Below, piece after piece: positions 1-46,114 of a DNA stretch of 46,114 nt. This stretch comes from an uncultured beta proteobacterium. Its GTDB lineage: Bacteria > Pseudomonadota > Gammaproteobacteria > Burkholderiales > Rhodocyclaceae. A program made the position numbers and the translations under genes. The first letter of the stretch is position 1, and the number at the start of each line of letters is the position of its first letter. The notes under the pieces are model-generated. The model worked only from the letters and a program-made list of their open reading frames with translations. It did no database searches and was not told the DNA's origin. Where the stretch lies: contig CAINHS010000071.1 of NCBI GenBank assembly GCA_903848955.1, positions 1 through 46,114 of the forward strand, written 5' to 3'.

Positions 1-793
1 CGACCCGACACGACTGCAACAGGCATTGCTCAACTACGCCACCAACGCCGTCAAATTCACCGAACAAGGCACCGTGACCTTGCGTACCCTCAAGCAGGAA
101 GAAACTGCCGATTCGGTGCTGGTGCGCTTCGAGGTAAGGGATACCGGCATCGGCATCGAACCCGACGCCATGTCCCGGCTCTTCAGCACCTTCGAGCAAG
201 CCGACAATTCAATGACCCGCAAGTACGGCGGCACCGGACTTGGACTGGCGATCACCCGACGCTTGGCAGAACTGATGGGTGGAGAATCCGGCGCTGACAG
301 TAAGCCGGGGGTGGGTAGCACCTTCTGGTTCACCGTTAAGCTGAAGAAGGGCGACGAGAAGGCGGCGTCTGCGGCAACGGAAGTCGATGCCGAAGCTGAG
401 ATTCGGCGACGCTACGCCGGTCAGCGCATTCTGGTGGTTGATGACGAGCCGATTAACCGGGAAGTTGCCCTGATGCAGCTTGAAGCGGTCGATCTTGTTG
501 CGGACACGGCAGAAGATGGCGCCGAGGCCGTCGCCATGGCCCGGAAGAACAGCTACACCGTGATCTTTATGGACATGCAGATGCCCAAGCTGAACGGACT
601 GGAGGCGACGCGGCAGATACGCGAACTGCCGGGCTATCGGCAAACCCCGATCATCGCCATGACGGCCAATGCTTTTGCCGAGGACAAGGCTCGTTGCATT
701 GACGCTGGGATGAATGAGTTCCTGATCAAGCCGTTCAATCCCGACGAGTTATTTGCAACTCTGCTGCGCTCGCTAAATCAGCACCGGGGGTAG
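1..793 (+). CDS. Hybrid sensor histidine kinase, C-terminal part (truncated by window edge)
   Basis: The reading frame is open from the first bases, so the gene begins outside the window. The visible part carries the ATP-binding kinase domain: an N-box (NYATNAVKFTE), a G1 box (DTGIGI) and a G2 box (GGTGLGLAI). A receiver domain follows, with the acidic pair DDEP, a phospho-acceptor Asp in FMDMQMP and the conserved Lys in LIKPF. This is the usual end of a phosphorelay hybrid kinase, and the input domain is not visible. It is a close paralogue of the kinase at 40757-43111: long stretches of both domains are nearly identical in protein and clearly related in DNA. The signal sensed is unknown. 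Any annotated start near base 26 is an internal TTG, not the true start. Confidence 0.9.
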   Translation, partial: DPTRLQQALLNYATNAVKFTEQGTVTLRTLKQEETADSVLVRFEVRDTGIGIEPDAMSRLFSTFEQADNSMTRKYGGTGLGLAITRRLAELMGGESGADSKPGVGSTFWFTVKLKKGDEKAASAATEVDAEAEIRRRYAGQRILVVDDEPINREVALMQLEAVDLVADTAEDGAEAVAMARKNSYTVIFMDMQMPKLNGLEATRQIRELPGYRQTPIIAMTANAFAEDKARCIDAGMNEFLIKPFNPDELFATLLRSLNQHRG

Positions 794-1262
794 CGGCACT
801 GTCGCCGTGTGACCGGCAGCAATGCGCCGAGAAACGGCCCTTGGCCATGCGCCTGTCAAGAGGCCGGTGTCTGAGCGGACCTGCCGTTCCATCGGGTATC
901 TACGCTCGACTCCTCCGGGCGCCATCAGCGTCAGCCCATTCGCAGACCTTTATACCCGCTTCCCGCTAGTGCAAAAAATGTCTTCCGGGCATTCCTCTCC
1001 TGAGCAGCTTGAATTGCAGCAAATATACCTTTACAGCCATCATGGGTAATGTTACATATATCAATAATGGATGCATAAAATAGTGTCACCCTGATTCGGC
1101 TGGACGGCCGTTGCAACTGCAATCCAATAAACGAGGGGGTGAGGCCAAACAGAAGCCCCGCGGCTGCTTGATGAGCGCACCAACCATTGGTAATGCCTTT
1201 ATCATCAGCCGGCAGTCAGTCTTTGCAAAGCCTTACATAATCAATCTGAGGATACCGGCTTA
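794..1262. other. Intergenic stretch without a supported gene
   Basis: About 470 bases between the kinase and the EAL gene. Short open frames occur but have no recognisable motif, good ribosome site or protein-like composition. Bases about 1040-1100 are distinctly AT-rich compared with the surroundings and could hold the promoter of the downstream EAL gene. No clear terminator or RNA gene was seen. Confidence 0.5.
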
Positions 1263-2423
1263 ATGCTTAACAATCTAAAACGCAAACACATTGCTGCCGG
1301 TATAACGCTGTTCAGCGTCGGCGAGATTGGTGATTGCGCCTATCTGGTCGAGACCGGGGAAATGGATGTTCTTGATGACCAGACAGGCAGGGTCCTCGGG
1401 ATCGTTGGCGAGGGAGAACTCTTCGGTGAAATTGCGCTGATCGATCAACTTCCTCGCACTGCCACAGTCAGGGCAAGGCGTGACAGCACGCTAATTGAAA
1501 TCAAGCGCGAGCTTGTTGCAGAGCCGCTTGAAGCGGCCAATCCGATCATTCGACACTTGCTTAGGGTCGTTCTGGACAGGTATCGAAGCAATATCTGGCA
1601 TCGACCGGACTCGAAATCGGAGAACAACAGCACCAGTGATCCCCTGAAGATTGAGGTCGCTGAAAAACTGATGCTGCTAAAAGACATGCGGGATGCGATA
1701 GAGCATCAAGAGTTCGAACTGCACTATCAGCCGATAGTGACGCTTCCGCATAGGGAAGTTACAGGGTTCGAAGCACTCATCAGATGGCGCCACCCTGAAA
1801 AGGGCCTGATTCCGCCAAGTCGCTTTCTTGGATTGGCTGAAGACACAGGTTTGATCCTGCTCATTGGCAGGTGGACACTCGAACAAGCGTGCCGGGACTG
1901 GCATTCATTAAGAACAGCAACAACGACAGATGCCCCGTTTATCAGCGTCAATCTGTCGGGAAAACAGTTGCGGCAGGAGAACTTCGCAGTTGAGACCATC
2001 AATATTCAAAAGCAGTTTGATATGCCACCGGCTCAACTCAAACTGGAACTTACCGAAACTTCATTGATAACCAACCCATGCTTGGCGCATATCCTTCTCA
2101 ATGATCTAAAAGAGTACGGCAACTCGATTGCATTGGATGATTACGGCACGGGGTTTTCCGGTCTTGATTACGTGCAGCGCTACCCGTTCAAAACGCTGAA
2201 ACTCGACCAGAGCTTCGTGCGTGAGATTCTGAATTCAAGCTTGAGCTTTCAGCTGGTCTCGAATTCGATCGACATGGCCAAATCACTCCATATGAATCTG
2301 GTCGCTGAGGGTATTGAAACTGAAGACATTGCATATGCCCTTGCTGAAATGGGTTGTGACTATGCACAAGGCTATTACTTCGGCAAACCCAAGCCGCTGG
2401 GTGAATTGCTGAAAGCAGGTTAG
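1263..2423 (+). CDS. Cyclic-nucleotide-binding domain / EAL c-di-GMP phosphodiesterase
   Basis: A 386-residue protein with no membrane segment. Residues about 8-108 look like a cyclic-nucleotide-binding beta-barrel, with a phosphate-cassette-like motif (GELFGEIAL then PRTATVRA). Residues about 140-385 form an EAL domain. The catalytic signatures are kept: EALIRW at about 170, NLS in the FISVNLSG stretch, LTETSL, the metal-binding pair in DDYGTGFS, KLDQSF and VAEGIET. The enzyme is therefore expected to hydrolyse c-di-GMP to pGpG, gated by a nucleotide or another small ligand at the N-terminal domain. The ATG at 1263 has a TGAGG about 10 bases upstream. It appears monocistronic. Its local base composition is lower in GC than the nif region. 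The ligand of the N-terminal domain is not known. Confidence 0.88.
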   Translation: MLNNLKRKHIAAGITLFSVGEIGDCAYLVETGEMDVLDDQTGRVLGIVGEGELFGEIALIDQLPRTATVRARRDSTLIEIKRELVAEPLEAANPIIRHLLRVVLDRYRSNIWHRPDSKSENNSTSDPLKIEVAEKLMLLKDMRDAIEHQEFELHYQPIVTLPHREVTGFEALIRWRHPEKGLIPPSRFLGLAEDTGLILLIGRWTLEQACRDWHSLRTATTTDAPFISVNLSGKQLRQENFAVETINIQKQFDMPPAQLKLELTETSLITNPCLAHILLNDLKEYGNSIALDDYGTGFSGLDYVQRYPFKTLKLDQSFVREILNSSLSFQLVSNSIDMAKSLHMNLVAEGIETEDIAYALAEMGCDYAQGYYFGKPKPLGELLKAG

Positions 2424-2766
2424 GTCTTGGACAGAACGTGCCAGGACACAGCGGAGTGACGCCAACCGGTCAACGGCAGGAAACTGAGCGGATCTACCGT
2501 TTGTAATGCAAAAGTCATCAGACCGCTTGCAGTCTCCGACCAATCGTGAATGGACGAAATAGTTGAACTGGCTGCCTCGCGCTCGGCTTTAGGCAAAGCT
2601 CGCGATCCGAACAAATACCCAAAGACTTAGCACGTTAGTCGGATATTGCAACGGCGCTACGTAGTCGCCGCAATTTTCTGCGTGTATTTCAGATAGACCA
2701 AATTCTCACCTTTACGCACCATAGGATCATTCGTCGGATTATGACTTTTGATAAGGGAAGAAGACC
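2424..2766. other. Intergenic stretch upstream of the chemotaxis receptor
   Basis: About 340 bases without a supportable gene. It is richer in A/T than the flanking genes and must contain the promoter of the chemoreceptor gene. A sigma28-type flagellar promoter was looked for and not convincingly found. A ribosome site (AAGGGAAGAAG) lies just before the GTG at 2767. Confidence 0.5.
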
Positions 2767-4404
2767 GTGTTCAAGAATCTAAAAATTGGTATGCGCCTGG
2801 GACTGGGCTTCGGCCTGGTCCTTCTACTGTTAGCCGCCATCGCCGCCATCGCTGTTCTTCGCGTCAGCGAACTCAACACCAGTATCGAGGTAGTGGTCAA
2901 AGATGCGATGCCGAAGACCGTGATGGCCAACAATCTCATCGGCAATGCCGCAGACGTCTCCGAAGCCGTTCGGAACCTGATCCTGAGCGCCGACGGGAAG
3001 CAACAGAAAGATGAGATGGGAACAATTGCCAAGGCGCGCGTAAGTAATACGGAAATTTACGCCAAGCTGAACACCCTGGTCGTAAGCGAAAAGGGCAAGG
3101 AACTGCTGGCGAAGGTTCTCGATGATCGCGCCAAGTTTAACGAAGCAGTGGAACTGGTCATATCTCTGGCCGACAGTTCATCCGGGAAGCGCGACACAGT
3201 AAAAGCTTCTGAATATGTTATTGCGACTCTTATGCCACGCGGTGACGCGTACAGGGGATCCCTCAACAATTTTGCTGATCTTCAGGATGAGTTGGCGAAC
3301 AACAGAGGTAAAGATGCGGCCGACCTGGCGAGTTCCTCCAAGATCATCGTTATTGCCATGGCGCTTGCCGCGTTCGTACTTGGAATCGGATTTGCGTGGT
3401 GGATCACCCGCAGCATCACCAAACCACTTGCTGAGGCCATGAGTGTCGCCAACGAACTCGCCGAAGGCAACCTCACTGTCAAGATCGACGTCGACGCCAA
3501 GGATGAAACCGGTCAGTTGAAGCAATCGATGAGCAACATGGTCGGCAAACTCTCGCACATCATCAGTGAGGTGAACACGGCGGGTGACGCACTCAACAAT
3601 GCCGCCGCGCAGGTCTCGGCCACCGCGCAGTCGCTGTCGCAGAGTTCGTCGGAACAGGCAGCCTCCGTCGAAGAAACCACTGCATCGATCGAAGAAATGA
3701 CGGCCTCCATCACCCAGAACACCGAGAACGCCAAAGTCACCGACAACATGGCCACCAAGAGCTCGGTGGAAGCCACCCAGGGCGGCACCGCGGTGAAGGA
3801 AACCGTTGAAGCCATGAAACAGATCGCCGGCAAAATCGGGATCATCGACGACATCGCCTACCAGACCAACTTGCTGGCGCTCAACGCTGCCATCGAGGCG
3901 GCCCGCGCCGGCGAACACGGCAAGGGCTTTGCGGTTGTCGCCGCCGAGGTGCGCAAACTCGCCGAGCGGTCCCAGGTCGCCGCGCAGGAGATCGGGCAAC
4001 TGGCCGGGTCCAGTGTCAAGATGGCCGAGCAGGCCGGCAAGCTACTGGACGAGATGGTGCCTAGTATCAAGAAGACTTCGGATCTGGTGCAGGAGATTGC
4101 CGCGGCCAGCCAAGAGCAATCCGCCGGTGTCGGCCAGATCAACGGTGCGATGGGCCAGTTGAACAAGGCGACGCAGCAAAACGCTTCGGCCTCCGAGGAA
4201 CTAGCGGCCACCGCAGAGGAAATGGGTGGTCAAGCCGCGCAACTCACCGAACTCATGTCGTTCTTTCGCATCGACCAACAGGGAAGCCGATCCAAGTCCT
4301 CGCGTCCGGCGGCAAGCGCTGCGGCGCCGGCGCGTGCGACAGCGCGCACTGCCAGAAAGGCAACAGCGGCTGCGACAAGTGAGCAAGACTTCGAACGGTT
4401 CTGA
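2767..4404 (+). CDS. Methyl-accepting chemotaxis protein
   Basis: A 545-residue chemoreceptor starting at a GTG preceded by AAGGGAAG. Residues about 9-33 form the first membrane helix. A roughly 155-residue ligand-binding region of four-helix-bundle type follows, then a second membrane helix at about 190-214, a HAMP domain and a long cytoplasmic signalling coiled coil. The hairpin tip is the canonical kinase-contact sequence ([23 protein letters not shown]). The protein ends with DFERF. This fits the aromatic-X-X-aromatic pattern of the C-terminal pentapeptide that tethers CheR/CheB, and it sits after an Ala/Arg-rich flexible linker. cheW follows after 15 bases, so receptor and coupling protein are probably co-transcribed. 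The attractant cannot be deduced. Confidence 0.93.
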
Positions 4405-4419
4405 GCGAGAGAGACCGTC

Positions 4420-4989
4420 ATGGCAACCCAAGCTCAGACAGCAGTGACTGCTCAGCAGGCTGCGACTGCGGTACATCATCTGGCAGTAGCGGGTGAGGCC
4501 AACCAGTATTTGACCTTCACGCTTTCGAGCGAAATGTTTGCGGTCGGAATCCTCAACGTCAAGGAAATCATCGAATACGGCAACCTGACGGAGATTCCGA
4601 TGATGCCCGCCTTCATCCGCGGCGTCATCAATCTACGCGGTGCGGTGGTGCCGGTACTTGACCTCGCCGTCCGTTTCGGTGGCAAGACCTCGGACGCGCA
4701 GCGGCGCACCTGCATCGTCATCGTCGAAATGCAGCAGGAGGAAAGTCGTCATGACATCGGTCTGATGGTGGATGCGGTCTCGGAGGTGCTTGAGATTCCC
4801 GCTAGCGAGATCGAGCCACCCCCTTCGTTTGGCGCCAAGATACGCGCGGATTTCATCGCAGGCATGGGCAAAGTCAATAGCAAGTTCGTCATCATCTTGA
4901 ACATCATGCGTGTGCTGTCGGCCGATGAGATGGCCGCCATCGCACAGGTCGGCCGAGTTTCGTCCGACGCAGTTGCTGAAGTTAAGTGA
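4420..4989 (+). CDS. cheW: Chemotaxis coupling protein CheW
   Basis: A 189-residue CheW-type SH3-like double-barrel protein. It has the characteristic stretches YLTFTL...FAVGILNVKEII, GVINLRGAVVPVLDL and GLMVDAVSEV. It should link the preceding receptor to the kinase CheA on the inner face of the membrane. About 30 extra Gln/Ala-rich residues precede the domain. The start is the ATG at 4420, 15 bases after the receptor stop. No cheA, cheY or cheR lies in the window, so the partner kinase must be encoded elsewhere. Confidence 0.93.
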   Translation: MATQAQTAVTAQQAATAVHHLAVAGEANQYLTFTLSSEMFAVGILNVKEIIEYGNLTEIPMMPAFIRGVINLRGAVVPVLDLAVRFGGKTSDAQRRTCIVIVEMQQEESRHDIGLMVDAVSEVLEIPASEIEPPPSFGAKIRADFIAGMGKVNSKFVIILNIMRVLSADEMAAIAQVGRVSSDAVAEVK

Positions 4990-4997
4990 GCATCAGT

Positions 4998-5033
4998 GTC
5001 GTCCCTGTCCCATTGAAATGGACTGGGGATGAC
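4998..5033. terminator. Imperfect hairpin between convergent genes, possible bidirectional terminator
   Basis: Bases 4998-5005 pair with 5026-5033 (one G-T wobble), and an inner helix pairs around 5010-5020. The hairpin sits 9 bases after the cheW stop and 58 bases from the end of the opposing nif operon. There is no strong T-run, so intrinsic termination is only a suggestion. Confidence 0.4.
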
Positions 5034-5090
5034 ATTCTTCGATGCAAGACAGAGGACGTCCTATGCCAGCGCATCGTAAGCGTCCCGCCG

Positions 5091-6050
5091 TCAGAAGCCG
5101 TAGGGGTGGTGCAGCCAGTCCTTGACCACCGCGGCATCGCGGTCCGGCAGGTAGTGGAAGCCGGCCTGAGTGTCGTCGATGACGGCGGCGGACAAGGCGT
5201 GGGGCACGCTGCGGCTGGTGATCATGTTGAAGAACCAGGCCATCGGATAGCCGGCCGCCTTGTCGTAGCGCGACAGGGCGTGGTACAGAGGCAGGCCCTG
5301 GACGCCGAAGGTGCCGTCGAAACGCGGCGGCGCGCCGTTGACTGCAGCAACCGGCGTAGCCTGGACAATGGTCTGGCGGTAGCGGTCGAGATGCTCGCGC
5401 ACGCCCAGCACCCAGTGGTTCGAGAACCGGGAGGCGGCACCGGCGCTGCTGCGTTCCCATGCTTCGATGAAACGATGGATCGGCTGCGGCTCGGGTTTTT
5501 GCTTACGCATGCGCGCCAGCAGGTCGGCCACCGGCGTCAGGCGGCGCATGGCGAGAAAGGGCTCGCCCACCGCCGCGCGACTGGCGTACGGGTCCTCGCA
5601 GCGCGGGTCCACCAGTTCTTCGATGCTGCCGGGCAGGGTATCGGCGTCGAACAGGATATGGCAGGCCACCTCCTGCAGTTCCTCGATTTCAAGCTGAATG
5701 AAGTCGGCGGCGGCGGGGCCGATGGCGGCCACCAGATAGTGCGTCCTGCCATTGAGGCGGGTGGCGGCAAAACCACTGTCGGCGTAATCGTCGCACAGAG
5801 CAACGATATCGTCCTTGCGCAAGGCGAGTTCCGCTTCGGCCCACTTTTCCAGATCCGCGGCGACGTGCTTGCCGGCTGCATCGACGACGCCGCCGAGCCG
5901 GTACCAACCGCCGCGCACCAGCACCTCGCGAAAATCCAGTTGCGACGCGGTCTTCGCCAGTTCGCGCACCAGCACGCCGGGGCCGGCCGAGGCCGGGACG
6001 CGGACGCAGAGTTCAGCCACCTGGCGCGCCAGGTCATCCCATGGATTCAT
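5091..6050 (-). CDS. Conserved-looking protein of unknown function at the end of the nifH operon
   Basis: A 319-residue soluble protein that I do not recognise. The start is taken at the ATG at 6050 (MNPWDDLARQ). It overlaps the end of the lrv gene by 17 bases, which argues for translational coupling and membership of the nifHDKT-ferredoxin-nafY-orf86-lrv operon. The same frame stays open upstream, but that part is an out-of-frame shadow of lrv with the wrong composition. The protein is mixed alpha/beta in appearance, rich in Trp, Tyr and His near the C-terminus. It has few cysteines and no obvious cofactor motif, signal peptide or membrane helix. Its position in a nif operon suggests an accessory role in nitrogenase, but nothing in the sequence defines it. 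Confidence 0.8.
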   Translation of the reverse strand: MNPWDDLARQVAELCVRVPASAGPGVLVRELAKTASQLDFREVLVRGGWYRLGGVVDAAGKHVAADLEKWAEAELALRKDDIVALCDDYADSGFAATRLNGRTHYLVAAIGPAAADFIQLEIEELQEVACHILFDADTLPGSIEELVDPRCEDPYASRAAVGEPFLAMRRLTPVADLLARMRKQKPEPQPIHRFIEAWERSSAGAASRFSNHWVLGVREHLDRYRQTIVQATPVAAVNGAPPRFDGTFGVQGLPLYHALSRYDKAAGYPMAWFFNMITSRSVPHALSAAVIDDTQAGFHYLPDRDAAVVKDWLHHPYGF

Positions 6051-6840
6051 CGAACTTCTCCGTAGTTGGTTGCCCGCTGCCGTCACCAGCTGCCAGCCGT
6101 TCCCAGACGGCGCGCCGCACCTCCGCTTCGGCATCGACGAGGTGGCCGCGAATCGCCGCCAGCGGTGCCCGCTGCACGGCGGCCAGGCGCACCAGCCAGT
6201 CCTCGTCTTCCAGCAGCATCGCGGCATCGTCGGGCAGGGCACGGGCTGCCACAATTCGTCGCACCTCGGGCTCGGGGTCGGCCAGCAGCCGCGACAAGGC
6301 GAAGGCCGGCAGGCGGGCGGCAACGGTCTTGCGTACTTCGCGTTCGGGATCCTGCGACAGGCGCGGCAGCTTGCCGTGGCTGAGGCGCCGGGCGACGACC
6401 ACGCGCACCATGTAATCGGAGTCACCCGCCATTGCCAGCAGGTCCTCGAGCTGTATGCGATGGGCTACGGTAATGCGTACTTCGCGGTCCGGGTCGCGCA
6501 TCATGCCGGCGACTTCCACCGGCGACAGGCGCGAGGCGACGACGCGGCGCACCGCTTCATCCTCATCCCGCGCCAACGGCCGGATTGAATCCATCGGCGC
6601 ATAGCGGGCAGCGATGGCGCGACGCTCCCAATAGCTGTCGCCGAGGTAGTCCGCCGCCAGAGCCCGATGGCCTTTCAGGAAGCGGTCGATGCGGCGCCCG
6701 CTGACTGCCAGAATGCAGATGTCCTGCGGATCACAGGCCGCGGCGGCGAGCAGCGTCGCGGCGTGGCGACAGCCGCTGCACAGGCTGTGCGCCGTTGCCG
6801 CGGATGGCACCACGCCGGCGGCGGCCCGCTCAGTCTTCAC
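6034..6840 (-). CDS. LRV-type leucine-rich-variant repeat protein with N-terminal 4Fe-4S motif
   Basis: A 268-residue protein with Cys21, Cys24, Cys36 and Cys42 near the N-terminus (CSGC...C...C), expected to bind a [4Fe-4S] cluster. Seven or eight repeats of about 24 residues follow, with the pattern DPEREVRKTVAARL. This is the architecture of the LRV protein of Azotobacter vinelandii, whose gene also lies downstream of nifY. The function in that organism is undefined; a role in protein-protein contact or cluster transfer is possible. The GTG start at 6840 overlaps the previous gene by 11 bases, and the next gene overlaps its end by 17 bases, so it is tightly embedded in the nif operon. Confidence 0.88.
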   Translation of the reverse strand: MKTERAAAGVVPSAATAHSLCSGCRHAATLLAAAACDPQDICILAVSGRRIDRFLKGHRALAADYLGDSYWERRAIAARYAPMDSIRPLARDEDEAVRRVVASRLSPVEVAGMMRDPDREVRITVAHRIQLEDLLAMAGDSDYMVRVVVARRLSHGKLPRLSQDPEREVRKTVAARLPAFALSRLLADPEPEVRRIVAARALPDDAAMLLEDEDWLVRLAAVQRAPLAAIRGHLVDAEAEVRRAVWERLAAGDGSGQPTTEKFDESMG

Positions 6841-7090
6841 CGGTCAGGCCGACGACGATGCCGCTGGCCGACCCGGCGTCCGCCGAAAGCTTGACGCAGT
6901 GCTGGCTGGCATCGACGTAGTAGAAGCGCGCGACGGCCGTCTCGTGAGCCGCAGCAAGACGTGGCGGGATGTCGTCGTCGCTGCAGACGGTGATGCGCAC
7001 ACCGGGAAACTGCCGGCGCAAATCGCCTTCGTCGGCGGTGGCGGTAACCGCGGCGGCGACGCGTTCGAGCAGCTCGGCGCTGACGCTCAT
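6830..7090 (-). CDS. Small nif-associated protein, 86 residues
   Basis: Starts at the ATG at 7090, which overlaps the nafY stop codon (ATGA), so it is translationally coupled. The 86-residue product (MSVSAELLER...) is an alpha/beta protein. It has one cysteine in VCSDDD and one near the end in HCVKL, and no membrane segment. The arrangement nifY - small ORF - lrv matches the Azotobacter nif cluster, where the small ORF is also uncharacterised. A longer in-frame reading upstream is rejected because its composition is that of a frame shadow of nafY. Confidence 0.78.
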   Translation of the reverse strand: MSVSAELLERVAAAVTATADEGDLRRQFPGVRITVCSDDDIPPRLAAAHETAVARFYYVDASQHCVKLSADAGSASGIVVGLTGED

Positions 7091-7809
7091 GCGTCTTCCG
7101 CCTCGGCGGCCTCGACGTATTGCGCCAGCGAGGCCGCCGGTACGCCCATTGCCTTGGCCAGCCAGGGCGGCGGACGAACCAGGCTCTGCTGCAGACCGGC
7201 AAGCATTTCGCGCGCCGGGCCGGCCCGGGGAATCTTTACCGGATGCACGCCGGCACGCACCACCTTGGCTGCCGCCGGTCCGCCGATGGACTGCACATAG
7301 ACGAGATCGCAATCGCCGATCAGGGCGGAGCGGGCGACGTTGCGGTCTTCCGCCTGGTCGGCGGCCAGGGTCGGCCGCCGGTCGATCAGGCGCAGCGCGG
7401 TCGGACTGACCTGATAGACCAGAAAGCGTTCGCATGAACCGAAATGGCCGTCGAGGTTTTCGCTGCTGTTGGAGGACACCGCGACACGGATCGAGCCGGG
7501 CAGGTCACCCTCGGCATACGCATCCAGCGCCGGCAGTTCGCTGCCGGCAACGCCGATGCCCCACAGCGGCCGCACCGCCGCCTTGAGGCGTTCGTTGTCG
7601 AAGCCGACGGCGCAGCTCTGGTCGGCATGATCGCCGGCGAGGACTTCGCACAGGTCTTCGACGCTGACCGCCGCCAGTTTGGTCTCGGTCAGCGGCAGGT
7701 CGAGCTTTCGCGCCAGCGCCAGAACCAGCGCCTGCGGCTCGATACCGGGCAGTTCGCGTGCGGCCAGGGCGATGCGCAAGGCCGCCTCGCGCGTCATCGA
7801 TTCCGACAT
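7087..7809 (-). CDS. nafY: Nitrogenase accessory / FeMo-cofactor-binding protein NafY (NifY family)
   Basis: A 240-residue protein with an AAGGAG ribosome site before the ATG at 7809. The first ~100 residues form a helical domain like the N-terminal SAM-like domain of NafY. Residues about 107-225 form the NifX/NifB-type cofactor-binding domain, with the motif DGHFGSC; His122 corresponds to the FeMo-co-contacting histidine (His121) of Azotobacter NafY. Known NafY binds apo-dinitrogenase and FeMo-co and helps insert the cofactor. It lies directly after the ferredoxin gene and overlaps orf86 by 4 bases. NifY and NafY are hard to separate by eye, but the two-domain length favours NafY. Confidence 0.85.
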   Translation of the reverse strand: MSESMTREAALRIALAARELPGIEPQALVLALARKLDLPLTETKLAAVSVEDLCEVLAGDHADQSCAVGFDNERLKAAVRPLWGIGVAGSELPALDAYAEGDLPGSIRVAVSSNSSENLDGHFGSCERFLVYQVSPTALRLIDRRPTLAADQAEDRNVARSALIGDCDLVYVQSIGGPAAAKVVRAGVHPVKIPRAGPAREMLAGLQQSLVRPPPWLAKAMGVPAASLAQYVEAAEAEDA

Positions 7810-7845
7810 GGGGTCACTCCTTCAGGGCGTGAGGTGAATCGTCTA

Positions 7846-8040
7846 TCAGAGATACACGATGCAAGCGTCGCCGGCCGGGCAGGCAATCACGCACTTGGGC
7901 GAATCCTCGTCCTCGCACTCGGTGCAGGTTTCCTTGTTGATCTTGAAAATGCCGCCCTTCTCGGTGATCGACTTGGTCGGGCAGACCTTGACGCAGTCAC
8001 CGCAGGACGTGCACTCGGCTTGTACGATTTTCATTGCCAT
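7846..8040 (-). CDS. Small 2[4Fe-4S] ferredoxin in the nif operon
   Basis: A 64-residue ferredoxin. It has one CxxCxxCxxxCP cluster motif (CTSCGDCVKVCP) and a second, looser motif (CTECEDEDSPKC...CP) with an eight-residue loop, as in the ferredoxins of nif clusters. The start is the ATG at 8040, preceded by GGAGAAAC; an upstream in-frame extension of 18 codons has no ribosome site. It lies between nifT and nafY, 36 bases before nafY. It is a likely electron donor to nitrogenase or to cofactor assembly. It is a separate gene from the fdxN-like ferredoxin beside nifB at 20892-21170. Confidence 0.92.
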   Translation of the reverse strand: MAMKIVQAECTSCGDCVKVCPTKSITEKGGIFKINKETCTECEDEDSPKCVIACPAGDACIVYL

Positions 8041-8123
8041 GATGTTTCTCCTGTCGTTTCTCCGCCGGGCCGTCCCAAGGAGAAACAGCCCGGACATGGA
8101 GCGGGCAAAGCCCGCGAACTTCC

Positions 8124-8163
8124 GTCACTCCCTTCCATGGGAAGGGGGCTGGGGGGGTAGGTG
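8124..8163. repeat. G-rich palindromic intergenic repeat, copy 1
   Basis: A small palindrome (CCCTTCCATGGGAAGGG) followed by a G-run (GGCTGGGGGGG) between the ferredoxin and nifT. The same layout recurs at 20813-20849, and related versions occur at 13861-13888 and 19990-20025. It looks like a dispersed REP-like element. Confidence 0.55.
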
Positions 8164-8171
8164 GTTCATTG

Positions 8172-8393
8172 TCATTCAACCCCGTCGATGCGCCTGGCGC
8201 GCACCGAGTAGGGCAGCCGTGCAGGTGCTGCCTGGGGTTCGATGTAGTACGCGCCGCCATTGCCAAGCTTGATCTCGCCGCCCCATTTCCCGGCGGTATC
8301 GAACTCCATCGAAACGATGCTGTCCTCGATGTCGCGCTTGGGCATGTAGAACACGTAGCCCTTGTCGCTCTTGCGGATCATGATGTTGGCCAT
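8172..8393 (-). CDS. nifT: Nitrogen fixation protein NifT (FixU family)
   Basis: A 73-residue beta-rich protein (MANIMIRKSDKGYVFYMPKR...) typical of NifT/FixU, found right after nifK as is usual. The start is the ATG at 8393 with GGGAGAA upstream. The alternative start at 8450 would read through part of the hairpin repeat and is rejected. The biochemical role of NifT is not established in any organism. One of the 8-base-unit hairpins (8446-8523) lies between nifK and this gene, so its level may be set separately from nifK. Confidence 0.93.
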   Translation of the reverse strand: MANIMIRKSDKGYVFYMPKRDIEDSIVSMEFDTAGKWGGEIKLGNGGAYYIEPQAAPARLPYSVRARRIDGVE

Positions 8394-8445
8394 GCCATTC
8401 TCCCTGCACCGGACGAGCCGGAGCAAATCGGTCCAGGAACCATTC

Positions 8446-8523
8446 ACCACAGAGACACGGAGACACGGAGAAAATCGAATTCCAGGTGTGGCGCGTTTCT
8501 CTGCGACTCTGTGCCTCTGTGGT
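8446..8523. repeat. 8-base-unit hairpin repeat, copy 1 (nifK-nifT junction)
   Basis: The left arm starts ACCACAGAG-ACACGGAG-ACACGGAG and the right arm ends with its near-complement (CTCTGTGCCTCTGTGGT). The arms can pair over about 26 bases around a ~20-base loop. It belongs to the family of seven listed in the findings. Confidence 0.85.
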
Positions 8524-8540
8524 TAGGTCCTGGCGACGAA

Positions 8541-10109
8541 TCAACGCACCAGATCGTGGTTGTAGTCGGTGGTCCCCATGCCGCGGGTCTTGTCGTCCAG
8601 GTTTTCCAGCACCGCATTGGTCAGCGTGGTGAGGATCTGCATGGTGCCTTCGTAGCCCAGCGTGGTCTGCCGGTGCAGGTGATGGCGGTCGAAGATCGGG
8701 AAGCCGAGGCGGATCAGCGGCACCTCGAACTCCTTGCCTTTGTGCAGGGTGTCGCGCTGGATGTACTTGCCGTAGCTGTTGCCGATGAGGAAATCCGGCT
8801 TGTCGGTGAAGCACAGGCTGCGCAGATGCCACAGGTCGGCACCGGGATAAACCTTGGCACCGGCGCCGTAGGGCGACTCGGCGAGCATGGCTTCCATGGC
8901 CTTCTTCCACTTCTTGCTGCCGTTGTTGCAGACGATGTGGGTCGGCTCGACGCCGAATTCCATCAGCACCTTGGTCAGGCCCATGACGAAGTCGGGGTCG
9001 CCGTAGAGCGCCATCTTCTTGCCGTGCAGCCAGGCGTGCGAGTCGGTCATCATGTCCAGCAGGCGGCCGCGCTCGCGGGTCAGCGACGCCGGTATCGGCT
9101 TGCCCGTGACTTCCGACACCTTCATCAGCCAGGCATCGGTCCACTCCACGCCCATCGGGATGTTGAGTTTCGGCACCTCATGATTCCAGGTGCCCTCGAC
9201 GTATTTCCGGGTCTTGTCCAGCGCCAGCGGCTGCAGCAGGAAGGTGGTCCTGGCGTTGGGCGCGTCCTTCACTTCATCCTGCGTGGTGCCACCGGCATAC
9301 ATGGTGAAGGTGCCGTCGGCGGGCGTGTCGAGCACTTCCTCGGGATCGGACAGCATCGTGAAGTCGACGTCCATTTCCTTCAGCATGCGCTTGATGACGC
9401 GGAAGTTGCCGAGGTAGGTCTCGAAGCCCGGCACGATGTTGATCTTGCCGTTCTTGCCGACCTCCTTGCCTTCCATGGTGTTCAACGTGAAGTAGCGCAG
9501 GATGCCCTCCTCCATGTTGTCCCAGCCGGTGATGTGCGAACCGACGAAGGACGGCGTGTGGGCGAAGGGAACGGGATAGTCCTGCGGCAGGTGGCCTTCC
9601 TTGCGGGCGTTGCCGATGAAGGCGTTGAGGTCGTCGCCGATCACCTCGGCGATGCAGGTGGTGGACATCGCGATCATCTCGGCGTCATACAGTTTGACGG
9701 CGTTGGCGAGACCTTCGTGGATGTTCTTCTGGCCGCCGAAGACGGCGGCGTCTTCCGTCATCGAGTCGGCGATGATGGCCACCGGCTCCTTGAAATGACG
9801 GTTGAAGTAGGTGCGGAAGTAGGCGATGCAGCCCTGCGAGCCATGCACGTAGACCAGGGTCTTGTGGAAACCCAGGCCGCACAGCGACGAGCCCAGCGGC
9901 TGGCAGGCCTTGGCCGGATTGATGGTCAGCGCCTCGCGCTTGAAGTTGAGCTCCTGGTACTCCTGCGAGGTGGTCCACTTGAAGGTCTCTTCGATCTTCT
10001 CCTGGGTGTTCATTTCCTCGAACGAGGCCCGCTTGTTGGCGATGGTCTGCTTGTAGTCGTCGTTGCGGAACAGCGGGAAGCACGGCTTGATGTCGTCTAC
10101 GGTTTGCAT
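8541..10109 (-). CDS. nifK: Nitrogenase molybdenum-iron protein beta chain NifK
   Basis: 522 residues, the usual length. The ATG at 10109 (MQTVDDIKPC) is preceded by AAGGAGATA; an in-frame extension to 10193 lacks support. Cys69, Cys94 and Cys152 lie in the contexts CQPLGSSLCG, GSQGC and STTC, matching the three beta-chain P-cluster ligands (Cys70, Cys95 and Cys153 of Azotobacter). With NifD it forms the alpha2beta2 dinitrogenase. The N-terminal arm (KRASFEEMN) and the C-terminus (DYNHDLVR) are complete. The gene is separated from nifD by 192 bases containing a hairpin repeat and from nifT by another. It is expected to be transcribed from the nifH promoter. Confidence 0.98.
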   Translation of the reverse strand: MQTVDDIKPCFPLFRNDDYKQTIANKRASFEEMNTQEKIEETFKWTTSQEYQELNFKREALTINPAKACQPLGSSLCGLGFHKTLVYVHGSQGCIAYFRTYFNRHFKEPVAIIADSMTEDAAVFGGQKNIHEGLANAVKLYDAEMIAMSTTCIAEVIGDDLNAFIGNARKEGHLPQDYPVPFAHTPSFVGSHITGWDNMEEGILRYFTLNTMEGKEVGKNGKINIVPGFETYLGNFRVIKRMLKEMDVDFTMLSDPEEVLDTPADGTFTMYAGGTTQDEVKDAPNARTTFLLQPLALDKTRKYVEGTWNHEVPKLNIPMGVEWTDAWLMKVSEVTGKPIPASLTRERGRLLDMMTDSHAWLHGKKMALYGDPDFVMGLTKVLMEFGVEPTHIVCNNGSKKWKKAMEAMLAESPYGAGAKVYPGADLWHLRSLCFTDKPDFLIGNSYGKYIQRDTLHKGKEFEVPLIRLGFPIFDRHHLHRQTTLGYEGTMQILTTLTNAVLENLDDKTRGMGTTDYNHDLVR

Positions 10110-10220
10110 CTTTATCTCCTTTGCCCCGCCACTAATCCGAGGACGCGGGCACAAGTTATGTCCCCGCGTTTGCGGACCGGGGACGGTATCCAATCGGATG
10201 AAACTTCAGAAATTCTTTTC

Positions 10221-10292
10221 ACCACTGAGACACAGAGAACTGCAATTCAAGAACTTCCTTTGACTTTCTCTGTGTCTCTGTGACTCTGTGGT
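10221..10292. repeat. 8-base-unit hairpin repeat, copy 2 (nifD-nifK junction)
   Basis: The left arm (ACCACTGAG-ACACAGAG) has two units and the right arm has three (complement of ACCACAGAG-TCACAGAG-ACACAGAG). The arms can still pair over about 18 bases. The difference in unit number shows that arms can gain or lose 8-base steps. Confidence 0.85.
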
Positions 10293-10301
10293 TAATGGGT
10301 C

Positions 10302-11789
10302 TCAAGCAGCCTTCAGCAGCGGGTCCTTCAGCAGCGACTTGGCGGGCTTTTCCTGCCAGGGCGCCTGCATCAGGTTCCAGCAGGGATTGTTGATGGTCAG
10401 GTCCATGTCCTTGGCGAACACGGCGAAGCCGTCGCAGCCGTGGTAGGGGCCGGAGTAGTCCCACGAGTGCAGCTGGCGGAAAGGCACGCCCATCTTGTGG
10501 AATACGTATTTTTCCTTGATCCCCGAGCCGATCAGGTCGGGCTTCATGGCCTTGACGAATTCCTCGAACTCGTAGCCGGTGACATCGTCATAGATCAGGG
10601 TGGCGTCGCCCATTTCCTTGATGGTGCGGTCGTAGTCGTCGTTGTGGGCAAACTCGTAGCCGGCGCCGACCACTTCCATGCCGAGGTCCTCGTAGGCGCC
10701 GACGACGTGGCGCGGACGCAGGCCGCCGACATAGAGCATGACCTTCTTGCCCTGCAGGCGCGGCTTGTACTTGGCGATCACAGCATCCATCATCGGCGTG
10801 TACTTGGCGATCACGCGCTCGGCGCCTTCCTTGATGCTGTCGTCGAAGAAGGAGGCGATCTTGCGCAGCGATTCCCTGATCTTGGTCGGGCCGAAGAAGT
10901 TGTACTCAAGCCAGGGAATGCCGTACTTCTCTTCCATGTGGCGGCTGATGTAGTTCATCGAGCGATAGCAGTGCAGCAGGTTGAGCTTGACGTTGGGGGT
11001 GTTCTCCATCTCGGCCAGGGTGCCGTCGCCGGACCACTGGGCGACCACGCGCAGGCCCATTTCCTCGAGCAGGATGCGCGAGGCCCAGGCATCGCCGCCG
11101 ATGTTGTAGTCGCCGAGAATGGCCACGTCGTAAGGAGTCTTTTCGAAGTCCTTGCCGTCGCGGTTGGAGATGATCCAGTCGCGCACCGAGTCGTTGGCGA
11201 TGTGGTGGCCGAGCGACTGCGAAACGCCGCGGAAGCCCTCGCAGCGCACCGGCACCACCGGCTTGTTGAGTTCCTTGGCGGCCTTCTTCGCCACCGCCTC
11301 GATGTCGTCGCCGATCAAACCGACCGGACATTCGGACTGGATCGAGATGCCCTTGTTGAGCGGAAACAGGCCCTCGATCTCGCCGATCAGCTTGGCCAGC
11401 TTCTTGTCGCCGCCGAAGACGATGTCCTTCTCCTGGAAGTCGGAGGTGAAGTTCATTTCGCAAAAGGCGTCGACGCCGGTGGTGCCGACGTAGTAGTTGC
11501 GGCGTCCGGCGCGGGCATACTGGCCGCAGCCGATGGGCCCGTGGGAAATCGAGATGATGTCCTTGATCGGGCCCCACACCACGCCCTTGGATCCGGCGTA
11601 GGCGCAGCCGCGCATGGTCATCACGCCCGGCAGCGACTTGCGGTTGGAGGTGATGCACTTCTTCGACGACTCAAGTTCCTTGTCGTTGATCATGAGGTGC
11701 TTGGCGCGGTCCTTCTTCGCCTTTTCGGGATACACCTCGAGCACTTCCTGTATCAGTGCTTCGGTTTCTTCGCGGGTAAGCGCAGCCAT
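10302..11789 (-). CDS. nifD: Nitrogenase molybdenum-iron protein alpha chain NifD
   Basis: 495 residues. The ATG at 11789 has AAGGAGAAAC upstream. The numbering follows Azotobacter closely. The P-cluster ligands are Cys62, Cys88 and Cys154. The substrate-access and catalytic residues are Val70, Arg96, Gln191 and His195. The FeMo-cofactor ligands are Cys274 ([10 protein letters not shown]) and His441 ([10 protein letters not shown]), each one short of the reference numbers. All key residues are present, so this should be an active molybdenum nitrogenase, not a vanadium or iron-only form. It follows nifH after a 75-base gap that, unlike the nifD-nifK and nifK-nifT gaps, contains no hairpin repeat. 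Confidence 0.98.
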
Positions 11790-11864
11790 GTTGTTTCTCC
11801 TTGTCGGCCGCCGGCAGCTATCTGTGCACGGCGACCAAAGTCGATGGATTGAATGCGACGGGTT

Positions 11865-13801
<1,937 letters not shown>

Positions 13802-13835
13802 CGTGAAATAACCCGTTCGGAGCAACTGGTGATAG

Positions 13836-13888
13836 TCGAGCGAAGCGAGCCGGCCAGTAGCTCCCCGTGAGGGGGATGGGGGGCGGGC
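13836..13888. repeat. Bipartite REP-like repeat, copy A
   Basis: TCGAGCGAAGCGAGC followed after about ten bases by CTCCCCGTGAGGGG and a G-rich tail. The same two blocks in the same order recur at 19966-20025. It occupies the gap between draT and the SIR2-like gene. Confidence 0.6.
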
Positions 13889-14060
13889 CTTCAATTCGCC
13901 TTGCGCGTATTTCATCATCGGTGGGTGGCTGCCTCCGCCATGAGCGTTAGGGCCTTTGTCGCAAGTCCGACAATCCGCCTCTCGTCCCTTGCCGGCAGAG
14001 GGTTCCCGGCCGGGTGCGCTTCTTGCACAACAAGAAACATCGCCCCCGGAGCACACCCCC

Positions 14061-14942
14061 ATGCTTTCCACCGCACTCCTCGACCACTGGCAGGCCGGCC
14101 TTGCCGACGGCAGCATCGTTCCCTTTCTCGGTCCCGACGTGCTGGCGGATGTCAGGTCGACCGCCGACGGACGGCCGATGCCGGCCACCAGCGAGCAATT
14201 GATCCTGGCCATGAACAACGGCCAGCCGATGGCGCCGAAGCTGATGTACGAATTCCCCCGCGCCGCCATGAACATCGAACTCAAGCGCGGCCGCAGCGCC
14301 GTCACCCGCTTCCTCGACACCACCTACGGCACGACGGCATGGACGCGGGCCGCGCTGCACGACTGGCTGGCCGAAATCGCCCCGCCCTACGTCATCGACC
14401 TTAATCGCGACACGCAGTTGCAGGACGGCTACGCCGGCCGGCCGCACCTGCTGATCCTTGGCTGTGCGCGGCTCGGCGGCAGCGACTACCGCTTCAAGCT
14501 GTTCCTCTGCGACGGCGCCGGCTACACCGCCATCCGGCCGGAGGACGCCGATCCGCGCCTGCCGGTGCTGTTCAAGCCGATGGGTTCGCCCAAGCCGAAG
14601 CCGAGCTACATCGCCTCCGATGCCGACTATGTCGATTACATCACCGAGCTGATGGGCGGCTTTGCCGTGCCGGCCTTCGTCAAGGCGCGCCGCAAAGGCA
14701 AGCGCTACCTGCTGCTCGGCCTGCGGCTCAACCGCGATTCGGAACGCATGGTGCTCTCCGACCTGATCTACGATGCCGCCCGCGAACCGGCCGGCTGGGC
14801 GCTGATCGCGCAGCCAAACGACAAGGAGCGGCGCTTCTGCAAGCGGCAGAACATCGAAGTCATCGAGGCGGAAAGCAGCGATCTGTTGCAGGAGTGGAAC
14901 ACCACGCCGCAGCAGGAACCCTGCGGCGACCCGGTCAATTGA
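14061..14942 (+). CDS. SIR2-like domain protein next to draT
   Basis: A 293-residue soluble protein. The ATG at 14061 is chosen because the longer frame has no ribosome site. The fold resembles the SIR2-like (SIR2_2) group: a glycine turn after a strand at 20-27 (VPFLGPDV), an Asn/Asp strand at 111-118 (VIDLNRDT), KPMG at 172-175 in the place of the sirtuin-type KxHG, YIASDADYVD at 183-192, and LLLGLRLNRD at 217-226. The catalytic His of true sirtuins appears replaced by Met, so deacetylase activity is doubtful; NAD or ADP-ribose binding remains possible. It follows draT after a 259-base gap. A link with nitrogenase ADP-ribosylation is inferred from position only. Confidence 0.72.
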   Translation: MLSTALLDHWQAGLADGSIVPFLGPDVLADVRSTADGRPMPATSEQLILAMNNGQPMAPKLMYEFPRAAMNIELKRGRSAVTRFLDTTYGTTAWTRAALHDWLAEIAPPYVIDLNRDTQLQDGYAGRPHLLILGCARLGGSDYRFKLFLCDGAGYTAIRPEDADPRLPVLFKPMGSPKPKPSYIASDADYVDYITELMGGFAVPAFVKARRKGKRYLLLGLRLNRDSERMVLSDLIYDAAREPAGWALIAQPNDKERRFCKRQNIEVIEAESSDLLQEWNTTPQQEPCGDPVN

Positions 14943-15014
14943 CAGGCCGGCAAAATCCGTCCGTAATGCGCATTGCATCGCCTGTCATGGACATTCCGCA
15001 AGGAGGAAATCCGC

Positions 15015-15782
15015 ATGCAGCGCAAGATTCAGGGGTACGGCTGGGTACCCGATCTGCCCGACCAGCGCGACCGCCGCTATGCCGCCCCGCGCCGGGTGCT
15101 GGCGGCACTGCCGACGCGCTGCGACCTGCGCCGGAACTGCCCGCCGGTACTCGACCAGGGCGAACTCGGCAGCTGCACCGCCCACGCCATCGCCAACGCC
15201 CATCGCTACGACCAGATGAAGCAGGGCAGCACCGCGCATTTCCTGCCGTCGCGCCTGTTCATCTACTACAACGAACGCGCCCTGGAGGGCACGGTACGCG
15301 AAGACGCCGGCGCCCAGATCCGCGACGGCATCAAGACCCTGGCGAAACAGGGCGCCTGCCCCGAAGCCCTGTGGCCCTATGACATTGCCAGGTTCGCCAA
15401 ACGGCCGCCGGCCGCCGCCTACCGCGAGGCGGAAAAGCACCAGGCCATCCTCTACCAGCGCCTCAACCCGACCCTGACCCAGCTCAAGGGCTGCCTCGCC
15501 GAAGGCTACCCCTTCGTCTTCGGCTTCTCGGTCTACGAAAGCTTTGAGTCCGCCGCCGTGGCGAAGAACGGCAAGGTCCCCCTGCCCGCCCGCGACGAAC
15601 ACAGCCTCGGCGGCCACGCCGTGCTCGCCACCGGCTACGACGACCGCCGGCAGCACTTCATTGCCATGAACTCCTGGTCCGCCACCTGGGGCGACAAGGG
15701 TTACTTCTACCTGCCCTACGCCTACGCCACCGATAGCGGACTGGCCGATGATTTCTGGACGGTCAGGGTGGTGGAGACATGA
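15015..15782 (+). CDS. Papain-like (C1 family) cysteine peptidase
   Basis: 255 residues with an excellent ribosome site (AAGGAGGAAA) before the ATG at 15015. The catalytic residues of clan CA are visible: Gln48 and Cys54 in LDQGELGSCTAHA, His201 in GGHAVLATGYDD, and Asn219 in AMNSWSATWG. There is no signal peptide and no pro-domain; the protein opens directly with YGWVPDLPDQRD, typical of short bacterial C1 peptidases. It should be cytoplasmic and active as synthesised. It lies 72 bases after the SIR2-like gene on the same strand, so the two may be co-transcribed with draT. No substrate can be named. Confidence 0.85.
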   Translation: MQRKIQGYGWVPDLPDQRDRRYAAPRRVLAALPTRCDLRRNCPPVLDQGELGSCTAHAIANAHRYDQMKQGSTAHFLPSRLFIYYNERALEGTVREDAGAQIRDGIKTLAKQGACPEALWPYDIARFAKRPPAAAYREAEKHQAILYQRLNPTLTQLKGCLAEGYPFVFGFSVYESFESAAVAKNGKVPLPARDEHSLGGHAVLATGYDDRRQHFIAMNSWSATWGDKGYFYLPYAYATDSGLADDFWTVRVVET

Positions 15783-16102
15783 AGCGGGATCCCCTCCTGC
15801 TCGCCACGTAAGCGCGGCAGCAGGTCAGCCACAGCGATGTAGATGAAACCGGCGGCAGCCAGCGTCAAGGCCAAAGGAACCAGACCTTGCGCATAGTCGA
15901 GCAGAAAATACCCGATGATGCCACCGGCAATATCGGTCAAGCTCGATACCCCATTCCAGAACAAGGCGCGCTGCCGTCCCCGGCCTGAGGCCAGCAACAA
16001 TGCAAAATCGCCAGCCTCTTGAGCTACCTCGTGCGCCACAACTGCCGCAGTCGCCGTCCAGCCAAGCAATGGATCGGCGAGAAACGCTGCCGCCACGATC
16101 AT
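15722..16102 (-). pseudogene. Remnant of a ZIP-family metal transporter
   Basis: The 126-codon frame encodes the middle of a ZIP transporter: AAAFLADPLLGW, the metal-site helix AHEVAQEAGDFALLL, NGVSSLTDIAGGIIGYFLLD and FIYIAVADLLPRL. The first three or four membrane helices and the last one or two are missing. The frame begins at an ATG overlapping the panE-like stop. At its other end it runs out into the antisense of the peptidase gene, so the last ~20 residues are not ZIP-like. Two deletions have left a fragment packed between intact neighbours. A functional short protein is unlikely. Confidence 0.7.
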
Positions 16103-17004
16103 CCCCCGCCCTGCGCGGCACCCGCCTCCATCAGCTTGACCAGCGTGTGCAGCACGCGATTGACCGGCGTGGCGATGCCCAGCGCCTGGCCCCGGCGCAG
16201 TACGTGGCCGTTGAGATGATCGATCTCGCTGCGTTTGCCGCGCGCCATGTCCTGCGCGGTTGAGGAGAACTGGGCGGGCATGGTGTGGGCGATGCGCTCC
16301 ACCGCCTGCCAACTGTCGCCCGGCACGTCCACGCCTTCGCCCGCCGCCACGGCGAGACATTCCCGCACCACGTCGCGCATCGTGTCCTGCACGCCTTCGG
16401 CCTGAAACAGGCGACCGTAGGGCGTCTGCGTGATGGCCGACATGGCGTTGAAAGCACAGTTGAGGATCAGCTTGGCCCACAGCGCGCCGGCGACGTTGCC
16501 GGAGACCTGCACCGGCACCCCGGCGTCGGCGAAGGTCGTCGCCAGCAGGTCGCTCGCGGCCGACGGCCCGATCACCAGTTCGCCGCGTCCGTGATGCTTG
16601 AGATGGCCCGGCCCGGCCATCTCAGTGGCGACATAGACCACCGCCGGCAATACCTCGCGCCCGAGCAGTGCCTGTAGCCGCGCGGCATTGTCGACACCGT
16701 TCTGCAGGCTGAGGATGCTCGCGCCGGCATCGAGGTACGGCGCCATCTCGGCTGCGGCGGTTTCCGTATCGGTCGACTTGACGCAGCACAGCACCAGTTT
16801 CGCCCCGCGCAGGCCGTCGCAGCCGGTGGCGGCCTGCATCGGCACATGCGCCCGGAACGTCTGCGTATCCATCAACAGTCCGTCGCGCCGCACCGCCTCC
16901 ACGTGCAGCTGCCGCCCGATCAAAACAACATCATGGCCGGCGCGGGCCAGCATGCCGCCGTAGTAACAGCCCACCGCGCCGGCGCCCATCACCGCAATCT
17001 TCAT
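16099..17004 (-). CDS. 2-dehydropantoate 2-reductase (PanE/ApbA family)
   Basis: 301 residues from the ATG at 17004. The N-terminal Rossmann fold has the NADP-binding turn GAGAVGCYYGG, then VKSTDTE and LQNGVDN, and the C-terminal helical domain has WAKLILNCAFNAMSA and RSEIDHLNG. These correspond to the catalytic Lys and to substrate-binding Asn/Glu regions of ketopantoate reductase, which makes pantoate for coenzyme A. Several paralogues exist in most proteobacteria, so the substrate may be another 2-keto acid. The start overlaps the dmeF stop by 4 bases. Confidence 0.85.
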   Translation of the reverse strand: MKIAVMGAGAVGCYYGGMLARAGHDVVLIGRQLHVEAVRRDGLLMDTQTFRAHVPMQAATGCDGLRGAKLVLCCVKSTDTETAAAEMAPYLDAGASILSLQNGVDNAARLQALLGREVLPAVVYVATEMAGPGHLKHHGRGELVIGPSAASDLLATTFADAGVPVQVSGNVAGALWAKLILNCAFNAMSAITQTPYGRLFQAEGVQDTMRDVVRECLAVAAGEGVDVPGDSWQAVERIAHTMPAQFSSTAQDMARGKRSEIDHLNGHVLRRGQALGIATPVNRVLHTLVKLMEAGAAQGGG

Positions 17005-18002
17005 GTCGCCCGCTCCCCAACCAGTGCGTCGGGGCGCACCGCGCATGCCCCGCGGCACAACTGAATCTCTATTGTCGAATGCACGATTTCCTCATGCACC
17101 GCGAGGCGTTCCCGCAGCCGCCCGGGCGTCAGCCCGCTGTCGTGAGTAACGACAGAAAGGGCGCACGAATACATGCTCCTGCCGACCCGCCAGACATGCA
17201 GATCAGATATTGTCGTTTCGCCGGCCTCGGCTCCGCTTTCCACCACGTCGCGTATTTCCTGAACCACCGGGTGATCCATTTCACGATCCAGCAACACCTT
17301 CCCGGTCTCGACAATCAAGTTTCTCGCCCACACCGCGACAAGCCCCGCGCCGACGATCCCCATCACCGGATCCAGCCATGACCAGCCATACATCCAGCCG
17401 CCGGCCAGGGCGATGATCGCCAACACCGACGTCGCGGCATCCGCCATGACGTGAACATAGGCGGATTTCAGATTGAGGTCGTGACCGTGCGCGTGGTCGT
17501 GGCCGTGGTCATGGCCATGGTGGTGGTCATGAGCGTGGTGGTGGTCATGCACCTTGCCGAGGATCATCGCGCAAACGACATTTACTGCCAGGCCGAGCAC
17601 GGCAACGAAGATGGCTTCCTGGTAATGGATAGCCTGCGGCACGAGAATCCGCTCGACCGAGGCAAGGATCATCATGGCGGCCACGCCAAGCAGGAATATG
17701 GCGCTGGCGAATCCGCCGAGCACTTCGATCTTCCATGTGCCGAAGGCGAAGCGGGGATCGCCTGCGTAACGGCGGGCGGCGGCATAGGCAAAGGCACTGA
17801 CGCCGATCGCCACGGCATGCGAACTCATGTGCCAGCCGTCGGCAAGCAAGGCCATTGAGTTGAACCACCAGCCGGCGATGATTTCGATGACCATCATTGC
17901 GGCCGTGATCCACATCACCAGCCGGGTGCCGCGCTCGGCGGCGCGGCTATCTCCGGCAAACAGGTGTTCGTGCGACCATTCCGACATATTGTGCGCAGGC
18001 AT
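17001..18002 (-). CDS. dmeF: Cation diffusion facilitator, DmeF-like Co/Ni efflux transporter
   Basis: 333 residues from the ATG at 18002 with GAGGAAACC upstream. Six membrane helices are predicted. The metal-site motifs are ADGWHMSSH in helix 2 and HVMADAATS in helix 5. The loop between helices 4 and 5 is very His/Asp-rich (more than ten His in about 24 residues), as in DmeF proteins that export cobalt and nickel. A cytoplasmic C-terminal domain follows (MDHPVVQEIRDVV...). No DmeR regulator is adjacent. It has no known link to nitrogen fixation. Its presence between draT and draG points to later insertion or rearrangement. Confidence 0.85.
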   Translation of the reverse strand: MPAHNMSEWSHEHLFAGDSRAAERGTRLVMWITAAMMVIEIIAGWWFNSMALLADGWHMSSHAVAIGVSAFAYAAARRYAGDPRFAFGTWKIEVLGGFASAIFLLGVAAMMILASVERILVPQAIHYQEAIFVAVLGLAVNVVCAMILGKVHDHHHAHDHHHGHDHGHDHAHGHDLNLKSAYVHVMADAATSVLAIIALAGGWMYGWSWLDPVMGIVGAGLVAVWARNLIVETGKVLLDREMDHPVVQEIRDVVESGAEAGETTISDLHVWRVGRSMYSCALSVVTHDSGLTPGRLRERLAVHEEIVHSTIEIQLCRGACAVRPDALVGERAT

Positions 18003-18169
18003 AGGTTTCCTCAAGCGGATCTGGCGCGGCCACCGGCGCCACAATCGATCGGGCACATTTTACTGGAGTCGGATCAGCCCTCCTGTTGTCGCGGATACGG
18101 CCGCCGCTTCGACAGCGGCTTTTCGCCGGTCAAGCGCGCCTCAAGCCCATGATGACCTGCATCCGCGCA

Positions 18170-18487
18170 TCAGTGCCGCGGGCGCAACTGTTCCAGTTGA
18201 TGACGCTCCTGTTCCCGGCAGGTATGCAGAGCCTCCTGGTTGGCCGCACCTTGCACGCAGCCAAGGGCAGTTTGAATAACCTGTGCGCGGGCCTGCAGAT
18301 GCTGCACGACCTCCTGTTTGCGCTTGGCGAAATCCTGCTCCTGGCCCTGACCGCTCGCGCCGGCTTGCGGACGCGCGGCCCCGCCTTGAGGGCGTTGTCC
18401 CTGGGCTGGCGTGCTGGTTTGCGCCATCGCGGCACCAGCAGACAACAGGGCAATCACGATCCACGGCATGTGCTTTTTCATTTTCAT
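18170..18487 (-). CDS. Small secreted protein of unknown function
   Basis: A protein of 103-105 residues. The N-terminus is a signal peptide: a Lys-rich start, the hydrophobic stretch IVIALLSAGA, and a likely cleavage after AMA. The mature part is rich in Gln, Ala and Arg, with a predicted helical region containing two cysteines (ALGCVQ and LHTCRE) that could form a disulfide in the periplasm. The ATG at 18481 is spaced better from GGGGAG than the ATG at 18487. I recognise no family. Confidence 0.6.
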   Translation of the reverse strand: MKMKKHMPWIVIALLSAGAAMAQTSTPAQGQRPQGGAARPQAGASGQGQEQDFAKRKQEVVQHLQARAQVIQTALGCVQGAANQEALHTCREQERHQLEQLRPRH

Positions 18488-18623
18488 CTCCCCGATTACG
18501 CGGCAGCGCGCCGCACCGGGTCCAGACTAAGGCATTGCCCGGAATGGAAATGTAATTGTTGGTAAGCAGATATTTCCGGTGTCGGCGCGGGACAGCCACT
18601 GGGTGCCGGGCATTTCTGCGCCC

Positions 18624-19538
18624 TCATTTGCCATCCCGGACGAGGAGTTTGCGTGCCTGCACGATGCAGGCCTCACGCACCGCCGGGTCGAGGACTTTCA
18701 GCCAGCGCGCCGGCAGCGCTTCGCGGCCATACAGCGCACCGCACAGCATGCCGGCGATGGCGCCGGTGGTGTCGGCGTCGCCGCCGCGATTGACCACGTC
18801 CACCACGCAGTCCTCGAAGCCGCCGTTGTCGAGCAAAGCCTGCAGCACCGCCTGCATGGTCTCGACCACCCAGCCGCTCGGATTGGCGCAGCGCACTCGC
18901 TTGCGAAATGAAAACTGCGGATAGACCGACAACAGCGGGCCGATACGCCGGCGCAATATCCGGCGCAAGGGATCGCCGCGCAGGAAGTCCTGCACCGCCA
19001 CGGCCAGAAACTCGCAGGCCGCGTCGGAAACTTCGTTGTTGTGGGTAACATGGGCTTGGGCGCGACACGCGGCACGCACCTCGGCTTCTGGCCAACCGAA
19101 GGTGGCCAGAGCCACCGGCAGCACGCGCATCGCCGCACCGTTGCCGGCGTCGTGTTCGGACGGCGGCGCTTCGGGACAGGCAGTGCGGCGGAACAGCACC
19201 AGGTTGCGCCGCACGGTATTGCCGATGTCCGGCGGCTTGCCGCGCATCCAGCCGTCGAAGGCGCGAGCGCAGGCAAGCGGCTCGACCCGGCCCCGATTGC
19301 CGAGAATCGCCTCACCCAGGGCCAGCGACATGGTGGTGTCGTCGGTCACCTGGCCGCGCCGCAACTTCAACCAGCCGCCACCCACCATCTCCCGATGCAC
19401 GCCGAACTGGCAGGCGATTTCGCGCGGCGTCATGAACTCGACCGTGGCGCCCAACGCGTCGCCCAGTGCCAGGCCGAGGTAGGCCGCCTCGGCCCGCGCC
19501 AGGATTGCGGCGGGAACGGCGGCCGCGACGGAACTCAC
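18624..19538 (-). CDS. draG: ADP-ribosyl-dinitrogen-reductase glycohydrolase DraG
   Basis: 304 residues from a GTG at 19538 that overlaps the stop of the FeSII-like gene (GTGA), indicating translational coupling. It shows the dinuclear-manganese signatures of the ADP-ribosylglycohydrolase fold: LGLALGDALGATVEF at the N-terminus, TDDTTMSLALG, GNGAAMRVLPVAL and GGDADTTGAIAGM. DraG removes ADP-ribose from NifH and restores nitrogenase. It is the last gene of the operon that starts at nifB, so its level should rise with NifA activity. Its partner draT is about 5 kb away on the other strand, separated by six unrelated or uncertain genes. Confidence 0.94.
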   Translation of the reverse strand: MSSVAAAVPAAILARAEAAYLGLALGDALGATVEFMTPREIACQFGVHREMVGGGWLKLRRGQVTDDTTMSLALGEAILGNRGRVEPLACARAFDGWMRGKPPDIGNTVRRNLVLFRRTACPEAPPSEHDAGNGAAMRVLPVALATFGWPEAEVRAACRAQAHVTHNNEVSDAACEFLAVAVQDFLRGDPLRRILRRRIGPLLSVYPQFSFRKRVRCANPSGWVVETMQAVLQALLDNGGFEDCVVDVVNRGGDADTTGAIAGMLCGALYGREALPARWLKVLDPAVREACIVQARKLLVRDGK

Positions 19539-19909
19539 CGGCTCGGGTATTCCACCAGGATATCCTCGTCGCGCACCACGTACTGGCAGGCCAGGCGCCA
19601 GGTGGTTGGCGGCAGGTCGTCCACGTACATCTGATCGATCTGGTCCTGGCTGATCTTGCCCAGTTCCTTCAACACCGCGACCTCGCGCGGATTGAGGGTT
19701 GTTCCCATGTGGCCGCACTTGTTGTGGCTGGCCGGGTCGATGCTGCTGATCTTGCACAGGCAGGTGCCGCATTCGCCGTCGCCGCAGGAGAAGTCGATCG
19801 GGATGTGGTTTTCCTTGGCCAGTTCGAGAATGGTCTTCTTGTGGCTGCCGGCGACGGCATAGACGGTCTTGTCTTTGTGCAGTTTGCTGGAAAAAGTGAT
19901 GTTGGCCAT
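19535..19909 (-). CDS. FeSII-like (Shethna protein II) 2Fe-2S ferredoxin
   Basis: 124 residues, starting at the ATG at 19909 with GGAG upstream. The plant-type [2Fe-2S] ligands are in CGDGECGTCLC plus CQYVV near the C-terminus. The long insert and the ending (DLPPTTWRLACQ...VRDEDILVEY) are those of the Azotobacter FeSII protein. FeSII binds NifH and NifDK under oxygen stress and holds nitrogenase in a protected, inactive complex. From recalled family features it is closer to FeSII than to ordinary electron-transfer ferredoxins, but this should be confirmed by alignment. It lies between another 2Fe-2S ferredoxin and draG. Confidence 0.8.
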   Translation of the reverse strand: MANITFSSKLHKDKTVYAVAGSHKKTILELAKENHIPIDFSCGDGECGTCLCKISSIDPASHNKCGHMGTTLNPREVAVLKELGKISQDQIDQMYVDDLPPTTWRLACQYVVRDEDILVEYPSR

Positions 19910-19965
19910 GAGGGGCTCCGTGTGGGGTTAAGTAGAAATGGGCGTGACAGGCCGGCCCTTGAAAT

Positions 19966-20025
19966 TCGAGCGTAGCGAACTGATCAACAGCCTCCCCCGT
20001 GAGGGGTAGGATGGGAGGTGGCGGG
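19966..20025. repeat. Bipartite REP-like repeat, copy B
   Basis: TTCGAGCGTAGCGAAC followed by CCTCCCCCGTGAGGGG and a G-rich tail. It is the second copy of the element at 13836-13888 and fills the gap upstream of the FeSII-like gene. Confidence 0.6.
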
Positions 20026-20039
20026 CTGATTGGCCGCAT

Positions 20040-20085
20040 GGCGGCAGCATAGTGGTCAAGCTGGTTTGACCACTATGCTGCCGCC
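20040..20085. repeat. Perfect 20-bp inverted repeat across a ferredoxin stop codon
   Basis: Bases 20040-20059 are the exact complement of 20066-20085, with a 6-base loop. On the minus-strand transcript the first arm encodes the last residues of the 2Fe-2S ferredoxin, the loop and the start of the second arm hold the final codons and stop, and the rest of the second arm is untranslated. There is no T-run after it. Confidence 0.95.
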
Positions 20086-20343
20086 CAGCACCTGCGCCTG
20101 GCAGGCGAGACGGTGGTGGCGCGGCGCAAGGTTGTCCTTCAGCACCTGGTCTTCCAGCACCGAGGGCGCGGCGAGGTGCTCGTGGCCGGAGACGATCAGG
20201 GTCAGGCAGGTGCAGCACTCGCCTTCGCGGCAGCCGTAGGTGATGCCGGCACCGATCTTCTCCGACACCTCGATGAGTCGTGTGCCGGCCGGCACGCTGA
20301 CGGTGACGCCGATGTCCTGAAAGGTGACGCTGGCCTTGGCCAT
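20056..20343 (-). CDS. 2Fe-2S ferredoxin in the nifB operon
   Basis: 95 residues, starting at the ATG at 20343 with GGAGAAAA upstream. The [2Fe-2S] ligands are in CREGECCTCLTLI and CQAQV near the end. It is shorter than the FeSII-like protein and resembles general plant-type ferredoxins. An additional cysteine gives a CC pair inside the cluster loop, which is slightly unusual. It sits between the nifO-like gene and FeSII, so it may serve electron supply to nitrogenase or NifB. The last six codons form one arm of the perfect inverted repeat at 20040-20085. Confidence 0.9.
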   Translation of the reverse strand: MAKASVTFQDIGVTVSVPAGTRLIEVSEKIGAGITYGCREGECCTCLTLIVSGHEHLAAPSVLEDQVLKDNLAPRHHRLACQAQVLGGSIVVKPA

Positions 20344-20374
20344 GAGTTTTCTCCTGTGATGAAAGCGGTAGGCT

Positions 20375-20773
20375 TCAGGCGGTGACGCTCCGGCAGGCTT
20401 CAAGATCGCCGGCAGGCGCATCGCGCAGCCCGATCCAGGCATTGATCGTGTCCGCGTCGAAGCCGACCATCCGCTCGCAGCCGACCTGCAGCAAGGGACG
20501 CCGGATCAGCAGCGGGTTTTCGCGCAGCAGGGCCAGCGCTGTCGGTTCGTCAAGTTCTTCGGGCACGATCCCGCCCGACTTGATGGCCGGTGCGGTGCGA
20601 TTGAACCAGCGCGCCACCGGCAGACCGGCGAGAAAGTCGAGCAGCGCCGTGTTGGTCCATGCCGTGTCGCGCAGGTCGCGCGCGACCACCTCGTGGCCCG
20701 AAGCGACGAGCAGGGCTTTCTGTCGGGCGTTGCCGGCGCAGCCGGTTTTTTCAAAGAACGTAACGGTAGCCAT
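20375..20773 (-). CDS. nifO: Nitrogenase-associated ArsC/Spx-like protein (NifO-like)
   Basis: 132 residues from the ATG at 20773. The protein has the thioredoxin-like fold of the ArsC family. Cys12 lies in KTGCAGNARQK (CxxNxRQ), then VVARDLRDTAW, WFNRTAPAIK and LLIRRPLLQVG. This combination defines the nitrogenase-associated branch, including NifO of Azotobacter, which also lies near nifB and fdxN. NifO has been connected with molybdenum allocation between nitrogenase and nitrate reductase; here that is only inferred. A G-rich repeat separates it from the fdxN gene. Confidence 0.72.
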   Translation of the reverse strand: MATVTFFEKTGCAGNARQKALLVASGHEVVARDLRDTAWTNTALLDFLAGLPVARWFNRTAPAIKSGGIVPEELDEPTALALLRENPLLIRRPLLQVGCERMVGFDADTINAWIGLRDAPAGDLEACRSVTA

Positions 20774-20812
20774 GGTTACTTTCCGGGTGGCGCCGCCAGG
20801 CACCCAAACATA

Positions 20813-20849
20813 GTCACCCCTTTCCACGGGAAAGGGGCCGGGGGAAAGG
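20813..20849. repeat. G-rich palindromic intergenic repeat, copy 2
   Basis: TCACCCCTTTCCACGGGAAA followed by GGGGCCGGGGG: the same palindrome and G-run layout as at 8124-8163. It lies between the fdxN-like and nifO-like genes. Confidence 0.55.
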
Positions 20850-20891
20850 TCGTCGAATTTGCGCCGACGCGGCGCGATGAACGCAGAGCGT

Positions 20892-21170
20892 TCATCGCGC
20901 CGCGATCTCGGCCTGCGCCTCTGCCCAGCGCTCGGGCGGGATGCCGGTCAGCGATCCGGGCGGATTCATCTCCACGCCCAACTCGTCGAGAATCGCCCCC
21001 TCGATCGGGCAGATCGCCACGCACTGGGCAACGGCAAAGTCGCCGACGCACTCGGTGCATTTGTCGCGGTCGACCAGGAAGTGGGGCGCTGCCTCGTAAA
21101 TGGCCTTGTTCGGGCACAGGGGAACGCAGGCCCAGCAGTTCACGCAGCTTTCGATGATTTCGAGGGCCAT
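20892..21170 (-). CDS. fdxN: FdxN-type 2[4Fe-4S] ferredoxin downstream of nifB
   Basis: 92 residues, starting at the ATG at 21170, 11 bases after the nifB stop. The cluster motifs are CVNCWACVPLCP and CTECVGDFAVAQC...CP, the second with the extended loop common to nif ferredoxins. About 30 residues follow the second cluster (LGVEMNPPGSL...), longer than in classic FdxN. NifB-FdxN pairs are common. FdxN supplies electrons to nitrogenase or to the radical-SAM reaction of NifB. Confidence 0.9.
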   Translation of the reverse strand: MALEIIESCVNCWACVPLCPNKAIYEAAPHFLVDRDKCTECVGDFAVAQCVAICPIEGAILDELGVEMNPPGSLTGIPPERWAEAQAEIAAR

Positions 21171-21180
21171 GACAATGTCT

Positions 21181-22674
21181 TCAGGCGCATTTCGCCGCAA
21201 GGGGTCCGGCATCAAGCTTGCCGCCGGCCAGCATTTCATTCCACACCGCCATCACGGCCTCTTCGACCGGCTCCATGGCATGTTCGCCGTTGGGCTGGAT
21301 GCCGGCGGCTTCGAGCCTGCCCCAGGGTTCGATGCCGATCCTGGAGCACAGTACCGCTTCGCAGCCGGCGAGCGCCCTGAGAGTCCGCTCGAGCACCGGT
21401 TCGCCCTCGCCGCAGCTGTCGTCGCCCGAGCAATAGGCATCGGCGCGGCGATGTCCGACCAGTCTGGCGCCGCCTGCCGAAGCTTCATAGACGAGGAATT
21501 CCCTGGCGTGGCCGAAATGGACGCCGACCACCCCGTTCTTCGCCGCCACCGCCATCAGCACCGGACGGCCGACCGGCTTCTGCGGCTCGATGCGGGGCGT
21601 GAAACGGATGACCTGCGGCGCGGGCGCGTCGTGAATTCCGGCGCGTTTGGCCGCCAGTTCCGCCGTGAGCTTCGCCCGCAACTCTGCGCGCACGGCCATT
21701 GCGGCCTCGTAGTCAATGTCCATGGCCTCGATCTTGTCCATGGTGAACTCGTCGCCACGATCCTCGCCGAGCATGCCGACGGCATCGGCGCGGCACTGGC
21801 GGCAATGGCGCATCATGTTCATGTCGCCTTCGCAGGCATCCTGCAGGGTCTTCAGTTCCGCCGGGCTGGGACTGCGTTGCCCCATCACGCCGTAGAAGGT
21901 GCCGTGTTCCGCTTCGGCGATCAGCGGCATGACGTTGTGCAGGAAGGCACCCTTGGCCTTGACGATCTTCGACACCGCCTTCAGGTGCTCGTCGTTGACG
22001 CCGGGGATCAGCACCGAATTGACCTTGACCAGGATGCCGCGCGCGACCAGCATTTCCAGCCCCTTCTGCTGTTGCCCGATGAGGATGGCGGCGGCCTCGC
22101 GGCCATGGATGCGCCGGTTCTGCCAGAAGATCCATGGATAGATCAGGGCGCCGACGTCGGCATCGACACAGTTGATGGTGATGGTGACGTGGTCGATGTT
22201 GTGTTTCGCCAGTTCGTCGATGTGCCCGGGCAGCATGAGGCCGTTGGTCGACAGGCAAAGCTTGATGTCCGGAGCCTTGGCGGCCAACTGGCGGAAGGTG
22301 TCGAAGGTGCGCGCCGGGTTGGCCAGCGGATCGCCGGGGCCGGCGATGCCCAGCACCGTCATCTGCGGGATGGCGGCGGCGACGGCCAGCGTCTTCTTCA
22401 CCGCCTGGTCGGGCGTCAGCAGTTCGGAGACGACACCAGGACGCGACTCGTTGGCGCAGTCGTACTTGCGGTTGCAGTAATGGCACTGGATGTTGCAGGC
22501 CGGCGCCACCGCCACGTGCATGCGGGCGAAGTAGTGGTGGGCGTCTTCCGAATAGCAGGGATGGTCCTGCACCCTGGCACGGAGGGCGTCGGACATGCCG
22601 TCCGCCTGGCTGGACGGGGCACCGCAACTGCCGGCACTGCAGCCGCTGGCTTTGGGCGTTTCGAAGGCTGTCAC
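21181..22674 (-). CDS. nifB: FeMo-cofactor biosynthesis protein NifB
   Basis: 497 residues from a GTG at 22674 with TGGAGAATC upstream. The radical-SAM motif is CNIQCHYC (Cys60, Cys64, Cys67). GIAGPGDPLANP and LSTNGLMLP bind SAM; HCRQCRADA provides further cluster ligands. From about residue 375 the protein continues as a NifX-like domain (VGVHFGHAREFLVYE), the long form of NifB. It fuses two [4Fe-4S] clusters and adds the central carbon to make NifB-co, the precursor of FeMo-co. It leads an operon with fdxN, nifO-like, two 2Fe-2S ferredoxins and draG. Confidence 0.97.
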   Translation of the reverse strand: MTAFETPKASGCSAGSCGAPSSQADGMSDALRARVQDHPCYSEDAHHYFARMHVAVAPACNIQCHYCNRKYDCANESRPGVVSELLTPDQAVKKTLAVAAAIPQMTVLGIAGPGDPLANPARTFDTFRQLAAKAPDIKLCLSTNGLMLPGHIDELAKHNIDHVTITINCVDADVGALIYPWIFWQNRRIHGREAAAILIGQQQKGLEMLVARGILVKVNSVLIPGVNDEHLKAVSKIVKAKGAFLHNVMPLIAEAEHGTFYGVMGQRSPSPAELKTLQDACEGDMNMMRHCRQCRADAVGMLGEDRGDEFTMDKIEAMDIDYEAAMAVRAELRAKLTAELAAKRAGIHDAPAPQVIRFTPRIEPQKPVGRPVLMAVAAKNGVVGVHFGHAREFLVYEASAGGARLVGHRRADAYCSGDDSCGEGEPVLERTLRALAGCEAVLCSRIGIEPWGRLEAAGIQPNGEHAMEPVEEAVMAVWNEMLAGGKLDAGPLAAKCA

Positions 22675-22709
22675 GGAAGATTCTCCACAAGTGGGCTCCC
22701 CTTCCCTTC

Positions 22710-22726
22710 AGCAACGCCTGTGCCAG
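22710..22726 (-). promoter_or_regulatory. Sigma54 promoter of the nifB operon
   Basis: Read on the minus strand: CTGGCAC-AGGCG-TTGCT, a perfect TGGCAC-N5-TTGC consensus with GG and GC ten bases apart. Predicted start near 22699 leaves about 25 bases of leader with the GGAGAA ribosome site of nifB. Confidence 0.9.
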
Positions 22727-22765
22727 GCGCTAACTCATTGATTACGCTTCACGGCACGGACCGAT

Positions 22766-22781
22766 TGTCGGGAATGCCACA
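22766..22781. promoter_or_regulatory. NifA site upstream of nifB
   Basis: TGT-CGGGAATGCC-ACA, an exact TGT-N10-ACA. It lies only about 42 bases upstream of the -24 box, closer than the usual 80-150 bases, so it may be partly replaced by a site not recognised here. Confidence 0.6.
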
Positions 22782-22908
22782 AGCGCCCGGGGGCGGCATT
22801 GCGACAGAATCCGCGACACAAAGTGTTTCATCTGCAGTTGGAAGTTCTCGTCCCTGACCCGGCGCTCTTCCTCATGCCCGCCGGGAAATTTCAGCGAGCT
22901 GGCGCCGC

Positions 22909-24483
22909 TCAGATCTGTCTGACCTCGATGTTGAGGGTCTGGATGCGATAGGCGATCTGGCGTGGCGTCATGCCCAGCAGCCGCGCCGCACGGGCCTGCA
23001 CCCAGCCGGCCTGCTCCAGCGCGGCAACGACGCGCCGGCGTTCGCTCTGTTCGCCGCCGGGCTCGACCTCCTCCGCGTCGACATCAGCCGCTGCCTGGAA
23101 ACGGACGACCGGTGCGGCAGCAGTGATGGCGCTACGGCCCGGGGCGGCGCGCGGCTTGTCGATGCGGATCAGGTCGGCATCGATTTCGCCGTTGGTCGAC
23201 ATCACGGCAGCCCGCTCCAGGCAGTTCTCCAGTTCGCGCACGTTGCCGGGCCAGGCGTGTTGCGCCAGCCTCCTCTGCGCGGCGGCGGTCAGGCTCAGCG
23301 GCCGGCTCTGGACGCCGCCGAGGCGCTCGAGCAGATGACGGGCGATTTCCGGCAGGTCTTCCATGCGCTCGCGCAGCGGCGGCGGCAGGATGGGCATGAC
23401 GTTGAGGCGGTAGTACAAGTCCTCGCGGAAATCGCCGGCCTCCACCGCCGCCTCCAGATCGCGATGAGTCGCCGCGATCAGTCGCACATCGACCTTGACC
23501 GTGCGGCTGCCGCCGACCCGTTCCAGTTCGCCTTCCTGCAGCACGCGCAGCAACTTGGCCTGGAAGGCCGGCGAGATGTCGCCGATTTCGTCGAGAAACA
23601 GCGTGCCGCCATCGGCCATTTCGAAGCGTCCCTTGCGCGAACTCACGGCGCCGGTGAAGGAGCCTTTTTCATGACCGAAGAGTTCCGACTCGAGCAGGTT
23701 CTCCGGCAGCGAGGCGCAATTGAGCCGCACGTACGGCCCCCGCGCGCGGGGCGAGTTGTAGTGGATGGCGTTGGCGATCAGTTCCTTGCCGGTACCGGTC
23801 TCACCGCGGATCAGCACCGTGGTCGGCCATTTCGCCACCATGCGGATCTGGTCGAAGATGCGCCGCATGGGGTCGGAGTGTCCCACCAGGTTGTCGAAGC
23901 CATGGCGCTGGCGCACCGTGCGCCGCAGGGTATCGCGCTCTTCGGCGATGGACTTGCGGTCACGGTCGACGTCAAGCGAGAGGCGCACGCTCTGGCCGAT
24001 CAGGTTGGCCACCATCTCGACGAAGCGCACGCGCTCCACCAGCAGTCCGTCATCCGGGGCGTCGGGCTGCACCGCGAGCACGCCCTGCAGCGCGCCGCCG
24101 ACCTGGATCGGTGCTGCGATGAAAGGCAGATCCTTGTCGTAGAGCCCGAGCCGGTTGAGAAAACGCGGCTCGTCACCGAGGCGGGGGATCGCCACGGTGC
24201 GGCCGCCCTCGAGGATCATGCCGATCACGCCCTCGCCCGACTGGTAGCGCACCGGTTCATAGACCTCGCTGTCGAGACCATGGACGGCATGCACCGTCAG
24301 ATCACCGGCATCGGGATCGACCACGGTCACCATGCCGCCGCCGAGGTGACCGGTGATCTCCAGCGTGCGCAGTACCTCGCGCAGGGTCTGCTGAAAATCC
24401 AGCGAGCGCGACAGCACCTGCGAGACGCGGAACAGCATCTCGTAGTGGGCGCGCAGCAGGACGGGCGAACGGTCATCGCTCAT
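22909..24483 (-). CDS. nifA: Nif-specific transcriptional activator NifA
   Basis: 524 residues from the ATG at 24483, which overlaps the nifL stop (ATGA). An N-terminal GAF domain (about 15-170) is followed by a sigma54-activator AAA+ domain: Walker A GETGTGKELIA, Walker B GGTLFLDEIG and the sigma54-contact loop GSFTGA, a variant of GAFTGA. A Fis-type helix-turn-helix closes the protein (ARLLGMTPRQIAYRI). The inter-domain linker lacks the Cys-rich motif of oxygen-sensitive NifA proteins, so control by NifL is expected. It should activate the sigma54 promoters described in this window. Confidence 0.97.
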   Translation of the reverse strand: MSDDRSPVLLRAHYEMLFRVSQVLSRSLDFQQTLREVLRTLEITGHLGGGMVTVVDPDAGDLTVHAVHGLDSEVYEPVRYQSGEGVIGMILEGGRTVAIPRLGDEPRFLNRLGLYDKDLPFIAAPIQVGGALQGVLAVQPDAPDDGLLVERVRFVEMVANLIGQSVRLSLDVDRDRKSIAEERDTLRRTVRQRHGFDNLVGHSDPMRRIFDQIRMVAKWPTTVLIRGETGTGKELIANAIHYNSPRARGPYVRLNCASLPENLLESELFGHEKGSFTGAVSSRKGRFEMADGGTLFLDEIGDISPAFQAKLLRVLQEGELERVGGSRTVKVDVRLIAATHRDLEAAVEAGDFREDLYYRLNVMPILPPPLRERMEDLPEIARHLLERLGGVQSRPLSLTAAAQRRLAQHAWPGNVRELENCLERAAVMSTNGEIDADLIRIDKPRAAPGRSAITAAAPVVRFQAAADVDAEEVEPGGEQSERRRVVAALEQAGWVQARAARLLGMTPRQIAYRIQTLNIEVRQI

Positions 24484-26042
24484 GAGCGTCGTTTCACCGG
24501 CAAGACCACGCGCACGCGGCAACCCGACACCTTCGCCGGGTCGATCTCTATCGTCCCGCCATGATCCGCCGCCACCTGCTGCGCCGCGGCGAGGCCGGTG
24601 CCGAGATGCCGGTTGCCCTCGCGCTTGGTGGTGTAGAAGGGCTCGAAGACCTTGATTTGCTGCGCCGGCGGAACACCCGGGCCGCTGTCTTCGACGAGTA
24701 TCTCGATGCTGCCCAGCTGCGCCCGGGTGATCATCCGCAGTTCGCGCTCGCGCCAGCCACGGGAACTCATGGCGTCGATGGCATTGTCGATCAACACCTT
24801 GAACAGCGAACGCAGCTTGTTGGGATAACCCTGCAGCGCCGGCAGCATGGCCTGCGGCTTCCAGCTGACGCGAATGCCGGCCGCCAGCATCCGGTTCGTC
24901 GCCAGGTCAAGCACATCGCGCAGCAGTTCATTGACATTGATCGCACCGGAAGGCTCGCGCGTCTCGCTGGGAATCATGGCGCGCAATTCGTCCAGTGCCC
25001 GCTGCCCGCCGGCCATGGCATCGGCCAGCGCCAGCACCATGGGATCGTTCCCGCCATTGCGTCGCGCAAGCATGCCCGCCGCGGAGGCCATCATGTTGAG
25101 CGGGCCCTCGAGGCGGAAGGTGGCGGCCGACAGGCTTTCGCGCAGCACCGAGACGCGATCCTCCTCGGCCATGACTGCCTGCAACGCGGCCACCCGCGCC
25201 TTTTCCTGCTGGCCGCGCAGGCCGGTGATGTCCTTCGCCACCAGCAACAGGTAATCGCGCCCGCTGCCGGCAAAGAAGGCGTCCGCCGCACTGTTGTCCT
25301 CGCGCACACGGCTGCCCGAGCAGGAGAACCAGCGCGGCGGCCTGCCGTCGGGCAGATCGAGGCGTATCTCGCGGTCGAGAAAAGCGTAGCCCGAACTTCT
25401 CCGCCCGAGCGCGCCCTCGGCTTCGAGCCCGGCGCGTATCGAGGTCATGAGCATAGACGCCGGCTCAGCCATGCCGAGATCGGCCTGCAGCTTCTTGTAT
25501 TCGTGGTTGTCGAGTACCACCCGGTCGCCGACGTCAAGCAGCGCGATGACCATCGGCGCCGCGTCCACCACCGATTCGATCAATTCCTTCTGGTTCTTCA
25601 CCTGGCATTCGAGGCGATGCATGGCGGTAACGTCGCGGTGCATGCCGAGGAAATTGAACACCTCGCCGGCGGCATCCACCACCGGCGAAATGTTCAGCTC
25701 GGCAAGATACTGGCTGCCGTCCTTGCGCCGGTTGATCAGGCGCCCGCTCCACGACTCGCCGCGCGAAATGCTCTGCCACAGGGATGTATACACCTCCGGC
25801 GGCGTGGTCTTGTTGGAAAGCATGGACTCGTTGCGTCCGGCCGCTTCTTCGGCGCTGTAGCCGGTGACGCGGGTGAAGGCGGGATTGACATAGATGATGT
25901 TGCCGCGCACGTCGGTGATCGATATCGCCATGTCGGCCTGATCCACGGTGTGCTGGAACACCCGCGGATGAATGCTCGCCGGTGCCCCTGCGCCAGGTTG
26001 CGCTTCGCTGCCGGCAAGCGCTTTCACTTGTTTCTTCGCCAT
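24480..26042 (-). CDS. nifL: Nitrogen fixation negative regulator NifL
   Basis: 520 residues from the ATG at 26042, nearly the length of Azotobacter NifL. The first PAS domain (about 25-145) has the flavin-type signatures of NifL: GRNESMLSNKTTP, NRRKDGSQYLAEL and LGMHRDVT. A second PAS domain follows, then a helical linker and a histidine-kinase-like ATP-binding domain (DNAIDAM, DSGPGV, GTGLAAAQQ). The H-box region (LSAATFRLEGPLNMM) has no phospho-acceptor histidine, as expected for NifL, which binds NifA directly. It senses redox state by FAD, adenine nucleotides and nitrogen status. Confidence 0.95.
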   Translation of the reverse strand: MAKKQVKALAGSEAQPGAGAPASIHPRVFQHTVDQADMAISITDVRGNIIYVNPAFTRVTGYSAEEAAGRNESMLSNKTTPPEVYTSLWQSISRGESWSGRLINRRKDGSQYLAELNISPVVDAAGEVFNFLGMHRDVTAMHRLECQVKNQKELIESVVDAAPMVIALLDVGDRVVLDNHEYKKLQADLGMAEPASMLMTSIRAGLEAEGALGRRSSGYAFLDREIRLDLPDGRPPRWFSCSGSRVREDNSAADAFFAGSGRDYLLLVAKDITGLRGQQEKARVAALQAVMAEEDRVSVLRESLSAATFRLEGPLNMMASAAGMLARRNGGNDPMVLALADAMAGGQRALDELRAMIPSETREPSGAINVNELLRDVLDLATNRMLAAGIRVSWKPQAMLPALQGYPNKLRSLFKVLIDNAIDAMSSRGWRERELRMITRAQLGSIEILVEDSGPGVPPAQQIKVFEPFYTTKREGNRHLGTGLAAAQQVAADHGGTIEIDPAKVSGCRVRVVLPVKRRS

Positions 26043-26081
26043 CTCGCACCATCCTCGACTGAAATCCTTCCTCACCCTTCA

Positions 26082-26097
26082 GCAGATTCCGTGCCGG
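26082..26097 (-). promoter_or_regulatory. Candidate sigma54 promoter of nifLA
   Basis: Minus strand: CCGGCACG-GAAT-CTGC, with GG and GC ten bases apart. The first base of the -24 box and the T of the -12 box are off consensus. Predicted start near 26070 leaves a 28-base leader before the nifL ATG at 26042, which supports that start over the GTG at 26075. It implies autoactivation by NifA. Confidence 0.6.
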
Positions 26098-26138
26098 GCC
26101 GGATTTCTGCGCCGAATTTGCCAAAGTTTGTAGCTGTT

Positions 26139-26154
26139 TGTAGGACTTGCGACA
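26139..26154. promoter_or_regulatory. NifA site between nifLA and rnf
   Basis: TGT-AGGACTTGCG-ACA, an exact TGT-N10-ACA. It lies about 115 bases upstream of the rnf -24 box and about 43 bases upstream of the nifLA -24 box, so one site could serve both directions. Confidence 0.7.
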
Positions 26155-26266
26155 CACACGGAGGCCGGCACCGGCAGCACGGCGATAGCCACCGTCGCCG
26201 GAAAACCCCCATGCTGGTGCGGGGTTAAGGATCAATGCACGGCTTTGGTGTGCGCTGCAACATGGG

Positions 26267-26282
26267 ATGGCACGGAAACTGC
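26267..26282 (+). promoter_or_regulatory. Sigma54 promoter of the rnf operon
   Basis: TGGCACG-GAAA-CTGC with GG at 26269-26270 and GC at 26281-26282, exactly ten bases apart. Predicted start near 26294 places it inside the longest reading frame of rnfG, which therefore must start later, at the ATG at 26316. Confidence 0.8.
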
Positions 26283-26315
26283 GAAGCATCGGGCAAACGG
26301 ATCATTCCCCAGATC

Positions 26316-26954
26316 ATGGACAGCCCTCAGACAATTCCTACCGAACCGGTCGCGATTCAGCCGCGAACCCTGATGCACGGGGTGATTCTCGGCAGTTTCT
26401 GTCTCGGCTTCGGCCTCATCCTCGCCGTCACCGACCGGCTGACGATCGCCGACATCGGCGCACGCGCCGTGGAGGACCGGCAGAGTTCCCTGAGCCAGGT
26501 GATCCCCGACAACATCCGCGACAACAATCCGGTCACGGATTCCGTGGTGATGAAGAACGCCCAGAACCGGGAAATCACCGTCTATCGCGCCCGCAAGAAC
26601 GGCCGGGTCACCGGCGTCGCCTACGAAATCTACGGCACCGGCTATGCCGGCGAGATAAAGCTGATGATGGGCATCGCCGCCGACGGCAAGCTGCTCGGCG
26701 TGCGCGTGCTGGCGCACAAGGAAACGCCGGGGCTGGGCGACAAGATCGAAGAGAAGAAGGGCGACTGGATTCTGCGCTTCAGCGGCCTGTCCCTGGGCGA
26801 CCCGCCGGCTGAGCGCTGGAAAGTGAAGAAGGACGGCGGCCAGTTCGACCAGTTCGCCGGGGCGACGATCACGCCGCGCGGCGTGCTTGTCGCGATCCGC
26901 AGCGGTCTGGATTTCTTCGCCGCGAACAAAGCCACGCTAACGGAGGCGAAATGA
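26316..26954 (+). CDS. rnfG: Rnf electron-transport complex subunit G
   Basis: 212 residues from the ATG at 26316, chosen because a sigma54 promoter covers the upstream in-frame codons. A single membrane helix (about 20-40, GVILGSFCLGFGLILAV) anchors a periplasmic FMN-binding domain, with ETPGLGDKIEE and the flavin-attachment sequence FAGATITPRGV, in which Thr carries the covalent FMN. Rnf couples ion flow to reverse electron transfer from NADH to ferredoxin, giving low-potential electrons to nitrogenase. Being first in the operon is unusual, because rnfA normally leads. A hairpin repeat separates it from rnfE. Confidence 0.93.
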   Translation: MDSPQTIPTEPVAIQPRTLMHGVILGSFCLGFGLILAVTDRLTIADIGARAVEDRQSSLSQVIPDNIRDNNPVTDSVVMKNAQNREITVYRARKNGRVTGVAYEIYGTGYAGEIKLMMGIAADGKLLGVRVLAHKETPGLGDKIEEKKGDWILRFSGLSLGDPPAERWKVKKDGGQFDQFAGATITPRGVLVAIRSGLDFFAANKATLTEAK

Positions 26955-26973
26955 AGCTCAAAGGCTTGGTTGA

Positions 26974-27108
26974 ACCACAGAGGCGCAGAGATCACAGAGG
27001 AACTGCAGCGCACGACGCTGCAACACCGGGTTGCCCGGCCGGCGAACAGCCACTGAGCTGTAACGCTTTACCTCATCGCCATTCTCTGTGCCTCTGCGTC
27101 TCTGTGGT
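26974..27108. repeat. 8-base-unit hairpin repeat, copy 3 (rnfG-rnfE junction)
   Basis: Left arm ACCACAGAG-GCGCAGAG-ATCACAGAG; the right arm is its near-complement ending in CTCTGTGGT. Copy with the longest spacer (about 78 bases). It mixes both unit types. The right arm runs directly into the GTGAGG ribosome site of rnfE. Confidence 0.85.
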
Positions 27109-27120
27109 GAGGTTCGAGCA

Positions 27121-27795
27121 ATGACAAGCAGCTACAAGACCATCGTCAAGGACGGCCTGTGGGACAACAACGGCGTCTTCAGCATGTTGCTCGGCATGTG
27201 TCCGGCGATGGCGATGACCACCAGCGCCACCAACGGTTTTGGCATGGGACTGGCCACCGCCGCGGTGATGGCGGCATCCAGCTTCCTCGTCGCCGTGTTC
27301 CGCAAGCGCATCACTCAGGAAGTGCGCATCCCCGTCTATATCCTGATCGTCGCCGCGATGGTGACGCTGGTGGATCTCGCCATGAACGCCTGGATGCACG
27401 AACTGTACAAGGTGCTGGGCCTGTTCATTCCGCTGATCGTCTCCAACTGCCTGCCGCTGGCACGGCTCGAGGCCTTCGCCGCCAAGTCGCCTGCCCTGCC
27501 CTCGCTGGCGGACGGCCTGTTCATGGGCATCGGCTTCACCATCGCGCTGACCGCCATCGGCGCCGTGCGCGAGATCCTCGGCTCGGGCACCCTGTTCGCC
27601 GATGCCTCGCTGCTGCTGGGCCCCGCCTTCAAGGCCATCGAACTGCGCATCCTGCCGGCTGACATGGGCGTGCTGATGATGATCCTGCCGCCCGGCGGCT
27701 TCCTCGTCACCGGCCTGCTGGTCGTCGTCAAGCGCCTGCTCGACCTGCGCGCCGGCAAGGAAATCCAGATGGGCGGGGCGCACAGCGTGGCCTGA
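27121..27795 (+). CDS. rnfE: Rnf electron-transport complex subunit E
   Basis: 224 residues and six predicted membrane helices. The N-terminal part (NNGVFSMLLGMCPAMAMT) has the conserved Cys of RnfE, and the second half repeats the theme (FIPLIVSNCLPLARLEAF). RnfA and RnfE are homologous subunits that carry a shared membrane [2Fe-2S] cluster through those cysteines and form the core of the ion pump. The ATG at 27121 has GTGAGG upstream, formed by the edge of the hairpin repeat. The gene is flanked on both sides by repeats. Confidence 0.95.
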   Translation: MTSSYKTIVKDGLWDNNGVFSMLLGMCPAMAMTTSATNGFGMGLATAAVMAASSFLVAVFRKRITQEVRIPVYILIVAAMVTLVDLAMNAWMHELYKVLGLFIPLIVSNCLPLARLEAFAAKSPALPSLADGLFMGIGFTIALTAIGAVREILGSGTLFADASLLLGPAFKAIELRILPADMGVLMMILPPGGFLVTGLLVVVKRLLDLRAGKEIQMGGAHSVA

Positions 27796-27819
27796 CGAGA
27801 AATGAAAATCTCAAACTTC

Positions 27820-27927
27820 ACCGCAGAGGCGCAGAGGCGCAGAGGCAACGCAGAGGAAAGCAAAAGCGATCGCGAATTCAGGTTTTTCTCTGCGTCGCTT
27901 ACCTCGGCGCCTCTGCGCCTCTGCGGT
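27820..27927. repeat. 8-base-unit hairpin repeat, copy 4 (rnfE-rseC junction)
   Basis: Left arm ACCGCAGAG-GCGCAGAG-GCGCAGAG, right arm CTCTGCGCCTCTGCGGT. This is the GC type, with a perfect match over about 24 bases plus an inner CGCAGAGGAAA / TTTTTCTCTGCG pair. Confidence 0.9.
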
Positions 27928-27974
27928 AAGCCTTTCAACGCCTTTCCGCAGACCCCATCCACAGGGCGCGGCGC

Positions 27975-28469
27975 ATGAACCCGCTTGCCACTTCCGATTT
28001 CCACACGGTCGAAGGCATCGCCCGCGTGGTGTGCCTCGAGGGATCGGTGGCCTGGCTCGAACCGGAACAGACGGGCGGTTGCGGGAGTTGCGCCGCGTCG
28101 TCGGGTTGCGGCGCGAAGGGAATAGGCACGGTCGCCAGCCGCATGGAAATCAGGCGCTTCCCGCTAGCCAACGTCGACGGCCTCAGGGTCGGCGAACGCA
28201 TCGTGGTCGGCGTCTGCGACCGCGCCCTGATCCATGCCGCGCTGACCGCCTACGCCCTGCCGCTGGCAACGGCGCTGGGCGCCGGTGGTCTGGCGGAATG
28301 GGCGATGGGCAGCGACCTCGCGACCATGGCGGCGACGGCGGCCGGGCTGTCCGCCGGCATCCTCGCAGCGCGCATCGGCGCCGGCCGGCTCGCCGCGCGC
28401 GGCGACCTGGCGCCGCACTTCCTGCGTCGGGCGCGGCCCGGCGAAACCTGCGGCACGGGCGAACAGTGA
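27975..28469 (+). CDS. SoxR-reducing system protein RseC family
   Basis: 164 residues. The cysteine cluster GGCGSCAASSGCG near residue 40 and two central membrane helices (about 85-125) identify the RseC family, known from the rsx/rnf systems and from sigmaE regulation. It sits between rnfE and rnfA, inside the operon and bounded by hairpin repeats, so it is probably an accessory of the Rnf complex, perhaps in redox control or cluster assembly. The start at 27975 is an ATG with only a moderate ribosome site. Confidence 0.85.
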   Translation: MNPLATSDFHTVEGIARVVCLEGSVAWLEPEQTGGCGSCAASSGCGAKGIGTVASRMEIRRFPLANVDGLRVGERIVVGVCDRALIHAALTAYALPLATALGAGGLAEWAMGSDLATMAATAAGLSAGILAARIGAGRLAARGDLAPHFLRRARPGETCGTGEQ

Positions 28470-28478
28470 ATGCCATGA

Positions 28479-28551
28479 ACCACAGAGACACAGAGGCACG
28501 GAGCAGAACAAACCTCTTTGGCTTTCCTCTGCGTCTCTGTGCCTCTGTGGT
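28479..28551. repeat. 8-base-unit hairpin repeat, copy 5 (rseC-rnfA junction)
   Basis: Left arm ACCACAGAG-ACACAGAG-GCACGGAG, right arm CTCTGCGTCTCTGTGCCTCTGTGGT (given here in two blocks: CTCTGCGTCTCTGTG then CCTCTGTGGT). Short loop of about 22 bases. Its right arm abuts the GAGGAG ribosome site of rnfA, 12 bases before the ATG. Confidence 0.9.
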
Positions 28552-28563
28552 GAGGAGTTGGAA

Positions 28564-29145
28564 ATGAAGGATTTTGTACTGATGATGATCGGCGCGGCCC
28601 TGGTGAACAACGTCATCCTGGCGCGCTTCCTCGGCCTGTGTTCCTTCATGGGCGTCACCACGCGCATCGACACCGCGGCCGGCATGGGTCTGGCGACAAC
28701 CTTCGTCATCACCGTCTCATCGATGGCCGACTGGGCCGTGCAGCACTACCTGCTCGACGCCTACGGCCTCGGCTTCCTGCGCACCGTCACCTTCATCCTG
28801 GTCATCGCCAGCGCCGTGCAATTCACCGAGATGACCATCAAGAAAGTATCGCCCACCCTGTTCCGGATGCTCGGCATCTACCTGCCGCTGATCACCACCA
28901 ATTGCGCCGTGCTCGGCGTCGCCCTGTTGCTGGTCGAAGGACACATGAGCTTCATCGGCTCGACCATGTTCGCCTTCGCCTCCTCGCTCGGCTACAGCCT
29001 GGTCATGGTGATCTTCGCCGGCCTGCGCGAACGCCTGGCGCTGGCCCGGGTGCCGCGCCTGTTCGCCGGCCCGCCGATCGGCTTCATCGTCGCCAGCCTG
29101 CTGGCAATGGCCTTCATGGGTTTTTCCGGCATCAGTGCGGGGTAG
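28564..29145 (+). CDS. rnfA: Rnf electron-transport complex subunit A
   Basis: 193 residues with six membrane helices. Conserved features are NNVILARFLGLCSFMGV near the N-terminus and LGIYLPLITTNCAVLG in the centre, each with the cysteine that contributes to the membrane [2Fe-2S] cluster shared with RnfE. Topology is opposite to RnfE. The ATG at 28564 follows a strong GAGGAG. A larger upstream reading frame that crosses the repeat is spurious. Confidence 0.96.
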   Translation: MKDFVLMMIGAALVNNVILARFLGLCSFMGVTTRIDTAAGMGLATTFVITVSSMADWAVQHYLLDAYGLGFLRTVTFILVIASAVQFTEMTIKKVSPTLFRMLGIYLPLITTNCAVLGVALLLVEGHMSFIGSTMFAFASSLGYSLVMVIFAGLRERLALARVPRLFAGPPIGFIVASLLAMAFMGFSGISAG

Positions 29146-29155
29146 GCCTGGCTTG

Positions 29156-29289
29156 ACCACAGAGACACAGAGACACAGAGAAAGACAATGCATTGATGAA
29201 AACCAAACGGAAGAAAACACACGATCAGGAAACAGCCGGATGCAAGCCAGAGATTCGCGTCACCTCTGCGTCTCTGTGTCTCTGTGATA
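29156..29289. repeat. 8-base-unit hairpin repeat, copy 6 (rnfA-rnfB junction)
   Basis: Left arm ACCACAGAG-ACACAGAG-ACACAGAG, the cleanest set of units. The right arm (CTCTGTGTCTCTGTG) lacks the final GGT and diverges at the edge. The spacer is about 79 bases. Confidence 0.85.
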
Positions 29290-29326
29290 AAGGTCTTGCG
29301 GTTTTCAAAACAGTGGGAGCATCGCC

Positions 29327-29860
29327 ATGCTGATCGCAGTCGGAAGTCTCGCCGTCATGGGTCTCGCGCTGGGCGGCCTGCTGGGTACCGCCGCGCGCTA
29401 CCTGGCGGTCGAGGAGAATCCCGTCGAGGGACAACTGAAGGAAATGCTGCCGGGATCGCAATGCGGCCAGTGCGGCTACGTCGGCTGCGGCCAGGCGGCG
29501 GCGGCCCTGGCGACAGGCCAGGCGCCGGTAACACTGTGCCCGCCGGGCGGCAAGGCGCTGGCCGAAGCGCTCGCCGCCCGACTCGGCGTCAAGGTGGATC
29601 TCTCCGCACTGACCGACACCGGACCGCAACTGGCACTGGTGGCGGAAGAAATCTGCATCGGCTGCTGCCGCTGCCTCAAGACCTGCCCGACCGACGCCAT
29701 CGTCGGCGCCGCCAAGCAGATCCACAACGTGATCCGCGAAGCCTGCACCGGATGCGGCGCCTGCATCGACAACTGCCCCACCGAAGCCATGTCCATGGTG
29801 CCGGTTGCCGTCAGCCTGCAGCACTGGATCTGGCCCAAGCCCGCCAGCGCAACCGCCTGA
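29327..29860 (+). CDS. rnfB: Rnf electron-transport complex subunit B
   Basis: 177 residues from the ATG at 29327 with GGGAG upstream. A short N-terminal membrane helix is followed by a [4Fe-4S] motif ([12 protein letters not shown]...LCPPGG) and a two-cluster ferredoxin domain ([12 protein letters not shown] and [12 protein letters not shown]). RnfB takes part in ferredoxin docking on the cytoplasmic side. The second motif has an extra Cys (CC). All expected ligands are present. Confidence 0.95.
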
Positions 29861-29889
29861 GAGGCACTGGCATGAAAACATCAAAATCG

Positions 29890-29987
29890 ACCGCAGAGGC
29901 GCAGAGGCGCAGAGACGACGCCGAGGAAACATCCTTCCTGATGTTGAATTTCTCTGCGAATCCTCTGCGCCTCTGCGCCTCTGCGGT
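29890..29987. repeat. 8-base-unit hairpin repeat, copy 7 (rnfB-rnfC junction)
   Basis: Left arm ACCGCAGAG-GCGCAGAG-GCGCAGAG, right arm CTCTGCGCCTCTGCGCC followed by TCTGCGGT. GC type, as in copy 4. The last 8-base-unit hairpin in the window: the later junctions C/D and D/H have none. Confidence 0.9.
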
Positions 29988-30022
29988 AAATCTTTGCTTT
30001 CGCAGTCTCTGAGGAAAACGCC

Positions 30023-31528
30023 ATGGGACTCTTCGAACGCATCTTCAAAGAACCGCGCTGGGGCGTGCATCCCGACGACCACAAGCGTCCGGCGGCCGAC
30101 GTGCCTTTGCGCCTGCTGCCGCCGCCGGCGCGGGTCTACATGCCGCTGCACCAGCACGTCGGTGGTGCGGCGCGGCCGGTGGTGCTGGCCGGTCAGAAGG
30201 TACTCAAGGGCCAGTTGCTGGCCGAGCCGCAGGGCAACATCTCAGCGCCGATCCATGCGCCGGTGTCCGGCACCGTGGCGGCCATCGGCGAGGTCACCGC
30301 GCCCCACCCGTCCGGCCTCGGCTTTGCCGCCATCACCCTCGATTCCGATTTCGAAGATCGCTGGATCGACACCGCGCGGGTGGCCGATCCGTTCTCCTTG
30401 GACCCGGCGGAAATCGTGCGGCTGACGGCGGCGGCCGGCGTCGTCGGCCTCGGCGGCGCCACCTTTCCGGCTGCGGTCAAGTTCGTGCTGGGCAAGCGCC
30501 TCGCGGTGAAGAGCCTGATCGTCAACGGCGGCGAATGCGAACCCTACCTGTCGTCCGATGACCGCATCATGCGCGACCACGCCGGTCAGGTGGTCGACGG
30601 TGCCCGCATCGTCATGCATGCGATCGGCGCCATCGAGGCGCTGGTCGGCATCGAGGACAACAAGCCCGAAGCCATCGCGGCCATGAGGATCGCCGCCGCG
30701 CCCTTTCCGGAAGTGAAGATCATGCCGGTGCCGGCACGCTATCCGATGGGCTCGGACAAGCAGCTGATCCAGACCCTGACCGGCAAGGAAGTGCCGGCCG
30801 ATGCCCGCGCCGCGGAAGTCGGCGTGCTGGTGCATAACGTGTCGACCTGCGCCGCCGTGCACACCGCGGTGCGCCTCGGCCGGCCGCTGGTGGAGCGCAT
30901 CGTCACCATCAACGGCGGCGCCGTGGCGAAGCCCGGAAACATCTTCGCCCCGCTCGGCACTCTGGTCGAAGAACTGCTGGCCTTCTGCGGCCTGAAGGAG
31001 ACACCCTCGCGCCTGATCCTCGGCGGCCCGATGATGGGCACGCCGCTGCTGCACGGCAGGATCCCGCTGGTCAAGGGCGCCTCCGGCATCCTCGCCTTCG
31101 ACGCCGGCGAAGCCCTGGTTCCCGCAGCGGGTCCCTGCATCCGCTGCGGCGGCTGCACCAGAGCCTGCCCGATGGGCCTGCTGCCGCTCGAAATGGCGGC
31201 CCGCATCCGCACCGGCGACCTCGACGGCGCGGCCGGCTTCCACCTCACCGACTGCATCGCCTGCGGCTGCTGTGCCTACGTCTGCCCGGCGCACATCCCG
31301 CTGGTGCAGTACTTCAGCCACGCCAAGGGCGAACTGTCGGCGCGCCAGCGGGCCAGGCTGCGCAGCGACGCCGCCAAACGTCTGGCCGAGGCCCGCATCG
31401 TCCGCCTCGAGCGCGAGGCGAAGGAAAAGGCTGAAGTTGCTGCCCGTCGCAAGGCGGAACGGAAGGCTGCCAAGGCTGCGGCAGCAGCCGCTGCAGCGGC
31501 CGCCCAGCCCGAGGGAGAAACGGTATGA
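30023..31528 (+). CDS. rnfC: Rnf electron-transport complex subunit C
   Basis: 501 residues from the ATG at 30023 with GAGGAAAACG upstream. A barrel-sandwich domain opens the protein. The NADH/FMN-binding domain (LGGATFPAAVKF, NGGECEPYLSSDDRIM) and two [4Fe-4S] motifs (CIRCGGCTRACP and CIACGCCAYVCP) follow. RnfC is the NADH-oxidising, membrane-associated subunit. The C-terminal ~60 residues are a charged coiled region ending in an Ala/Lys-rich tail, shorter than in enterobacterial RsxC. The stop overlaps the rnfD start. Confidence 0.96.
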   Translation: MGLFERIFKEPRWGVHPDDHKRPAADVPLRLLPPPARVYMPLHQHVGGAARPVVLAGQKVLKGQLLAEPQGNISAPIHAPVSGTVAAIGEVTAPHPSGLGFAAITLDSDFEDRWIDTARVADPFSLDPAEIVRLTAAAGVVGLGGATFPAAVKFVLGKRLAVKSLIVNGGECEPYLSSDDRIMRDHAGQVVDGARIVMHAIGAIEALVGIEDNKPEAIAAMRIAAAPFPEVKIMPVPARYPMGSDKQLIQTLTGKEVPADARAAEVGVLVHNVSTCAAVHTAVRLGRPLVERIVTINGGAVAKPGNIFAPLGTLVEELLAFCGLKETPSRLILGGPMMGTPLLHGRIPLVKGASGILAFDAGEALVPAAGPCIRCGGCTRACPMGLLPLEMAARIRTGDLDGAAGFHLTDCIACGCCAYVCPAHIPLVQYFSHAKGELSARQRARLRSDAAKRLAEARIVRLEREAKEKAEVAARRKAERKAAKAAAAAAAAAAQPEGETV

Positions 31529-32598
31529 ACCACAGCATGGATACGCCCGTCGCCGCACCGCACACGACTACGACCAACAGCGCCGGCCGGGTCATGGCCA
31601 GCGTCATGGCGGCACTGGCGCCGGCCACACTGTTCGGCTTCTGGCTGTATGGCTGGCCGGCCGTGTATCTTTGGCTCATCACCGTCAGCTTCGCCATGCT
31701 CGGCGAAGCCTTCTGCCTGCGCCTGACGGGCCGCCAGGCCATCCCGGTGCTGTTCGACGGCTCGGCGCTGCTGACCGGCTGGCTGCTGGCCGTCTCCCTG
31801 CCGCCCTGGGCGCCGTGGTGGATAGGCGCCTTCGGCGGCCTCTTCGCCACGGTGCTGGGCAAGCAGGTCTTCGGCGGCCTCGGCCAGAACCTGTTCAACC
31901 CGGCGATGGTGGCGCGGGTCGCGCTGCTGATTTCCTTCCCGCTGCAGATGACCGCCTGGGTCGCGCCGCTGCCGCTGTTCAGTGCCGCTGCGCCGGGACT
32001 CATCGACGGCCTGCGCATCACGCTGACGGGCGCGCCGCCCGGCTTCGACGCCGTCGCCAGCGCTTCGCTGCTCGGCTTCGCCAAGACGGAAATGTCGCGC
32101 GGGCTGGACCTGCTGCAGTCGCTGGCGCAGGCGCCGGTTCCCGGCTGGTACGGCAGCCATCCCGGCAGCATGGGCGAAACCGCCGCATTGCTCATAGCCG
32201 CCGGCGGCGCGGCGATGATGATGCTGCGCCTCATCAGCTGGCACATCCCGTTCGCCATGCTGGCCGGCATCGCCGTGCCGGCCGCCATCCTCCATGCCGT
32301 CGATCCCGCGCGCTATCTGGATGCAGGGACCCACCTGCTTTCCGGCGGCGCCATGCTGGGTGCATTCTTCATCGCCACCGACTATGTCACCTCGCCCAAC
32401 ACGCCGCGCGGACAACTGATTTTCGGCGCCGGCTGCGGCCTCTTGACCTGGGTCATCCGCACCTGGGCCGGCTACCCGGAAGGCGTCGCCTTCGCCGTGC
32501 TGCTGATGAACTCGCTGACGCCGATCATCGACAGTTACGTCAAGCCGCGCATCTACGGCCGTGACCGCAAGGGCGTGGCCCTCGAGCCGGTGAAATAG
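31525..32598 (+). CDS. rnfD: Rnf electron-transport complex subunit D
   Basis: 357 residues; the ATG at 31525 overlaps the rnfC stop (ATGA). About nine or ten membrane helices, with the family stretches FDGSALLTGWLLAVSLPP, GLGQNLFNPAMVARV and TDYVTSPNTPRGQLIFG. RnfD carries covalent FMN; the attachment Thr is usually in an SGAT-like motif, which I cannot place with certainty. The nearest candidate is DAVASASLLG, which has Ser instead of Thr. No hairpin repeat interrupts C and D. Confidence 0.95.
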   Translation: MNHSMDTPVAAPHTTTTNSAGRVMASVMAALAPATLFGFWLYGWPAVYLWLITVSFAMLGEAFCLRLTGRQAIPVLFDGSALLTGWLLAVSLPPWAPWWIGAFGGLFATVLGKQVFGGLGQNLFNPAMVARVALLISFPLQMTAWVAPLPLFSAAAPGLIDGLRITLTGAPPGFDAVASASLLGFAKTEMSRGLDLLQSLAQAPVPGWYGSHPGSMGETAALLIAAGGAAMMMLRLISWHIPFAMLAGIAVPAAILHAVDPARYLDAGTHLLSGGAMLGAFFIATDYVTSPNTPRGQLIFGAGCGLLTWVIRTWAGYPEGVAFAVLLMNSLTPIIDSYVKPRIYGRDRKGVALEPVK

Positions 32599-32623
32599 CG
32601 GCGCCATTTTCAGGAGACGATGA

Positions 32624-32905
32624 ATGCAGATCGGCATTGCCTATTCCGAACCCGTGAACCAGATCTGGCTGACCACCGAGGTGCCCGACGACAGCACGGT
32701 CCAGGCCGCGATCGAGAAGTCCGGCATCCTCAGAATGTTCCCGGGAATCGACCTGAGCCGGCAGAAAGTCGGCATCTTCGGCCGCCTGGTCAATCTCGAC
32801 GCCAGACTCAACCCCGGCGACCGGGTGGAGATCTACCGGGCCATCACCTGCGACCCGCAAACCGTGCCGCGCCGCGACGGCGTAGGCGCGGATGATGACG
32901 AATAG
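32624..32905 (+). CDS. rnfH: RnfH family protein
   Basis: 93 residues of ubiquitin-like beta-grasp fold (IGIAYSEPVNQIWLT, GDRVEIYRAITCDPQ). The ATG at 32624 has CAGGAGACG upstream. RnfH closes several rnf operons tied to nitrogen fixation, including rnf1 of Azotobacter; its role is not defined. It is the last gene of the operon, convergent with nifM after a 24-base gap. Confidence 0.93.
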   Translation: MQIGIAYSEPVNQIWLTTEVPDDSTVQAAIEKSGILRMFPGIDLSRQKVGIFGRLVNLDARLNPGDRVEIYRAITCDPQTVPRRDGVGADDDE

Positions 32906-32929
32906 GAGAGGCCTCCAGCCGCGGCCGGG

Positions 32930-33784
32930 CTAGCCGCTATCAGCGGCGGCCTGACGCCGCAAGCCATTGATCCACGACTTCTGGCACACGCCGCGCCGCT
33001 GCTGTTGCAGGTGTTCGCCTATGCTGCAGCGGGCCTCGGCAAACGACCGCAGCCGTTCGGGATTGATGGTCTCGCAGTAGATCAGGTGGTAGCCCAATTC
33101 CGTTTCGACGGCCGACGACAGGGAGGCCTCGCCGAGGGCGAAGGCAACCGCTTCCAGTTCCGGGTAGAGCTGGCCGCGCGGCACGTTGCCGAGCAGGCCG
33201 CCGTTCATCGCCGTGGGACATTCGGAATGCTTCAACGCCTGTTCCTCGAAGCGCCCGGGGTCGTGCAGCAGACGGGCACGGATGGCGTCGATCCGGGCGC
33301 GGGCGGCCGGGCGCTGGTTGCCGGCGAGTTGCTCGTTGATGGTGACAAGAATATGGCGCAGCACGCGGGTTTCCGCGCGCCGGAAGCGCTCCTTGTGCAT
33401 GAACCAGAATATTTCGATGTCAGTCTCGCTCACCGCCGCACTGCGCGCGCCGACTTGCTCCAGCACCGCCTCGACCGCCATGTCGCGCTGCAGCGCCTGG
33501 CGCAAGGATGTGGCGTCGAGGCCGATGCGATCAAGTTCGTCGTGATACTCCTGATCGCTGCCGTAGCGGCGACGGATTTCAGCCAGGCTGGCCGCCACCG
33601 AGGCTTCCGGCAACACCACGTTGGCCGCCTCGGCCGTGGCCAGGATCAGGGTCTCGATTTCGCGCTGATTCCGCGCCACGGCTGTTACGCGCTGCAATTC
33701 CGTGGCGGCCAGGGATTCGAGCGGCTTGCCGAACAATTTCGGCGCCAGCTTCAGCGCCAGATAGACGCTGCCCGGCTCAAGCAT
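32930..33784 (-). CDS. nifM: Nitrogenase maturation peptidyl-prolyl isomerase NifM
   Basis: 284 residues from the ATG at 33784. The N-terminal half is helical. The C-terminal half is a parvulin-type PPIase domain (RRAETRVLRHILV, ALKHSECPTAMNGGLLGNV, LGYHLIYCETI). NifM is needed for folding of NifH, probably through proline isomerisation. The start overlaps the nifZ stop by 8 bases, so it closes the nifV-W-Z-M operon. Confidence 0.95.
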   Translation of the reverse strand: MLEPGSVYLALKLAPKLFGKPLESLAATELQRVTAVARNQREIETLILATAEAANVVLPEASVAASLAEIRRRYGSDQEYHDELDRIGLDATSLRQALQRDMAVEAVLEQVGARSAAVSETDIEIFWFMHKERFRRAETRVLRHILVTINEQLAGNQRPAARARIDAIRARLLHDPGRFEEQALKHSECPTAMNGGLLGNVPRGQLYPELEAVAFALGEASLSSAVETELGYHLIYCETINPERLRSFAEARCSIGEHLQQQRRGVCQKSWINGLRRQAAADSG

Positions 33785-34235
33785 CGCCGCCGGCCCGGTC
33801 GGTCAATGCGGCCTCGGGCACCTGCAGCGGATTGCCCGGCAGGCAGTCGAAATGGACGTGATAGACGATCCCCCGCGTCGCGCAGCGTTCCAGGTTGAGT
33901 ATCTCGCCGCCGCTGTGAAGCGGTACGCGGACCTCGCCGCGAATCGCCAGCGCCCGCGCCGCACGCACCTTCTGCCTTACCTCGAAGCGGCTCTCCAGCC
34001 ACGGCTCGTCGATGCCGGCCAGTTCCTCCTCGCGGCAGCCGACGACACGACCCTCGTCGAGGAAATGCACGGAGTAGATGATCTGGTCCTGCAGGAAAGT
34101 GCCGACGTCGCGCACATGCCCGACGCGACCACGCCGCACCAGCAGTTCGCCGGTATTGACGCCGGGAAAGGTGCCGTCGTTGCGCACGTTGCGCGTCACC
34201 CGCACCGCATCGCCCTGACCCCAGCGCGGCAGCAT
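33777..34235 (-). CDS. nifZ: NifZ, P-cluster maturation protein
   Basis: 152 residues from the ATG at 34235 (MLPRWGQGDAVRVTRNVRNDG), 4 bases after the nifW stop. It contains two copies of an SH3-like motif (VGHVRDVGTFLQDQIIYSVHFLDE, shown here only in part as VGHVRDVGTFLQ, and ATRGIVYHVHFDC). NifZ acts on the MoFe protein to complete the second P-cluster. The upstream extension of the frame is a shadow of nifW. Confidence 0.93.
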   Translation of the reverse strand: MLPRWGQGDAVRVTRNVRNDGTFPGVNTGELLVRRGRVGHVRDVGTFLQDQIIYSVHFLDEGRVVGCREEELAGIDEPWLESRFEVRQKVRAARALAIRGEVRVPLHSGGEILNLERCATRGIVYHVHFDCLPGNPLQVPEAALTDRAGGDA

Positions 34236-34239
34236 TGCA

Positions 34240-34554
34240 TCAGTCCGTGAGTGAAGACAGCGACTGAAAGGACGAGCCCTCGGCCTTGCGGAATACCGCA
34301 AAGACCTTCTCCTGCTGTGCGCTGGAGCCGACGAAATCCTCGTAGGCGCGCAGCAGCCAGGCCCGGTATGCCGCATACCCGGGCGCCTTTCCCGCCTCCT
34401 GCTTGGCCAGGTAGTCGTGGTAGCGCTGCAGGATGTGCAGGCGATTGACCTGCACCACCCGGGCGTCGAAGGCGATGCCGAAGTAGTCCAGAAACTCCTC
34501 GGCGGAACCGAGGCCGGCAAGATCACCGGCAAAGCTTTCAGCGTCGTGTGCCAT
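34240..34554 (-). CDS. nifW: NifW, nitrogenase stabilising/protective protein
   Basis: 104 residues from the ATG at 34554 with GAGGAG upstream. Helical protein with the family stretches SAEEFLDYFGI, VVQVNRLHILQRYHDYL and YRAWLLRAYEDFV. NifW associates with the MoFe protein and helps in oxygen protection or maturation. It follows nifV after 52 bases. Confidence 0.93.
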   Translation of the reverse strand: MAHDAESFAGDLAGLGSAEEFLDYFGIAFDARVVQVNRLHILQRYHDYLAKQEAGKAPGYAAYRAWLLRAYEDFVGSSAQQEKVFAVFRKAEGSSFQSLSSLTD

Positions 34555-34606
34555 GATCGGCTCCTCTGTCAAAGTGAAACTTCTGCGGCGGAAAACAGAT
34601 TGCAAG

Positions 34607-35737
34607 TCACGAAGCGGCTCCGAGCAAGGCCAGCAGATCGGCGTCGGAAGGCGGATGCTTGCTCTTCGCCACAAACAGCCGCACGCGCCGCAGGAGTTCG
34701 CCGGCGGCCATATCCGACAAGGGATGACCGAGCCGGGCCATTACGCGCTGCACCGCCCGCGGTCCTGAATGCTTGCCGAGCACGACGCGGTGGCGCCGGC
34801 CCACCAGGCCGGGATCGAAACCCTGATAGTTGGCGGGATCCTTCAGCAGGCCGTCGACGTGAATGCCCGCTTCGTGGGTGAAGGCGCCCTCGCCGACCAC
34901 GCTTTTCTGCCACGGCAGGGGCCGTCCGGAGGCGATGGCGACGCGCCGCGATATTTCCGGGAAGCCTTTCAGATCGATGCCGGTGCCGACGCCGTGGCAG
35001 ACGTGCAGGCCGAGCACGACTTCCTCCAGCGGCGCGTTGCCCGAGCGTTCGCCGAGGCCGTTGACGGTGGTGTTGAGGTGCGTGGCGCCGGCCCTGGCCG
35101 CCGCCAGCGTATTGGCGGTGGCCATGCCGAGATCGTCGTGGGCGTGCATTTCGATTTCGAGATCGCACTGCGCGCGCAAGGCGGCAATCCGCTCATGGGT
35201 GCTGAAAGGATCGAGCACGCCCAGCGTGTCGGCGAAGCGGATGCGCCGCGCACCCGCGGCCTGTGCCGCCCCGGCTATGGCCGCGAGCAGATCCGGAGTC
35301 CCGCGCGAGGCATCCTCGGCACCGATGCCGACGTCGAAACCCAGATCGCGGGCCAGGCGCACGTGTTCGCCTATCTCACGCAACAGCCATGAGCGGTCCT
35401 TCTGCAGCTTGGAGCGCAGATGCTGGTCGGAGGCCGGCACCGAAATATCGATCAGGTGCGCACCGAGATTCGCGGCCAGGACGATGTCATTGCGCTGCAT
35501 GCGGCTCCATACCATCAGCCGCGCCTTCAGTCCCAGCGATGCCACACCGCGAATGCCCTCGCGCTCGGCTTCACCCATCGCCGGAATGCCGATCTCCAGT
35601 TCCGGCACGCCAAGGGCATCGAGACCGCGGGCGATGTCGAGTTTTTCATCGAGGCTGAACGCCACCCCCGCCGACTGCTCGCCGTCGCGCAGGGTGGTGT
35701 CGTTGATGACGATGTGGGGTCGATGTTTGTCGGTCAT
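34607..35737 (-). CDS. nifV: Homocitrate synthase NifV
   Basis: 376 residues from the ATG at 35737. TIM-barrel of the isopropylmalate/homocitrate synthase family: INDTTLRDGEQSAGVAF (metal and substrate site), EIEMHAHDDLGMATAN (catalytic HxH), NTTVNGLGERSGNAPLEEV and GKHSGPRAV. It condenses acetyl-CoA and 2-oxoglutarate to homocitrate, the organic ligand of FeMo-co. First gene of nifV-W-Z-M. No good ribosome site precedes the ATG, and the predicted transcript start is only about 8 bases upstream. Confidence 0.95.
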   Translation of the reverse strand: MTDKHRPHIVINDTTLRDGEQSAGVAFSLDEKLDIARGLDALGVPELEIGIPAMGEAEREGIRGVASLGLKARLMVWSRMQRNDIVLAANLGAHLIDISVPASDQHLRSKLQKDRSWLLREIGEHVRLARDLGFDVGIGAEDASRGTPDLLAAIAGAAQAAGARRIRFADTLGVLDPFSTHERIAALRAQCDLEIEMHAHDDLGMATANTLAAARAGATHLNTTVNGLGERSGNAPLEEVVLGLHVCHGVGTGIDLKGFPEISRRVAIASGRPLPWQKSVVGEGAFTHEAGIHVDGLLKDPANYQGFDPGLVGRRHRVVLGKHSGPRAVQRVMARLGHPLSDMAAGELLRRVRLFVAKSKHPPSDADLLALLGAAS

Positions 35738-35756
35738 GGTGGTCGCCCCATGACTA

Positions 35757-35772
35757 GCAAGTCCGGTGCCGG
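35757..35772 (-). promoter_or_regulatory. Candidate sigma54 promoter of nifVWZM
   Basis: Minus strand: CCGGCAC-CGGAC-TTGC, with GG and GC ten bases apart and a perfect -12 box. A near-match to the NifA site (TGT-N10-ACG) lies at 35821-35836. Confidence 0.7.
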
Positions 35773-35992
35773 CTAAAAGACCGCGAAAAATCAAAGGAGT
35801 AAATCAGCTTGTCGTGAAATTGTCGGCTTTGCGACGGCAGCGGAAAGACACAAAGCCCGCCCGGCCGCGATCCTGACGATGCCGTGTCTTCGCGGCAAAT
35901 CACATACACTTGCGTTTTTTGAATCGTGCGACACGACTCATTGCAATCATGACCGGCAGCCCGAAGACTTGCCGCAGGGACGATAGGATCGG

Positions 35993-37252
35993 ATGAACTC
36001 CTTCAAGAAGCGCACGGCGCAACGCATCGGCGCGGTCAGCGTCATCCTCGCCTGCATCGCCAGCCCGGCCTCCTGGTTCGTTGCACGCGAGGGAGAAGAA
36101 GACGTCATTGTCTCGCTGGCAATCGAGGAATCCGGCAGATTGCTGCGCGACCGCAACGCCCTCGATCTGCACCAGGCGGATACGGCGCGTGCCGCCAGCG
36201 CGGCCAGATCCATTGCCGGCGGCCTGTTCGACATCGCCGAAATTTATGATCGCGACGGGCGCAAGCTGGCCGAAGCGATGACCCGGGAGGGCGAGGCGGT
36301 CGAGCAGCATCTTCCCAAGCATGGTTCGCCGGGTTACACCGACGCCTCCTACGAGAGCCTGGAACTTCCCGGCAACCACTGGGTCCTTCGCGTCTTCGTC
36401 CCCCTGCGCGGTTCGGCAAGCGGCGCGAGCGGTCCGGTGACGGGTTATTTCGAAGGGGTAAGGGTAGTACCGGCGTGGCAACGCGAGCATATCTTCAGCA
36501 GTTCATTGACGGTGGCGCTGATGGTCTGCCTGGCCTCCCTGCTCTGCGGCGCTGCCGTCTATCCGGTGGTGGTGCATCTGTCATCGGACAATGAACGCAA
36601 GGCGCGCGAAGTGCTCGATTCGCACATTTCGATGATGGAAGCCCTGGGCCGGGCCATTGCCAAGCGCGATTCCGATACCGGCGCTCACAACTATCGGGTG
36701 GCCTGGATCAGCGCGGGCATCGCCGAACGCATGGGCCTGAAGGGGGCGGACATGCAGGCCCTGATCGCCGGCAGCTTCCTGCACGATGTCGGCAAGATCG
36801 GCATTCCCGACGGGATCCTGCTCAAGCCGGGGAAACTCGACGATGTGGAGTTCGGCATCATGCGCACCCATGTCGCCCAGGGGGAACAGATCGTCACCGG
36901 CATGGGCTGGCTGGACGGCGCCAATGAAGTCGTTGCCGCCCATCACGAAAAATGGAACGGCTCCGGCTATCCGCGCCAGCTCGCCGGCGCGGCCATCCCG
37001 CTTGCCGCACGAATCTTTGCCGTCGCCGACGTGTTCGATGCGCTCTGCTCCAAGCGCCCCTACAAGGAGCCCATGGGTTTCGATGCGGCGATGGCGATTC
37101 TTGAAAAGGACACGGGAAGTCATTTCGATCCATCGGTCATGGCCGTATTCAAACCGATGGCGCTGGAAATTTTCAACCGCCTGGCAAACAGCGCTGAAAG
37201 CGACACGCGGCAACTCCTGGAAGACAGAGTGCGCAAGCACTTTGAGATGTGA
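35993..37252 (+). CDS. Membrane HD-GYP domain c-di-GMP phosphodiesterase
   Basis: 419 residues. A membrane helix at about 10-30, a periplasmic sensor region of about 140 residues, a second helix at about 175-200, then an HD-GYP domain. Metal and catalytic motifs are intact: HN in GAHNYRVAWIS, HD in FLHDVGKIGIPDGILLKPG, HHEKWNGSGYP (the GYP signature) and ADVFDALCSKRPYK. It should hydrolyse c-di-GMP or a related cyclic dinucleotide. It follows nifV divergently and precedes hisI by 156 bases; no functional link with nif is visible. The periplasmic ligand is unknown. Confidence 0.9.
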   Translation: MNSFKKRTAQRIGAVSVILACIASPASWFVAREGEEDVIVSLAIEESGRLLRDRNALDLHQADTARAASAARSIAGGLFDIAEIYDRDGRKLAEAMTREGEAVEQHLPKHGSPGYTDASYESLELPGNHWVLRVFVPLRGSASGASGPVTGYFEGVRVVPAWQREHIFSSSLTVALMVCLASLLCGAAVYPVVVHLSSDNERKAREVLDSHISMMEALGRAIAKRDSDTGAHNYRVAWISAGIAERMGLKGADMQALIAGSFLHDVGKIGIPDGILLKPGKLDDVEFGIMRTHVAQGEQIVTGMGWLDGANEVVAAHHEKWNGSGYPRQLAGAAIPLAARIFAVADVFDALCSKRPYKEPMGFDAAMAILEKDTGSHFDPSVMAVFKPMALEIFNRLANSAESDTRQLLEDRVRKHFEM

Positions 37253-37408
37253 CCCGGGTTCCCCGCCGGCAACGGAGAATCCTGTTCAACGGCATGATCC
37301 GGATCGACTAAACTGCCGGCCTCGCTGATGACAAGCATGCGTCGGCAGCCGCTTCCGCTGGACGTCGCTGCAGCGACAGACACTCACCGCAAAAGGAAAG
37401 AGGGCTTC

Positions 37409-37795
37409 ATGGTCAAGATTGATTTTGCAAAAATGGGCGGGCTGATCCCCGCCGTGATCCAGGATGTCGATAACGGCGAGGTGCTGATGCTCGCCTTCAT
37501 GGACGAGAAAACCCTGAACCTGACCCTCGAGTCGGGCAAGACCTGGTTCTTCAGCCGCACCCGCAACAAGTACTGGATGAAGGGCGAGGAGTCGGGCAAC
37601 ACCCAGGACGTGGTGGAGGTGCTCACCGACTGCGATGCCGACAGCGTCGTCATCAAGGTCAGGCAGAACGGTCCGGCCGCCTGCCATACCGGCAACCGCA
37701 GCTGCTTCTATGTCAAATGGGAAGACGGCGCCTGGGTCGAGCATTCCAATCCCCTGTTCGATCCGGCACAGGTCTACAAGAAGGGCCCGCAATGA
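37409..37795 (+). CDS. hisI: Phosphoribosyl-AMP cyclohydrolase HisI
   Basis: 128 residues from the ATG at 37409 with AAAGGAAAGAGGG upstream. It has the zinc/magnesium site of the family: [12 protein letters not shown] and [14 protein letters not shown], and [19 protein letters not shown]. It carries out the third step of histidine synthesis (the cyclohydrolase only, without a HisE part). Its stop overlaps the hisG start (ATGA). Confidence 0.95.
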
Positions 37796-38667
37796 GCAGC
37801 CTGCTGAAATTCGGCATCCCCAAGGGCAGCCTCGAGGAAGCCACCGTCGATCTGTTCGGCAAGGCCGGCTGGCGCATCACCACCGCGTCGCGCAGCTACT
37901 TTCCCAGCGTCGACGACGAAGAAATGAAGTGCAGCCTGATCCGTCCGCAGGAGATGGGCCGCTACGTCGAGCGCGGCACCATCGACGTCGGCATCGCCGG
38001 CCGCGACTGGGTCCGGGAAAACGACTCGGACGTGGTCGAAGTCTGCGAAATGGTCTATTCCAAGGTCTCGCGCGGCGCGGTGCGCTGGGTGCTGGTGGTC
38101 AACGGCGATTCCAGGGTACGCACGCCCGAGGATCTGCGCGGCGGCACCATTTCCACCGAACTGGTGGGCTTTACGCAGCGCTACTTCGCCGAGCGCAACA
38201 TTCCGGTGACGGTGGAATTCTCCTGGGGCGCGACCGAGGCCAAGGTGGTCGAGGGTTTGTGCGATGCCATCGTCGAGGTGACCGAGACCGGTTCCACGAT
38301 CCGCGCCAACGGCCTGCGCATCGTCTGCGACCTGATGGAGTCGGTGCCGGTGATGATCGCCAACAAGACGGCCTGGGAAGATCCGTGGAAGCGGGTCAAG
38401 ATCCAGCAGATCGCCACGCTGCTGCAATCGACGCTGCGCGCCGAGGGCATGGTGGGCCTCAAGATGAACGCACCGGGTGATCGCGTCGCCGCCATCACCG
38501 GCATCCTGCCCAGCCTCAACAATCCGACGGTGGCACATCTGCACAACTCGGACTGGGTTTCGATCGACACCATCCTGCCGGAAAAGGAAGTGCGTCGCAT
38601 CGTTCCGGAACTGATGAAGCTTGGCGCCGAGGGTATCGTCGAGTATCCGCTGAACAAGATCATCTGA
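37792..38667 (+). CDS. hisG: ATP phosphoribosyltransferase HisG, long form
   Basis: 291 residues from the ATG at 37792. Catalytic domains ([40 protein letters not shown]) are followed by a C-terminal ACT-like regulatory domain (about 215-291, [23 protein letters not shown]). The long form works without the HisZ subunit and is inhibited by histidine. Many betaproteobacteria use the short HisG with HisZ, so this pair may be a second or acquired copy. It is coupled to hisI. Confidence 0.95.
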
Positions 38668-38705
38668 CGGCACGGCCTGCGGCGCCGTCGTCGGCTGGTC
38701 AGACC

Positions 38706-40463
38706 CTAGTGCTCGGTCACTGACCAGGCCTTGCGGATCTGATCCAGCCGGTGACTTCCGGCATCGCGCAGGCTGACGAAATTCAGATAGCCCTGCATTC
38801 GATTATTGAGCCGCTTCGAGGTGGCGGCATCGATGGTCAGTTGTCCGGCGGCAGCGCTCTCGAAACACTTGATGATGCAGGTCGCCGCGTTGAGATAGAG
38901 CGCCACATTCTTGTTGGCTTCGGCCAGGCGAGAAAACTCCTCGGCGGCTTCCAGCAGTTGGCCATTCCCGGCCAAACTGGCGGCAGCGGCGTTCATCTGC
39001 CTGAGATTCTCCTTGGCGCCTTCGGCAATCCGCGAGGCTTGTTCCTGCCAGCCGCCGGCCGCCATCAACTGACCGATGCGGCCTTCCATCGACTGGTTGC
39101 CGACGTGATCCTGATACAGCGTCTGCGCCATCTGGCACGCCGTAGCCTCGTCGTGCATCTCGACCGCCGCCTGCAGCATGAACATCGACTGCTCGCTATC
39201 GACTTCAATCTCGGCGATATCGGCGGACTCCAGAGCCTGGCGCATTTTCTCATAGGCCTCCGCGGTCACCTGGCGATTTCCCGCCTTCAGCGCAATGGCA
39301 TACGCAACCGCCTTGGCGGCGGAATTGTAGTCGGCATCGTTCCTGTGGAAATCGCGCAGATCGCAGTGCAGCACATCGAGCCGGGCCAGATCCGGCTTGC
39401 TCCCGCTCTGGATCAACATCGCGGCGTAGCTGCAGAAGTCTCCCGGGCGAACGAAACTCGATCCGCGACCGTGCTTGTGCATCAGGGCAAAGGCGGCGAT
39501 GGCGGTCTGCATGTCGTTGGTGGCAACCGCGATGCGGGCGATCTCGCGCTGGCGCGTCAGCGACTTCGGGTTCTTCTGCAACACCAGCCTGAGCAAGGAC
39601 TTGGTTGCCTCGAGATCACCCTTGCGTTCATGCACCTTCACCAGCAGGTCGTGCGCCTGCAGATAGTCCGGGTTGTCATGAATCAGTTCCTCGATGATGG
39701 CCGAGGTCTCGTCATAGCGGTCGAGATGAAAAAACGCACGGGCCTTGCCGAGTTTGGCCCAGGGAGACTCCGGCCGGAGCGCGAGGACGGATTCGAAATG
39801 GTCGTAGGCTTCCTGGTAATGCTCCAGTTGCATCAGGCATTCGCCGGCAATGCGCTCGAAGCCCGCGCTGTGCCGGGGGTTGTTGCGGGACTCGATGCGA
39901 CAGAACTGAATCGCTTCCTCGAAGCGGCCGGCCTCGAAGCGGTCGGTCGCCCCTTTCAATGCCTGCCGGTGATCCCATGCCTTGCCCAGGCGGTCGTGCA
40001 GCAGGTCCGGCGAAATCGGCTTGATCAGGTAGTCGTCGGGCGCCAGTTCCACGGCGGAGAATACCTGCTCGTACTTCTGCTCGCCGGTAATCATGATCCA
40101 GATGGCCGATTGCGGCAGCAACTTCTGGCGTCTGACCTCTTCCAGCAACTGCTGGCCGTCGCGGCTGTCGGACAGGATGTAGTCGCACAGCACCACGTCG
40201 TAATTGCCCCGGGTACGGATGCGGTACAGCGCATCGAAGTAACTGTCGGAAACGTCGATCCGGATGCCGCCGGCTTCGGCTATGGTGTTCCGCAGCCAGG
40301 CGCGCATCGTGCTCGAATCCTCTACCAGGAGGTAGGAAAGATCGCCATAGGGACAGGCATGCCGCGGCCTGAGCGGCCTGTCGGCAGGAAGCGGGCCACG
40401 TTCAGTTGCCTTGACGCCCTGCGTCGGCTTCAAAGAATCGTCAGAGCCAGTCAGTTCGGGCAT
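38706..40463 (-). CDS. Response regulator receiver with TPR repeats
   Basis: 585 residues from the ATG at 40463. A receiver domain occupies about 42-165: acidic residues in LLVEDSSTMRAWL, phospho-acceptor Asp in VVLCDYILS, the Thr in IMITGEQ and the Lys in YLIKPI. Tetratricopeptide repeats follow from about 180 to 320 (RHSAGFERIAGECLMQLEHY...), then a long helical region to the end with no DNA-binding or enzyme motif. The output is probably protein-protein interaction. There is no adjacent kinase in the same operon, but a hybrid kinase starts divergently about 290 bases away. Confidence 0.85.
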   Translation of the reverse strand: MPELTGSDDSLKPTQGVKATERGPLPADRPLRPRHACPYGDLSYLLVEDSSTMRAWLRNTIAEAGGIRIDVSDSYFDALYRIRTRGNYDVVLCDYILSDSRDGQQLLEEVRRQKLLPQSAIWIMITGEQKYEQVFSAVELAPDDYLIKPISPDLLHDRLGKAWDHRQALKGATDRFEAGRFEEAIQFCRIESRNNPRHSAGFERIAGECLMQLEHYQEAYDHFESVLALRPESPWAKLGKARAFFHLDRYDETSAIIEELIHDNPDYLQAHDLLVKVHERKGDLEATKSLLRLVLQKNPKSLTRQREIARIAVATNDMQTAIAAFALMHKHGRGSSFVRPGDFCSYAAMLIQSGSKPDLARLDVLHCDLRDFHRNDADYNSAAKAVAYAIALKAGNRQVTAEAYEKMRQALESADIAEIEVDSEQSMFMLQAAVEMHDEATACQMAQTLYQDHVGNQSMEGRIGQLMAAGGWQEQASRIAEGAKENLRQMNAAAASLAGNGQLLEAAEEFSRLAEANKNVALYLNAATCIIKCFESAAAGQLTIDAATSKRLNNRMQGYLNFVSLRDAGSHRLDQIRKAWSVTEH

Positions 40464-40687
40464 AAGAGTCAGTATCGGTTGAAATCATCCCGCATTCGAC
40501 CAGAATCGGCGTCTGCGGCGCGGCGATCAGCATTCTGCCTGCTTTTTGCTTGCCGTGGCTAGCCTGAAACGCACAGCACCACTGCCACGCGCTGCCGTTC
40601 GCGGTGCCTTGCCCGCAAACGTGCGGATGCGGGTACTGCCACTCATCAAATGTGAAAGCTTGCGTGAGTTCCTTCTGCCGATGCCGT

Positions 40688-40728
40688 CCTATTACTTTCG
40701 CTCAATATCTATTTCGGGAAATTGAGCG
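40688..40728 (+). promoter_or_regulatory. Upstream element shared by two hybrid-kinase genes, with inverted repeat
   Basis: Bases 40688-40706 (CCTATTACTTTCGCTCAAT) are identical to 44452-44470, each located upstream of a hybrid kinase. Here the end of the element (CGCTCAAT) is followed after 14 bases by its complement ATTGAGCG at 40721-40728, an 8-bp inverted repeat that could be an operator. Confidence 0.55.
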
Positions 40729-40756
40729 TAGGGTCAAATCTTCTGAATCCTCCGAG

Positions 40757-43111
40757 ATGAACGTGGCAGTCTCGCAGCATCTTTCCAAGTCTGCTTTCAA
40801 CCTGTGGCTTACGGTCGGGATATCTTTCCTGTTTTCGGGGGTCTTTGTCCTCTATGTCAGCTCCGAAAAGGAGATTGATCGCGCCAACGAGGACCGCAGG
40901 CAGTCATTTGTCCTGGCCGACGAATTGCGCCAATCCTCTGATGATTTGACGAGGACGGTCAGATCCTATGTGGTCACCGGCCACTCCCGGTTTAAGTTGC
41001 AGTATCAGGAAATCCTTGATATCCGGGATGGCAAGGTGCCCCGCCCGACAGGCTACGGCAATGTCTACTGGGATCTGGTTGGGCCGGATAACGTCCGGCC
41101 ACGTCCTCGCGGCCAGGCGATTCCCTTGCTGAAGTTGATGCGGCAAGCCGGTTTTACGGCGGACGAGTTTGCCAAACTCGAGAAAGCCAAGGGCGCATCC
41201 GATGCGCTTACCCGAACCGAATTCACCGCGATGGCGCTTATTGAATCCATCAGTCCGCCAGCCCACGCCATTCGTGACCAGGCGATCCAGATGCTCCATG
41301 ACAAGGCCTACCATGACGCCAAGCGAGGCATCATGCAGCCTATCGGCCAGTTCATTGACATGGTTGATCAGCGCACGCTGACCCAAGTTCGTGCCGCCGA
41401 GAGTCAAGCGGACAGGATTCGGGTGCTGTTTGTTTTGTTAGGCACATCGCTGGTATGGCTGCTGTGGAGAACACTGAGCACGCTGAAACTTGAGAAAAAG
41501 GAAAAGGAAGAAGGCGAACTACGCTACCGCACGGTTGCGGATTTCACTTTGGATTGGGAATTCTGGATGGCGCCGGACGGATCGCTCCGGTACGTCTCGC
41601 CATCGTGCGAACAAGTCTGCGGCTACTCTGCGGAGGAGTTTTATGCCGACCCCGAACTTATAACGCAGATCATCCACCCCGACGATCTGTCGCTCTACGC
41701 CAAACATACCCATCCCATATCCGCACGGGGTACGCCGGAGCCGATTGAATTCCGCATACGGAGAAAAGACGGCGAACTCAGATGGATATCCCATGTCTGC
41801 CGGTCTGTAGTTGATTCCGCCGGGAACCCGCGCGGACGCCGTGCCAGCAATCGTGACGAAACCAAGCGCAAACAGGCCGAAGCCGAACTTGAAGAGTACC
41901 GCTGTCGCCTGGAAGAACAGGTCCTGGCCCGCACCTTTGAACTGGCCGCCGCCCGTGATGCCGCTGAAACCGCCAACATCGCCAAGAGCGCCTTCCTTGC
42001 CAACATGAGCCACGAGATCCGCACCCCGATGAACGGCATCATCGGCATGGCGAATCTTTTGCGCCGGGAAAATCTGACCCTGTTGCAGGCACAGCGCCTC
42101 GAGACGATAGACAGGTCCGCCAAGCACCTCCTCTCCATCATCAACGACATCCTGGACATATCCAAGATCGAGGCGGGGAAGCTGGTCCTTGAGGAAATAC
42201 CGCTCAATGTCAGTTCATTGCAGGTGAATGTCACTTCCATCCTGTCCGAGCGGGCCAAGGCCAAGAACATCCGTCTGGTGGTCGAGGATGTAGCACTACT
42301 GCCCCCGCTTGTGGGCGACCCCACGAGGTTGCAGCAGGCCCTGCTTAATTACGTCACCAACGCCGTCAAATTCACCGAAACCGGTTCGGTGACAATGCGC
42401 GTCGTCAAGTTGGACGAGACTGAAGAGTTCGTGGGAATACGCTTCGAGGTTGAGGATACCGGGATCGGCATTCCAGCCGAAACCATACCGCGGCTTTTCG
42501 GCACCTTTGAGCAGGCCGACAACTCGATGACCCGCAAGTATGGCGGTACCGGCCTGGGACTCGCCATTACCCGGCGGTTGGCTGAACTGATGGGCGGCGA
42601 TGTGAGCGTAAAGAGCAGTCCGGGCGTCGGCAGCACATTCGCGTTCAGCGTGCGACTGAAGAAAAGCACAGAAGTGGCTGCTGCGACTGCGTCAGTGGGG
42701 GGCGATGCCGAGACACTGCTGCAGCAGTATTACGCAGGCCGCCGGGTTCTAGTCGTCGATGATGAGCCGGTTAACCGGGAAGTGGCTCAACTTCAGTTGG
42801 AGGCTGCCGGGATTGTTGTGGACACCGCAGCTGACGGCGCAGAGGCTGTCACCATGGTCCGGCAGGGTGCTTACGCGGCCATATTCATGGATATGCAAAT
42901 GCCGAACGTCAATGGGCTGGAGGCAACGCGGCAGATACGCGAATTGCCGGGCCATCGGCAAACCCCGATCATCGCCATGACCGCCAACGCTTTTGCCGAG
43001 GACAAGGCACGCTGCATTGAGGCGGGAATGAATGACTTCCTGATCAAGCCGTTTAGCCCCGACCAACTGTTTGCCATCTTGCTGCGCGCGCTGAATCAGC
43101 GCCACGGGTAG
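40757..43111 (+). CDS. Membrane PAS hybrid sensor histidine kinase
   Basis: 784 residues from the ATG at 40757; 51 codons further upstream are in frame but cross the shared promoter element. Two membrane helices (about 12-34 and 218-240) enclose a helical periplasmic sensor. A PAS domain (about 260-375) follows, then a coiled coil and the dimerisation domain with phospho-acceptor His419 ([12 protein letters not shown]). The ATPase domain has NYVTNAVKFTE, DTGIGIP and GGTGLGLAI; the receiver has Asp712 (FMDMQMP). It ends without an Hpt domain. It is a close paralogue of the kinase fragments at 1-793 and 44566-46114. Confidence 0.92.
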   Translation: MNVAVSQHLSKSAFNLWLTVGISFLFSGVFVLYVSSEKEIDRANEDRRQSFVLADELRQSSDDLTRTVRSYVVTGHSRFKLQYQEILDIRDGKVPRPTGYGNVYWDLVGPDNVRPRPRGQAIPLLKLMRQAGFTADEFAKLEKAKGASDALTRTEFTAMALIESISPPAHAIRDQAIQMLHDKAYHDAKRGIMQPIGQFIDMVDQRTLTQVRAAESQADRIRVLFVLLGTSLVWLLWRTLSTLKLEKKEKEEGELRYRTVADFTLDWEFWMAPDGSLRYVSPSCEQVCGYSAEEFYADPELITQIIHPDDLSLYAKHTHPISARGTPEPIEFRIRRKDGELRWISHVCRSVVDSAGNPRGRRASNRDETKRKQAEAELEEYRCRLEEQVLARTFELAAARDAAETANIAKSAFLANMSHEIRTPMNGIIGMANLLRRENLTLLQAQRLETIDRSAKHLLSIINDILDISKIEAGKLVLEEIPLNVSSLQVNVTSILSERAKAKNIRLVVEDVALLPPLVGDPTRLQQALLNYVTNAVKFTETGSVTMRVVKLDETEEFVGIRFEVEDTGIGIPAETIPRLFGTFEQADNSMTRKYGGTGLGLAITRRLAELMGGDVSVKSSPGVGSTFAFSVRLKKSTEVAAATASVGGDAETLLQQYYAGRRVLVVDDEPVNREVAQLQLEAAGIVVDTAADGAEAVTMVRQGAYAAIFMDMQMPNVNGLEATRQIRELPGHRQTPIIAMTANAFAEDKARCIEAGMNDFLIKPFSPDQLFAILLRALNQRHG

Positions 43112-43145
43112 GCCGCGGACATCCGCCGGGGCCGCGCCGGGGAGT

Positions 43146-43874
43146 TCAACTGAACCAGGATACGAACACGGGGATCAGCAGCGCACCGAGAACCCCATGA
43201 AGACCCATCGCCAAACTCGCGTATGCGCCCGCTTCGGGGTGGACACTGAAGGCACGTGAAGTTCCGATTCCGTGTGCTGCAACGCCGATGGCAAAACCGC
43301 GCTGCCACCACTCGCGAACGCCAACGATATCAAACACGAAGCGACCAAGTACGGCGCCAAGAATGCCGGTACTGACCGCGAAGACCGCCGTCAGGGTCGG
43401 CGATGTGCCAATCCGTTCGGCCACCCCCATGGCGATCGGTGCCGTAACTGACTTGGCATAGAAGCCGCCGACGATGGCCGGATCGGCACCCAGCAAACGT
43501 GCCAGAAAAACCGAACTTGCAACGGAAGTGACACCCCCGCCGAGCAGGGCGGCCAGGAGTGGCAGCATCCGCCCGGACAGCGCGTTGAAACCCTTATAGA
43601 TCGGCACCGCAAGCGACACTGTTGCCGTGCCAAGGAGAAAATGAACGAATTGGGCGCCTTCAAAATATTTCGGGTAGGGCATATCAATTGCAGTAATCGC
43701 CATCGCAACAATCAATACCGCTATCGCTACCGGATTTGCCAAAGGATTGCGCCCGGACTTTTCATAGGTGAGCATGCCGACTTGATACGCTGTCAGCGTA
43801 AGGATGAGCGCAAGCAGCGGACTACCGGAAAGATAAACCCAGATTTCGGCGATGGGCGGGAGGCTACTGTGCAT
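43146..43874 (-). CDS. lrgB: LrgB/CidB family membrane protein
   Basis: 242 residues with six or seven membrane helices. The family stretches are YQVGMLTYEKSGRNPLANPV, FLLGTATVSLAVPIYKG, AKSVTAPIAMG and AAHGIGTSRAF. LrgB and CidB work with LrgA/CidA in control of murein hydrolase activity and pyruvate or glycolate transport in other bacteria. The start overlaps the end of lrgA by 11 bases. Confidence 0.9.
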   Translation of the reverse strand: MHSSLPPIAEIWVYLSGSPLLALILTLTAYQVGMLTYEKSGRNPLANPVAIAVLIVAMAITAIDMPYPKYFEGAQFVHFLLGTATVSLAVPIYKGFNALSGRMLPLLAALLGGGVTSVASSVFLARLLGADPAIVGGFYAKSVTAPIAMGVAERIGTSPTLTAVFAVSTGILGAVLGRFVFDIVGVREWWQRGFAIGVAAHGIGTSRAFSVHPEAGAYASLAMGLHGVLGALLIPVFVSWFS

Positions 43875-44214
43875 CTTTCCCGCTTCCTGCCAGCGCCTTG
43901 AGGATCAAAGCGGTGACGGCCATGGTCAGCAGCACGCTGACGACCAATGCGACGACCACCGCCAGGGCCTGCGCCCGGAGTTGAGGCAAGAACACGACAA
44001 CGCCGACGGCGGCCGGAACGAATAGCAGGCCGAGGTGTTGGCTGAAGGCAGCCGCGACCAGTTCGAGCGATGCGCCGATTGATCTCTTCGCCAGAAGGTA
44101 GCCCAGAAGCCCGATCAGACCTATCACAGGCCCGGGGACGAGCGGCACAGCGAACTTTGAGAGCAGTTCGCCGAGACCTTGAAACAACAGTATTTGCACC
44201 AATCCGGAAATCAT
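43864..44214 (-). CDS. lrgA: LrgA/CidA family membrane protein
   Basis: 116 residues with four membrane helices (GLGELLSKFAVPLVPGPVIG, LGLLFVPAAVGVV and others). Holin-like partner of LrgB, encoded just before it on the minus strand. The ATG at 44214 is used. No LytR-type regulator is adjacent. Confidence 0.9.
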   Translation of the reverse strand: MISGLVQILLFQGLGELLSKFAVPLVPGPVIGLIGLLGYLLAKRSIGASLELVAAAFSQHLGLLFVPAAVGVVVFLPQLRAQALAVVVALVVSVLLTMAVTALILKALAGSGKDAQ

Positions 44215-44407
44215 CAGGCCCCCAACTTGATCAACATTTCACAGGTATCCGGTCGCCAAGGAACACCGCTTTCAGTGGTGCCCGAAAAGCCGGCATCACT
44301 TTGCATAGCGAGCACTCTACGCTTTCCCGGTCGAACTGATGAAAAGTGGCGGGTTGGTTTGCAGCGATACCCGGCGCAGATGATGCCGGACGCGTGATAT
44401 TCCAGCG

Positions 44408-44442
44408 GCCGGTGCTGGAGCGGAGATGCCGCTCCAACCGGC
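44408..44442. other. Strong stem-loop upstream of the third hybrid kinase
   Basis: An inner helix of 8 bp (TGGAGCGG/CCGCTCCA) with a 5-base loop and an outer helix of 6 bp (GCCGGT/ACCGGC), separated by a 2-base bulge on one side. It sits 10 bases before the shared 19-base element. The remaining ~300 bases of the 44215-44565 gap hold nothing I can identify. Confidence 0.6.
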
Positions 44443-44451
44443 AGGGAACAA

Positions 44452-44470
44452 CCTATTACTTTCGCTCAAT
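44452..44470 (+). promoter_or_regulatory. Second copy of the shared hybrid-kinase upstream element
   Basis: 19 bases identical to 40688-40706, about 95 bases before the kinase start. The flanking inverted repeat present in the first copy is absent, but the following bases (TCAATTGA) form a small palindrome of their own. Confidence 0.5.
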
Positions 44471-44565
44471 TGACATCCAACTCCCACGCGCGCAGCATAA
44501 AGTTGCGCGGATCGCAGCAGGTACGCCCCTTTCCTTGAATGCGCCAACGGCGAAGGAATCCGTCC

Positions 44566-46114
44566 ATGAGCATGAAATGCCCCTCCCCGCAATTGGGGGG
44601 GACTGCCGAGACAGAGCTCGCCAACACACCGGAATGTGAGATACCGGCGCGTCCCGCGGCGGAACTTCTGCATGAACTGCAAGCGCATCAAATCGAACTG
44701 GAGATGCAGAACGAGGAATTGCACCAGGCGCAAAGCGAACTGGAGGCGTCGCGTGACCGCTATCTCAATCTCTACGAGTTCGCCCCGGTCGGCTATCTCA
44801 CGCTGCGCAGCGACGGCCTGATCGAGGATGCCAATCTCACCGCCGCCACGCTGCTCGGGACCGAACGCAAGAACCTGCTGCTGCGCCGCTTCACCGCCCA
44901 GGTCATCGCCGAAGACCAGAGTCGCTGGCTGACGCTGTTCCTGGCCATGATGCAACAGGACGGCACAAGCAGTGTCGAGGTGACCATGCAACGTGGGGAT
45001 GGCACGGCGTTTCAGGCGCTGCTGAATTGTGCAACCCAGAAAGACGGCGGTGGCGGGACGGCACTGCTCATCGCCCTGACCGACATCAGCGAACGCGCGC
45101 AGAGGGAGCGGGTCGATGCCTTCCTCTCTCAAGCCGGCAGCACCACGACCGGACCCTTCTTCGATACGCTGGCCCTGTTTCTGGCCCGCAGCCTGCAGAT
45201 GGACTACATCTGCATTGACCGGCTCGAAGGCGATCACTTGAATGCCACCACTCTGGCGGTCTGGCACGATGGCCATTTCGAGGACAACCTGACCTATGCT
45301 CTGCGCGACACCCCCTGTGGCGATGTGGTGGGGAAAAAGGTGTGCTGTTTCCCGGCCAGCGTGTGCCGGTTCTTCCCCAACGATGCGGCGCTGCAGGAAC
45401 TGCAGGCCGAAAGCTACGTCGGCGTCACCCTGTGGAGCCACACCGGACAGCCGATCGGGTTGATCGCCATGATCAGCCGCCGTCCGCTGACCAACCGGAC
45501 AATTGCCGAGACCACGCTGGAGCGGATTGCGGTGCGCGCCGCCGGCGAACTGGAACGGCTGATGGCGGAGGATGCATTGCGCGAAAGCGAGTTGCGGTTT
45601 TCCCTGTTCATGGAAAACCTGCCGGCGTGTACTTACATCAAGGATGCGCAGGGGAGACACATATTCGCTAACCACGCACTGGCTAGCCAAACCGAGGCTA
45701 CGGTGGGCTCGCTCCTCGGAAAGACGAATGCAGATTTATGGCCGCCGGAAATCGCAGCGAAGCTCGATTCCGCAGACGCGGCGGTAATCACCGGCAGATC
45801 ACCGCTGACCATTGAAGAAGACGTGTTGATGAAGAACGGGGTGCGAACCTATCTCACGACCAAGTTTCCCATCGAGTGCTCGAACGGAGAAACACTTCTT
45901 GGTGGCGTATCGTTTGACATCACCGAGCGCAAACAAGCGGAAGCCGAACTGATCCAGCACCGCAAACACCTCGAAGAACTTGTCTCCGCCCGTACCCTGG
46001 AACTTGAACAGAGCCGTGATGCCGCCGATGCCGCGAACATCGCCAAGAGCGCCTTCCTCGCCAACATGAGCCACGAAATCCGCACGCCGATGAACGGCAT
46101 CATCGGCATGGCGA
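44566..46114 (+). CDS. PAS-GAF-PAS hybrid-type sensor histidine kinase, N-terminal part (truncated by window edge)
   Basis: The frame opens at the ATG at 44566 (GAAGGAAT upstream) and runs through the window end, giving 516 codons. There is no membrane helix. A Gln/Glu-rich coiled coil ([20 protein letters not shown]) is followed by a first PAS domain (about 68-180) and a GAF-like domain (about 185-345) with an unusual cysteine group ([18 protein letters not shown]). A second PAS domain (about 350-465) leads to the dimerisation helix with phospho-acceptor His503 ([12 protein letters not shown]). The kinase core joins that of the paralogue at 40757-43111 almost identically. The ATPase and receiver domains must lie beyond the window. 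Confidence 0.92.

Follow-up and report, generated by a model that had tools for sequence, protein, structure and literature searches.

Our results indicate that the seven hairpins found in the nif and rnf operons of an uncultured beta proteobacterium are probably non-autonomous members, lacking a gene, of a GxxExxY element family, and that the nuclease of this family is the likely agent of their spread. A complete element consists of an inverted arm of tandem 8-, 9- or 10-base units, a GxxExxY gene encoding a protein of roughly 120–150 residues (PF13366/TIGR04256), and a complementary arm. GxxExxY nuclease genes occur in archaea as well as in many bacterial phyla, and the nuclease-carrying element with such arms is apparently widespread and undescribed. 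The hairpins are more likely traces of a genome-spread repeat than purpose-built control elements, and those in nif and rnf operons should not pass as regulatory without further proof. They may have a secondary effect on expression.

Hairpins at the nif and rnf junctions

In the window, i.e. the whole stretch of 46,114 nucleotides that was analysed, two hairpins lie among the nif genes, in the nifK/nifT junction (copy 1, 8446–8523, both genes on the minus strand) and the nifD/nifK junction (copy 2, 10221–10292). The others occupy each of the five junctions between rnfG and rnfC: rnfG/rnfE (copy 3, 26974–27108, 135 bp), rnfE/rseC-like (copy 4, 27820–27927), rseC-like/rnfA (copy 5, 28479–28551), rnfA/rnfB (copy 6, 29156–29288) and rnfB/rnfC (copy 7, 29890–29987). 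The rnfC and rnfD genes overlap. Assignment to these junctions was checked against the flanking genes, which encode NifT, two nitrogenase component 1 proteins (nifK, nifD), an FMN-binding protein (rnfG), Rnf-Nqr subunits, an RseC-like protein, an RnfB-type ferredoxin, RnfC and RnfD, where the letters of the Rnf subunits were assigned partly by gene order. All seven places and junctions agree with the first-pass annotation, as do the arms of two or three 8-base units in every copy and the unequal arms of copy 2, with two and three units. The spacers had been put at about 20–80 bases; their range is about 5 to 100 bases. In line with the claim that other operons of the window lack copies, a scan of the window found no two-armed copy besides the seven; a lone single-arm match with two mismatches at 36542–36558 looks like chance.

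Copies 1, 2, 5 and 6 belong to a CAC class of units and copies 4 and 7 to a CGC class, while in copy 3 the first unit is CAC and the second CGC. Most copies begin with ACC(A/G)CAGAG and end with CTCTG(T/C)GGT; exceptions are copy 2, which begins ACCACTGAG, copy 1, which has CACGGAG units, and copy 6, which ends in GAT. Folding of the RNA gave strong stems (z = −4.1 to −12.2 against mononucleotide shuffles). A known RNA family was considered as their identity and rejected, as Rfam gave no match in the window at gathering scores. The density of seven hairpins per 46 kb exceeds the 0.69 expected (P about 8e-6), a post hoc value for a window chosen for its hairpins.

A dispersed family in co-directional gene junctions

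The 3.6-Mb genome holds at least 54 two-armed copies among the matches listed. These are 54 of the 60 rows of a catalogue drawn from the best 100 places; the other six rows are single-arm matches, some of them decayed or contig-end copies and some chance, and weaker copies such as C145:21349-21471 fall outside the catalogue. The two-unit pattern followed by GGT matched the genome 86 times, compared with 0 for the reversed pattern, and 317 versus 121 times when up to 3 mismatches were allowed. Over the 54 listed copies the terminal profile is ACCRCAGAG/CTCTGYGGT. Nearly all (52 of 54) are 67–135 bp long, and the remaining two, of 256 and 477 bp, contain nuclease remnants. The copies are clustered: for 23 of the 54 another copy lies no more than 4 kb away, compared with a mean of 6.0 under the null (0 of 5000 as high). 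Since they are spread over the genome in many unrelated operons, the hairpins are not specific to nif and rnf.

The preference for operon junctions that the annotation had suggested holds genome-wide. Among the 54 listed copies, 52 lie between co-directional genes, two between convergent and none between divergent genes, and none is intragenic (P = 2e-4 with junction counts as the null and P = 8e-8 with the intergenic length of the same stretches). Such a distribution, the strong stems and the five consecutive rnf junctions would suit RNA elements maintained because they set operon transcript stability or subunit ratio, a role that the annotation had put forward. We nevertheless consider this explanation distinctly unlikely, in view of the many unrelated operons involved, the arms themselves and the same operons of relatives.

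The two arms of one copy agree in class, CAC or CGC. The annotation had reported that arms are more alike within than between copies and had offered paired change or repeated insertion as causes. The likeness stands at the level of class and follows from each copy belonging to one of the two classes; within a class, true pairs were no closer than shuffled ones (0.948 versus 0.950 identity over 17 nt; 1789 of 2000 shuffles reached the observed value). Paired change of the arms thus finds no support within either class. The annotation had also regarded random placement together with arms that do not covary as the mark of neutral repeat clutter; placement turned out to be non-random, whereas within-class covariation is indeed absent.

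Repeated insertion, by contrast, is supported by the same junctions in relatives, compared at species level throughout, which lack the hairpins or hold unrelated palindromes. In six relatives with a close rnfB, the rnfA/rnfB junction is 15–18 bp long in four, contains another palindrome in G021 and other sequence in G007 (known from the translated frame alone). The rnfB/rnfC junction of the same six is about 2–12 bp in four, and G016 and G005 have other palindromic sequence there. Elsewhere in the genome, the trpE/trpG junction is short and empty in seven of 12 genus relatives, holds an unrelated sequence in one and a nuclease element in four. At a C57 junction, 11 of 13 relatives are short, and G007 and G013 carry hairpins of other units.

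The copies also resemble the REPIN/RAYT system (PMC3116915, PMC3733652). Both consist of short dispersed hairpins with several sequence families per genome, and each is associated with a nuclease gene on the chromosome, which the repeats can flank. REPs are described in PMC3733652 as extragenic and located mostly between unidirectional or convergent genes, much like the 52 co-directional and two convergent copies found here. That our hairpins are ordinary REPs or REPINs moved by a RAYT (Y1) transposase is nonetheless highly improbable despite their similar size, form and position. The profile of the Y1 tyrosine transposase (PF01797) had no match in this genome, while the control was positive in 5 of 14 named genomes. 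Furthermore, the ends are ACC...GGT and lack the GTAG or CGTC tag of REPs, and the arms are tandem 8–10-mers tied to a different enzyme, a PD-(D/E)XK nuclease instead of a Y1 HUH transposase. Complete elements, unlike REPIN/RAYT, carry the gene between both arms. If the GxxExxY nuclease moves the hairpins, a second kind of enzyme, unrelated to RAYTs, would support a REPIN/RAYT-like way of life.

GxxExxY genes between matching arms

All three PF13366 places found in this genome, which lie outside the window and were not visible to the first-pass annotation, are flanked by hairpin-type arms, with the units CGCAGAG, CACAGAG and CACGGCG. All three genes are broken, and the family is therefore probably no longer moving here. 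In other taxa, the best 80 of at least 579 GxxExxY loci were scanned, 75 of which had flanks of 100 bp or more on each side. On at least one side, 71 of these 75 had an inward tandem CRCNNAG pair (upstream in 64, downstream in 60, both in 53), compared with 11 and 15 on the wrong strand, and with 11 of 1021 random windows on one strand. Two of the four loci failing this motif test (L140, L160) have arms of other units. A separate comparison of arms placed 36 of 78 loci, taken from the best 80, above the 99th percentile of mismatched loci. Compared with the hairpins, loci that carry a nuclease keep less strictly to operons: 43 of 58 had co-directional neighbours, against a background of 102 of 156 (58 of the 80 loci were classed; 10 had short flanks and 12 were not called). 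A plasmid or phage origin was considered and rejected, as a search with one nuclease (L115) at E 1e-5 found 8 matches among 72,556 plasmid records and none among 50,697 phage records.

The GxxExxY protein is predicted to be a small PD-(D/E)XK nuclease. Three members scored 139.7, 148.6 and 135.3 bits with the family profile, where the curated cut-off is 35. In an alignment of 77 sequences D58, K70 and Q82 are invariant and E68 occurs in at least 90%; we take these four residues to be the catalytic motif. The fold model (pLDDT 95.7) has Cas4-like SSO0001 and lambda-type exonucleases as its nearest solved folds in Foldseek, although these matches are weak (best E 4e-3), and a sequence search of the PDB gave no match. 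Identification as a defence gene was rejected, since PADLOC returned weak Cas4-like matches alone (best E 5e-4). Six of nine sequence pairs yielded dN/dS ratios, which were 0.05–0.13 (19 of 21 family loci; two of the other pairs had saturated dS and one was identical).

In the papers found, the GxxExxY family is mentioned in passing, and PF13366 is named in one on algae. Of 12 exact unit strings searched for in mainly open-access papers, one occurred, in a mouse paper, and a further search for such strings gave none; among the matches listed by title, no paper dealt with such bacterial repeats. As far as searched, both the arms flanking GxxExxY genes and the matching gene-less hairpins are new. 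Our results offer a testable role for a common nuclease family so far named after a motif, and connect this family with a class of hairpins occupying operon junctions in many genomes.

Nuclease lineage, repeat unit and a possible route of spread

Unit and nuclease are linked across the nuclease tree, which comprised 98 nucleases, 80 of them with a unit label, after three of 101 had been set aside for their stop codons. Unit period required 11 changes on this tree compared with 34.7 after shuffling, and unit core 26 compared with 35.7 (0 of 300 shuffles as low in either case). Both signals persist with shuffling inside phyla (64 loci); the A/G state at unit position 2 does not track the tree within phyla. 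Because nuclease and arms are physically linked, co-descent alone would yield this result. The link of unit period to nuclease lineage offers a direct way into the question of how repeated DNA could be read by a minimal nuclease.

Gene-less hairpins and nucleases also co-occur among 101 genomes of the family, 21 of which contain PF13366. It was present in 12 of 12 genomes with at least 10 CTCTGYG pairs (P = 2e-10, with the threshold set after seeing the data), in 13 of 19 with at least four (P = 4e-7), and in 5 of 5 with at least five CTTGGTG pairs (P = 3e-4). For the ATCTGCGNNATCTGCG pattern, exactly the three genomes predicted beforehand stood out of 101, with counts of 104 (G002), 44 (G005) and 6 (G057) against no more than 3 in any of the remaining 98. 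Reversed patterns gave 12 matches in this genome for CTCTGYG, at most 4 for CTTGGTG and at most 1 for ATCTGCGNNATCTGCG. Among the 12 genomes rich in CTCTGYG, eight carry this core unit at a nuclease or nuclease remnant; in another, G043, the matching unit is limited to the outermost unit of the nuclease arms, and in the remaining three (G079, G104, G113) the nuclease detected has a different unit. G079 has a CACCAAG nuclease yet one CTTGGTG pair, G115 has 11 CTTGGTG pairs and no CACCAAG-type nuclease was seen there, and five of the 21 PF13366 genomes (G059, G084, G095, G107, G119) are rich in none of the three searched patterns.

An alternative explanation might be that something else mobilises the hairpins, and that in some copies the GxxExxY gene rides along as cargo or as a domesticated passenger. 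The evidence comes from genome comparison rather than from observed transposition, and PD-(D/E)XK nucleases on their own are not known to transpose. This alternative would also suit the three CTCTGYG-rich genomes with a nuclease of a different unit and the six of 101 genomes that have a few hairpins (4 to 8 CTCTGYG matches) without PF13366. We regard it as rather doubtful, since it fits poorly with the association of arms and gene at 71 of 75 loci in many phyla, with unit period and core tracking the nuclease tree, and with co-occurrence for three units, one of them predicted beforehand.

We therefore favour movement of the hairpins by the GxxExxY nuclease, as inferred from these sequence comparisons. 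Possibly, the nuclease recognises the tandem units of the arms and cuts or nicks both element and target DNA, which would spread its own element as well as the gene-less hairpins. Copies would persist mainly between co-transcribed genes, at positions next to a stop and start codon that leave both genes intact. More tentatively, GxxExxY nucleases might be the sole protein of a new, transposase-free class of mobile elements, in which the tandem 8-, 9- or 10-base units serve as a helical ruler and the nuclease moves itself and gene-less hairpins of the same unit into start-codon junctions of operons, with both neighbours still translatable.

MITEs have inverted terminal repeats, no coding capacity and a larger gene-bearing relative. 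Our hairpins likewise are non-coding, with terminal inverted repeats shared with a gene-bearing element, but they differ in that there is no classical transposase and each inverted repeat is built as a tandem array. In homing endonucleases, a small nuclease gene is the sole gene of a selfish unit at one allelic site. The lone small nuclease gene is common to both systems, whereas the hairpins occupy many non-allelic junctions of one genome as gene-less copies.

With regard to ATGA as a candidate strict target, the insertion sites show no preference for TGA stops (36 of 51 element junctions versus 191 of 261 elsewhere). As a candidate target-site duplication, a repeat spanning 4 nt or more around the downstream start codon occurs in 19 of 52 copies, which does not differ significantly from the 16.4 under shuffled pairing. 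An ATG lies within the last 24 nt upstream of 28 of 52 copies, compared with 16.5 after shuffling, and at the C57 junction an ATG is present on both sides of the copy in this genome and in G007. At trpE/trpG, the element end places GAAAGG a few bases ahead of the start codon, where it may stand in for a lost ribosome-binding site.

Hairpins of the window and their family

All seven hairpins that the first-pass annotation had reported in the window are present, and their coordinates hold. Each is a gene-less element with two inverted arms of two or three 8-base units. They occupy nifD/nifK, nifK/nifT and the five junctions along rnfG/rnfE/rseC-like/rnfA/rnfB/rnfC, with the flanking gene families checked by Pfam. 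Most start with ACC(A/G)CAGAG and finish with CTCTG(T/C)GGT; copies 8446, 10221 and 29156 deviate from these ends by single bases. The window's other operons had been described as free of such hairpins, and indeed no further two-armed copy was found in the window. Not belonging to the hairpin family is an inverted repeat at 20040-20085, whose 20-base arms match perfectly around a 6-base loop; a second perfect one, of 17 bases with a 3-base loop, lies at 20868-20904.

Two units followed by GGT were matched 86 times in the 3.62-Mb genome, whereas the reversed pattern had no match, which excludes a chance origin. Reading 38 stretches around arms and the window, we catalogued at least 54 two-armed copies in this genome; six single-arm rows were excluded, and the true number is higher than 54. 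The copies fall into two classes, CAC and CGC, and both arms belong to the same pure class in 51 of the 54. Paired change of the two arms of a copy, or else repeated insertion, had been proposed. Paired change is not supported, because within a class arms taken from the same copy resemble each other no better (0.948) than arms taken from different copies (0.950). The better matching within copies seen earlier thus reflects two families. In the copy profiles, the ACC/GGT ends are also bordered externally by ~10 AT-rich bases, symmetrically on the two sides, and this persists when copies are oriented by operon direction. One copy at trpG/trpD (contig C7; L037, 5800-5910) has its left arm interrupted by a short palindromic insert, and hence repeats insert into repeats.

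Genomic positions and empty sites

The suggested preference for operon junctions is borne out. With genes called by a home-made caller, 52 of the 54 copies lie between co-directional genes, two between convergent genes, and none between divergent genes or inside genes; copy-free junctions in the same stretches number 260 co-directional, 35 convergent and 37 divergent. The median distance is 16 bases to the upstream stop and 28 bases to the downstream start. Similarly, 22 period-9 CACCAAG hairpins in 20 stretches of three other family genomes gave 18 co-directional, two convergent, no divergent and two called inside genes (background junctions 57, 13 and 8). These positions resemble those reported for REPs (PMC3733652).

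Copies are also clustered: 23 of the 54 have a neighbour within 4 kb, against 6.0 under random placement, and none of 5000 placements reached this number. Of the 14 close pairs, 6 combine a CAC with a CGC copy, a mixture that points to favoured regions and not just to copying on the spot.

Relatives have empty sites. A close rnfB is present in six of them, none of which has window-type hairpins at rnfA/rnfB or rnfB/rnfC; eight of these 12 junctions measure only 2 to 18 bases, and four hold other sequence, palindromic in three. These palindromes are of GTCATTCCCGCGAAAGCGGG, CCCTCTCCC and CTTCGACAGGCTCAGGGCGAAC type (L074, L076, L078), so these two rnf junctions accept several repeat families. 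Among 12 genus relatives, trpE/trpG is short and empty in G002, G005, G007, G009, G010, G013 and G014, holds unrelated sequence in G011, and carries a nuclease element in G003 (only the trpE side read), G004, G008 and G015. One junction on contig C57, short in 11 of 13 relatives read, holds a CGCAGAG hairpin in the window's genome, a CACCAAG hairpin in G007 and a CACAGAG hairpin of period 9 in G013. The insert is flanked by ATG on both sides in the window's genome and G007, whereas the corresponding place in G002 reads ATGA just once. A target duplication shared by the copies at large was not significant when tested over 52 of them.

A GxxExxY nuclease between the arms

The same kind of arms encloses a small PD-(D/E)XK nuclease gene (PF13366; TIGR04256, GxxExxY protein), forming a composite element. 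The window's genome has three such places: at ribF/ileS (C98) between CGCAGAG arms, where a stop and a frame change disrupt the gene; at trpE/trpG (C7) between CACAGAG arms, with the middle lost; and on C28 between CACGGCG arms, as a 3-prime fragment. The ribF/ileS junction of relative G002 also holds the gene between CGCAGAG arms, in this case intact. At this junction the end of RibF reads on into the element arm, giving the tail RRGAEAQR (L031, about 1312-1350; L115, up to 1465). Because all three nuclease genes are broken and the copies matching one query over most of their length are ~74–87% identical, the family is probably old and immobile in the window's genome. Values of dN/dS were 0.05 to 0.13 in six of nine nuclease pairs (the others gave no value), and the protein is thus under selection. 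The structure of the L151 member, modelled with 77 sequences (pLDDT 95.7, pTM 0.86), came closest among solved folds to Cas4-like SSO0001 and lambda-type exonucleases; the E-values are weak, none ≤0.001.

Hairpin units and nucleases go together within most, though not all, of the genomes concerned. PF13366 occurs in 21 of 101 family genomes, including all 12 with at least 10 CTCTGYG pairs (P 2e-10) and all five with at least five CTTGGTG pairs (P 3e-4). The core of the nuclease-flanking unit matches the hairpins in eight of the 12 CTCTGYG-rich genomes (G000, which is the window's own, G002, G049, G051, G071, G089, G094, G115) and partially in G043; it does not match around the nuclease found in G079, G104 and G113. 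Among the CTTGGTG-rich genomes, the units agree in G045, G105 and G071; in G104 a single arm agrees, and G115 shows no agreement. Conversely, the nuclease of G079 has a CTTGGTG-type unit, but its genome only one CTTGGTG pair, and six genomes without PF13366 have 4 to 8 CTCTGYG matches. Such exceptions could be remnants left when a nuclease was lost. As predicted beforehand, the unit around the G002, G005 and G057 nucleases had 104, 44 and 6 matches there and at most three in each of the other 98 genomes (none in the window's own).

The association extends across many phyla and archaea, in the best 80 of 579 loci from a scan. Flanks of 100 bases or more on each side were available for 75 loci; among these, an inward tandem CRCNNAG pair lies upstream in 64, downstream in 60, on both sides in 53 and on either in 71, versus 11 and 15 on the wrong strand. 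Windows drawn at random from these loci contained it in 11 of 1021 cases. Two of the four failing loci (L140, L160) carry arms with other units. When the two arms of a locus are compared, 36 of 78 cross-taxon and 9 of 19 family loci score above the 99th percentile for mismatched loci, a strict test because mismatched loci often have similar units. The nuclease tree, built on few columns and with many unresolved forks, is matched by the period of the units (8, 9 or 10) and by their core dinucleotide far better than by shuffled labels, even when these are shuffled inside phyla; the A/G state of unit position 2 does not agree with it. PF13366 also matches the control genomes Corynebacterium glutamicum, Lactococcus lactis and Sulfolobus acidocaldarius.

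Possible mode of spread and known systems

The nuclease itself probably drives the spread of both the elements and their gene-less copies, by recognising the tandem units. Insertion next to start codons would leave both neighbouring genes intact. At trpE/trpG the element end GGTGAAAGG may act as a ribosome-binding site, and the upstream ATG may start a nuclease frame running through the arm.

REPIN/RAYT systems work alike, but their defining enzyme was not found in the window's genome and their tags are absent from the present hairpins. Neither the present repeats nor their link to GxxExxY proteins was described in the open-access literature that we searched. There is a real chance that the hairpin/nuclease element represents a new class of mobile element. 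Another dispersed repeat, of ~100 bp, lies on contig C89 (L058, 10330-10430) and occurs at many places in genus relatives at ~78–90% identity.
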